The position numbers and the translations under genes are program-made. From assembly GCA_026120185.1 (NCBI GenBank), contig JANUWF010002208.1, positions 2,542,001 through 2,606,000 of the forward strand: a stretch of 64,000 nt of DNA, written 5' to 3'. Each line of letters opens with the position of its first letter. Position 1 is the stretch's first letter. The DNA is from Voacanga thouarsii (Eukaryota > Streptophyta > Magnoliopsida > Gentianales > Apocynaceae). Under the pieces are notes generated by a model. The model worked only from the letters and a program-made list of their open reading frames with translations. It made no database searches and was not told the origin of the DNA. This document shows, in pieces, positions 1 through 64,000 of the stretch.

Positions 1-399
1 CTACCTGTCTACATATGCTGCACTTCATAAGCTTTCTTGCGATTACATCATCCTATTTCAAGAATAACCAAAGAAGAATCAGTTCTTAACCATTTAGTAA
101 AACAAGAAGAATGCATTAATGTAGAATTATACTTACATTCCCTACATCAAATTGGCAAGATTGATTTGGGATGATTTCGATAGGTATAATGGCATCAATA
201 ACTACTGAAACTTGAGAGTTTGGACTCTCCAGTGTGTAGCAATAATTTCCTTGCCCAATGGGTTGACTTTTACTTTGGCATGATCTCCTATTGTGACTTG
301 TCTCCCCTACATAAACTACATTTGTTCAAATTCCCCAACTTCATTGAATTTGCACCATTTACTAAGTCCTAATCTTCTTGACATTCAGTTATACCATTT
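1..399. other. Sequence downstream of the MULE transposase C-terminus
   Basis: This stretch lies just past the zinc-knuckle end of the MULE transposase pseudogene (minus strand). I see no coding similarity and no recognisable terminal inverted repeat. It probably holds the 3' untranslated part and perhaps the terminal repeat of the MULE. The short open frames here look like chance. Confidence 0.4.
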
Positions 400-1836
400 T
401 ATTGATGCACCTTATTGTGGTTATGTTGAGGACAAGTCCTCTTGTTGTGACCCTTGTTGCCACACTTCCTACATCTTCTTGTACCAAGTCATTTTTTTGA
501 TAGTTTCATAATGCCCCCACTTCTCTTGGCATGTTCACCTTGTTCCTTAATCTTTTCCTTTTTTGGTCTTTCAAGTAACTTGAGTTTTGGTGGTGCTAGA
601 ATTATTTGTTTGTCAGTTCTTGGCCAATTGTTTGGGCCATTTATAGGGTTTATAATTGGTGTATAGGCTCTTTTCAAATGCCTCACTGTTGTAACAATAA
701 TAGACAAAATCTACAAGATCCATACCAATGAAGCCAATAGTTGCAATGGCATGCACATAAGGTATTCCACTTAGCTCCCATTTCCTACAACTGTAGACCC
801 TTATTGGTAAATCCACAACAAATTGTTTAAGTGTGGAGCTATGGGTTACTTGACAAATTGACTCTCCAACAAAATAGACAGCTTATAGCCTAGAATCTTC
901 CTTTGGTTTTTCAAGTGCTTTTATGATCCTTGGACAAATTGTTGAATCCAGTTTCATTATTCAGTCCCTTTTGTTCTTTAGCCTTGTCATCATGAAAACT
1001 CTGATCCTTTCAAGCATTCCTAGAATTGGCTTTTCCCAAGCCACAATAGTCTTTGAATTAAAACTCTCACAGTGGTTGTTCAACAATACATCACACTTTA
1101 TATTACATCCAAAAAATGCCCTTGGCTAGTGCCTTGGGCTATCATCCTTAGTATGCTGTTGCCATGCTTCCTCATCAAATTTTTTAAATGACTTAAATTC
1201 TACATTAAATTTGTTATCATATATAGACTTAGAATAGTTCTATAGCCTAAGCCTCAATGCTTCACCAGGATGCTCCTTGAAATTATTATGGAGATGTTGA
1301 ACATAAAATCAATGTTCGACTCTTGGCAGCAACTCACCAACAGCAGGGACTAAGCCCTATGGAAATAAAATCACAAAGTTAAATGAACGCCAACAAAGAA
1401 GTTAGATTTTGAAATTAAAAAACACATTAAAAATTCACTTATCTTCTGCCTATTTGAAATCAAAGCCCAGTTCCCTTGATCATTAATATTGAGGTCTTGA
1501 ATTAGATTTTCTAAAAACCACTTCCAGTTTTCCTTATTCTTACAACCATTAACATAATATGCAACTGGATAGAATCCATTTTTGCATCAATACCTACTAC
1601 TGTTAATAGAATTCCTGGATGTGGACCTCTAAGAAAACACCCATCTAATCCAATAATCTTTCTACAACCTTGAAAATATCCCCTTTTAATAGCTTCAAAA
1701 TATATATATAATCTCCTAAAAATAGGTTCTGTGGTGTCTTCATCTTCAAGTGTCTCTAGAATAATTGTACTACTTGGGTTAGTGATCCTCAACTCCTCAC
1801 AATAATCTTGCAACTTTCTACACTAGTCCCAATATT
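400..1836 (-). pseudogene. MULE (Mutator-like) transposase, C-terminal half, degenerate
   Basis: This is the C-terminal half of a Mutator-like transposase, the nuclear enzyme that moves MULE DNA transposons. Read on the minus strand it shows, in order: the start of the MULE transposase domain (about 1813-1511, with the family signature IIGLDGCFLRGPHPG and VVGIDA); the middle of the domain in other frames (about 1500-1440 NWALISNRQK, 1355-1250, 1090-950 with ILGMLERIRVFMM); a SWIM zinc finger (about 810-740, SCRKWELSGIPYVHAIA, where two of the usual metal cysteines are tyrosines); and a terminal CCHC zinc knuckle (about 478-436, C-RKC-GNKGHNKRTC). Stops and frameshifts interrupt it throughout, and the damaged SWIM finger suggests it is dead. 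The N-terminal half lies some 58 kb away, beyond the CACTA insertion. The family call is secure from domain order; exon limits are approximate. Confidence 0.9.
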
Positions 1837-1866
1837 CACTACAAGAAAAAGGAATTTTCGCAACCA
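1837..1866 (+). repeat. CACTA left terminal inverted repeat
   Basis: The terminus begins CACTACAAGAAAAA and continues to AACCA at position 30. It pairs with the right end with four mismatches, at positions 15-17 and 25. The three bases before it, ATT, are the target duplication. Confidence 0.92.
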
Positions 1867-2060
1867 TATTATTTACGTCGGATGAATTTTGGTTGCAAAT
1901 GAGCACTCAATTACGCCAGAAAAAATGTCCATTGCAATTATCATGAACCTTTAATATCATGCAACGAAAATTAATAAATTACAACTGAAGTATGTGGTTG
2001 CATAAACCATCTTTATTTACAACCAAAATGATAACCTTTTGCAACAAAGAAAGTGGTGGG
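1856..2060 (+). repeat. CACTA 5' subterminal repeat zone (TTGCAAC motifs)
   Basis: About eight copies, in both orientations, of a short motif close to TTGCAAC/GTTGCAA fall within about 200 bp (for example CGCAACC, GTTGCAAATG, ATGCAACG, GTTGCATAA, TTTGCAACAAA). In CACTA elements, arrays of short subterminal repeats are the binding sites of the TNPA protein. The same motif recurs near the other end at 59.58-59.80 kb, which supports this role. The binding role here is inferred. Confidence 0.65.
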
Positions 2061-2435
2061 TATTATAATTTTGAATATTGATATTCATAATTTAATTTAA
2101 AGGACTTTTAAAAATAAGTGTTAAGAGAACTTGAAAATGAATTTATAATTAATAATTTTTATTAAGTCAATGATTTAAAAATAAATATTAATTAAGTTGT
2201 GTAATTATTCATTTATTTGTGGGGAAAAAAGAGTGCCATAAGAATATATATTAAAAAAGTTTCAAAGAAATTTTTGCACTCATAAAATGTAAAAAATTAT
2301 TAATTTTTAAAAAATGTTATTTATGAAATGTTTACACATTTGTAAAGATACTATGAAATACCCAACAATTGTATAAAAAAAAGTTCTCAATTCAATAAGT
2401 AAATAAACAAAAAAAAAAAAAACAAAAAAGAACCA
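2061..2435. other. AT-rich non-coding CACTA interior
   Basis: Very AT-rich sequence with poly-A runs (2408-2421). I see no gene, RNA or clear repeat structure. Confidence 0.4.
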
Positions 2436-2800
2436 AGAACTGGCCGTTTGCATTGAGTCGCGCCTACGGTCCGAAATCGCATTTTCCCTTGCTCGGTCAC
2501 TCTTGCGGGCCGAATCAGAGCCAGTCCCAACCTCATCCTCTTAGATTGAGGTTCAGGGCCATGCTTCAACCACCCTTGACCATGGCTACCGTTGTCTTCC
2601 AAAACCCATTCGCTTCTACAGCTTTCACTAATTTGCGGCAACTTTTTTTTTTGCGCCTTAGGTTTTTGGGGGGGGAGGGGAGGGGGGGGGGAATCGAATG
2701 TCCTAACTCCATTGTGATTCTTCTTCCCAGTACCCCTGGTGTTTACCTTTATTCTTTGGTGCTGAGTTGTTTGGCAGAGACCGGCATCTCTATTTCGAAG
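2436..2800 (+). pseudogene. GC-rich exon-like fragment, possible captured host first exon
   Basis: This block is much richer in G+C than its surroundings. A reading frame is open from 2453 to 2833 on the plus strand. An ATG at 2582 in a start context (ACCATGGCT) begins MATVVFQNPFASTAFTNLRQ, which has the Ser/Thr/Ala-rich, acid-poor look of a chloroplast transit peptide. The frame runs to AAG|GTATTTG at 2800/2801, a good splice donor, after which the base composition drops to AT-rich. A poly-G run at about 2668-2691 breaks the middle and may be an expansion. CACTA elements often carry copied gene fragments, and this looks like one, but I do not recognise the parent gene. It could instead be the 5' untranslated region and promoter of the CACTA itself. 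Confidence 0.45.
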
Positions 2801-5800
2801 GTATTTGCTTTCAACCATCTTTATTTAGTTTGATTTCTTTGTTTTGAAACTAAATGGTGTCCCCCTCTTTTTGTGTATATGATTTTTGAATTGCACCATT
2901 TGATAAGAATTTTGGTAATTTTGAGTACCTATTAGTTGAATTATGTTTGTTCGTGATATTCTTCTGCATTTAATTGGAGGCATTATAGAGGAGACTTCTT
3001 GATGTTTGCTATTTCTTTTCTCTGGCATTTCGTTTTTATGTTGATTGCAATCCCAGCACGGAGACTAGATTAAGTTTGAGCTAGATTTCACATGTTGCCA
3101 GAACTATGGCTATATTATGCAAGCACTGATACTAATTTTTGCTCTTGGAAAACAAAGCCGTAGAAATTTTTGAGGTAGGAATCAAGATCCTGAACTAATA
3201 TAGGCAAAACTTCAAAACTGAGCATTGGAGATGCTTTAAATAAATGTCCTTAGCTATATTACAAAAGCAACCAAAAAAATGTCCCTACCCATATTACAAA
3301 AGCAACCAAATAGGTGACTGAAGATGGAGTCTTGCAATTTCTCTTTTGAGAGTTTAACCTTTATGCATCCTTGATCTATTGCTATACTAATCTGGCAAAC
3401 TGGGATGGAGAATTCAAGTAGAACAGTTACAAAATTTGTTAATATACTTATCATGGAATCATTTTGTCTCATCCATTAGGTTCATATAAGATTTTAACAC
3501 ATCAAGCATCTGTAAATGTTCTTTTGCTTCTATTTTTGGGTTAAAATCTATATGTATTCTTTGAGTAAAACTCAGAAAGGTTTCAATATTACACTTAAAA
3601 TGCCAATATGCCATTTATAACTTAACCAAATGATTCATAGCTTTAATTTATGTTGAAGAAAATTGATAGACCAAACTTAAAACTCAATTATTGATGATAA
3701 GACCATAAACTGGTAGCTTTTTGTACCAAAGTGATAGAATAAATAGTTAAATATTGAAGAGAATATGCAAAGAGCTAAGCAACTTGAACAAATCCAGCTA
3801 CATCTATGATTTCTGGTAGCTGCAAATTCAGACTAGCTAGTAGATATTTTTATATTACAGTAGCCATATAATTTCATTTTCGAAACAAGGCATGTAATCA
3901 ACAACTCCATTAATCTCGTACCATCTTTGTGCATTATTATAGTACCATAAGTTCCATGTTATGCTTATTCGGGATTCATGTGGTATGCATTCTTTTTAAC
4001 TTCACTTTTTAATTGCCATTTAGTTTATTACACTATGATATTAAGCTTACATGCAAGAAATCACAAATTTTCTTGAATTAGTTCATCTATATAGTTTTTA
4101 TTGGTCATCATACTATATGTAGTTTTACATCTTAACTAAAGGGAAAACAAGTTTGGAAACTACCATCTGCTAAACAGTGTAATCCTACAAGTCTGTTTTT
4201 TGTTGCATAGCATAGATCTTTCGCATTTGGAAGGGCTTTCTATTTAAATTTTTTTTATTATTAATTAAAAGCCACTAAGAGTCCGTGGGGGATTAGGCAG
4301 GTCCCTGCCATTTGAAAGGCTTGAACATACATCTAATGGTACTTTATTGGAGCTTTGTTGCATTTATTGGATATCAATAATTGCCAATGTCCCCATGTGT
4401 TCATTCATTGTGCTATTTCTGTATCTTTGAGTAAGGCAGAGAATAAGTAACTATTTAAGCCATATCTCTTCCCATCAGCTCGTAAAAAGATAAAAAGATT
4501 ATCCTCTGCAATGACATTGAACCCTCCTTGTAGAACTAGACTAAGAGCCAAAAAATGGATTAGTAAGCATACATAGTATTCTTTATGCTTTGTGATTCAA
4601 TTTCTTCATATATCAATGCCACTTATGGAGCAATTCACTGATTCTGTTCTTTTGAATTCTGGCATTACATAGAAAGTAAAATTTTCAACTTTGCATTCAA
4701 TATTGATTTTAAATTCGTTTCTGACAGAAAAGGGTAATGGGTAGCTAATTGATCCTTAGATTACTTAATTTGAGCCTTTTTTTCATGCATCTCGTGTTTA
4801 AGATTGCAATTGAGTCCAAGAATGGATCTGAGGGTTGGGGGGTGCCTCTCTAGAATTTTCAAAACCATTTATTTCCCATAGAAAAATTAGGATTCTCCCA
4901 GAAAACTCCTTTTGAATTTACTTTTGGTCTCCTAAAATTTTTCAAAATTCATAACATTGTCCTTCACCATATTCTTTCCTTTGACTTGCCCTGCAACTCT
5001 AAGTTCTTGGTTCTATCCTTGTTTGAGTTTGCAGCATTTACTATTATCTTCTTTAGGCAACGCATGTTGGGCAAGCATCAAATATGTATGAAACTTTTAA
5101 CTTCTGATTTTAATTGTTGATGTTGTCAAAAGGATGTTGGACATGTCTCAAAAAAGTATGGATGGATGAAGTGTCCACACTTTATATACATCACAGAATG
5201 CACTTAATCAATTGAAAATAGAAAACAAAGGTTATTATATCAGTCATGTAGCCAAATAGAAAGAACCAAATTATTGTAGGAGTTCTACCATTAGGAAATG
5301 ACTCTAGTTGTTTGGCTCTTGAAGAAAAATTACCTATACATCATGTCAGAATTTTTCAATACTAAAAGAGTGCAAGTAGGTAAAATACAAGAAACCATTA
5401 ACCACTGAGTGAAAAAAATTCAGGGCTAGATGTTCTTATATGTGCTTGCATATTATTAATTAATTATCTACAACAGTAACTAAGGAGCTATTAGTTAGAA
5501 ACTATCCCCAAAAAAGACAGCATACCTCTAGGTGTTACAACGGAAGATCATATTTATGATGCATAACTCTTGCTGCAGCCACCATAAGCAATAGTTGTTT
5601 GTGATCTTCCATTTTGCAGTACCTATAATTTTAGGTTTTGCAATGAATTAATAAAAAATGCCCTCTCCCCACAAGCGAAAGGGGAAAAAACAGCATCCAG
5701 GCAAATAGACAGATTTTTGTTCCCTTTTTTTTTACACATATTCTCTCACAAACAACATTGTTACATCTTAAAATGAGTAGTATTAGTTTGGCCTCTACAA

Positions 5801-6746
5801 TAGAACTCCATACATTCACCTACACATGCATTTTATTATATTCTCTTCTCACACCAAAAGAATAGTTAAAATATCACAAACCATCACATTGCATATTCTA
5901 AGGATTGAAAAAACACCATAGGGTCAATCCTAAATAGAAGATTTAAGCATAACACTCCTAAAGCACAGAGACAATCATGAACCAATCACATAAAATTCCA
6001 GCATTTATTTCATCCCAGTTTATGAAAACTATGGCAAAAACCATATTTTTCCGTAACATTTCTCTTCTGCACAACCATATATCTATCACATGCACAATGA
6101 AAATTTCTAATGGACATATAGAACAAACTAAACAATAGTATCAACTTTATTCCAATTCATCTGCAATCCATCCGAAAATCCTTATTAATTCCAGAAGGAC
6201 CATCATTAATATAATAGAGTTGCAATCCATCCCAAAATCCTTATTATTAACCATTTCCATCCATTCTCTATCATGTTGAATAATCCATGACAAGCTAGAC
6301 AAACACCCAATCAATCTAAAAGTTCATTTTTTCTTTCAAATGTAACAATCTAACATCCATTAATGGACATTTTCCAAATTTAAACCAGGTATTGCAAATT
6401 CCCTCTAATCTATGTTAAGAACGGTAGTACAACTATGATTCGTTCTTGGCATATGCTGTCGATTTAAATTCATGATGTCCTTCAATGTGTGTTAGTGATA
6501 AATTCTGATTTAGCAACATGTTAAAATGCATAATATGCCAAAATATTCTACTCTATAAACCCATTTTCTATGATAGCTTTTAGTGAATTATTGGCAATGA
6601 GACAGTGTTTCATAAAAATTGTTTACTATTTTTTTAATTCCTGTTTTTGCGATCGAATTAGACTATGTGTTGGTTTATAACCTTAATTGAATTCTTTGTT
6701 AAGCCTTACTTACTGAGTTTTTTTGTGGCATATAAAAAACATTTAG
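2801..6746. other. Long AT-rich stretch with no supported gene
   Basis: I see no conserved protein similarity on either strand, no RNA gene and no paired LTR or inverted-repeat ends. Short open frames (for example minus 3254-3472 and minus 5631-5819) have no family signature. It may be CACTA leader sequence, introns of the captured fragment, or old unrecognised insertions. Confidence 0.4.
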
Positions 6747-7085
6747 ATGACAAGCGCAAATGGACCTGTGGACAAAAGTTGGATAGACAGTTTAAATACA
6801 TGGACACGTGAGTACATATACGGAATTGGGAGATTCTTAAATTTGTCCTATACTTCAAGACCACCTAGTTCAAAAATATGTTACCTATGTAAGAAGTGTA
6901 GAAATCATTTTTTCATGAGTAGGAATGATGTGTTGTGTCATTGCATCGTTAATGAGTTTTTGGGAGGGTATAAGAATTGGATATATCATAGAGAATCTTA
7001 CATTTCGAAAAATGCAACCGAAATTGAGGATCAAATGTTTGAAACAGAAGACCAAGATGAAATGGTAGACATGCTACTGAAGGAT
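6747..7085 (+). pseudogene. CACTA tnp2 transposase, N-terminal transposase-associated domain
   Basis: The 113-codon frame begins at ATG 6747 and carries the transposase-associated domain (PF13963 type) found at the start of CACTA tnp2 proteins. Features seen are DKSWID near residue 8, EYIYGIGRFLNLSY (about 22-35), the cysteine pair ICYLCKKCRN (about 44-53), and the FLGGYKNWIYHRESY stretch (about 71-85). The domain is intact; it is followed by an acidic tail and then cut at 7085 by the inserted copia LTR. In a complete gene the catalytic tnp2 domain (Transposase_21) would follow. It is absent here, and the next tnp2 sequence, at 10289, is already from the C-terminal part. The plus orientation agrees with all other CACTA gene pieces. 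Confidence 0.88.
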
Positions 7086-9079
7086 TGACATATACAGAGC
7101 ATGCTTCACAGGACAGTAAAAATGGAAAAACAAGAACATTAAACAGAGTATTGGCACAACATGGTAGCTTGAAAATATATCTCTTGAAGCCTTAAACTTG
7201 AAGATTGAAGAAGAACTAATTTGAACATGAAGAACAGCTTTCTTCTTCATCTGTCCATGAACACCAGTGCACTGCATTTCTTCTAGTTCCGGTTCTTTCT
7301 TCTCCTCCGGTGGAAAATGAATGCTTGGCTTTTCAGTTCTCAGAATATGACCCAGCCCAATCACAGTTGGTGAACATAGATTTGGGTGAGAAGAAGAACA
7401 GACACACACACTCTCGGTTCACCCATCTAGCTTGGCTTCTTATGATATCAAATACCAAAAGCCAGAAAACCAAGAGCCATACGGGAGAAATTTATTTTCA
7501 CTTTTCTTTTATTTTATTTTTTCCACACAGAAAGCCAAGAGTCATGAAACAAAAAATAATTATTTTGATAAAAATAATATTTTCAGGATTTAATACCCGA
7601 ATATTATTTATAAAATAAATTTTGGCTTCACCCTAAACTCTTCGAAACTGTGTCTAGAAAAATCCTATGGTCCAGGCTATTGGGCCAAACTAATATTTAT
7701 TATTTTCCTTGGACCCGAAAAGTCCAAAATAATAAACATTAATTATTTTCCTTGGGATTAAATAAATAACCCAATAAATAATTAATGAACCCAAATGAAC
7801 CAAAAAATAACTAAACTTTAATTATTTATTTCTTAGGTTTTAATTAAATAAATAACTCAATAAATAATTAAGTAATAATTATTTTTTCTCTAGTTTAAGT
7901 CCTGGTTAATTTTCTAATTATTCAAATTGGACCCAGGTCCTGAATAATCAATTATCCAATTAAACAAGATAATAAATTTCTCTCCATTTATTTTTTTCCA
8001 ATCCAATAATAAATTAGACTTCTTAAATAAAATAAAACTCTCTCAATTGAGATCATTTTCTCAATCCAAAAATTAATTAGAACTTACGGGCTATTCCGAG
8101 GACCAAAAAGACATATCGCCTTGGCTACTAAAATGACCAAAATGCCCCTACTATATTAATAGATGTATTTTACATTTTAAATGTTTCCTAATATCACCAT
8201 AAGAAAATATTAACCACAAGGATCATGCTACATTAGCAAAGTCTTCTACCTACAAGTAAAATGACTAAAATACCCCTCTACATATCGCCGTACATTTAGA
8301 GAGGAAGAAGTGTACTAACACCTCTCTAAAAGACATCTACCATCCTTAAGCTTCTAGTCCAATTATCCACGACTTCCTGGAATGTTTCCGTTTTCCAAGG
8401 GAATTACCCTAAATCAAACATCCAAGTCACGTTTCCCAGGGCCCTGGATATTTAGATCATCCGGACAACCACAAGGGGCGATATAGTGTAGAAATTATCT
8501 TGTACAAGTCTGTCTTAAGTAACTAGTCACACATACCCAACATGCAAATATATTGGCCCTCCAATAGAACCTCAACTATAGCATCTCAAAGTATATGCTT
8601 CCAGATTCGCCAGACCACCAACTCATACTCAAGTCATAGAATACTAGTCCACGCTGTAGTGGTAGTAGTCTAGGTTTCTACCATATAGTTCTTTTTAGAA
8701 ACCACTACTACAGGTCCTATTCTATGTATTCGAAATACACTTATGCCATGAAGTGAGTGGACTACTCACTAGTGAAAAGGTAAGCCATTCCCCATTTGGA
8801 ATTCATAACATAATAACCTAAATATGATGAGATTCCCATTCTCATCAATCGGTTAAGAACAACTATTTATGTGTTTAAATAACACATGATCTATACCTTA
8901 CTGTGAAAGACCTCCATTTACATAGATCACTTATTCAAACACAATGGGTCTATTCCAAACAAAAATGTGCACAACTAAAGAAAATAAATTCACAAACAAT
9001 TTTTGACAAATAAATTCTTTTATTAAAATATTCGATATTTTCATCAGAAAACTAGTCTAAGAGGGCATACATTCCAACA
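7086..9079 (-). repeat. 3' LTR of truncated Ty1-copia element
   Basis: The segment begins TGACATATACAG and ends ATTCCAACA on the plus strand. It is collinear along its length with the two LTRs of the complete copia at 31428-33431 and 39159-41168 (shared blocks around 7640, 8090, 8460 and 8640 match 31970, 32440, 32810 and 32990). At about 1994 bp it is close to their 2.0 kb. Because the pol gene beside it reads on the minus strand, this is the element's 3' LTR. Confidence 0.9.
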
Positions 9080-10270
9080 ATCTTCCACTTGCACTCTAAG
9101 ACTGGTAAGTCCGTAGGTGCCCAACCCAATGGCGTCTAAGTGTCTCTTGAAGACCCTCTGAGCCAAAGGCTTGGTGAATGGATCTACTACATTGTTCTCA
9201 GAGGCAATCTGTACTACTACCATATCTCGTCTCTGGATGAAGTCCCGGTCGTCCAGGTGGTACTACCTCATTATATGTTTCCCCTCCTTGTGGTTTCAAG
9301 GTTCCTTTGAGATACTTAAAAATATGCTTTACAGCATGCCAATGAACCTCCCCAGGGTTTGATTGATATCTGCTAACTAAGCCTACGACAAAGCAGATAT
9401 CTGGCCTAGTACACAACATAGCGTACATGAGACTTCTCACAGCCGAAGCGTAGGGAATCCTACTCATTCTGTCCTTTTCTCCTTGAGACTTAGAACAGTC
9501 CCTTAAAGAAAGTGACAACCTATGTCTACAAGGGATTAGAGCTCCCTTGCATTAGTCCATGCTGTACTTAGCCAGCATCTTGTCAATGTATGCGACTTGG
9601 GATAATCCTAACACTCTCTTCTTCCTATTTCTAAGAAGTCTAATCCGAAAATGTAGTTGGCTTCTCCCAAGTCCTTCATACTGAATTGACCAGATAGCCA
9701 AACCTTTGTCGATGACAATGTCCCTACATCATTTCCAATGAGTAGAATGTCATCCACATACAAGACAAGAAAAATCACATTAAACCCCTCAAGATTCTTG
9801 TACACGCATGGTTCATCCTCATTTTGAATAAAATCATAAGATTTTACAGTCTCATGAAAATGAATGTTCCACGCTCTCGATGTTTGCTTAAATCCATAGA
9901 TGGACTTCTTAAGCTTGCAAACCATATGTTCCTGGCCTTCAGCAATAAAACCTTCTGGTTGGGACATATAGATGCCTTCGCTAAGATGGCCATTCAAAAA
10001 TGCCGTATTGACATCCTAGTGCATGCGATGGCAAGGAGGATACGGATGGATTTAAGCATGGCCACCGGGGAAAAGGTTTCCTCATAATCGATCCATTCTT
10101 TCTGAGTATACCCTTTTTCCATAAGCCTAGCTTTGAAGGTTTCCACCTTCCCATCCACTCTCCTCTTCCTCTTGTACACCCACTTACACCCAATGGGTTT
10201 TATCCCTTCAGGTAAAGCTACAAGATCCCAAACAATACTTTGAATGTATGAATTTTTGTTCAAGATATTT
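9080..10270 (-). pseudogene. Ty1-copia pol remnant: reverse transcriptase and RNase H
   Basis: Minus-strand frames give a copia reverse transcriptase: 10263-9994 covers the N-terminal fingers region (WDLVALPEGIKPIGCKWVY, ETFSPVAMLKSIRILLA). Frame 9997-9608 has the palm, with KLKKSIYGFKQTSRAWN and the catalytic LYVDDILLIGND, then MKDLGEANYIFG. Frame 9518-9198 holds the RT-RNase H connection (YASAVRSLMYAMLCTRPDI, VSRYQSNPGEVHWHAVKHIFKYLKGT). The aspartates of the YVDD box are present, but stops and frameshifts break the chain. The upstream parts (gag, protease, integrase, 5' LTR) are gone; the sequence stops at about 10260-10270 where CACTA sequence resumes. It is a relative of the 31-41 kb copia. 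Confidence 0.9.
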
Positions 10271-10303
10271 TTAAGTTATAAAGACCCCTTGTTCAAGATA
10301 TTT
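10256..10303 (+). repeat. 15-bp direct repeat at the copia/CACTA deletion junction
   Basis: TTGTTCAAGATATTT occurs at 10256-10270 and again at 10289-10303. The first copy ends the copia remnant, and the second starts recognisable tnp2 coding sequence (CSRYLHDIETKFNR). Such short copied filler is typical of end-joining repair at a deletion. Here it marks loss of the rest of the copia together with the tnp2 catalytic region. Confidence 0.6.
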
Positions 10304-10915
10304 GCATGATATAGAAACAAAGTTCAATCGCCAGCAAAGGAATAGTGATCAACATATCATTATAGGCCGTGTTCTTGGACGAGGTGAAAGGTGCACTTTA
10401 GACTGTGCCACATGGGTCTAAGTACACAAATACATTCTGGTAAGCACAGATGTTGTTGCTCCTTATCTAGAGTAAGTATACATATATATTTTTTTATAAA
10501 AAGGAATATTTATTTTAAAAAGATTTTCACGTCACCTTAAATTTTTGTTTAAAATTCTGCACAGCGTACACTTGTCTAAATTAGCCAAGGAATATCCTTG
10601 TGCTGGGAGAAATTATATACAAAAAGTTCATAAATGACACATTCTATGAATGGCTCAAGAATTATGTAAGCATTTTGAGATTAAATTTCAAGAACTCTTA
10701 TTTTAATTATTTATTAATGTTTAGTTTAAAAGCATCATAACTTCTGTCTTGCATTACTTATAAATATTAGATTGTGGACTTGCAAAACACGCTAGATATC
10801 AAATAGATGAACATATTAAAATTCTTGTAAGAGGGCCACATCCAAATGCTAAAAGACACAAAGCATGTATTGTCAATGGTTTTCGATTCCATACTAAGGC
10901 CCATGAGGCAGCAAG
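10289..10915 (+). pseudogene. CACTA tnp2 transposase, C-terminal part 1 (interrupted)
   Basis: Plus-strand exons match the tnp2 C-terminal region. Exon-like block 10289-10471 encodes CSRYLHDIETKFNR followed by GRVLGRGERCTLDCATWV, a TAA stop, then HKYILVSTDVVAPYL, ending at a donor (A|GTAAGT). Block 10565-10665 encodes HLSKLAKEYPCAGRNYIQKV and, after a 1-nt insertion, DTFYEWLKNY. Block about 10771-10915 encodes LAKHARYQIDEHIKILVRGP and the signature IVNGFRFHTKAHEAAS. It is cut at 10915 by the solo LTR and resumes at 18442. The stop, the frameshift and the missing catalytic domain make it non-functional. The exact phase at the third block's acceptor is unclear. Confidence 0.87.
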
Positions 10916-12163
10916 TGTAACACTCCACTACCTATGTCCCATTAGGGCTGGGAATGTCACTCCGTCCACAGGACAAGGGATCTTTATAACTAAGACACAC
11001 AAAATAAAATAAAAGAAATAATTCAAAATTGAACTTATTACAACCTAGCAATATATGAACAAATTCAAAAATAATTGTCTGCTACTGTCTCTAAAAAAAA
11101 ATACATAGGAAAAATGATAATGAGTCTTCAAGACATAGGCAATACTCTAGCTAATAACCTCCACAACAGGATCGACTTGAAAACATGGTATAAAAGGTGG
11201 TAAGATATAAATCTCAGTAAGCCCGTGTGTGCTTTGAGTATTTTAGGTAAAACAATTCTTGTATGCAAGTTGTAAATGTTTCATAAAAAAAGTGCTGGCA
11301 AATCTTAAATAAATTTCACGAATGAAGAGTGATGTTTTGCTTTCCAAACATACATGTGCACAATAAATACAACCACTCAAAAGAGGTAACCATGGCACCA
11401 CACTTCGTGCACCATGACAATATAACGATCAAAATGCCACACTTCGTGTATATTGACATAGGTAGGTGTATAGCCTATCGGGTGAGATACTCTTCCATCT
11501 CTACACCCAAACTTACCGGTTGTGCACTCCGGAAACACACAGTCCACTTGACTGAACTTGCTAACTCGGACCGGTATGACCTATAGGATTGATAGCCTAT
11601 CTAGGAAGGACTCACCCCTTAGAGGTGGCCATCTACTGAGAGATTTACCATAACCCTTCAAAGACTAGTCCTAATAGTCTACCCTTATTGAGTACTCAAC
11701 GTTGTTTGTCCTACTTGGGAGGAAAAAGCCTATAGATTCACTTGAAAATAGTAACCATGCTTTCTAAAATTCTTGCCAAAATTGGGTTTTTTAGGAAAAG
11801 TTTAGCATTTGGTATGAAATTGCTTGTTTAGTTTTAAATGGTTTGCTTGACTGAAAGAAAAAGGAAAATTGCCCATAATTACCTTTACAGTACAAATACT
11901 CGTATACAATAGTTTGACTTGCTACTATAACTTTAGTCTTCAAATGGTTCCATGCAGGAACTTACCTGATCTTTTGCTCTTCCTGAGTGCAAAAGTCTTC
12001 CAAGGTCAACTTAACCCTGCCTGGGGTAAACACAAGGTATAAAACAATATCCAGACCAAATTTGTCTTAAATAAATAATCCTAATTCAACTAATCAGAAC
12101 CACAACCAACCATGACCATAATGTTTTAGGCTTTAATAATAGTTGATAAAATAGTTTATAAAA

Positions 12164-12184
12164 TAAACTAGCTTGATGGGTTAA
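12164..12184 (+). repeat. LINE target-site duplication, left copy (21 bp)
   Basis: The 21 bases 12164-12184 recur exactly at 15424-15444, on the two sides of the RTE LINE. This is the length expected for target-primed reverse transcription. Uninterrupted relatives of this LTR (for example around 26428 and 52268) have one similar copy at the same place. Confidence 0.9.
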
Positions 12185-15100
12185 CTCGCCTGTGAGCTCC
12201 ACGGGTTTTGTCTGTGGTGTTCATTGCTGGTCTCAAGCCCGGATAAAGGAAGAGAGTTGCGGTAGGCTTGTGACGGCCAGCGTAAAATATAGTCACATCT
12301 ATGACATGAACCAATCGATTGACTTCGTGGGGGCGTTCCCTACTCAGCGACGCGCTGCACTTCCTAGACCCTGGTGTAGTTATAAATATGTGAGGGTTGC
12401 TAGGTCGTTGCCCGGAAGCAACGTGCCGTGTCGGTCCCCGGATGCGGTGTCAAATATGCAAGGGTGTAGGGTAAAAAAGACAATCTATAGGGATAAGATT
12501 TGTCTAGTTACATAGAATATAGGATCTTTGACCGATAGATTGACAGAGCTAGTTGAAGTAATACGGAGGAGAAATATTAGCATTTTGTGTCTTTAGGAAA
12601 CCAAGCGAGTAGGTGAGAAGGCGAGAGTAGTCGCTCCATGGGGTTATAAGCTTTGGTATTCAGGTAGAGTTAGAAATAGAAATAGAGTCGGATTATTATT
12701 GATCGTAAATTTATTGATGATGTGGTTGAAGTACAAAGGAATAGTGATAGGATTTTGAGCATCAAGATCAAAATTGGCAGCGAGATTACTACTGTTATTA
12801 GTGCGTATGCGCCGCAAGTAGGACTCGATGATTCGGTTAGGCAACAGTTCTGGGATGATTTAGATGAGATTGTCCAGAGTGTACCGTGTGTAGAAAAGCT
12901 TTTCATTGGCAGTGATCTAAACGAACATGTAGGTACTGATAAGAGCGGGTTTGAGAGTGTTCATGGAGGTCAGGGTTTCGGAGCTAAAAACGAAGCAGGA
13001 ACTGCTATTCTTGATTTTGCCTTGGCCTATGATTTGACCATAGCAAATACTTGGTTTAAGAAGAGAGATTCTCACTTAGTGACCTTTAGAAGCGGGTTAA
13101 ATGCCAGTCAGATAGACTTCTTTATTATGAGGCGTAGGTTTCGTAGTGGGTGTACGGATTGTAAAGTTATTCCATATGAGAGTGTAGTTACGCAACACAG
13201 GCTGTTGGTCCTCAATTTTAATTTTAGGAAAAAGAGTAAGCAGCAGAATTTTCGAGTTGACCCTAGGATTAGGTGGTAGAGGCTTCAGGGGGATGAAAGA
13301 ATAGCCTTTGTCAATAAGGTAGTTGAGGCGGATAATTGGTCTTCTGATATAGATTCGGATCCAGATATTATGTGGAGAAAGATGGCTCAATGTATTAGGA
13401 CAGTAGCTAAGGAAGTGCTTGGGGAATCTAAAGGAAAAATACCTCTTAACAAGGATGTGTCGTGGTGGAACAACGAAGTGAAAGAAGCCGTAAGGAGTAA
13501 AAGAGAGTGCTATAGAAACTTAGGAAGGTGTAGGAGTGATGAGAATTTTGAAAAATACAAGGTCGTGAGAAGAAAAGCTAAAGAAGCTGTCAGAAATGCA
13601 AGAGCCATAGTTTACAAGGATTTATATGAAAAGTTAGATACCAAAGACGGAGAGAAGAATACATATAGACTGGCGCGTTACAAGGAGAAGAAGACGAGGG
13701 ATATAGGTGTAGTGAAATGTGTAAAGGACGAAAACCACAATGTTTTAGTTAAGGATGAAGAAATAAAGGAGAGATGGAGATCATATTTTGATAAGTTATT
13801 CAACGGGAGTCAAGTCCAAGTTCCGAGTGTAGGTAGCCTGGCGCTTTCGAACGAAGAGGTTAACCATGCATGGATTCGTCGTATTCGGAAGCATGAAGTC
13901 CGTGATGTCCTTAAAAGGATGAATCCAAAAAAAGCTGTAGGACCGGATGGTATACCGATCGAGGTTTGGAAGTGTTTAGGAGATGTAGGTATTACGTGAC
14001 TGACAAGTCTGTTCAACAAGATATATAAAGTTAATAGGATGCCTACAGAGTAGAGGAAGAGTACACTGATTCCTCTGTACAAGAATAAAGGAGATGTCCA
14101 GGATTGTGCCAATTACCGTGGGATTAAGCTCATGAGTCATACTATGAAGCTTTGGGAGAGAGTGATTGAATAGAGGTTACGAGGCATTATACAAATTTCA
14201 GATAATCAGTTTGGTTTTATGCTTGGGCGTTCCACTACGGAGGCAATTCATTTATTACGGCAAATGATTAAATATCATAGGGAAAGAAAGAAAGATTTAC
14301 ATATGGTATTTATTGACCTGGAAAAAGCCTATGACAGGGTTCCTAGAGAAGTAGTTTGGTGGGTGCTGGCCAAGAAAGGTGTATCAATAAAGTGTATTAC
14401 TCTCATTAAAGATATGTATGAGGGAGCATGTACAAGTGTAAGGACTGGCACCGGAGTGACTGCAAAATTCCCTATTAATATCGGGGTGCATCAAGGATTA
14501 GTGCTTAGCCATTTCCTCTTTGCAGTCGTTATGGATGAGTTGACCTGCACTATACAGGAGGCTGTGCCATGGTGTAAGTTATTTGCGGATGATATTATAT
14601 TAATTGATGAGACTAGAGCCGGTGTAAATGCTAAATTGGAGTTATGGTGGCAGATATTGGAATCCAAGGGTTTCAGAATTAGTAGGAGTAAAACAGAGTA
14701 TATGGGATGCAAGTTTAGTGGTAGAATAAACATAGCCCAGAGTGTAACTTTGGAAGGTAGAGATATACCGTTAGCTGATTGTTTTCGCTATCTAGGATCT
14801 ATTATTCAGAAAGACAGAGAGCTCGATAGCGACGTTGCATATCGAGTTAAGGCGGGTCGGTTGAAATGGAGGAGTACAACTGATATTCTTTGTGATCGTA
14901 ATATACCGTTGAATTTAAAGGGAAAGTTTTACAAGGCAGTCGTACGACTTGCTTTGTTATATGGTACGGAATGTTGGGCAGCTAAAAGGTGTCATATTCA
15001 AAAAATGAAAGTAGCTGAGATGCGTATGTTACAGTGGATGTGTGGATATACTAGGAAGGATAGAGTTAGAAATGAGATCATTAGGGAAAAGGTGGGTGTG

Positions 15101-15423
15101 GCATCTATTGAGGAAAAGATGAGAGAAAGTCGTCTGCGTTGGTTTGGACACGTTCAGAGAAGACCGAGGGATGCTCCTGTTAGGGCGATGGAGAGAGTGA
15201 GGCAGGATAGGTTAGACAGAGGTAGAGGTAGAGGTAGGCCTAAAACGACATGGATAGAGGTAATTAAGAGAGATATGTCTTTGTTAGATTTGGATGAAAG
15301 TATGACGTTCGATAGAAGAAAGTGGCGAGAGAGGATTCATGTGGATGACCACACATTGCCTGACGTTGGTTCATGTAGCCGACCCCAAGTTACTTGGGAT
15401 TAAAGCTTAGTTTGTTATTGTTG
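12185..15423 (+). mobile_element. RTE-type LINE, nearly full length
   Basis: The element is about 3.24 kb, the usual size of plant RTE LINEs, and lies between 21-bp target duplications. It opens with the plant-RTE leader (CTGGTCTCAAGCCCGGATAA near 12230), encodes an apurinic-type endonuclease then a reverse transcriptase, and ends with the conserved CCCCAAGTTACTTGGGATTA region and a short TTG-like tail (TTTGTTATTGTTG), typical of the clade. It inserted into an LTR that was already sitting in the CACTA transposase gene. Confidence 0.92.
12545..15403 (+). pseudogene. RTE LINE ORF: endonuclease plus reverse transcriptase, with nonsense mutations
   Basis: One reading frame runs from about 12690 to 15403, broken only by stops at 13277, 13997, 14051 and 14171. 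Upstream, at 12594, is another stop where QETK is expected (L*ETK), then a frameshift near 12690. The endonuclease (about 12600-13250) shows VISAYAPQVGLDDSVRQQFW, GSDLNEHVG, SHLVTFRSG and SQIDFFI, the catalytic-core motifs of apurinic-like nucleases. The reverse transcriptase (about 13900-14760) shows KAVGPDGIPIEVWKCLG, FMLGRSTTEAIH, MVFIDLEKAYDRVPRE, a weakened GVHQGLVLSHFLFAVVMDEL and the catalytic LFADDIILIDE. The C-terminus keeps MLQWMCGYTRKDRVRNEII and WFGHVQRRP. Only a few changes separate it from an open frame, so the insertion is fairly young. Confidence 0.92.
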
Positions 15424-18130
15424 TAAACTAGCTTGATGGGTTAAAATAAATGGGTGTTATAAAATAAATAATAAGTTATAGTTTCAAATAATAAATAATG
15501 AGAAATATTGCTAATAAATATATTTAAAGAATGACTAATAATAAATCCTAAATAATATTGATAGTTAGTAATATTTAAATAGTATTATTATAAATAATAA
15601 ATTATGACTAATTTTTAATTAATAATTAATAGATAATAATTAACCAATAAAATTAATAATAAATGAATTATACTTAATTTTTAATTAATAAATAATAAAT
15701 AAATTTTAATATAAATAATATGTATGGATATAGATAAAAGTTTTAGTAAGGTTAATTGATATGGTCTACAAGTCATTGATATTAATTAATTCCAATATTT
15801 TTTTAATAAAATATTTTATTCATTTAACTAATAAAATAATAATATGTTAAAATAATATTCTTCTTCAAACCTACATGATGTTTTTCGGATTTTGTAGCTT
15901 AAATCGAATAATTATTCTAATTAAATTAATAACAAAAATGTTAATAAAAATAATTCTAGAATTAATAAAAATAATAATTTTTACCATAATTTTCTATTTT
16001 TAGAGAAGATCTATGATCATATTCTCATATAATAAATAGCATGTTAATCTATCCATGAACATAGTCTTGAATCAACATTTACTACAACATGAATGATCTT
16101 CTACTAGGCATAATATCATCTATGGCTTTATTGAAAAATAAGAACGTTAAGGCCTAATCAACAATGGTGTCATAATATCTAACATGCATAAAAAATCCAT
16201 AAATCTCTTTAGTCATGATGAGCATATAATGATTCAAAAGCAAAATCTATAAAGCATAATCATTCATTCCAACTCTTATTCCTTCATCCACATACATACT
16301 CAACCTCTAATTTATTCAATCATTCTATCAACATCTAGGAGTCTTGATTCTGAAAGTTAAAAAGGAGGATTAAGGAAAAATACTTGATTGATGATCGATC
16401 AATGAAGAGTTTTCCTTGATTAGTGAAGATCCTCAAGCACTTAATGGCCTTTAGTGGTCCGCAAGTAGCCATGGTTGACCATCACCATTTCGGCCAAGAA
16501 AGAGAGAGAGAAAGAGACGAATGAGAGTAGAGAGGAATATTAGAAGTTGAATAGAAGAGGGAGAACAAACAGATTGTTCTTATTTTACCTTTTGGTGTTC
16601 TTGGAACCTTTAAGAAAAAAGGTTGGTTTGATCCGTTTGGAAATCCGACTTTGTGTGATTCAATGTTATAAAGGGCAGAAATGAAGATTATAGGTTGAAT
16701 ATAGATGATCAAGAGTGTTTGGGAGTGATTGGAGGTGTTTAGGATTGGTTTAGGTTTGAAGATGTGAAGTGTGTGTTCTTAGTGTTCTTGGTGTTTTTGA
16801 GAGAGTTTGAGAGAAAATAGATTTTGAGTGTGGCTAAATTATGATGGCCGAATGGCCTAGTGAAGAAGGGAGTTTCGGCTATCAAGAATGAGAGAGAAGA
16901 TTTTCAGATTTTTTTTAAAATTCAAATGGAGAAAAAGGTGGAGTTGTTTGAGGTATAACAATAGTTAATGGAGTTTGTTCATGGAAGATCTCTTGTTCTT
17001 CAATGGTGTATAGCTGAATTAGCTAGGTTTTAATCAAAGAATGAAGGGTTGTTCAGTACCTAAGGCTGGCCGAAAATGGCCTTATAATAGCAGAGGATTT
17101 TTTGGTTTAATCACTTAGCTATAGGTATGTTTTAATGGAACAAAATCTGAAATTTAGTTTGAAGTTTGAATAAGTTTTGGATAGAGTAATCTTAGGAGCT
17201 TTTTGAGGTATGATCATGGAATCCTAACAGTTAAGATTGGTGTGAAAGCAAAGATGTTTAGTCTATGGCTGTACAAGGTTCGAATTTCAGTGGCCATTGA
17301 TGAAGAATTCCGGCCTTAGTCTTGAAGAGACAAGCTAGAAAATTTCTGGAATTTAAACTTCAAGAACACTTGGAGTTGAAATGATTTTGGTGCAGAATTT
17401 TTTGTTCTCTTTGGCACGATTTTACAGCTAGATTCTAAGGGGTGTTGGAAGGTTTTTTAATGGTGGTTTTTCAGCCTTCATCTTGAAGAAAAACAGAGAA
17501 AGTTCCAACTGTTCATATGCTCTAATGGTGGCTTCAAATTTCATGTTTAATGTAGCTAGTTTGCTGAAACGAATTTCTGGTTTTGGGATGTTAGCACAGT
17601 CCGAAATTTCACTGAATTTCCAACCTTCAACCTTACATAAAATGACTATTTTTCTTGCAAAAATTGGGTAGGAAAGATGGCTGAAACTTTCGAAAACAGC
17701 CTTTAAGGAAATCTGGAAAATTTTCTAGATTTTTCTTTACCAAAACATGAACTAGATGAAGATAGAGTTTGAAGGAATAGCTATGGTGTTTTCTTTTTCT
17801 TGGAATCCCTACCTAATTCTCCTTCTTACTTTCAGACTCATCTATCCCACAAGAGCTGATTTTTGAATTCCAAGATTAGGGATTTATCACAGAATTTTTA
17901 TGATTAAAAATTGGATTAATGAATTAAGGATAGTTTAAATTTCAAAGATGTTAGGACAAGGCTAGCAAAATAAAAAGGAATAAGAATTCTTCTAGAATTC
18001 TTTTTAGGACAAGACCACATGGTCAAGACATTACCATCATGTCTTTCTTAAGATAATATTCCTATTTTTAAGGAATATAAGAAAACCAAAAATTCAAACA
18101 TGGTTAAAATAATTATGAATAAAACTTAAG

Positions 18131-18197
18131 TGATGGGATTTGAATTCAAGACCTTAGAGATTAAATCACAAAGCTCTAACCACTTAACCACAACAAC
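18131..18197 (-). promoter_or_regulatory. tRNA-like segment with pol III A- and B-box matches, inside LTR
   Basis: Read on the minus strand this segment has GTGGTTAAGTGGTTAGAGC, matching the pol III A box (TRGYNNARNGG), followed about 35 nt later by a B-box-like TTCAAATCC. The layout resembles the head of a tRNA-derived SINE. The same segment occurs at the matching place in the other LTR copies (41.95, 43.13, 50.96 and 54.99 kb). It lies about 250-310 nt after the sense-strand start of the LTR. Activity is not shown. Confidence 0.55.
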
Positions 18198-18441
18198 TCT
18201 TGTTCTTATTTTCTCACCCAAATATTCTTCTTATCTAAACCTTAAGCCATCTTCCTATTTTGACCTCAAGCAAAATTACCTTTTTACCTTTTCTATCCAA
18301 CAAGTATAAATAAACCATTTAACCTAGAAACCACAATTTTAAGGCATATAAAATCATTCAAAAAGGTATATTTTATGCATGATGGCATGATATGCATCCC
18401 ATCTCCCTTACTCTAGGGTTGGCTTTAGGTGGGGTTTCACA

Positions 18442-19010
18442 GCAAGAACAACTCCAAATAGTGGAGTGGTGTTAAGGGCTAGTACAATAAGCTTTGCTAC
18501 TGCTAGAGACAATAATCCTCGTATGAGGTAAGTTATTTATATGGTGTCTTACAAGATATCATGAAGATTAGGTATTCAAATGATGTTCAATATGTGATGT
18601 TTAGATGTGACTGGATCAATCAATAATGAGAGAGGAAGAATGCAAGATGAGTTTCAGTTCACTTTGGTTAATTTTAAGCATTTAATGTACAAGGAGAATA
18701 GTTTAGCTGATGAGCCTTTTATTCTATCTACTCAAGCAGAGCAAGTTTGGTATGTGGCTGACCCAGTTGATTCAGACTAAAATGTTGTTGTCAAGATGAA
18801 TATAAGGGATAATTTTGATGTTTATTCAATTTTTCAATATGCTAATCCATGTCTACTGTAACAATTAGCTGATTGACCAATTCATCGAGATGAAGATGCA
18901 GCTTGGGCCAGACAAGAAGTAGAACCAATATCAATAAACGTACCGCCTTATGCCAGTAACAAAGGAACAAAATTTGGAGTTGATGAAGATAGAGACTAGA
19001 TTGACGTCTT
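18442..19010 (+). pseudogene. CACTA tnp2 transposase, C-terminal part 2 (DUF4216-like)
   Basis: Coding sequence resumes directly after the LTR's GCAAG duplication: RTTPNSGVVLRASTISFATA, then, after a frameshift near 18527, YLYGVLQDIMKIRYSNDVQY and VMFRCDWINQ. Further on come DEFQFTLVNFKHL, DEPFILSTQAEQVWYVADPV, a TAA codon and NVVVKMNIRDNFDVY. This order is the tnp2 C-terminal domain (DUF4216 type). Stop codons lie near 18635, 18778 and 18858. The gene probably ended near 19000. Its neighbour downstream, after about 500 bp, is a TNPA-like gene in the same direction, the normal CACTA layout. Confidence 0.87.
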
Positions 19011-19528
19011 GGAGATTATATCTGATATTATGTTTGAATTTGATAACATCAACTTTTTTTATATCTTATATTATGTTTGGATTTGATAAGATTGATTTTG
19101 TTATATCTTATATAAGTTCTTCCCCCCCTTTATTGGTTTGGTTTATAATGATCTTGAAATGCTTTAAGTTCCTTGTATCATTTTTCTAATCTCTTTTTAC
19201 TCATATTTTCATCTTTTTACAATGTTGCTGAATTTAAACTGCAGGTTTTAGAAGTTAACTTGCTCGCACTATTTGAACTAAGTCAATTCATTTTATGTTA
19301 AAACAATTCTCAAGTATGAATACTACCCTTTGCAATCGCAGCTATTTCGGTCTTGTTCATATTATCAATATTAAGAAGCTGACAATGTTATTTTTCTTTT
19401 TAAGAAGCACAGTTTGATAGGTTTTTGAATTTCGCAACAATGTTATTTTATGTTTTCAATGTTATTTTGACCTGTGTACCTTTTTTGATGATTGAGTTAA
19501 CCATGAATGCATTATATTCTCAGTGGTA
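19011..19528. other. Spacer between tnp2 and TNPA-like gene
   Basis: AT-rich non-coding sequence with repeated ATATCTTATATTATG-type stretches (about 19020-19115). I see no gene. Confidence 0.4.
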
Positions 19529-21500
19529 ATGACACGCAAGAGGAAAACACAGTGTACTACTATGGCGGATGTCATTGCAAATCATGTCATTCATGAATAA
19601 CCTCTAGTTGAACAAAATTCATAGCCACTTCAGCCTATACTACCAATATCCCAACCTTCACCTATTGTGTTTCACAACTCGCAACCATCCCAACCACTGG
19701 ATAAGAACACACAATCATTGCATCTGTAATTATATCCTTTATTGTCAACTAGTAGACAACCACAGCCTAGTCAAAGCCATTCACAATTTATTTCACAAGG
19801 TGATCTGAATGCAGATATTCCTTCTCATCCTAGAAACTCACAATCTCAATCATAGCTGCATGGACATCTTTCTTTTAATAATGTTCAAAATACTTCTTTT
19901 CACGGCAAGTGTTGACAAAAAAACCAAAAAGAGGTCCTTCACAAATGTCACCTGAATATGGTATTGGAAAAAGGTTGGAAGTATATGTTGAAGGGAAAGA
20001 AATTGTTAGCAAACACAGAAAAAAAGTGAAAAGTGCCATTGGAACTTTAGTAAGAAATGGGTACAAACTTCCACTTACATTCCCTACTTGGAAAGATGTG
20101 CTAACTGGCATAACTAATAACCTTTGGAAGGAAATTCTGGTATCTACTATTTTATTTTTATCCTTCATCTCCAGTTTCATTCAAGAGATATTTTTTCACT
20201 TTCTGTCTTATCTAGTACAACTATTTCATGGACATTTTTTTTTTTTTGTACTCATTTTTTATGTAGGAAAATACTACTCTTGTTGAGGATTCATATGAAG
20301 TTGTTATGGGAGATGTTTCAAATTGATGGAAGGAATTTAAGTGTCATATTAAGAGTAAACATTTTGAACCAAACAAGGAAAATGAGGAACTCCTTTGACA
20401 TTGTCCAAATGATAGAGTTAAGGAAAGCTAGTGGTAGACTCTGGTTAAATATTGGAGAGATAAACGTATACAGGTTTTAACTTGTGAAGTATTTCCATCT
20501 TTTTTTTTTTTTTTTTTGTCCAGTTTTTCAAAGCCTAAGAATTTGGTTTTGGTTTTGTAGCAAATTTCGGAGCAAAACAAACAAAACAAAGTAAATCAAC
20601 GTTTTGGGAACAGAATGGGGAGAACAAGTCACTTTGAAATCATCCAAGAGGTACAATTTATAATGGTATGTTTTGAGAAGTTTAACAAGAAAATTAAATA
20701 TATGTTTCTCAAATTATGTCAGATGTTAAAAGAAGGGTTTGAACCATCAAGACTCGACGTGTGGATAAGGACTCGTATCCGTATAGATGAGATGACCCTT
20801 GACGATGACAAAAGAGAAGTATTTGTAAGCAGAGAAAAATATTGTTGGATAGAGATATACTTTCTCTAACTATAGCTTAATCAATTTTCTCAAATGCTAA
20901 TCTCATCAAGTTTTCATTTTTTTTTTTTATTTTTTTGCTTCCTTATAGTATGTAATATCAGATCGGTTAGCCCAAGTTCCTGAGATTGAACGAACCAAGG
21001 AGTTGAAAGACCAAATTTTTAATGAATTTTTAGGAGAAGATAGTCGTAGATATAGGCGTTGTGTGGACAAATCCTCATGCATTAATACTCGTGATCAAAG
21101 CCAACAAGCATCTATTACTATGTTTAACATTATCGATGCTCAATACTAGCAAATTGTAGCAAAAGTAAGAGAAGACCTACGAGAGGAGGCACAAGCATAA
21201 GAACGAGCTGAGGTAAACGAAGCACTAAAGTCCATCATGAGTAATGTCCTTATCCCAACACAAGTTGATCAAAGAGTAAGATGGAATCTTGAACTACATA
21301 TATTTTGAAAATTAGTTGTCAATATCATTAGTTAATATTGTAAAGTTTTTAAAATTAAATTTCTAATACAAATTGACAGCTTGGAGTTGCATGTAGTGGA
21401 CATGAAATGCAAAATTCTAATTCTACTACCGATTATAATAGTCAAGGTGGTACTGAATTTCTCTTCAACCTAAGAGTGCTTGATACAAGTAATTATTGAT
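19529..21500 (+). pseudogene. TNPA-like CACTA gene no. 1 (Transposase_24 family), degenerate
   Basis: The gene starts at ATG 19529 (MTRKRKTQCTTMADVIANHV) and goes into a Gln/Pro/Ser-rich region whose Gln codons have become stops (near 19598, 19648, 19727 and 19853). After a frameshift it encodes PEYGIGKRLEVYVEGKEI and RNGYKLPLTFPTWKDV (about 19950-20100), an exon from about 20270 (WKEFKCHIKSKHFEPNKENE ... VKYWRDKRIQ), an exon from about 20560 (ISEQNKQNKVNQRFGNRMGR, the place of the family GSKSFAR motif), then MLKEGFEPSRLDVWIRTR (about 20725), FNEFLGEDSRRYRRC (about 21020), an alpha-helical Glu/Ala-rich segment, and a last exon 21381-21500. This order is that of plant En/Spm Transposase_24 (PF03004) proteins, which bind subterminal repeats. 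It is clearly inactive. Confidence 0.8.
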
Positions 21501-21525
21501 TTCTTCAAACTTGGTGTTATCTTGT

Positions 21526-21960
21526 AAAGCTTATATATCAGTAAAGTTACAGTTTATTTTTCAATTCTTATATCCTTTTTGTTCATGTTTGGATGTGTTC
21601 TAAAAAGTTGTGGTACTAGTCAGTGGGTTGTCGTGTGATCTAGTGGCTTAAAAGCATAATCGAATTTCCCTTGAAAATAATAATATTTTAGTATCTGAAG
21701 CAAAAAACTAAACCTTTGTTGCGGTACTAGTTAGTAGGTTGTTGTGTGACAAAACCTTTGTTGTTTGCTTCTTTGGGGCTTCTTATGTTACTCTTAGAGA
21801 GAACAATTTTGGTTTTAATTTCTTAAAGTGGAATTTTTTTTTTTTTTTGTCTTTAGATTATTAGGCTTTGGAACTAGCACATGCTTTACTACAAGTGCAG
21901 GGGTAAAAATATGCTAACTTTACAATTTTTTTTTTTTTGTGCTTTCTATTTTGTTGTGTT
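21526..21960 (+). repeat. Direct duplication, copy A
   Basis: Sequence from AGCTTATATATCAGTAAAG onward, through the TGTTCTAAAAAGTTGT and AACAATTTTGGTTTTAATTTC blocks, recurs in the same orientation at 23229-23850. Copy B has about 200 extra bases, including an exon-like piece (GCAG|GACATGAAAT near 23490) similar to the last TNPA exon at 21381. The source looks like a duplication of the 3' end of TNPA-like gene 1. Confidence 0.75.
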
Positions 21961-22122
21961 CTTAGATAGTGGAATCAGTCTATGAACAGCAAATGGCTTG
22001 TTGATATTTTTTTGAAGACCCTTTATATGTATGCATAGAAAAATTACTGTATGAAGCTCTTGTAAAATCTTTTAGGCTCCTAGCTAGTGTGTTTTCATGG
22101 TATGTAAGAATCATGTGAAAGC

Positions 22123-23195
22123 TTAGGACCTTACTTTGATTTTATTGAAGGTGTTGTGAAGAATAGCAATATGGAACTCAAATATTATCATCTTCTTGTG
22201 GAAATTCATGAGTTTTTGTGATATTATATTTTGGTTTTTGAGCAGAGAATGTCTTTCCTGCAAATCTAATATCTGAATCAAGGATGTGGGGTTGGGGAGA
22301 CTAGCTTGATTTATCATGAATTCTAGCTCAATCTTTGCACGTGTTAGGTTCTTACTTGCTTCCTTCTTTTGCAAAAGTTTAGCCTGATTATATTTCTTCT
22401 ATAGATATATAAGCTTCTTTTTAATCTTAGTGCTTATCCGAAATTAGGTCCGAGCTATTGTGTCCCCCTTTTGCTTGTTTATCTCTAATGTGCAGGGTGT
22501 AACCTTCTTGCAGACATAGTATTTTACCTTATATTGTTAGGGAAGGGCATATATTTTTCTCCCCGGGTAAGCTCTTTTGGCAAGTTCACACCATACCTTA
22601 GCAAGTTCAAATGCAGTACTTTAAATCTTGAGTTAGGAACAAAGTGAATGAGACACAAATATTACTCTTTTTAGGTCCAGATTTCAATTTTTTTGTCCAT
22701 AGTGATCTTGGATAGACCACATTTTCTCCTTTATTTCTCTGACACACTTCATACTGATTCACCCACCTTTTCACATCCTTTGTCATAGCAGGTAAGAAAA
22801 ATACCATTTTGATTCTTTATTTTATTGAAGTGATTCTTTGTTTTGTTGTGCGTTTATTTCATAATATCCGCTCTCTATCCTCTAATGCTACCAACATAGA
22901 TTTCCCACCTTAATTTCAAAATCCCTCTTTGAGAGGAAGTTTGTGCAACTTCATTCAACATTAGAATGTCATATTATTGCTTGAGCAATCTTTTCTTAAG
23001 TAAAACTATCTTCTTAACTTTGCTAAATTTCTTCCATCCAAAGAGGTGTGGTAGCACAGATCGCTTCCAGCTAATTCTAGATAGAGCATCTGTGGCTTTA
23101 CTTTCATATCCTCTCTTGTGTTGTACTTCATAATATATCCCCATCAACTTAGCTAACCATTTTTTATTGTGCCACACTGCTAATTCTTTTTTCAA
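22123..23195 (-). pseudogene. Ty3-gypsy pol fragment: RNase H end and integrase zinc finger
   Basis: On the minus strand 23195-22974 encodes the end of a gypsy RNase H (KWLAKLMGIYYEVQHKRGYE followed by TDALSRI). Frame 22807-22607 encodes part of the integrase zinc-binding domain (FFLPAMTKDVKRWVNQYEVC, QRNKGENV). Between them, 22374-22123 may hold the HxxH part of the same domain, shifted in frame and order, but this is weak. No LTRs bound the piece. It sits between the two copies of the 21.5/23.2-kb duplication, so it may have arrived before or with that event. Confidence 0.7.
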
Positions 23196-23228
23196 GTAAA
23201 AACTTGAGGTTTTGATGATTAGTATTTG

Positions 23229-23850
23229 TAAAGCTTATATATCAGTAAAGATACAATTTATTTTTCAATTGTTATATCCTTTTTTCTCATGTTTGGATGT
23301 GTTCTAAAAAGTTGTAGTATTAGTCAATGGGTTGTCGTGTGATCCGGTGGCTAAAAAGCATAATCAAATTTCCCTTATAAATAATGACATTTTAATATTT
23401 GAATCAAAAGAATATCCTGCAAATTAAGACATTAGTTTGTATACTTTTTTGTGTTGCTAAGTTGAACTTGATTTATATTTTTGCTTGCAGGACATGAAAT
23501 ATAAACATTTTGAACCATATTAGCATAATTGTAACCCCATAATTGCAAACATGGTGACATAGGTGGTGCTAGTGGAGGGGTGCTGCTCCTAAGATTGAGG
23601 AGTTTGACTAAACCTTTGTTGTTTGCTTTTTTGGGGTTTATAATATTACTCTTAGAAAGAACAATTTTGGTTTTAATTTCTCAAAGTGGATTTATTTTGT
23701 CTTTCGATTATTAAGCTTTGGAACTAGTACTTTATTCAAAGCCTTGTAGCAAAGTCCATGCTTTACTACAAATACAGGGGGAAAAAGATGCTAAGTTTAC
23801 AACAAATTTTTTTTGTGCTTTGTATTCTAGTATGTTCTTGGATAGTGAAA
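23229..23850 (+). repeat. Direct duplication, copy B
   Basis: This is the second copy of the block at 21526-21960, about 1.7 kb downstream and in the same orientation. It differs by scattered substitutions and by an extra segment at about 23410-23605. Confidence 0.75.
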
Positions 23851-25089
23851 TTGACTTATGCCTTGCAGAAGAAAAAATGTACAGGTCTTATAAAAATATG
23901 TACACTAATATTGGGAGAAGTATTTGGTAGAAAAATATATGATTATTCAGGGTTGAAGGTAGAATTGCTTTTCAAATGAGTCAAGTATTCATATCTACAC
24001 ATCCATATTCTGATCGTGCCTCTAATGAAAGGGCTATTGAACAAGGATACAAGTTGGTTTGCACAAGCAATTCTTGAAATCATCTGCCTTTATTTGGCAT
24101 ATTGCTAATGGAAGAATAAATACTATAAGTTTTGTACTTCTTGATTAGTTTGGTCTAATTTTGTATTAATTAGTTCTGGTGGAATCATATTATGCTTAAA
24201 AGGAAATTTTGCAGGTCATTTTTTTGGGATTTGCAGTGGCGCAGATGTTACGTGAAGTAAAAGGTTTTCAAGAAACTAAGAGAAATGTTAAAGATATATA
24301 CAATAAGTCTGTAGCCATTGCCCATGATGTACAACTATGCGATCGAATGGAGAGATGTAATGAGATGTGGTTTTTCCTAGGAAAGTGGCAGGTTTTGCTT
24401 TGCGCAACCTTCATGCTTCCATTTCTTTTAGAAAACCAGGTCTTGGGGATGAGGATATAATGTAAATTAATTAACCTTCATGCTTCCATTGCTATTGTAA
24501 ATTAATTGCTATCGATAAGAGTATTCTAGCTATAGAATATTGGATTTGATTACATTTATTATGTTGTGGGATATAAGAAGATAATTAGATTTTATTATCT
24601 TTCTCTACAATAATAATTTTAAGGAAAGAATATATTATTATAGAATTCATTGTTCAAATTGAAAGAAATTTCAAATTCGTTTTATACTATCAGCTAAATG
24701 GTTTGATAAAATATGATTTATATTTATTTAAAATACTAAACATGCAAATTAGAATCCATTCTTCTTAAAAATCAAACTCAAAATGTACACAAACACTACT
24801 CCAAGGATAGAACTCCAAAGATTGGACCATCTCTAATCGTTTTTAAATCAAATAATATCTTTTTTTCCCCTCTACTATCCAACAAACAAAAGAGAGCACA
24901 AACATTTCTTCATTTCTCTTTAGTTCTGTTGTTTATGCTCCCCATCTCCTTTTCCACCTCTCATGAATTGGCAAACTAGCCGTGGCCAATTCATCGCTAG
25001 AATAGAAAGAAGGTCAATGGGTAGAGGGACAGGGATTGTTTACCTTTGGCTTTGTCAACAAATCAGACTTGAATTCAACAAAGGCTGGA
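23851..25089. other. CACTA interior, no recognised gene
   Basis: AT-rich sequence up to the chromovirus insertion. One 83-codon plus-strand frame (24209-24460) begins after an acceptor-like TTTTGCAG|GTCATT. It has a mostly helical, charged segment (MLREVKGFQETKRNVKDIYN) but no family I recognise; it could be an exon fragment. The rest is non-coding. Confidence 0.35.
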
Positions 25090-25599
25090 TGTAACACCCC
25101 GCTACCTATGTACCCCAAAAGGGGCGGGGATGTCACTCCATCCTTCGGACAAGGGGTCTTTATAACTAGATAATAGAAAATATAGAAGGAAATAACTTAA
25201 TAACAAACTTATTAAAATCCCAAAAAAATACTTTTACAAGTCTTAAAACAAATAGACGGTAACTAAAATCTCTAACAAATAAATACATCAGGATAAATCT
25301 TCTAAGCTCATGCCAGCATAAGAAAATTGACTTCCCAAGCAGGATCGACCTGAAGATATGATACAAAAGGTGTGAGAAATATTTCCCAGTAAGTCATGTG
25401 TGTGCTCATGCTATTTCAGGAAAAACAGTTCATGTATGTAAGTTTTGAACAAGTCATAATAAAAGGTCTGCTAGTCTAGATATTTATCTTTGAACACAGA
25501 GTGGTATTTTATCAGCAGTTGTAAAGTAAAAATGCTCAACTTGAAAAAAAATAACCACTCTAATAAAGTTGACTATGAAGTCATTCATCATGAATGGAC

Positions 25600-25710
25600 A
25601 TGGCACCACACTTTCTGCACCATGTCAAGAGAACGGTCAGGATGCCACACTTTGTGCATCACGATAAAAGAATGATCTGGATGCCACACTTTGTGCATGC
25701 TGATACAAGG
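25600..25710 (+). repeat. Tandem repeat of about 39 bp inside the LTR
   Basis: Three units begin ATGGCACCACACTTTCTGC, ATGCCACACTTTGTGCATC and ATGCCACACTTTGTGCATG. Matching arrays lie at 51439-51549 in the other LTR and, more diverged, near 11390-11465 and 28760-28860 in solo LTRs. Confidence 0.75.
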
Positions 25711-27530
25711 TAGGTGTACGGCCCATTGGGTGAGAAACTCCTCCATCTCTACACCCAAACATACTGGGTGTCCACTCTAGAAATAAACAGTCCACTTGAA
25801 CTGTACTGCTAGCTCGGATAGGCCTGACCTATAAGAACTGTCATCTTGTTTAGGTAGGGTTCACCCTTCGGAGGTGGCCTTCTACTGAGAGACTGATCCA
25901 ACCCTTCAAAGACTAGTCCTAGTAGTCTACCCTTATTGAGTACTCAACATTATGCTTTTTCCACTTGGAAAATGTAAAATCAATGAAGAGTTTTTTTTGA
26001 AGTAGCAATTATGGATTTCAAACAACTTTAGGTAAAATATTGTTTAAGGAAAATTTATTGTTTTGTTTGGAAAATTGTTTGCTTAACAAAAATTATTTTA
26101 TTTTAGAAGAAGGAATATGTTGTCCATAATTGCATCTCAAGGTACATCTTCCACGACAATCAGTGCATTCGACTTGCGAAAAGCATTTGTTCACAAACAT
26201 CTTTATGCAAGGATTTACCTGATCTCTTGCTATTCTTTGATACAATAGCCTTCCAAGATAGTTCAAGGCAACCTAATCCTGCCTAGGGTAAATACAGGGT
26301 ATAAGACAAACATCCAAACAATACTTATCTTAAATAAATAATTCTTAAGTCAACTAGCCACAATAATCTCTAACCATGGCAGCAATGCCGTAGGCTTTAC
26401 TACTAGTTTATAAAGTATTTTATAAAATAAACTAGTTTGATGAGTTAAAATAAATGGGTGTTATAAAATAAATAATAATAAGTTATAGTTTCAAATAATA
26501 AATTATGAGTATTATTGCTAATAAATAAACTAGTGTTAAATATTGGATAATACTAAGTTCTAAATAATATTGGTAAATGGTAATATTTAAATAGTATTAT
26601 TATTATAAATAATAAATTACACTTTAATTTTTAATTAATAATTAATAGATAACAAATAGCCAATAAAATTAATAGTAAATGAATTATACTTAATTTTTAA
26701 TTATTAAATGATAAATAAATTTTAATACAAATAATATTTATGGATATAGATAAAAGTTTTAGTAAGGCCAATTAATATGGTCTACAAGGTCATTTGATTT
26801 AATTAATTCCAATATTTTATTATTTATTTTTAATAAAAAGATTTTATTTACTTAAAAAATAAAATAATATTTTAAATAATACTCTATTTCAAACCTACCT
26901 ATTGTTTTCAAATTTTATAGATTAAATTGAATATTAATTCTAATTAAATTAATAACAATAATGTTAGTAAAATAATTCTAGAATTAATAGAAAATAGTTT
27001 TTCCAATAATTTTCTATTGTTAGAGAAGATCTATGAACATATTCTCACATGACATATTAATCCATCCATGAACATCCACTTGAATCAACATATACTAACA
27101 CATGGATAATCTCCTTCTAGGCATAATCATCATCTATGGCTTTATTGAAAAATAAGAACATAAAGGCCTAATCACCAATGGTGTCATAATATCTAACATG
27201 CATCAAAACATTCATAAATCCCTTTAATCATGATGAGCATATATTGATTCAAAAGAAAAATCCATAAGGCCTAATCATACATTCCAATTGTCATGTCTTA
27301 ACTCCATCCCCTTCACCCACATACATATACTCAACCCCTACTTTACTTAATCATCCTATCAACATCTAGGAGTCTTGATTCTAAAAATTAAAAAGGAAGA
27401 TTTAAGGAAAAATACTTGATGGATGATCACTTGATGAAGGATTTTCCTTGGTTGGTGAAGATCCTCACGAGCTTAATGGCCTTATAGTGGTCCGGGAGTA
27501 GTCATAGTTGATCATCACCATTTCGTCCAA

Positions 27531-27564
27531 GAGAGAGAGAGAGAGTGTGTGTGTGTGTGTGTGA
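27531..27564 (+). repeat. GA/GT microsatellite in LTR
   Basis: (GA)n followed by (GT)n. The paralogous place in the other LTR (about 53370-53388) has a shorter tract. Confidence 0.85.
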
Positions 27565-30500
27565 GAAAGAGATGAATGAGACTAGACAGAATATTAGAGG
27601 TTGAGTAGAAGAGAAAGAACAAGGAGGTTGTTCTTATTTTACCTTTTGGTATTTTTGGAACCTTCAACAAAAAAGGTTGGTTTTGATCCGTTTGGAAATT
27701 CCACTTTGCATGATTCGACATTATAAAGGCCATAAATGAATATTATAGGTTGAATATGGATGACTTAGCGTGTTTGGGAGTGATTGGAGGTATTTAGGAT
27801 TGGTTTAGGCTTGAAGATGAGAAGTGTGTGTTCTTGGTGTTTTTTGAGAGAAAACTGATTTCGAGAATTGCTGGAATTGTGATGGCTGAATGGCCTAGTG
27901 TAGAAGGGAGTTTCGGCTATCAAGAATGAGAGAGAAGATTTTCAAATTTTTTTGAAATTCCAATGGAGAAAAAGTGTGGAGTTCTTTTAGGTATAAGATT
28001 AGTTAACGGAGTTTGTTCATGGAAGGTCTCTTACTCTTCAGTGGTGTATGGCTGAACTAGCTAGGCTTTATTTTAAGAATGAGGGGTTGTTCAATACATA
28101 AGGCTGGCTGAAAATGGTTTATAATGGCAGAGGATTTTCTGGTTTAATCACTTAGCTATAGGTATGTTTTAATGGAACAAAATCAGAAATTTAGTTTGAA
28201 GTTTGAATAAGTTTTGGATAGAGCAATCTTTGGAGCTTTTTGAGGTATGATTATGGAGTCCAACATTCAATGTTGGTGTGGAGGCCAATGTAACACCTCA
28301 CTATCTAGGCTCAACAGGGCCGGGGATGTCGCCCGTCTATAGGACAAGGGGTCTTTTTAAATAGATCACATAAAATAAAATAAAATAAATACTTTAAAAT
28401 TAAACTTATTACAATCCTATAATACATGAACAAATCTGAAATAAATTGTTTGCTACAATCTCTCAAACATCACATAAGAAAAATAACAAAGAGTTTTCAG
28501 AGTCACAAGCATCAATCTAGCCAATGACCTTCACAGTAGGATTGTCCTGAAAACATGGCATAAAAGGTGGTGAGATAAAAATCTTAGTAAGCCCGTGTGT
28601 GCTTTGAGTATTTTAGGGAAAACAGTTCGTGTATGTAAGTTGTAAAATTTCATAAGAGAAAATGCTAGCAAGTATTAAATAAATGTTAAAAATAAAGAGT
28701 GGTGTTTTACTTTTCAAACCATACATGTGCGCAATAAATACAACCACTCAAAAGGTAGCCATGGGTTACAAAACATTGGGCCCCATGACCACATGGTCAG
28801 TTTGCCACACATTGAGCATACTGTCGGTCAAACTGTAACACGTTGAGCATGCTAACAAAAGGTAGGTGTACGACCTATCGGGTGAGATACTCCTCCATCT
28901 CTACACCTAAACATACCAGTTGTCCACTTCGAAAACACATAGTCCACATGATTGAAACTTGCTAGCTCGGACCGGCATAACCTACCGGACTAGCATCCTA
29001 TCCGGGAAGGACTCACCCCTCAGAGGTGACTACCTACTGAGAGACTTACCCCAACCCTTCAAAGACTACTCCTAATAGTCTACCATTATTGAGTACTCAA
29101 CGTTGATTGTCCCACTTGGGAGAAAATTGATCATACATTGATTTACTTGGAAATAGTCATTAAGGGTTTCTAAAATTCTTGTCAAAGTTGTGTTTTAGAA
29201 AGAGTTTAGCATTTTGTGTAAAACTGCTTGTTTAATTTTCAAATGATTTGCTTAACTGAAATAAAAAGGAAAAAAAAACAGTCCTTAATTGCCTTTACAA
29301 AATGAATGTCCATACACATCGCATTTTACTTGCTACAGTAATTTTAGGTCTTCAAATAATTCCATGCAGGAGCTTACCTGATCATTTACTTGCTTAAACT
29401 CAAAAATCCTCCAAGGCTGACCTAATCCTGCCTGTGGTAAACAAAAGGCATAAGGTTATACTTGCCTTACATAAACAATCCCAAGTTCAACTAATTATAA
29501 CCATGACCTTTATGTCTTAAACATTAAGGCTAGATAATAAAGAATTTTATAAAATAAATCTAGCTTGATAAGTTAAAATAACTGGGGGTTCCAAAATAAT
29601 TACTAATAAGTTATAGGTTCAAATAATAAATCTTGAGTATTATTATTAATAAATAAACTAGTGTTTGAATATTGAATAATACTAAGTCCTAAATAATATT
29701 AATAAATGGTAATTTTTAAATAGTATTATTATAATTAATTAATATTTAATAGATAAATAATTAGTAGTAAATAAAATTAATAATAAATTAATTTTGATTA
29801 ATAGATAACAAATAAATTTTAATATAAATAATATTTATGAATATAGGTAAAAGTTTTAACTATGGTCTATAAGGTTATTAATATTTTATTTATTATTATT
29901 ATTTATATAAAAGATCTTATTTATTATTATACATATATATATATTATTTTTAATAAAAAACAGTATTTATTTGACTAATAAAATATCAATATTTCATTTA
30001 ATATTCCATTTCCAAAACTTCCTAGGCATTTCGAAACCTTTAGAAAAAATATAGTAATAATTTTAATTAAGGTCATAAAATTTGTTACTAAAAATAACCT
30101 AGGATTAATAAGGAAATAATAATGATTTCCCTATTGCTAAACAAGAATCATGAACACATTCTCCAATATCAAACCATAACTAATCCATTCATGAATATAG
30201 GTTTAAATTAACACATGCTATCACATGGCCAAATCCCTACTAGGCATAGTCATAATCATGGCTTCAATGGAGATAAGAACATAAAAATCGTATTCACCAA
30301 TGGTGTCATAACATCTAACATGCTTTAAACATCCATAATTTTCTTAAGACATGATGAACATACATTGATTCTTAAGAAAATCCATTTAGCTTAAACATAA
30401 ACAACCATTCTCATATCCTAGTCCCAACCCCTTCATTCACATGCATATACTCATTCCCCCATTCGTACTCTATTCTTCCTATCAACATCTAAGAGACATG

Positions 30501-31427
30501 AATGCGGAATTGAAAAGGAGGATTAAGGAGAAATACTTGATTGACGATTACTTCGAAGAAGACTTAAGAAGGTCCACGCGATTGAGAGTCTTGAATTGTC
30601 CAAGAGGAAGAAAAATAGCCATGGTTGGTGATCAACCATTTCGGCCGAGAAAGAGAGAGAAAGAGCATTAGTATGATACATTGAAGGTTAAGTGGAAGAA
30701 GATGAACACAAGAATTGTTCTTAGTTACTTTGATGATGTTCTTGAGACTTCAAGAAAAAAAAAGCTGGTTTTGATCCGAATGCAATTTCTTGTTTTAGAG
30801 ATTTTATGTTATAAATACCAGAAATGAACACTAGGGAGTATGTAGGAGTAATCTGGAGTATTTGAGAGGGATTGGAGGCGATTAGGGTGGGTTTTGGCTT
30901 GAAAAAATGTAGTGTGTGTTCTTGGTATTCTTAGTGTTCTTGGTGAAAATTAAGAGAGTTTGAGAAAAGTGCTGCATGAAATCTGGGAGAATGCTGGCCG
31001 AATGGTTTAGGGTGTTTAGGAGTTTCAATTTTTAGCTAGGAGAGAAGAGAATAATCTGATTTTATTTGAAATTCAAATGGAGGGAATTGAGGAGTGGTTT
31101 GAGGTATAGGATATGTTAATGGTGTTTGATTGATGGAGGTTTTTTTGAACTTCAATGGAGTAAGTTGGACTGGTTTGATTTGCTGAAATGAATGAAGATT
31201 GATAAGGCTTTAAGGCTGGCTGAAATTTAGAGCTTGATGGCAGAAGAATTTCTGGTTGTGTAGCTTAATACAATGGTGTTTTCATAGAGCAAAATGCTAG
31301 AAATTTTTGAAGTTCAAATGTAGTTTGAATGGAGTGATCTTAAGAGATATTTGAGGTGTGGTTATGGAGTCCAAGTGTTCAAGGTAGGTGGAGAGGTTAA
31401 TGGTGTTCAGTTCATGACTGTACAAGG

Positions 31428-33431
31428 TGACAAGCAGAAACAGAGGAGCATGCTTGAACGAAAAAAAAACAGAGGAAAAAAAACGCAAACCTTAAAGGCC
31501 GCACGGAAGCGTTAAGATCATACATTTGCACGCTTTAAACCTATTAGGTTGAGTAGGAGTGGATTGAACGACATGAATCGCTTCGTCTTGCCTACTTGAA
31601 GAAGCTTCTGGTTGAAAACCCGCTAGCCTCCTACTTTGCCTTGTTTGCATGAATGCCAAGCCTTTCAGCTCTCAGAATATGCCACTGCCCAACCTCTAGT
31701 CGGTGAACACAACGGTGAAGAAAAACGGTCTCAAGTCTCCTTGGTTCTCTTGCTATTGGTTAGCAAAGCTCCAAGGAGAACAAACAGAGGTGAGGAGACC
31801 TGAGAGAGAGAGAGTTGCGTGACTCATGTTGTTGTTAGGGAGATTAGGGTTTTTCTTTCTCCAGAGACTTGTTTATTGTTCAGCCAAAACTAGGTCTTTG
31901 ATTATCTGATAAACATATCTCCGGGATATCATATTTCAAACACCCGGATGTTATCCTGAGAATAAGTTTGGCTTAACCCTAAACTCATCTGAACCGTATC
32001 TAGAAAAAATCCTATGGTCCAAACTATTGGGTCGAAATAATATTTATTATTTTTCTTGGACCCAAAAGGCCCAAAATAATAAACATTAATTATTTATTTC
32101 CTGGACTTATATAAATAACCCAATAAATAATTAATGAGCCCAAATGAACCGAAATAATTAATCTTCAATTATTTATTTCTTGGGCTTATATAAGTAACCC
32201 AATAAATAATTAAACATTAATTATTTCCCCTACTTTAAGCCTAGGTTAATTTCCTAATTATTCATACTGGACCTAGGCCCTGAATAATTAATTAACCAAC
32301 TAAACCAGATTATTAATTTCTTTCACCTCCTATTTTTATTTATTTATTTATTTTATTCTAGTCTAATAATAAAATAAAATAAAATAAAATAAAATCCTCT
32401 TGAACTGAGACCAATTCCTCAACCCAAAATTAGTTAGGATTTACGGGTTATTCCGAAGACCAAAAAGACACATCGCCTTGGCTGCTAAAATGATCAAAAT
32501 ATCCCGACTATATAAATAACTGTATTTTGCATTTTAAATATTTTTCAATATCACCATAAGAAAATATTGACCCCAAGGACAATGCTGCATTAGCAAAGTC
32601 TCCGACCTATAAGTGAAATGACTAAAATACCCCTCTACATATCGTCATATATTTAGAGAGGAAGAAGTATACTAACACCCCTCTAAATGACATCTACCAT
32701 CCTTAGGCTTCTAGTCTAATGATCCACGACTTCTTGGAGTGTTTCCGCTTTCCAAGGGAGCTACCCTAAAGCACACATCCGAGTCATGTTTCCCAGGGCC
32801 CTGGACATTTTAGACCATTCGAACAACCACAAGGGGCGATATAGTGTAGAAACTATCTTATACAAGTCTGTCTTAACTAACTAGTTACATATACCCAATA
32901 CACAAGTATATTGGTTCTACTATAGAACCTCAACTATAGCATATCAAAGCATATACTTCCAACTTCGTCAAACCACCAACTCATACTCAAGTCGTAGAGT
33001 ACTAGTCCATGCTGTAGCGGTAGTAATCTAGATTTCTATCATATAGTACTTTTAGAAACCACTACTACAGGTCCTGTCCTACGTATTCGAAATACGCTTA
33101 TGTCATGAAGTGAGTGGACTACTCACTGGCTATAGGTAAGCCATTCCCCATTTGGAATTCATAACATAATAACCTAAACATGATGAGATTTTCAGTCTCA
33201 TCAATAGGTTAAGAACAAATGTTTATATGTTAAATAACCCGTGATCCATACCTTACTGTGAAAGACCACCATTCACATGGATCACTTATTTAAACACAAT
33301 GGATCTGTTCCGAACGAAAATTGTGCATAAACAAAAAGTAAATTCACAAACAATTTCTGAAAATAAATTCTTTTATTAAAATATTCGATTTTACATCAGA
33401 AACCTAGTCTAAAAGGGCATACAATCCAACA
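31428..33431 (-). repeat. Copia 3' LTR
   Basis: The plus-strand start is TGACAAGCAGAAACAG and the end is CAATCCAACA. In coding sense this is the 3' LTR. It is preceded by a purine-rich tract (sense AAGTGGGAGAT, just right of 33431), the likely plus-strand primer. Confidence 0.92.
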
Positions 33432-33585
33432 ATCTCCCACTTGCACTCTAAGACTAGGTAAGTCCATAGGTGCCCACTTCTATGGCGTCTAAGTGTCTTT
33501 TAAAGACTCTCTCAACCAAAGGCTTAGTGAATGGATCTGCTAGATTATTTTCTGAGGCAATATATTCCACCACGATTTCCTGTCT

Positions 33586-36500
33586 CTAGATGAAATCCCG
33601 GATCAGGTGGTACTTTCTCTCGATGTGTTTCCCCTTCTTGTGGTTCCGAGGCTCCTCAGATTGCGATACTGCTCCAGTGTTGTCGCAATACATCACAATC
33701 GGCCTGTCCATACGTGGTATGACTCCAAGTTCTAAAAGAAACTTCCGGAGCCAAACTGCTTCCTTGGAAGCCTCCGAAGCTGCCACATACTCAACTTCTA
33801 TGGTTGAGTCAGCAATACAAGACTACTTGATACTCCTCCATGAAATTACTCCTCCAGACAAGATGAAGACATATCCATTAGTGGATTTTCTCTCATCCTT
33901 ATCTGCTTGGAAGTCTGAGTTTGTGTATCCTATAGGAACCAAATCATCAGCCCTGTAAATCAGTATATAATCTCTCGTTCCCTTGAGGTACTTGAGAATA
34001 TGCTTTATAGCTTGCCAATGAACCTCCTCAGGGTTTGACTGATATCTGCTAACTAAGCCCACGGTAAGCAGATATCTGGCCTAGTACACAGCATGGCGTA
34101 CATGAGACTTCCCACAACCGAAGCGTAGGGAATCCTACTCATCCTGTCTTTTTCTTCTTGAGACTTAGGACAGTCCCTTGAAGAAAATGACAACCCATGT
34201 CTGCAAGGGATTAGAGCTCCCTTGCATTAGTTCATACTGTACTTGACTAGTATCTTGTCAATGTATGTTACTTGGGATAACCCTAACATTCTCTGCTTCC
34301 TATTTCTAAGAAGCCTAATCCCGAGAATGTAGTTGGCTTCTCCCAAGTCCTTCATACTGAATTGACTAGACAGCCAAACCTTTGTAGACGACAATGTCCC
34401 TACATCATTTCCAATGAGTAGAATGTCATCCATATACAGGACAAGAAAAACTATATTAATGTCTTCAAATTTCCTGTACACACATGGTTCATCTTCATTT
34501 TAAATAAAACCATAAGACTTTACAGTCTCATCAAAACGAATGTTCCATGCTCTTGATGCCTGCTTAAGTCCATAAATGGACTTCTTAAGCTTGCAAACCA
34601 TATATTCCTGGCCTTCAGCAATGAAGCCTTCTAGTTGGGACATATAGATGTCTTCCCTAAGATGGCCATTTAAGAATACCGTTTTGACATCCATTTGCCA
34701 TATCTCGTAGTCATAGTGACATGCGATGGCAAGGAGGATGCGGATGGATTTAAGCATGGCTACCGGGGAAAAGGTTTCCTCACAGTCGATTCCCTCTTTC
34801 TATGTATACCTTTTTGCCACAAGCCTAGCTTTGAAGGTTTCCACCTTCCCATCCACTCTCCTCTTTCTCTTGTATACCTACTTGCACCCAATGGGTTTTA
34901 TCCCTTCAGGTGAAGCTACAAGACCCCAAACCTGATTGAGATACATAGACTCAATCTCGGCTTTCATTGCTTCATGCCACAGATTTGCATCGGCATCAGC
35001 AATAGCCTCTTCGTATCTAGTGGGGTCTTATTCCTGATGGTCGGAGACCAACTCAAAGGCTTCTCCAGTCCATCTATCCGGAACCCTAGACACTCTCCCA
35101 CTATGACGAGGCTCCATTTGCACAGAGCTCTTGAGGTTGTGCCTCTTCTTGTTCCACAATTAGGTCAGAAGAAATTGATTCCGTAGATAACTTCTCCTCA
35201 AGTTCCAACCTCGTTGAACCTTTAGTGGTAATACTTTGATCATCTTCCAAGTATCTAGCATTGGTACAGACTAGTACCTTCTGCTCCTTGGGATGATAAA
35301 AGTAACCTCCTTTTGTCCCTTTTGGATAGCCAACAAAATAGCATAATTCTGATCTTGGTACCAACTTGTCTCCCTTGACCAGTACATAAGCTGGACAACC
35401 CCAAATCCTGAGATGATTCAGACTTGGCTTACACCCAATCCATATCTCATAGGGAGTCCTAGGTACTGACTTAGAAGGCACTAAGTTCAGAATATATACC
35501 GCTATCTCCAGGGCATATCCCCAAAAGGACACTGGAAGAGTAGCATGAGACATCATGCTTTGGACCATTTCCATCAATGTCATGTTCCTTCTCTCAGCTA
35601 CTCCGTTATGCTGGGGTATTCCCGGCGCAGAGAGCTGAGATATTATCCAATGATGTACCATGTAGTCCTTGAATTCACCTAGGAGGTACTCTCCACCACC
35701 ATGATTATAAGGTTTTGATTAATTTACCTCTCCGACGCTCCACTTTAGCCTTAAACTCCTTGAACTTGTCAAAAGAGTCAGACTTGCGTCTCATAAGGTA
35801 AATGTAACCATACCTCGTACAATCATCCGTGAAAGTGATGAAGTACTCAAAATCTCCTCTAACTGGTGTAGACAATGGACCACACACATCAGTGTGAACA
35901 AGACTCAACACCTCCTTGGCTCTATTCGCCTTTGGTGTATATGACTTTTTGGTCATCTTTCCCATCAGGCTGGATTCACACTGATGCCAACTTTCCAATC
36001 TTAATGAGCCCAAAGGCTCATCATGGATTAGCCTCTGAATCCTGGTTGTGTTAATATGACCCAACCTTAGATGCCAAAGGTATGAATCATTGATATTGGT
36101 CTTTCTCTTCTTAGTTAAAGGTTCAGATTGAGCGTTATTTAATTGGTTGTTAATAGGGTTTAAAAAGAACAGATTTCCATACATGTGCCTAGTACATAAA
36201 ATTTCTCCATCCCTACTGATAGAAATACCAGAATGGAAAGATACAAAATATCCTTGATTTATAAGTTTTGCAACTGAAATCAAATTCTGACGAAATCTAA
36301 GTACATATAAAATGTCTTTTAAAACCACTATTTTATTATAATAAAAAATAAGATCCAGCTCTCCCACTGCAAGGGCCCAGACTTGTGCTCCATTACCCAC
36401 TCGTAGCCCATGTTCGCCCTTCTTGGGTCTTCTAATCTTTCTAAACCCCTGCAAGAAGTTACAGATATGATCAGTGGCTCCTGAATCAACAATCCAAGTG

Positions 36501-37351
36501 GAAGTTGATCCTACCATTGATATAGACTCTAGATAGAAAACATTACCTGTGGGGTTTTTCTTGGCTTGAAGATTTGGACACTTCTTTTTCCAGTGTCCCT
36601 TCTTCCCACATTTGAAGCACTTGCCCTTTGGTTTGTCCTTGGGTTGGGTCTTGGGCTGGGCTGTTGCATTCCCTTTCTTCCTCTTAAACTTTCTGGGTTT
36701 AGGCCCAGTTCTTGAGGAAGAAGCCTTAGCAATCATGGCCTTTGACTGTGGCTTCATGACCTTCTCCACCATCTGGAGCTCCTTCATCAATTCAGTCAAA
36801 CTCATGTTCAATTTGTTCACGTTATAGTTCAACTTGAACTGAGTGAAGGAACCCGGTAGAGATTCGAGAACCATGTCCACTTGGCTCTCGGAGTCAATGA
36901 CAGCCCCTAAGATTTTCGCCTCCTCAAAAGCAGCAATCATCTTGAGCATATGCTCTCGGACTGATGCTCCCTCAGCCATCTTAGTGTTTCTAATTGTTCA
37001 AAGAGCCTCCTGCCTTGCGGGCCGACTCTTGTCCGCAAACATAGTAGCCAATGATTGACTGATGTCATATGCAGAAGCCATATGCTTATGTTTTGACTGG
37101 AGCACATTAGACATGGAGGCTAACATATAGCAACGTGCCATTTCGTCAGCCTTCTTCCATGCCTTCTCAGCCTCTCGCTCTTCGGCAGTAGAACCTTCCC
37201 CGATAACAGGGCAAGTCTCATAAGGGACATACTTAAACTCTTCGACTGTGAGTATTATGTCCAGGTTCCTTTTCCAGTCCACATAGTTTGTACCCGTTAA
37301 CTTATTCTCCCTGAGAATAACGACCAATGGACTAAAAGAACCTCCCACCAT
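33586..37351 (-). pseudogene. Ty1-copia gag-pol polyprotein, lightly damaged
   Basis: Gag starts at 37351 (MVGGSFSPLVVILRENKLTG). One TGA at 36998-37000 interrupts it, after which the same frame continues to 35705. It carries the CCHC zinc knuckle (CFKCGKKGHWKKKC, about 36620-36580), the protease active site (DSGATDHIC, about 36490), the integrase HHCC finger (HLRLGHINTTRIQRLIH ... CESS, about 36080-35960) and the integrase core start (HTDVCGPLS, FTDDCTRYGY). A frameshift near 35700 moves the rest of integrase to 35661-35101 ([13 protein letters not shown]). Reverse transcriptase follows at about 34900-34230 (QMDVKTVFLNGHL, YMDDILLIGND, a variant of YVDD), then RNase H (34062-33823, 33786-33586, with YCDNTGAVS and ERKYHLIRDFI). 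Order PR-IN-RT-RH is that of Ty1-copia. The stop at 36998 and at least two frameshifts should block a full polyprotein. Confidence 0.93.
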
Positions 37352-39141
37352 TTTTGAAAATTGAAAAATAAAAGAAAGAATTTAGTTTGTGAAAACAAAA
37401 TAAAATTTGTGTACTGGAAATAATTTGGCTCTAAGAAAAACTGACATAGCTTCTTAGGAAGATTAACAGTTCCCTAAGCTAAGTGTATTAACCACCACAA
37501 ATTAATTTCCCTTTTAGGTAATGATCTAGAGGATAACTCCATCGTGGGATGGTCGTTTCCTCTCATTTCCTATGGACATACCTCGCACTATAACCTCCAA
37601 CATGGTCTGACCGATCATAGTACGTGCCCCGAGTTATTAATTACATCCTTCCATTAGATCTAGATCCTTGTGGTATCCCCATCCTATACGGGTTCACTCC
37701 CAGGGTGACGTGAGGGGACCCACGATCTCTAATGAAGACCGTGATGGAAGCCGTGGGGCCGTTGGAACCCCTCTCCCACTTAGTCTTTTAAAATAAAGGT
37801 TTTCTGGAAAATATCCTTTTGAAATTTCCAATAAGTTTTTCCTTAACTCAAAAATAAAATATCTAAGTCCACTAAAATCTCTATGTCAAGGTTTATATCA
37901 TTTGAGAGATTTTTTTCATAGACTAATTTTATTTAAGTTAAAACTTAATGATTTCAAAAAAATTTCCAATTAAAACTTTCTAGAGACTTTGGTCTCAAGT
38001 TTATTTGACAAAACAATTTTTCTAGTGCAAAATAAAACAAAATGGCTCTCCATGTTAATTTACAAAAATATCTAAATCCAATATATTTTCTATGTCAATG
38101 ATTAAATCCTTTGAGAAAATATTCAAGGATTGATTTTTGTACAAATTAAAATAACCATTTAATTTTTGAAGAAAAATATTTTTCTTGTCAAAAATGTTCC
38201 CAAAGACTTTGGTCTTTGAGAAAAGGCACACATAGGTATACAAAAAAAATAGCATGCTAGAAAATAGTAAACGTTTTCATGCTTTTCTATTTTTAAATCT
38301 AAGTGCCCAAATAATAGAATTAAACACATTAATTAATTAATTAATTAATGATCTTGTTTAACCCTAAAATCCCTTACTAATATTTTTCATGCAAATATAT
38401 TCCAAGAATATAAACTATTGCAAAAATATAAACCTCGCCTGGTATGGGATCCAAAACGAAAAAGAAAAAAAAATAATAATAAAATTGCAAAAAATAACTG
38501 GCGGTCCACTGCACCGGCCGCACTAGATCCGCGCCCGAATGGCCTGCGGTCCACCACGGCCGCACCGGATCGCCTTCCAGCCACAGCCTATGGATCCGCC
38601 CGCAACCGCTTCTCCTCAGCTGCCGACCCGCGTACGACCCGTGCACTCGCCCAATAACCCGCTGCTCGACCCGCGCAATTCAATTGCAAATTTGCAATTG
38701 AAAACGGCTCAATTTCCACGCAATCTGGCTCAGCTCCAAGGCGTGAACAACGCGGCTTCTATCACAATTTCGGTAGCAGCTCGACTCGGCTCAAATGGCT
38801 TAGGAACAATTCTCTTCTTCGTTTTTTCTTCTTTTCCGTGCGAAATTTGCAGAGCCTTCTGCTCTTCGAATTTTACTTATTTCTTTGGCTTCTTTAGACA
38901 TTTTTACTTACAAAAACTCATCCAAAACAAAAACACAACCGCATATACCCATTTAAATTGGGTTTACACAATCAAACATCAAAGCCAAAAATTTTTACAG
39001 AGATACCTATACTTCAACGGTGAAGCTCACAGTCATGCTATCCCATACCAAAACAGAAAAGGATCACAGGTATAATCACCAAACAATCATCTTCTCCATT
39101 TTTATTAACTACCATGCTCCCTAAGTTGATCAAAGAACCAT
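37352..39141 (-). other. Copia 5' leader, with a GC-rich island
   Basis: This is the untranslated region between the primer site and gag. It includes a (TTAA)n run at about 38331-38349 and a GC-rich block at about 38495-38800 that contrasts with its AT-rich surroundings. A 178-codon frame is open on the antisense strand there (38539-39075), probably only because of base composition. No protein family is recognised. Confidence 0.6.
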
Positions 39142-39155
39142 TGGCTCTGATACCA
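39142..39155 (-). promoter_or_regulatory. Copia primer-binding site (initiator tRNA-Met)
   Basis: The sense strand reads TGGTATCAGAGCCA, complementary to the 3' end of plant initiator methionine tRNA. It lies three bases inside the 5' LTR, which ends at 39159. Confidence 0.93.
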
Positions 39156-39158
39156 CAT

Positions 39159-41168
39159 TGACGGGCAAAAACAGAGGAGCATGCTTGAACGGAAAAAAAA
39201 TAGAGGAAAAAAAACGCAAGCCTTAAAGGCCGCACGAAAGCGTTAAGATCATACATTTGCGCGCTTTAAACCTATTAGGTTGAGTAGGAGTGGATTGAAC
39301 GACAGAAATCGCGTCGCCTTGCCCACTTGAAGAAGCTTCTGGTTGAAAACCCGCTAGCCTTCTACTTCGCCTTGTTTGCATGAACGCCAAGCCTTTCAGC
39401 TCTCAGAATATGCCACTGCCCAACCTCTAGTCAGTGAACACAACGGTGAAAAAGAACGGTCTCAAGTCTCCTTGGTTCTCTTACTATTGGTTAGCAAAGC
39501 TCCAAGGAGAACAAACAGAGGTGAGGAGACCTGAGAGAGAGAGAGAGCTGCGTGACTCTTGTTGTTGTTAGGGAGATTAGGGGTTTTCTTTCTCCAGAGA
39601 CTTGTTTATTGGTCAGCCAAAACTAGGTCTCTGATTATCTGATAAACATGTCCCCGGGATATCATATTTCAAACACCCGGATGTTATCCTGAGAATAAGT
39701 TTGGCTTAACCCTAAACTCATCTAAACCGTATCTAGAAAAAACCCTACGGTCCAAGCTATTGGGCCGAAATAATATTTATTATTTTTCTTGGACCCAAAA
39801 GGCCCAAAATAATAAACATTAATTATTTATTTCCTGGACTTATATAAATAACCCAATAAATAATTAATGAGCCCAAATGAACCGAAATAATTAATCTTCA
39901 ATTATTTATTTCTTGGGCTTATATAAATAACCAAATAAATAATCAAACATTAATTATTTTCCCTAATTTAAGCCTAGGTTAATTTTCTAATTATTCATAC
40001 TGGACCTAGGCCCTGAATAATTAATTAACCAATTAAACCAGATTATTAATTTCTCTCACCTCCTATTTTTATTTATTTATTTATTTTATTTTATTCCAGT
40101 CTAATAATAAATTAGACATCCTGAATAAAATAAAATAAAATAAAATAAAATCCTCTTAAACTGAGACCAATTCTTCAACCCAAAATTAGCTAGGACTTAC
40201 GGGCTATTCTGAGGACCAAAAAGACACATCGCCTTGGCTGCTAAAATGACCAAAATATCCCTGCTATATAAATGATTGTATTTTGCATTTTAAATATTTC
40301 CTAATATCACCATAAGAAAATATTGACCCTAAGGACAATGTTGCATTAGCAAAGTCTCCGACCTATAGGTGAAATGACTAAAATACCTCTCTACACATCG
40401 CTGTACATTTAGAGAGGAAGAAATGTACTAACACCCCTCTAAATGACATCTACCATCCTTAGGCTTCTAGTCCAATGATCCACGACTTCCTGGAGTATTT
40501 TCGCTTTCCAATGGAGCTACCCTAAAGCACACATCCGAGTCATATTTTCTAGGGCCATGGACATTTTAGACCATTCAGACAACTACAAGGGGCGATATAG
40601 TGTAGAAACTATCTTGTACAAGTCTGTCTTAACTAACTAGTTACATATACCTAATACACAAGTATATTGGTTCTACTATAGAACCTCAACTATAACATAT
40701 CAAAGCATATGCTTCCAACTTCGTCAGACCACCAACTCATACTCAAGTCGTAGAGTACTAATCTATGCTATAGCGGTAGTAGTCTAGGTTTCTATCATAT
40801 AATACTTTTAGAAACCACTACTACAGGTCTTGTCCTACGTATTCGAAATACGCTTATGTCATGAAGTGAGTAGACTACTCACTGGCTAAAGGTAAGCCAT
40901 TCCGTATTTGGAATTCATAACATAATAACCTAAACATGATGAGATTCCCAAACAAATGTTTATATGTTAAATAACCCATGATCCATACCTTACTATGAAA
41001 GACCACCATTCACATGGATCACTTATTTAAACACAATGGATCTGTTCTGAACGAAAATTGTGCACAAATAAAAAGTAAATTCACAAACAATTTCTGAAAA
41101 TAAATTCTTTTATTAAAATATTCGATTTTACATAAAAAACCTAATTTAAGAGGGCATACAATCCAACA
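39159..41168 (-). repeat. Copia 5' LTR
   Basis: It matches 31428-33431 along its length, with small differences: an extra ATTAGACATCCTGAAT segment near 40110 and a short deletion near 40945. The sense-strand start TGTTGGATTGTATGCC is at 41168. Confidence 0.92.
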
Positions 41169-41946
41169 CAAGGTTCATTTTATAAAGGTTTGAGGGTGGT
41201 TTTTCGGCCAAGGCTTTGAGAAACCAAACTGGAATTTTTCTGGTTTTAAGGTGTTCTAAGGTTCGAATGGTTTGCTGAATTTCTGTGCAGTATTTCTGCA
41301 ATTCTTCAGCTCGGTTTGTAGGGAATTTTGAGAGGTGTTTGAGGGTCTTTTAAGGCTAGTTTCCAGCCTTCTTTATGGAGAAAAAGCAGAGGAGTTTTGC
41401 TAGATTGAAGGCAGGAAAAATAGCTCCATTTTCTAGTTGCTGTGCAGCGAAACTGCCTAGAATTTTTTTTCTGGTTTTGAGCAGTTTTGGGCAGTCCAAA
41501 TTTGCACTGGAATTTCAATCTTCAAGCTATATGAATTGGTCATTTTTCTGGCAGCAAATGAGCAAGGAACTTGGTTGAGTTTTTCGGAAGCTAGGCTACT
41601 CAAAAATCTGGAAACTTTCCGAGTTTCCTTCATTAAGAACATGAATACTATGGAGATGAGTTTGAAGATTCAACCATAGTGATTGATTTTCCTTGAGAAC
41701 CCTTCCTAACTCCTCTCCTATTTTCAGTCAATCCTCCACCTTCCAAGATCAATTTTCGAAATTCAAAGCTAAGAAATCCTCACAGAATTTTATGGAATTA
41801 AAAGATGAATTTTGAACAAATTTAATTTGTGAAGATGATAGGACATGCTAGAGGTAATAAAGGATAAGAATTCCTCTAGAATTCTTTTTAGGACATGATG
41901 ATAGGATTAAGACATTCTCTTAAGATAATCATGAATAAAACTTAAG

Positions 41947-42012
41947 TGATGGGATTTGAACTCAAGACCTTAGAGATTAATTCTAAAGCTCTAACCACTT
42001 AACCACATTAAC
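41947..42012 (-). promoter_or_regulatory. tRNA-like segment in nested solo LTR
   Basis: The minus strand shows TGGTTAAGTGGTTAGAGC and then GAGTTCAAATCCC, close matches to pol III A and B boxes. It is the counterpart of the segment at 18131-18197. Confidence 0.55.
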
Positions 42013-42256
42013 TCTTGTTCTTATTTTCTCACCCAAATATTCTTCTTATTTCATCCTCAAGCTATCTTCCTATTTTGTCCTCAAGTAAAATTACCACTTT
42101 ACCCTTCCTACTCAATAAGCATAACTAAGCCTTTTAACCTATAAATCATAATTTTAAAGCACAAAAAATAATTCATATATATATATATTCATACAAAATA
42201 ATATAATATGTATCCCGACCCCCTTACGCTAGGGTTAGCTTTTGGTGGGTTTCACA

Positions 42257-43437
42257 ACCAAGATGTTCAATCCATGGCTGAACAAGGTCGGAATTTTCGT
42301 GGCCATTGATGAAGAATTTCATCCTTAGTCTTGAAGAGACAAGCTTAAAAATTTCTGGAATTTAAGCTTCAAGAACACTTGGAGTTGGAATGATTTTGGT
42401 GCAGAATTTTCTATTCTCTTTGGCATGATTTTGCAGCTGGATTCTAGGGTGTTTGAAGGTCTTTTAATGGTGGTTTTCCAGCCTTCATCTTGAAGAAAAA
42501 TAGAGGAAGTTCCAACTGTTCTTATGCTCTAACTATGGCTTCAAATTCCATGTTTAATACTGAAACAAAATTCTGGTTTGGGGATGTTTGTGCAGTCCAA
42601 AAATTCACTGAATTTCTAGCCTTCAACCTTACATTAAATGCTAGTTTTCCTTATAGAAATTGGGTAGGAAAGTTGGTTGAAACTTTCGAAAATAGCCCTG
42701 CAAGAAATCTGGAAAATTTTTCATATTTTTCTTTACCAAAAACATGAACAAGATGAAGATGGAGTTTGAAGGAATAGCTATGGTGTTTTCTTTTCCTTGG
42801 AATCCCTACCTTATTCTCCTCCCTATTTTTAGCCATCCCTATCCCACAAGAGCTGATTTTAGAATTCTAATGCTAGGGATTTATCACAGAATTTTTATGA
42901 AAAAAAAATAGATTAATGAATTAAGGATAGTTTAAATTTCAAAAATGTTAGGACAAGGCTAGCAAAAATTAAAGGGGACAGGAATTTTTCTAGAATTCTT
43001 TTTAGAATAAGACCACATGGTCAAGACATTACCATTATGTCTCCCTTAAGACAACATTCCTATCTTTAAAAAATGTAAGAAAATCAAAAATTCAAACATA
43101 GTTAAGATAATTATAAATAAAACTTGAGTGATGGATTTGAGCTCAAGACCTTAGAGATTAAATCTCAAAACTCTAACCACTTAACCACATTAAATATTGT
43201 TCTTATTTTCTCATCCAAATATTCTTCTTATCTAAACCTTAAGACATCTTCTTATTTTGACCTCAAGCAAAATTACTTTTTTACCCTTTCTACCCAACAA
43301 GCATAAATAAACTATTTAACCTATAAACCATAATTCTAAGGCATGCAAAATCATTCAAAAGGTATATTTTATGTATGATGACATGATATGCATCCCATCC
43401 CCCTTATTCTAGGGTTGGCTTTAGGTGGGGTTTCACA
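42257..43437 (-). repeat. Chromovirus 3' LTR, second segment
   Basis: This resumes after the nested solo LTR and ends GGGGTTTCACA at 43437. In coding sense this is the LTR start, TGTGAAACCCC. Confidence 0.88.
43129..43193 (-). promoter_or_regulatory. tRNA-like segment in chromovirus 3' LTR
   Basis: The minus strand reads GTGGTTAAGTGGTTAGAG with a B-box-like GAGCTCAAATCC downstream. One B-box position has changed relative to the 41947 copy. Confidence 0.5.
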
Positions 43438-43452
43438 TCTTCCCCTCCTTAG
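43438..43452 (-). promoter_or_regulatory. Chromovirus polypurine tract
   Basis: The sense-strand purine run AAGGAGGGGAAGA lies directly before the 3' LTR start (TGTGAAACC), the expected place for plus-strand priming. Confidence 0.85.
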
Positions 43453-45563
43453 AAGAATTTTGTCCTGAAATTCAGGCGTACCTTAACTTAGGTCGGGATA
43501 TTTTCGCCTCATCCATTCTTCTGTCTCGCGCATGGCATCTTAAGTGCCATGATGCTCCTACTACACCTTCACCATTGGTATCTGTTTATTCTTGAGAGTC
43601 TTGATACTCCGGTCCAAAATTTTAACCTGATTCTCCACGTAACTCAAGTCAGATTACAATAGCAAGGGCTCATTGTTGAAACATACTCCGAGTCAGGATC
43701 GCACATCTTTAGTTGAGATATATGAAACATATCTCACAATCTCCATAAAATGCCTAGTAAGTCCAATCTATAGGTGACAGTTAAATCATTCTCTTCCTAT
43801 CATTCGTATAGCTCTTCTACTAACTCCGAGTCATCTTCAGTCTTTCTCTTGTTACTTTTACCTTGTCTGCCTTTTCTTAAACATGAACTTCACCAGATTT
43901 GATAATCTACCTATCTTCCTCTTATCCCTACTATAATGATACTTGACACGTCTGGCTTTGCATCACTTCCTATAGGGCCATCCCAATAGAAGATCGGTAA
44001 TTGCTGTTGCATGCTTACTTTCATACGGCATGCACTCAATCCATTTATCAACAAAGCCCAGCATACATGCCCTAAACATGTTCTTCAGTATCTGAATAAG
44101 TCTCTCTGACTAGCTATCAATTTTGGAGGATATGCTATAGTACAGAACTTCCAAGCTGGTCCCATTATCTCTAGGAACTTAGTCTAAAATCTTGTAGCGA
44201 ACTTATGATCCCACTTAGATACAATACTCGATGACATCCCATGCAGCCTCTACTTGGGCCCCTGATTACCGCACATTCAACTAAACTTTCACTTACCAAC
44301 TTAATGGAAATTTATACTATCTACACTTTCTAACACCAATTTCGATTATCTCATGTCCTTAAGGCCACTTAAAATACATCAGGTGTTATCTGAAAAGGCA
44401 CCATAAAATTATCACAGCAGGATTGAAATCCTATGCATCTATTCCATAAGCATTAGAGCATTTGTCAATCAGTATGACATCACCACCCATCCTTAGTACC
44501 TATTTCTAGTGTTAGTCACAATCTCAAGTATATCTTCTTCTTAAATTCACACTTAATAATATCCATATCTCAAGTCTAACTTAGGAGTAACCATATACAT
44601 CTTTGATAACCAAACTATCCAATATTCTCTGATCTATACATAGCTTTAAAATTCTAACCTTTTCTTATACCATTACTACTGGGTCTAGGCTACAACACCA
44701 GGTTAGATATCTTTAGTATTCCTTCAACAACAGTTTATAAACCTTCGTTCTTAGTATTATGCTCTACACTTCCTTCACCTTACCTCTTCTAAAATTTAAT
44801 CATACCTATCTGATCTCCAAAAATGCATTATTCTATCTCTACAACTAACTTAACTCCTTACTTCGATAATTAATCCTTGTCTAATGTGCTACCATAATCC
44901 TTAAAAGAAAACAAGTCAGATTCCCGATAAATTTTACTTCTTCAGCTAAAATTTCATCTCTTAAATCAAACCTATAGTTCCCTACTTCCTTACATGATGA
45001 GGAATGCTTAAACAATTAATAAGAAAATCTATAACTATTCATAGCTGACAGACTCAACTCTTATGATCTAGCTTATACTACTCCAGTGAATAGCACACTA
45101 CACAATATATATAGGCTATGCAGAACAAAGACTGAAGAGTATATTCTTTTAGGAGAAATAAAGAATTAACCTACCACCACGGCTGCATCCGATCTCCTAT
45201 CCTCTCTGCTTAACTGACTTGGTCATCATCTATAGCCTTAACTTATTTTCTCCAATAACTACATTTCATCAACTGGCTGAATTTAGCGGTAGGGTCTTAA
45301 TTAGGCTTGTCCAACTATCACCTTAGAAGATCCTTCAGGTTCTATCTCTTACTCTTCTTCGTGCTCTTTTCTCACATTTGGCTGTGAGTGCTCTGTTGGC
45401 TCGTCTTCAAGTGTTGAAGGTCCAACTCCGCCTATTGTAGCAATTTTACATCTAGGTGCCATCTTCGATCATCATCACCACAATTATAGGTCAACAAATG
45501 CAAACATATAATGCATAAATAACATATAGAACTTTTACTCACTTATTGAACACATGAGAGCAT

Positions 45564-45614
<51 letters not shown>

Positions 45615-46060
45615 TTTTGAAAGAGGTGAAATACTCAAAAAAAAATTCAAAATAAAGCATACTTTAACATAAAGAAATTAGATGCCACAGCTGATACCTC
45701 TATAGGAATCAAATACTCATAGATAAGAAAGTAAATAAGGCCATAGACTTAATAAATAGATTTCCTATTCAACAAATTGCATCACAAATCTACTAAGTCT
45801 TCTCCCTGTTCTAGTTGTTACTTGAGTAGTCGGAAATAGATTCTTCGAACCATCCTTCTCTTCTCTTCTTGCAATCTATTCCCAATGCAAACCGAAGTGT
45901 ATAACTATTAGTTCTACTCTTCCTAGGACTCTTCTCCACCTTCCTTTTTCCCTTGTCCATCACCCCTAAGACTAACTCCCTAAGTGCTCACATACCCGGG
46001 TGAGTCTATCATTCTGACTGGGTCACTCACCACCAGACTCCTCAAAATCAAAGCCAAAAA
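43453..46060 (-). pseudogene. Chromovirus gag-pol, badly decayed
   Basis: Short conserved blocks survive on the minus strand. At 43680-43500 is the pol C-terminus with NQVKILDR, TLKNKQIPMVKV and MRRKYPDLS, the end typical of Tekay-like chromoviruses. Near 44120-44030 is an integrase piece, SERLIQILKNMFRACML. Many stops and frameshifts occur, and at about 2.6 kb the region is too short for complete gag-pol, so internal deletions are likely. Reverse transcriptase and gag could not be placed with confidence. Confidence 0.72.
45562..45617 (+). repeat. (ATTT)n microsatellite
   Basis: A near-perfect run of ATTT units, about 56 bp, within the chromovirus internal region. Confidence 0.95.
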
Positions 46061-46064
46061 AGGG

Positions 46065-46553
46065 TAATGTCAACCTCACCTATTCGTGGAGTCCGAGGAG
46101 GCATTACTGCCGCCTCCTCCTTCTCATCAGACTCTTCCATCCCCCCTTCTATTTCCCTATCAGAATCATCCATCTTTTATCCTCCCTCATCATTAGCATC
46201 TCTCAGCTCCTCACCTCTCTTACCATCTAAGTCAAGATCAGGAGCTTCTTCCTTAACCTCACTGTTTGAGACTAAATCAACCATTGGTATGGGAAGGTCC
46301 ACCACCTACACATCCTCAAAACCTCCCTCCTATTCGGGTAACTCTAGTGCAGCAACCTCAACCTCCATATTCTCTTCCTTACCATCACTAGGCACAATAG
46401 GGTTGGAAACCTCAATCTCAATCTCACTGTCACTGCTCTCTAACTTAAACCAATCTGACCCAGGTTTAAGTTCCATGCCCAAAGAGGATAGGTCCTCTAC
46501 AAGAACTAGAGCAGGTGTTCTACCACACATAAAAGGCTAATCTAGGGTAACAG
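46065..46553 (-). pseudogene. Acidic leader ORF of the chromovirus, upstream of gag
   Basis: The minus strand encodes MCGRTPALVLVEDLSSLGME followed by ELKPGSDWFKLESSDSEIEI, and then, past a TAG stop at about 46328, a further Glu/Asp-rich segment ending near PPRTPRIGEVD. It lies about 120 bp inside the primer-binding site, where gag or a pre-gag ORF is expected. The composition is strongly acidic with no zinc knuckle, so it is not a standard capsid; I infer a lineage-specific leader protein. The 157-codon plus-strand frame at 46067-46540 is its antisense shadow. Confidence 0.5.
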
Positions 46554-46659
46554 GCACAAATCGCCTAACCATCCTGCAAACAGAATGCATAAATTAGCAC
46601 TAAAGATTATAAAACTTAATGTAATAAATTTAAATATTGCCAATAGCTGCCTAAATCTA

Positions 46660-46672
46660 GGCTCTGATACTA
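46660..46672 (-). promoter_or_regulatory. Chromovirus primer-binding site
   Basis: The sense strand reads AGTATCAGAGC just after the LTR end (GTTACA), a one-base variant of the initiator-methionine-tRNA site TGGTATCAGAGC. Confidence 0.75.
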
Positions 46673-49316
46673 CTTGTAACACCCCGCTATATACATACCC
46701 CAAAAAGGGCGGGGATGTCGCCTTGTCTTTAAGACAAGGGTCTTTATAACTAGATAATAGAAAATATAGAAGAAAATAACTTAATAACAAACTTATTAAA
46801 ATCCTAAAACAATACTTTTACAAGTCTTGAAACAAATAGATGGTAACTAAAATTTCAAACAAATAAATACATCATGATAAATCTTCAAAGCTCATGCCAG
46901 CATAAGAAAATCGACTTCCCAAGCAAGATCGACCTGAAGATATGATACAAAAGGTGTGAGAAATATTTCCCAGTAAGTCCTATGTGTGCTCATGCTATTC
47001 AGGAAAAACAGTTCATGTAACACTCCACTACCTAGGCCCAATAGGGCCAGGGATGTCGCCCCGTCCAAAGAACAAGGGATCTTTATTACTAGGTCACACA
47101 AACAAAAGTAAAACAATACTTTAAAATTTAAACTTATTACAATCCAAAAATTCAAAAACAAATCCAAAATAAAAATTGTTCACTCTCAACTCCTAAAGCT
47201 TTACATAAAATAGATAGCATAATATCTTTCAAGCAAGCAATAACTAGCTACTCATCCCCACAGCAGGATCGACCTGAAATCATGGTAAAAAATGAGATGA
47301 GATAAAAATCTCAGTAAGTCCGTGTGTGCTTTGAGTGTCCAGTGAAAATAGTTCATGAATGCAAAGTGTAAAATCTTCATAAGAGAAATACTGGTAAGCA
47401 ATAAATAATGTTCAAAACTAAGGGTGGCGTTTTGGCTTTTCCAACCATACATGTATAATAAAATCAACCACTCAAAAGGGCGGTCATGGGTTACCACACG
47501 TTGGGCCCCATAACCATACAACAGTCAGAATACCACATTTTGTGTAGACTGACAAAAGGTAGGTGATCGGCCTACCGGGTAAAATTCTCCTCCTTCTCTA
47601 CACCCAAACAAAACCGGTTGTCTACTCCGGCAACACACAGTCTACATGACTGAAAACTGCTAGCTTGGACCGGCATGACTAAGTAGTACTAACTTTTTTC
47701 TAAGTTGAGTTCATCTTCTAGAGGTGGCCTCCTGCCAGAAGACTCACTATTGCTCTTAAAACTAGTACTACTAGCCTACCCTTATTGAGTACTCAATGTA
47801 TTTTATCCCACTTGGGAGAAAACTGATAAAACATTACTTTACTTGAAAATGGCAATCAAAGGTTTCCAAAGTCTTTGTCAAAATCAGTTTTAGAAATAGT
47901 TTAGTGTATGAATAAAATTGCTTGTTGATTTTCAAATAATTGGTTTGACTAGGACAAGAAAAGAAACAGTCCCTAATTGCCTTTACCAAATCAATGTTCA
48001 CAAACTTCGTGTTTAGCTTGCCATAATAACCTTTTACAACAATAAGTTTTATGCAAGAGCTTACCTGATCCTTGCTCAAAATAAAGGTCTCCAACAGTTG
48101 ACCTAACCCCGCTTAGGTTAAACATGAGTCATAATTAAACTCAAGCCAAAATTCACTTTCACAAATAATTCTAGCTCAACTTACTACAACCATTATCCTA
48201 ATGTCCCAAGCTTTAAGGCCAAATAATAAATAAAAGGGTTTATAAGCTAAGTCTAGCTTGATATAAAAATAATTAGGGTCTTGGGAAATAAGTACTAATA
48301 AGTTGAAGGTTTAAATCTTGCTTTAAATAAATTGGGGTTTATTTGATGAAGGGTCCTAGGTCCTAGATGGTATTATTTAAAATAATGATTTATAATAACT
48401 AGTGGTTAGAAAATAATTGGTAAATAAAATTAGTAATAAGTAGATTTTATTATGTTTTGATTAAAAGATAATAAATAAATTTTATTAGTATTTATGAATA
48501 TATGACTTACAAAATTAACATTTTACCTATTATGATTATTTACATAAAAGGCTTGATTAAATGATATTATTATATATAATATCTATATATTTTATTTCTT
48601 TAACAAAAGCTATTATTTGTTTGACTAAAATATTATTATTTTATATAATCGTTCAAAACCATATTTTCCTAGGGTTTTCAAAATCACTAGGAGAAATTAT
48701 AGTATAAATCATTTTTATTGATGAAATAAAATTGGCTAACTTAATTAGCTTAGGGACAACAAGGTCATGCTCATAATTTCTATTGCTAACCATAATCATG
48801 AACATACACTCTACACCAATCATCCAAATCATGAATAAAGGCATAGATCTAAATTTACCAACATATGATCTCAACTCCACTAAATATAATCATATGCATG
48901 GCCTCAACAAAAATACAAGAACATAAACCCTATTCACCAAAGGTGACATAATCTCTAACATGCTTGATTAATCATACTACTCACGACATAAGGCATGCAA
49001 CAAACCCTAAAACATCATATAATCCAACCAAGACCAATCATCACCATGCATCAATCCCAACTCCATCATATAAACATATTCATTCATGCTTCAATCTCAA
49101 CTCCATTATATAAACACATACTCAATCTCCAAATATATCTCATCCTCATCCAACTACATCTAAGAGACATGATTCTAGGGTTTAAAGAGAAGATGGAAGA
49201 AACTTACTTGAATGATGACTACCTTAGGGATGTTTTTAGAGAATCCTCTCGCTAGGAGACTTGATTTGTCCAATGGAGGAAGAAAGAAACATGGCCATGG
49301 TTGAAGTAACCATTCG

Positions 49317-49320
<4 letters not shown>

Positions 49321-49371
<51 letters not shown>
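49321..49371 (+). repeat. (GA)n microsatellite in solo LTR
   Basis: About 25 GA units. The same place in the other LTR copies has only short GA tracts, so this one has expanded. Confidence 0.95.
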
Positions 49372-49375
<4 letters not shown>

Positions 49376-50961
49376 GAGTTCATTAGCATATACTCATCAA
49401 GGTCGAAGATGGAAGAAGATGAAGATGATTGTTAATACTTACCTTGAAGGTGTTCTTGAGCCTTCAAGAAAATTCTGATTTTTGATCCAAAAGTGAGACT
49501 TCGATTTTGGTGTTTGATATTAAAAATTGCAGAAGTGGATTCAAGGGGTTGAGTATGTGTAATTTGGAGTTTTTGGAGAAGATTGGAGTGGTTTTAGGCG
49601 TGATGGGGTTAGTAGGTGTTCTTGGTGTGGAGAGAATGGAGAGAAAATGGAGAGGGCTGGCCGAAATTCTATGTAGGAAGGAGTGGCCAACTAATTTTAA
49701 GGGTTTAGGAAGTTGAATTTTCTGATTTGAGAGGAAAAGGAAAGCTGGTTGTTTGAATTCCTAAAAGAATATTTTAGGGAATCAATTTTAGAAACAAATA
49801 TGGTAAGAAGATCCTGATTAATGGAGAGTTTTAGGAAGCTTCAATGGCTAACTGAATTTCTGTGATTTTTGCTAAGATGAATGATGTTTGAATAAGCTTT
49901 AGAGTGGCTGAAAATATGGTGCACAATGGTGAAGGAATTTTCTGGTTGTTTGAGGGTTAATCTATGGAAGGTTGCTGGAAAATTTTGCTGAAATTTTGGA
50001 CCTCAATGAATGGCTTGATTGGGGTGATTGATGGAGAGATTTTAGGAGCAGCCATGGTGTTGTTTTTCATATAGAAAAATGAAGGAGATGTTGGAGCTCA
50101 GTTCATGGCTATTCAAGGTGAGTTTGCATAGAAAAATAGAGTAAGTTTCGGATAAGGGTGAAGAAGGAACAAGCTGGAATTTCTATTCAGGATTTTCACA
50201 GGCTGGCTGGAATTTCTAGGCAGATTTTTCTGCCATATTTCAGTCAGCTTGCAGAAGGTTTGAAGGGCCATTGGAAGGTCCTTTAAGGCTGGTTTTCAGC
50301 CTTCTTTATGGAGGAAAAATAAGGCTACATTGCTGGTTGAAAGTTGGAAGAAACAGCTTGGTTTTTGGGCTCTCCAAACTGCGAAACTGCCCAGGAAATT
50401 TTCCTGGTTTGCACAGCCTTTGGCAGTCCGGTTTTGAGTTGAAATTTTCAATCTTCAAGCTAAGTGAAATGGTCATTTTTCTGGTAGCATTTGAGAGGGA
50501 ATATTGGCTGAAAATTTCGACAATTGGACTGGTCAATAAGCTGGAAAAATTTCCAGTTTACTACATGAAGAAGATGAACACAACTATTTTAGAGTTTTGA
50601 AGGTTCAACCATAGAGATTTATTCTCTTAGGAACCTTCCATAACTCTTCCTCAATTTCGGTCAAGAATATATCCATGCATAGCCATTTTCGAAACCTAAA
50701 TATCACAGATCCTTGCTGGAATTTTCTAGAAACAAAATTGGCTTGGATAAATTGAACATCCTAATTGATTAAAAATTAAAGAAAGTAAGAGATCAAGAAG
50801 GGTAGGAATCCCTTAGAAATTTTTGTAGGGCACAAGAGTGGAATTGGAACATTCCTATCATGTCTCTCCTAGAACAACATTCCCACTCCTTCTTAAAGCA
50901 TACAAGGGCCGAAATATACCCTTCCCAAACAAAAATAAAAATTTAATCATGCTAAACTCCA

Positions 50962-51026
50962 ATGATGGAATTTGAACCCAAGACCTTAAGAATTAATTCC
51001 AAAGCTCTAACCACTAAACCACAACA
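50962..51026 (-). promoter_or_regulatory. tRNA-like segment in nested solo LTR
   Basis: The minus strand reads TGGTTTAGTGGTTAGAGC and, downstream, GGGTTCAAATTCC. This copy has the best B box of the five. It is the counterpart of 18131-18197. Confidence 0.58.
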
Positions 51027-51438
51027 ACTCTTGTTCTTATTTCTTTTCCCAAATATTTTTTCTATTTGATCCTCAAGCTATCTCCATATTTTTACCTTAA
51101 GCAAAAATTACCAGTCTACCCTTCTTACTCAATAAACCCAATTAAGCCTTCTAGACTATAAATCACATATCTAAAAATCATACAAAAATGCATTTATGCA
51201 TGCAAGAAAATATGATATACATCCCAACCCCCTTACTCTAAGGTTGGTTTCAACTGGGATTTCACAGTTCATGTATGCAAGTTTTGAACAAATCATAATA
51301 AAAGGTCTGCTAATCCAGATATTTATCTTTGAACACAGAGTGGTGTTTTATCAGTAGTTGTAAAGTAAAAATGCTCAACTTGAAAAGAAATAACCACCCT
51401 AATAAAGTTGACTATGAAGTCATGCATTATGAATGGAC

Positions 51439-51549
51439 ATGGCACCACACTTTGTGCACCATGTTAAGAGAACGGTCAGGATGCCACATTTTGTATATCA
51501 TGATAAGAGAATGATCAGGATGCCACACTTTGTGCATGCTGATACAAGG
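51439..51549 (+). repeat. Tandem repeat of about 39 bp inside the LTR
   Basis: Units of 42, 39 and 30 (partial) bases each begin ATGGC/ATGCCACA. It is homologous to the array at 25600-25710. Confidence 0.75.
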
Positions 51550-54500
51550 TGGGTGTACGGCCCACCGGGTAGATACTCCTCCATCTCTACACCCAAACAT
51601 ATTGGGTGTCCACTCCGAAAATAAACAGTCCACCTGAACTATACTGCTAGCTCGGACAGGCCTAACCAATAAGAACTGTCATCTTGTCTAGGTAGGGTTC
51701 ACCCTTTAGAGGTGGCCTCCTACTAAGAGACTTACCCAACCCTTCAAAGATTAGTCCTAGTAATCTACCATTATTGAGTACTCAACATTATGCTTTTTCC
51801 ACTTGGAAAATGTAAAATCAATGAAGAGTTTTCTTTGAAGTAGCAATTATGGTTTCAAACAACTTTAGGAAAAATATTATTTAAGGAAAATTTATTGTTT
51901 TGCTCGGAAAATTGTTTGCTTAACAAAAATTATTTTATTTTAGAAGAAGGAATATGTTGTCCATAATTGCATCTCAAGGTACATCTTCCACAACAATCAG
52001 TGCATTCGACTTGCAGAAAAGCATTTGTTCACAAACATCTTTATGCAAGGATTTACCTGATCTCTTGCTTTTCTTTGATACAATAGCCTTCCAAGATAGT
52101 TCAAGGCACCCTAATCCCACTTGGGGTAAATACAAGGTATAAAACTAACATCCAGACAATACTTGCCTTAAATAAATAATTCTTTGGTCAACTAGCCACA
52201 ATAATCTCTAATCATGGCAGCAATGCCTTAGGCTTTAATACTAGTTGATAAAGTATTTTATAAAATAAACTAACTTGATGAGTTAAAATAAATGGGTGTT
52301 ATAAAATAAATAATAATAAGTTATAGTTTCAAATAATAAATTATGAGTATTATTGCTAATAAATAAACTAGTGTTAAATATTGAATAATACTAACTCCTA
52401 AATAATATTGGTAAATGGTAATATTTAAATAGTATTATTATTATAAATAATAAATTGCACTTTAATTTTTAATTAATAATTAATAGATAACAAATAGCCA
52501 ATAAAATTAATAGTAAACGAATTATACTTAATTTTTAATTATTGAATGATAAATAAATTTTAATATAAATAATATTTATGGATATAGATAAAAGTTTTAG
52601 TAAGGCCAATTAATATGGTCTACAAGGTCATTTGATTTAATTAATTCCAATATTTTATTATTTGTTTTTAGTCAAAAGAATTTTATTTACTTAACTAATA
52701 AAATAATATTTTAAATAATACTCTATTTCAAACCTACCTATTGTTTTCGAATTTTATAGATTAAATTGAATATTAATTCTAATTAAATTAATAACAATAA
52801 TGTTAGCAAAATAATTCTAGAATTAATAGAAAATAGTTTTTTCAATAATTTTCTATTGTTAGAGAAAATCTATGAACATATTCTCACATAACATATTAAT
52901 CCATCCATGAACATCCACTTGAATCAACATATACTAACACATGGATAATCTCCTTCTAGGCATAATCATCATCTATAGCTTTATTGGAAATAAGAACATA
53001 AAGGCCTAATCACCAATGGTGTCATAATATCTAACATGCATCAAAACATTCATAAATCCCTTTAATCATGATGAGCATATATTGATTCAAAAGAAAAATC
53101 CATAAGGCCTAATCTTACATTCCAACTGTCATGTCCTAACTCCATCCCCTTCACCCACATATATATACTCAACTCCTACTTTATTTAATCATCCTATCAA
53201 CATCTAGGAGTCTTGATTCTAAAAATTAAAAAGGAAGATTTAAGGAAAAATACTTGATGGATGATCGCTTGATGAAGGATTTTCCTTGGTTAGTGAAGAT
53301 CCTCACGAGCTTGATGGCTTTTTAGTAGTTCGGGAGTAGCCATGGTTGATCATCACCATTTTGGCCAAGAGAGAGAGTGTGTGTGTGTGAAAGAGATGAA
53401 TGAGACTAGAAAGAATATTAGAGGTTGAGTAGAAGAGGAAAAACAAGGAGGTTGTTCTTATTTTACCTTTTGGTGTTCTTGGAACCTTCAACAAAAAGGG
53501 TTGGTTTTGATCCGTTTGGAAATTCTACTTTGCGTGAGTCAACATTATAAAGGCTAGAAATGAAGATTATAGGTTGAATATGGATGACTTATAGTGTTTG
53601 GGAGTGATTGGAGGTGTTTAGGATTGGTTTAGGCTTGAAGATGAGAAGTGTATGTTCTTGGTGGTTTTTGAGAGAGTTTGAGAGAAAACTGATTTCGAGA
53701 GTTGCTAGAATTGTGATGGCCGAATGGCCTAGTGTAGAAGGGAGTTTTGGATATCAAGAATGAGAGAGAAGATTTTCAATTTTTTTTGAAATTCAAATGA
53801 AGAAAAAGGTGGAGTTGTTTTAGGTATAAGATTAGTTAATGGAGTTTGTTCATGGAAGGTCTCTTACTCTTTAGTGGTGTATGGCTAAACTATCTAGGCT
53901 TTATTTGAAGAATGAGGGGTTGTTCAGTACATAAGGCTAGCTGAAAATGGTTTATAATAGCAGAGGATTTTTTGGTTTAATCACTTAGCTATAGGTATGT
54001 TTTAATGGAACAAAATCTGAAATTTAGTTTGAAGTTTGAATAAGTTTTGGATAGAGTAATCTTATGAACTTTTTAAGGTATGATCATGGAGTCCAACATT
54101 CAAGGTTGGTGTGGTGGCCAAAATTTTCAGTCCATGGAGAACAAGGTTTGAATTTCAATGGCAATTGATGAAGAATTTCGGTCTTAGCCTTGAAAAGACA
54201 AGTTGAAAAATTTTTGGAATTTAAGCTTCAAGAACACTTGGAGTTGGAATGATTTTGGTGTAGAATTTTCTGTTCTCTTTGGCATGATTTTGCAGCTGGA
54301 TTCTAATGGTGTTTGAATGTCTTTTAATGGTGGTTTTCCAGCCTTCAACTTGAAGAAAAATAGAGGAAGTTCTAGTTGTTCTTATGCTCTAACGGTGGCT
54401 TCAAATTCCCTATTTAATGCTGAAACAAAATTCTAGTTTTAGGATGTTTGTATAGACCGAAAATTCACTGAATTTCCAGCCTTTAACCTTGCATAAAATG

Positions 54501-54986
54501 TCAGTTTTACTTGAAAAAATTGGGTAGGAAAGTTGGCTAAAACTTTCGAAAACAGCCCTACAAGAAATCTGGAAAATTTTCCAGATTTTTCTTTACCAAA
54601 AACATGAACAAGATGAACATGGAATTTGAAGGAATAGCTATGGTGTTTTCTTTTCCTTGGAATCCCTACCTAATTCTCCTCCCTATTTTCGGCCATCCCT
54701 ATCCCACAAGAGCTGATTTTTGAATTCTAATGCTAGGGATTTATCACAAAAGTTTTATGAAAAAAAATAGATTAATGAATTAAGAATAATTTAAATTTCA
54801 AAGATGTTAGGACAAGGCTAGCAAAAATTAAAGGGGACAAGAATTCTTCTAGATTCTTTTTTGGACAAGATCACGTGGTCAAGATATTACCATCATGTCT
54901 CCCTTAAGACAACATTTCTATCTTTAAGAAATGTAAGAAAATCGAAAATTCAAACATAGTTAAGATAATTATGAATAAAACTTAAG

Positions 54987-55050
54987 TGATGGATTTGAAC
55001 TCAAAACCTTAGAGATTAAATCTCAAAGCTCTAACCACTTAACCACATTA
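54987..55050 (-). promoter_or_regulatory. tRNA-like segment in chromovirus 5' LTR
   Basis: The minus strand reads TGGTTAAGTGGTTAGAGC, then GAGTTCAAATCC. It is the counterpart of 43129-43193 in the other LTR of the same element. Confidence 0.55.
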
Positions 55051-55295
55051 AATCTTGTTCTTATTTTCTCAACCAAATATTCTTCTTATCTAAACTTTAA
55101 GCCATCTTCCTATTTTGACCTCAAGCAAAATTACCTTTTTACCCTTTCTACCCAACAAGCATAAATAAACCATTTAACCTATAAACCATAATTCTAAGAT
55201 ATGCAAAATCATTCAAAAAGTATATTTTATGCATGATGACATGATATGCATTCCATCCCTCTTACTCTAGGGTTAGCTTTAGGTGGGGTTTCACA

Positions 55296-55492
55296 CTAGA
55301 CGTGGCTCCGAATATTTTCCTGGTTGTCGTTTACCACTTCTACATTCTGACATAGTGATTATTTTGTGTAATAAGTTTCCAAAATTTCTAAATTTCATTA
55401 AATAGAATAATAAAAAGAAATTCTAATTTTGAAAATAAGTGATTATGTAAACCTATAATTGATTTAGGTTCCCAAATTTCTAATTTTCCAAA
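55296..55492. other. CACTA interior between LTR element and eEF1A fragment
   Basis: This continues the sequence broken at 25089. It is AT-rich, with no gene seen. Confidence 0.4.
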
Positions 55493-55585
55493 ACTATTGT
55501 TGTTGGTGTTATTAAGAATGTTGAGAAGAAGGATCCTACTGGTGCCAAGGTTACTAAGGCTGGTGCAAAGAAAGGTGCCAAATGA
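55493..55585 (+). pseudogene. Captured fragment of translation elongation factor eEF1A (C-terminus)
   Basis: Thirty codons and a TGA stop encode [20 protein letters not shown] followed by [10 protein letters not shown]. This is the C-terminal tail of plant eEF1A (the GTPase that brings aminoacyl-tRNA to the ribosome), whose ending in known proteins is very close to [28 protein letters not shown]. Similarity stops abruptly upstream of the Thr codon, where the sequence is AT-rich and non-coding, so the fragment lacks all three folded domains and cannot work as a factor. The frame and natural stop are intact, which suggests a fairly recent copy. It lies inside the CACTA element about 1.1 kb before TNPA-like gene 2, on the same strand. 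The parent gene is presumably elsewhere in this genome. Confidence 0.88.
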
Positions 55586-56701
55586 ACCGTGCTGGTTCAT
55601 TCTAGGATTACTTCTGACGAGGTATACTATTAAAATAAATCTTGTCATGAAAATTGCCTCCTTTTGAGAACTACTGTCATTGTTTGGCCTTTATTCTATC
55701 TGTGGTGTTGTAGGTTTTTGCCTTATAAGTTTGGCATCCTTTCCCAAAATTGGGTACTTGATCAGCGGTGGCAGATCCTACAATAATAGTCTTTGTTATG
55801 TAATGTTTTGAGTCCTGTGCATTGAGGTGCTTTGGTTTTTCCTGGCAGCTCAAAAGTTTTGTTGTTTGATGTTATGCTCATTCTATATAATTATTGAACT
55901 TATTTTACGAATTTCCTTTGCATTTATTTCTCCTCCATTTTTCGTTTAAATTATTGTGGACAGTACCATGGATGAGTTGGGCTTTGTTCAGTCCTAATTT
56001 ACCTTCACCTAGTGTTGTTCTTGAATTGGCAGTCTTGTTTCCTGTAGCTTGTGCCCCAAGAAATTCCCCAAGTGGGCGCAATTCATGAAAGTTTGAATAG
56101 GAAATATGTTCCTCTGTGTTCTGACCATATAAGTGAGTTTTACTTGCATGTAAGATTGTGATATTGAGATCTAATAGAGAATGCGTTCCTCCTTATTCCT
56201 TCTGTGTTCTCTTTACCAATAGTCAATCCCATATAAGCAGACTGACTCATCAGTATAATTGATTTTACTTCTATTGTGAGGGTTGGTTGAAGCAATTTTG
56301 CTTTCCTTGTACAAATCTGGATTTGTCTCTGCCAAGTGAAGAAATAAGCTTTTCAATACAATTACCAAATATTAGTTTACTTAGTTTGTACAATTAACAA
56401 AATTGAACTGGCCCTCTTTGTCAGCTTCCTGTTTCAATGTTTTGTCTGACTGCTAGTAACACAATAGCACGATTAAGCTTGAAATCTTGATCAATTCACT
56501 ACAAATTTTATTCATCAGACTTGTGAGCATGAGTTGATCTTGTGTTATATAGGTAATCTCAGTATCTTGTAGCCAACAAAATGTAAGTTCAAAATTTTTA
56601 CTAGTTTAAATATATTATTTTATTTTTGCTTATTTTTAAATCAAAATAGATTTGTTAATTTATTCTAACAATTAATTATTCATTTAAAGAATTTTTATAT
56701 A
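55586..56701 (+). other. Probable eEF1A 3' untranslated sequence, then unassigned CACTA DNA
   Basis: Sequence after the eEF1A stop has an apparent intron (GAG|GTATAC at about 55620 to TTGTAG at about 55711) and then a T/G-rich tail to about 55880, which looks like a host 3' untranslated region carried along. A 64-codon frame at 55894-56088 has no recognised family. From about 56100 to the TNPA-like gene I see nothing specific. Confidence 0.45.
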
Positions 56702-58548
56702 AGAAAACGTCAAAGAGATTGTGATATCACTAGTCAAGGAGTAATTGCATCAGACACGAATGAATTAAATACTTCACATTTCGATAGTGATGAGACTCAA
56801 CCACCTAGTGATGGAGAATTCACTAATACCCAACCACAAGCTGAAATCACTAGTGAAGTTTATGGTGATGTGGAGGTCAGAGGTACAAAATATTGTATTA
56901 TCTTGACAAATTAATATTTTCTATCAAATTTATTTTTTCATTTTACAGATGAGCAATTGATTGTAATGAAACATGAAGAAGTTATACGAGCCAAAGGTGT
57001 ATGGAAATTGCCCGATAATCACAGGATTGTGGTTCATTTTAATGAGTTAGGATAACCAATTAAAAAGGGCGGTGGAATTTTGGGTGGATGGTTGGGTAAT
57101 GTTGCAATGAAAAAAGAGTACTGTTCAATTGAATGGTCGAATAGGAGGAAAATGCCTATGATTGATAAGGAAAATTTGATGAAATTGACTAAGGTATTAA
57201 GTTTATTTGGTTTTATTTTTGTAAAAATTTTTATAAACTTCTTATTTGTTTTCACTTTGTATTCTTAATATTTTTATAGAAATACTTTGATATCCCTGAT
57301 CACGTTGAAGTACAAAAGTGGGTGCTCCAATCAATTGCACGCAAGTGGAAGGATTTCAAATTTGATTTAAAACATAAGTATTTCTCGTCTTAGAAGACTC
57401 CAGAAGAAATAGAGAATTTAGTTCTAGATGATGTTTTTTTCAAATCAATGGAAGATTCTTGTGCAATATTGGTTCTCAGAGAAAGCTCAGGTAACATGAA
57501 ATATTACCTTATAAATTAATTCTAATTATATTTTTAAAAAATTAATTTTTGCCTAAGTTTTCTGTTACAATTCAAAAGTTTTTTCGATATCTATAATTTG
57601 GTCAGAATCTTTCAAAAAAGGGTAAAGCAGCATGAGGTTATCACAAAACACATCACACTAGTGGATCAAAGAGTTTTGCACGAGGAAGACATGAATATGT
57701 GAGTTCAAATTTAAATTTACTACGTTTAGTACTTTTCTATGCAATTCCTACATAAATTTTAGTGACTTTTATGCATTTCTAATAGTTTCTAAATTTTTTA
57801 ATGTATTTTATAACAGGAGATGAATCATGGAAAAAAGCCAAAGGCAGATTGAGTTTTACAAAATTAGTCACACGAGAAAGGATGAAAAATTCATAAACGA
57901 TCAGTCCAAAGCTATTATGGTAGTTTTCTTTTGCATTATTTAAACTAAAATTTTAGTTGTATCTTGTTTCAAGAAATTTAAGGTTACTACTATTTTTTAA
58001 TTTTTTACTATAATATAGGAGAACGTAACAAATATTGCTGTAGAACGTTCTGCAACACATAAAGATTCAAATGGCAATATAATAAAGGATGAAGTACTCA
58101 ATGAAGTTTTGGGAGAATATCAATACGATCGAGATAGAGGATATGGATTATGAGCTACTCCTTCACAAATTTTTGGACCAAACTCTAAACCAAAAGATAG
58201 AAAACAACATGAGGTTGAAATTTTCCAAAAAGAAATACATGACATGAATGTAAGTTATGAGACGATGATTGCAAACATGAAGGAAGAGTATGAAAGGAAT
58301 ATTACAGACATACAAAATGATTATGAAAAGAAGATTGATGATCTCAAAAAAGAGTTAAACAGTATGTGCAGTGATGTATCCAATTTTAGAATATTATTTT
58401 CAAATGTGAGTTACTATCACATGGTCATTATGTTTACTATTTCTACGTAAATGATTCATGCCACTTAAATGTTATGGCATGCATTTAATTTTTCAGGCTG
58501 GTCATAGTTTTAGTATGTCTAAATTTACATCTACACAAGGTTGAGTTT
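56702..58548 (+). pseudogene. TNPA-like CACTA gene no. 2 (Transposase_24 family), multi-exon
   Basis: Exons with good splice sites encode a PF03004-type protein. The first visible exon, about 56702-56881 (KRQRDCDITSQGVIASDTNE, acidic), is followed by 56949-57194 (KLPDNHRIVVHFNELG, one stop, GGWLGNVAMKKEYCSIEW, MPMIDKENLMKLTK) and 57280-57490 (KYFDIPDHVEVQKWVLQSIA, RKWKDFKFDLKHKYF; then, after a frameshift, WKILVQYWFSEKAQ). Next come 57605-57700 (HHTSGSKSFARGRHEY, the family core motif), 57817-57919 (QIEFYKISHTRKDEKFINDQ) and 58020-about 58404 (EVLGEYQYDRDRGYGL, then a coiled-coil of heptad-like MKEEYERNITDIQNDYEKKI). A short last exon follows at 58498. Three or four nonsense codons and one frameshift disable it. 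It is better preserved than gene 1 and differs from it in sequence. The role in the family is binding subterminal repeats together with TNPD. Confidence 0.85.
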
Positions 58549-58969
58549 ATGTAAGTATTTTATTTAGTCAAATTATTTTAGCTGTATTTATTTCATTGAA
58601 TTTTGTAAAACTATTATTTTTATGTGCATAAAATGTTTTCATTATTTTGAATATTTACCATTTGATTTGTTTTGATTTGTAGGGACATTAAAATATAAAA
58701 AGCAATGATTTGTAAATATTCATCCACTTTGAAGATGCGAAGAGATATTTCTAGTTGAGAATTAGTTGAATAATTTGTAATCAAATATTAGTTTGCTTGG
58801 TTTTTATACGGATATTTGAATTATATATATTTTGAATATTTAAAATTTATATGGATATTTGAATTATATATTTTTTGAATATTTAAATTATGTTTCATAT
58901 TTTATTCTTTCTAAAATTTGAAAAAGTAATTGGACAACCTTAAAAATATTTTTAAAAAATAAGAAAACA
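58549..58969. other. AT-rich spacer after TNPA-like gene 2
   Basis: Non-coding, with duplicated ATATGGATATTTGAATTATATAT stretches near 58805-58880 that may be a local tandem duplication of about 54 bp. No gene. Confidence 0.4.
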
Positions 58970-59834
58970 AAAATGGTAAAAAATTTATGGAGAAATCGTG
59001 TACCAAAAAATGTCACAATAGAAAGCATATGTCGTAAATTTTGGGACATTGAAAAAAGTGATGCTAAATTCTGGGACAATATAGTACAATTAGTGTTGTT
59101 AAAAAGGGACGCAATCATACTTACACATCGTTACTTTGGGACATTTTTCTGGGATGTTATTGATTATTTTGTCGGTACGAAAGGGACAGAAATAGAATTA
59201 CATATCGTCATTCTAAGGACATTTATGTAAAGAAAGTGTTGCCAAATTTGAGATGCTACACAATCATAGTGTAGCTAAAAAGGGGACTCAGACGTAATTT
59301 TATGTTGGAAATTTGGAGACGTTTATACAAAACGTGTCGTGAAAAAAAAAATCTATATAAAACATATTAGTAAATTAGGCGACAGTAACAAACATAAGCA
59401 TCGTAATATTAGGTACACTTCTATAATAAGCATCAGAAATTATGTGTCGTAAAATTGTGAAATGCATGGAAGTAGGGACACATTTAAAAGTGATGAGAAT
59501 TAATTAAATATTTATTTTAAGATAAAAATAAAATTAAAATTAAATATTTGCAATGAACAATAATTGTATTTTCGATTAAAAAAAACCTATTTGCAACGGC
59601 CATGCAACGGGAAAAGAACCATTGTATTTAGTTTGGATATATTTGAGGCTTCTTGCAACAAAAAAAAGTGTTGTAAAAAGATGTATTTTTCATGGAAAAT
59701 AGATCATTGCGACGGTGCATACGGTTGCAAAGGCAATTGCAACCTCCTGCAATAGCAATGAGCATTTTCCCATTGCAATGCCTTTACAATTGATTATTTA
59801 TGACCAAATCGATCCTTTTTCTCATGAAATTCAG
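58970..59834 (+). repeat. CACTA 3' subterminal repeat zone
   Basis: From about 59040 to 59480 some ten copies of a GGGAC(A/G) motif occur at intervals of roughly 20-90 bp (TGGGACATT, TGGGACAAT, AGGGACGCA, TGGGACATT, AGGGACAGA, GGGGACTCA, AGGGACACA). From about 59580 to 59790 copies of TTGCAAC/GTTGCAA follow, matching the 5' subterminal motif. Such arrays are TNPA-binding regions in characterised CACTA elements; binding here is inferred. Confidence 0.6.
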
Positions 59835-59864
59835 TGGTTACGAAAATCTATTTTTCTTGTAGTG
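59835..59864 (-). repeat. CACTA right terminal inverted repeat
   Basis: The plus strand ends TTTTTCTTGTAGTG. It pairs with the left end at 26 of 30 positions. The ATT at 59865-59867 is the target duplication. Confidence 0.92.
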
Positions 59865-61142
59865 ATTTCCCCTCTATCATCAACCGTGTAGCTCCCTTTG
59901 CTTTGTCAACAACATTCCTAGTTATGTTTACAATTGAGTTCCTTATAAATCTTGTCTTGAAATTTTCTAGCATCAAATGGTTTATTTGATTTAAAATAAG
60001 GTAGTTCATTGCAAGACATTTATGAGATGCTCACATGTGATAAAAGGTTCTTCCACACTTGTGCTTCTCTTATAGTGTCTTAATTTGAAATGAAGCAATA
60101 GTTGAAATTTTTTCTACGTACAACAACCGATTATAGTTTGCTCCCCCACAAACTGCCATATTCCTCTTGTTATCATTCTTTACAAACTTCATGGGCCTTC
60201 CCTATTTGATTGCATGTTGTACAATTATAGCCTTCAGTTCACTCTTTGTGCTGAAAATGAGTCCAAGCTTGAATTCTGGATCATTTAATCCTTGCACATG
60301 TATATACTTGTCAAATTTCCTCCTTTTTACTCCTACATCTCTTTCATCTTTCTCACTACTACTATCAGTGTTGTATTCCTCATCTGTATCCATGGAGTCT
60401 TCACTTTCCTCCCCTGCATTCATATCCTCCCCTGGAAAAAGGTCCATTTCATCAGTATTATCAATTTAAATACTGCCTCCTTTTTGTAGGGCCACTACTG
60501 CTTGGGCCGTTTTGTATTACTATAAGTTTAGTTCTCAATTCTGTTTGCATTACTGCATTATCCATATCATCAGCAGCTAACCACCCATCTCTTGTTGGCT
60601 CATTATTCTGTTGCAACATGCTCTCAGAAGGACCATTATGATCACCAGGTGACTAAGAAATATTGTCTTCATACCCTGGATCAAATCCCTTTAGTCCCAT
60701 GTCAACATAGTTATCCCACGCACTGCTATCATTCTCACTAAGTGGATATTCTTCATCCATGAAAAGATCATCAAACATTTTATCTCTCTGTAGCTGTTGC
60801 ATATGATCATTATCGGATGGTGATTCCTACACACAAAATTCTCATTCAAAGTTATCTGAATAATGCACTAAAACTGCTACAAAAAATCCAATATAAACAA
60901 CTAGCTAAATGTACACAAATAAATCTTGTTTTCACCTAAATTGAAACTCGGCTTACCTCAATGACCTTTTTTTGTCCCGTTGAAAATATAATTGGTGTCC
61001 TCTTGGATCTTGCACCACTGCCAACCTCAGTAGTCCCAGTTGGATCTCGTGTCCCATGATTTTTGGAACTTTCAAGAGCATAAGCAGAAACATCTACTGC
61101 TTTTTTTTCTTTTTCCCCTTGAACATCAGCAGCATTCATCAT
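59865..61142 (-). pseudogene. MULE (Mutator-like) transposase, N-terminal half, degenerate
   Basis: The minus strand encodes the start of a Mutator-like transposase. From 61142 down to about 60950 is a low-complexity, variable N-terminal segment (SGARSKRTPIIFSTGQKKVI). At about 60840-60660 lies an acidic stretch (FDDLFMDEEYPLSENDSSAW). At 60447-60202 comes the conserved opening of the DBD_Tnp_Mut domain (GLNDPEFKLGLIFSTKSELK), then after a TAG, GRPMKFVKNDNKRNMAV, ASFQIKTL and a run ending VNITRNVVDKAKGATRLMIE at the CACTA boundary. The frame at the boundary continues into the C-terminal half at 1836. Several stops show it is dead. Sequence right to about 61500 may also belong to it. Confidence 0.85.
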
Positions 61143-63704
61143 TTGCTTTGCCCCACTATTTTTTACTGCTGCAACTTTATTTTCCTCCTAGGAGCATTGT
61201 CATTTCCAGCAAATGTGTGATCAGCAGATGCAGTTTCTGGTGGCACTTCCAACTGCTACAACTCATTATCAAATATCAGTTTCTTCCTACCATTTGCATT
61301 ATTTTCCTACTGTACTTTCCCTTTATTCACCCTTGGTGGTTGCTGGACGGGCTGTGCATTTTCAGCATTTGACTTGGCATTGTCAAATTCCCCTTGACCA
61401 GGTCCCTTTCGCTTACTTTTACTGATCAAATCCTTATTACCTAGATGCCCTAGTGCCCATGGAGGAGTTAGTTTGGCCATCACCATGCTAAACTAACGAA
61501 CTTCTAAGTGGGTACTGAACATGTTCATCAGGATCTCCATCACCTGCATTATAAATACTGCACTTTTTGACAATCTTTTACTTATGGAGATATTTTAAAA
61601 TTTGTTAAGATTTTAGGGTTGAATCCTAACACAATAGGAATTAGAATCCAATTTAGTTAATATTTTAAGTAAGTAGGGATTTATGTGAAATTATGAGAGC
61701 GTAGAGAAAAACCCTAACCCTAGGATTTATTTCAGTACGAAAGTTTATGAAAAACATTATTGTTTTTCTGTAGCCATCACAGATACATAGAAAGAGAGAG
61801 AGAAAGTTCATAGGGTTGAAGGGAAGAACACCATTGTTGTTATAATCTTCAAACGTTGACATTAAGAGGTAAGTAAGAATGAATATCTTTTATTTTCTTG
61901 TATGGATAATAGAATAAAATATTATTTTTGGTTAAAAATTACCGAATAAAGTGTGGTATTTTCGCAAAGTATAAGTTTTAATGATTAGTTAATGTATGGT
62001 GTGTATTTCGGTGTTTGTGTTCTATATATTATAGGTACATAGTTCTTTGTGAATGTATTTGATGAATTTTGTACATGATTAATCTATTTATATTTCTTTA
62101 AATATGATGCCTCTAAAGTGGGCTAAATCTTTTTAGAACAATATTAAGATTGAACTCTTCTTTTTGAAATTAATACAAGGCGAAGTTTTAACCTTTCTGA
62201 ACTGCTAAGGCTAGATTATGTCTTTTCAGATTTTTCCTAACTGTTATTTAATTAGAAGAATGTAATGGTTATATGAATTTGTGTGAATGGATGCTTCCAT
62301 ATATTTTGTATTCATGATTATTTGTTGCATTGCATTGCATGAATGCCAACTTTTCTGGTTTGATGAAGGGATTATTGAGGAAAAAAGAAAATGGAAAAAA
62401 ATGAAGTTGGGTGTCAGAGGTTTGTTCGTGACCCAAGATATCTTTGCATGCTTTACGAAATTTTCTAAATATACTTTATATTAATTTTGTTAAATTAATT
62501 GGTTTAAGTTTTGGAGTAAAAGAAACTATTTAGTATATTTTAAATGTTCCAAAATTTCACACTAGATGAAAGTAATTTGAAATCTATTGAATTATTTATG
62601 TAACAAAAATTTAAATATTTTTTAATTGTTATAAGAATATTTTTTTAAAAATTGAATATTTGACAATAATAATTACCTTTTTGTCAATGAGATTATTAAT
62701 GTTGTATACATGTATGTATATCATGTAAAGATGTAATATACTTTATTTTGAAAAATTGATTCATTACTATTTACTAAGCATGTAGTTAGCTCACCCTTCA
62801 ATATTGGTTCCATTCAGATTCTAATGATGATTAGTGGTACAAAGATCTTTTCTACTAAGAATGTATTTTGAGGTGTAACACGAGGTCGAAACTCAAGATT
62901 TTGATTAGTGCTTTATTATATTTATTTATTGATTTTTCACCCATATTATTTAGGTATTTGATTAAACGAGTGTAAGATTAATTTTTTTGACCTTTTTATG
63001 TAATGAATTAGAGAGATTGTTTTTAGGATTTGATCAAAACTTTTTAGGAGAGTTTTAGTTATGATGTTTTTTATTTGTTATTTTTGAAAAGTATTTGATT
63101 ATTTAAGTTTTTTATGTAAGATTTTGTATTATTGGGGAACGACTATGGTAACACAGGCCGTGTTATGCCCTGTGGATATGAGACATGACATGCTTGCATG
63201 GGAGTACCTCTCATCAAGTCAATGTTTTTTGTGTCATACAAAATACAACATTTTTCTATTCAACAGTGTAACAAATACATTTCACGAGTGGGTTTATGAT
63301 AATTCTTGACTTTTAATAGATTTAACACTTATTAGCTAGTGACCACATTGTCTATTTTCTTATGCTTCAAAACAAACTAACATGCACCGCCCAGGATGTA
63401 ATCAAATTGCAGTTGTGGCATATGGGAGATCTTCCCAGATCAAGCACTAAATTAAACTACATGAACTTGTTCTGATTTATTTTATGTCCTACTTTAAAAA
63501 AAATGTTTAACAATAGTGAAAGAAAAGTTGAGTATCAATAGTTAGAAAAGCTGAGGACAATAGTTAAAGAAAACCCAAAGCAGGCTTTGATTGTAAATTG
63601 AACAAAGTCAGACTTGTTCCATACCATGACAACATCAGCGCATTTATGTACATCAAACTCGAGCAAAAAGGAAGGGGAAAAAAATCAATTAATATCCCTG
63701 TCTA
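61143..63704. other. MULE 5' flank and AT-rich sequence, no supported gene
   Basis: Possible further MULE N-terminal codons extend to about 61500 on the minus strand (KLTPPWALGHLGNKDLI near 61470), with low confidence. Beyond that I see only AT-rich sequence, a short GA tract near 61790 and no recognisable gene or terminal repeat. Confidence 0.35.
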
Positions 63705-63860
63705 GGGGTGTTCAATCGATTTTCGGTTCAGTTTTCAATTTTAAAATTCGATTTTTTTTGTTTTTATTTTTTATTTTTAAAACCAAATCAAACCGAAATT
63801 TAAAGAAAATCAATAGAACCGAACCGGTTTTAAACCGAATTTGAATGTTTTTTTTTTTTA
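63705..63860 (+). repeat. Dispersed GGTTCGGTTT-type plant repeat (possible hAT-like MITE end)
   Basis: The segment begins CTAGGGGTGTTCAATCGAT and goes on with imperfect CGGTTCAGTTTTC and, in the opposite sense, AACCGAACCGG/AAACCGAAT stretches. This arrangement is common in dicot genomes as short hAT-like elements whose ends start (C/T)AGGGGTGTTCA. The right end is not visible, so it may run past the window or be truncated. Confidence 0.4.
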
Positions 63861-64000
63861 GATTTATTGACATAATATAAATTAAATTTAAATCCAAATA
63901 AGTAAAGTTTAATATAAATTACAATTCAAATCTAATATAAAATGTAATATGAATTAAAGTCTAAATATTTTAAAGATTTGGGCAAAACATTTTAGTAGAA

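Follow-up and report, generated by a model that had tools for sequence, protein, structure and literature searches.

A CACTA (En/Spm) transposon with an ATT target site duplication is inserted inside a single MULE-like transposase sequence of Voacanga thouarsii, in a 64,000 nt stretch of DNA referred to here as the window (assembly GCA_026120185.1, contig JANUWF010002208.1, positions 2,542,001–2,606,000 of the forward strand). Termini, ATT duplication and an empty site elsewhere in this genome agree on this insertion, which confirms what an earlier sequence-only reading of the window had proposed. That reading had also described the whole as a 58-kb CACTA or composite transposon, in place of which we found about 20 kb of CACTA DNA plus at least six nested insertions, the latter accounting for about 38 kb. 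The best explanation, which we hold with high confidence, is a cut-and-paste landing of the CACTA in a MULE-like relic and a later enlargement by nested retrotransposons.

Including its nested insertions, the element spans 58,028 bp on the plus strand (1837–59864), as delimited by its termini, the target site duplication and the coinciding ends of sibling copies. The sequence CACTACAAGAAAAA reads exactly at 1837 on the plus strand and at 59864 on the minus strand, with no other exact copy in the window. A window-wide scan for inverted matches reproduced the values reported earlier for the two ends, 26 of 30 matching positions with ATT on either side (1834–1836 and 59865–59867), while the next-best inverted partner of the left end in the window matched at 20 of 30. 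Terminal inverted repeats of this sequence at both ends and the 3-bp ATT/ATT duplication are CACTA features, and the window holds no further CACTA terminus that could serve as a different partner for either end, the finding that the sequence-only reading had named as speaking against it. Subterminal repeats, a further CACTA feature, are present as well: the words TTGCAA and TGCAAC, chosen as the most enriched ones and counted on both strands, exceed the window mean about 22–32-fold in the outer 250 bases on the left and 350 on the right, a figure given without shuffle control. Similarity to sibling copies breaks off within a few bases of 1837 and 59864 in every locus fetched (13 of 13 for the left end, 11 of 11 for the right end).

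Outside these ends lie the two halves of the MULE-like relic, both on the minus strand. The C-terminal half in the left flank (12–1836) has tblastn matches to MULE relatives and is colinear at 86–89 % with a copy on another contig of the same genome, C1821, which carries insertions relative to it. The N-terminal half in the right flank (59865–61558) was assigned by its match to the same copy, as were more pieces at 63184–63704 and, outside the window, at 64367–64581. An empty MULE site, suggested earlier as a check, was indeed present on C1821: locus L009 is a diverged copy of the relic in which the halves are joined by a single ATT. The left flank, ending at 1836 (88.6 % over 254 columns), meets the right flank, starting at 59866 (87.1 % over 907 columns), at L009 position 3874. 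When the flanks are joined through one ATT, the resulting 1154 bases align to L009 in one piece; small indels occur elsewhere, the closest being a single additional C in L009 a few bases away from the junction. Because the flanks are contiguous in L009, the halves belong to one relic and the two ends are tied together, so that an origin of the MULE pieces from different families, likewise named beforehand as a refutation, is contradicted by their joint presence in one copy. A search with 1000 bases of the right flank matched nowhere but in the window itself and, in two pieces, on C1821. With 12 % divergence, the empty site represents a paralogue and not an allele. The order already suggested, MULE first and CACTA second, is supported.

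As had been read from the letters, deletion of the element plus one ATT rejoins the halves with one TAG between them, giving RLMIEGK-YWD-TAG-CRKLQDYCEEL as the joined minus-strand reading across the site. Since L009 has the same TAG at the join, the frame had probably been disrupted already when the CACTA arrived; of the interrupted MULE gene claimed earlier, the MULE-like sequence stands, whereas the intact gene is probably to be replaced by a relic that had already decayed at the time of landing. The MULE label rests on a relative, L005, featuring one open frame of 172 residues that covers both sides of the join, with a Leu at the position of the window's TAG, and PF10551 in its next frame (E 1.3e-14). 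Searched against that one protein, the right piece of the window (residues 34–55) corresponds to L005 residues 103–124 (E 4.5e-5) and the left piece (residues 1–36) to residues 129–164 (E 8.3e-12). Pieces of the left half are matched in all six relatives (L003–L008) and pieces of the right half in four; residues 34–55 themselves gave no tblastn match at E 1e-3 in these six, and a Pfam scan of the window's own short relic pieces returned no MULE domain. The two ends of the segment common to the window and C1821 show no convincing MULE terminal inverted repeats, and in C1821 the left edge of this segment adjoins an apparent LTR end.

The coding parts of the CACTA are distributed over several segments. 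The N-terminal part of its transposase gene (6747–7085, plus strand) carries Transpos_assoc (PF13963, Pfam E 2.1e-15). From there, the alignment to the sibling L069, in which the domains follow the order Transpos_assoc, Transposase_21 (E 2.1e-69) and DUF4216, jumps from 7077 (L069 4757) to 10289 (L069 6870), and the place of the L069 transposase core is taken by a segment (7078–10288) containing a truncated copia piece (7592–10233; RVT_2 on the minus strand, E 2.4e-33; DNA match to 31939–34931). Transposase_21 had no match in the window pieces scanned, among them 37 of the 73 open pieces that reach 80 residues or more. Since the L069 stretch holding this core (4758–6869) has no DNA match anywhere in the window, the copy appears to be a family member without its transposase core and would be unable to make its own transposase. 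The gene part ahead of the DUF4216 region (10289–10915, plus) continues directly into 18442 in the siblings L053, L055, L056 and L060. The plus-strand CACTA DNA from 18442 to 25089, located between a solo LTR ('a') and a long-LTR element, comprises the DUF4216 part (18598–18777, E 7.3e-12), a weak Transposase_24 trace (20561–20866, E 8.7e-4, 19.9 bits, below the cut-off of 28.7) and an older retroelement remnant (about 21522–23851; Integrase_H2C2 on the minus strand, E 6.5e-7); 21164–25091 match L068 at 89 %. The right part of the CACTA (55296–59864, plus) includes the subterminal repeat region and is 91 % identical to a sibling on C1810 over 56396–57825. By eye, we take 57056–58400 to hold a second-gene-like coding trace; no Pfam family was found at 57056–57265, and 58154–58447 gave weak coiled-coil-like Pfam matches only. 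Traces of the Transposase_24 kind seem to occur twice, at 20.6 kb as the weak Pfam match and at about 57 kb by eye only, and a second nested CACTA was considered, for which no additional terminus was found within the window.

All six nested insertions are flanked by target duplications of their own, of which two are imperfect. Solo LTR 'a' (10916–18441, 4.29 kb without its LINE, duplication GCAAG) contains a LINE on the plus strand (12185–15423; RVT_1, E 1.7e-23) flanked by the 21-bp duplication TAAACTAGCTTGATGGGTTAA, read by eye. The long-LTR retroelement, presumed to be gypsy-type (25090–55295, minus strand, duplication CTGGA/CTAGA with 4 of 5 positions matching), has LTRs of about 4.37 kb that each carry nested insertions (25090–43437 and 46675–55295), and two scanned pieces of its internal part (43438–46674) contained no domains. 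Its left LTR harbours solo LTR 'b' (28289–42256, GCCAA/ACCAA, 4 of 5), inside which sits a copia element (31428–41168, minus strand, LTRs 31428–33431 and 39159–41168, duplication CAAGG) with copia gag, Pol and RVT_2 domains in Pfam; its right LTR harbours solo LTR 'c' (47016–51266, GTTCA). A reading of the internal repeats (67–94 % identity) as tandem gene duplicates was ruled out by TG...CA LTR ends with target duplications.

In the best explanation, the history of the locus begins with the CACTA landing by cut-and-paste in the MULE-like relic and duplicating ATT. The CACTA then took up solo LTR 'a', with the LINE inside it, and the long-LTR element, whose two LTRs each received a solo LTR before the copia element entered one of these, 'b'. 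K2P values follow the layer order, with 0.129 for the MULE copies, 0.079 and 0.086 for the CACTA versus its sibling on C544, 0.066 for the LTR pair of the long-LTR element and 0.058 for that of the copia element, the last two being too close for a clear separation (the raw differences carry standard errors of 0.004 and 0.005). A sibling on C657 is more distant (0.170 over 620 sites).

We infer that the element was about 20 kb long when it landed and reached 58 kb afterwards. None of the 31 sibling CACTA copies amenable to pairing has solo LTR 'a', and in 24 of them the overlap at its site is exactly 5 bp, as long as the duplication of this LTR. The long-LTR element is likewise missing at its site from L068, the only sibling aligning on both sides of that site; in the C1810 copy, also tried as an empty site, the sequence corresponding to 55300 and beyond failed to align with the left side. 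Because both insertions are missing in comparable siblings, nothing in these alignments would suggest movement at 58 kb. That the retrotransposons were already inside the CACTA when it moved, at a size of 58 kb, is very unlikely: the older remnant at about 21522–23851 also occurs in the C544 sibling, so that not every insert is private to the window copy and the family can carry inserts when copying, and three siblings span 30.4, 31.9 and 69.6 kb, but these points are opposed by the two absences and by LTR-pair divergences that both fall below the divergence from the C544 sibling. It is similarly hard to credit that the family keeps mobilising retrotransposon-laden elements tens of kb long, with 58-kb and 70-kb copies having moved near their present size. 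An origin of the ends from two different CACTA copies, paired by chance or by an assembly join, would be conceivable in so abundant a family (first-look candidates number 181 for the left end and 186 for the right, with 40 scored for either end), but is practically dismissed by the identical ATT duplications, the lack of any other terminus in the window and the empty site with its flanks contiguous exactly at the insertion point, the last being strong evidence against it.

The CACTA that landed in the relic and was probably enlarged there resembles other plant CACTA (En/Spm) transposons: it is alike in TIR sequence and 3-bp duplication to Jozin of Chenopodium (PMC8978399) and to the 7372 bp element of radish RsMYB1 with the TIR CACTACAAGAAAA (PMC7210773). 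The likeness extends to the domain order in L069 and to the weak Transposase_24 trace in the window, whereas the window copy differs from the elements compared in apparently lacking the Transposase_21 core and in being split by other elements. For wheat chromosome 3B, the published account gives 30,199 nested insertions in up to eight layers, 320 clusters above 100 kb and CACTAs of up to 30 kb (PMC4290129). Layers in those nests can likewise be ordered from outside inward, and compared with them the window nest shows no difference in kind, being smaller and shallower than the largest nests in the literature. As plant genome layering goes, a CACTA inside a MULE relic, swollen by retrotransposons, is nothing unusual. 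The locus provides a clean worked example in which ends 58 kb apart are linked via an empty site of the same genome, and in which layer order and divergences agree. With a sensitivity of 13 % stated for nested CACTAs with the wheat authors' own pipeline (PMC4290129), it supports the established view that in large plant genomes CACTA copies have been broken up further than automatic annotation can recover.

The CACTA termini from which the sequence-only reading had proposed a 58-kb transposon inside a MULE transposase gene are indeed present, CACTACAAGAAAAA occurring in the window as an exact match only at 1837 (plus strand) and 59864 (minus strand), and ATT flanks the element on either side. 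The first 30 bases of both ends agree at 26 of 30 positions, the runner-up inverted match to the left end within the window reaching 20/30, and the single other match in the window that starts with CACTA at up to 3 mismatches lies in the MULE flank at 60077.

To place these ends in the genome, we searched 1.35 Gb in 1848 contigs, the window lying on C1103. The right end gave 186 candidates, of which the best 40 were scored and all matched, the 39 others at 82–87 % identity; the left end gave 181, the others among the best 40 being 85–92 % identical. With the window's own place left out, similarity stopped at 59864 to 59867 in all 11 right-end loci fetched and started at 1830 to 1837 in all 13 left-end loci, which read CACTA in 12 cases and CATTA in one. 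Pairing these 40 left-end and 40 right-end places in the correct order and at most 150 kb apart yielded three further contigs, with siblings spanning 30,409 bp (C957, imperfect duplication GGA/GAA), 31,926 bp (C1810, GAG/GAG) and 69,588 bp (C822:584574–654161, TTT/TTT), the last of which exceeds the window's element, so its span is not the longest seen. At another locus, L035, right-end similarity (starting from window 58269) sets in no more than about 15 bp after the left end's first 636 bases, an arrangement like that of a short deletion derivative of this family; its right terminus lies past the fetched locus.

The empty site that the first reading had proposed to look for was found on C1821. 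A 300-base left-flank query, ending by design at the insertion point, had 30 matches in the whole genome, of which besides itself only C1821 was close (89 %; the rest 66–77 %), and a 1000-base right-flank query hit nothing but the window and, in two pieces, this C1821 spot. In this locus (L009) both relic halves join at one base position, and the joined flank with one ATT (1154 bases) aligns to it as a single piece, small indels lying elsewhere. Similarity between the two copies extends on both sides, broken by other insertions in each; those private to one copy lie at 61559–63183 in the window and at 2081–3621 and 4756–6091 in L009. Because the halves meet, the similarity runs on both sides and K2P amounts to 0.129 (3266 sites), C1821 is, on sequence comparison, a diverged copy of the relic and not an allele. 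No MULE terminal repeats were found; either MULE transposition or a segmental duplication may have produced the two copies.

Of the window's 73 open pieces of at least 80 residues, 37 were scanned with Pfam, as were some shorter ones; 64 of the 73 lie within the CACTA, and 33 of these were covered. No MULE family turned up in the short open pieces of the window. Left-half pieces match all six MULE relatives (L003–L008) and right-half pieces four of the six, the site-adjoining right piece (59866–60030) matching none of them at E 1e-3 in tblastn. By direct comparison, a 172-residue open frame of L005 matches this right piece at residues 103–124 (E 4.5e-5) and the left piece at residues 129–164 (E 8.3e-12); a single L005 frame therefore spans the join. 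This frame carries a weak DBD_Tnp_Mut match under the cut-off (E 0.026), and the next one PF10551 MULE (E 1.3e-14). At the position of the window's TAG, L005 has Leu and L009 also has TAG. Read most simply, the CACTA inserted into a MULE-like relic that had already died; the possible alternative to a TAG that predates the CACTA is that the window and L009 copies acquired it in parallel.

Self-comparison of the window revealed many repeats of 67–94 % identity whose edges are LTR ends. Solo LTR "a" (10916–18441, duplication GCAAG) is split by a LINE (12185–15423) with a 21-bp duplication. On the minus strand, 25090–55295 is a long-LTR element (CTGGA/CTAGA). We take it to be gypsy-type, judging by the form of its LTRs and by a sequence next to 46675 that resembles a primer site; the two pieces scanned in it (46004–46537 and 46545–46817) showed no coding domains. 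Nested in the left LTR of this element is solo LTR "b" (28289–42256, GCCAA/ACCAA), itself containing a copia element (31428–41168, CAAGG), and in the right one solo LTR "c" (47016–51266, GTTCA). By arithmetic, about 20.3 kb of the CACTA remains once both outer insertions are removed together with their duplications; this includes 3.2 kb (7078–10288) with a truncated copia piece that stands where the sibling L069 has its transposase core. An older retroelement remnant inside the CACTA (21522–23851; about 3025–5358 in the C544 sibling L068) consists of a repeat pair (21522–21975/23226–23851) with Integrase_H2C2 on the minus strand; the C544 sibling has it in common at about 89 %, which suggests that it travelled with the CACTA during transposition.

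The sequences on either side of solo LTR "a" were searched separately (40 and 41 entries listed), and 32 places occur in both lists. In one, the window itself, 7.3 kb separates the two side matches; in the remaining 31/31 both sides overlap by 2–11 bp, exactly 5 in 24. Nine of the 41 entries had no partner and were left out, two of them forming one place, C544:3163163–3163801, where a match to the solo LTR "a" sequence, possibly an independent insertion, lies about 115 bp from the window's landing point. A half-CACTA/half-LTR query gave 4070 first-look candidates, of which the best 40 were scored; except at the window itself and at one C544 place, these matched the LTR half. In L068 (C544:3900634), window 25091 joins 55306 without the long-LTR element. 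K2P drops in nesting order from the MULE copies through the CACTA against this C544 sibling (0.079 and 0.086) and the LTR pair of the long-LTR element (0.066) to that of the copia element (0.058), the two LTR pairs being not clearly apart; the C657 sibling is more distant (0.170). All this is consistent with, without proving, a CACTA that landed first and grew later, as the siblings diverged before they can inform on the window copy.

Among published elements, a radish CACTA of 7372 bp carries the TIR CACTACAAGAAAA (PMC7210773), enlarged families of 16–20 kb are mentioned for a red alga (PMC6431247), and wheat CACTAs reach 30 kb, one wheat chromosome holding nests as deep as 8 layers, with 320 clusters larger than 100 kb (PMC4290129). 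Of the CACTA domains named in PMC8978399 (TAD, Transposase_21, DUF4218 and DUF4216, with Transposase_24 in some), L069 has the first two and DUF4216. The CACTA of the window is an ordinary case, and a well supported one.
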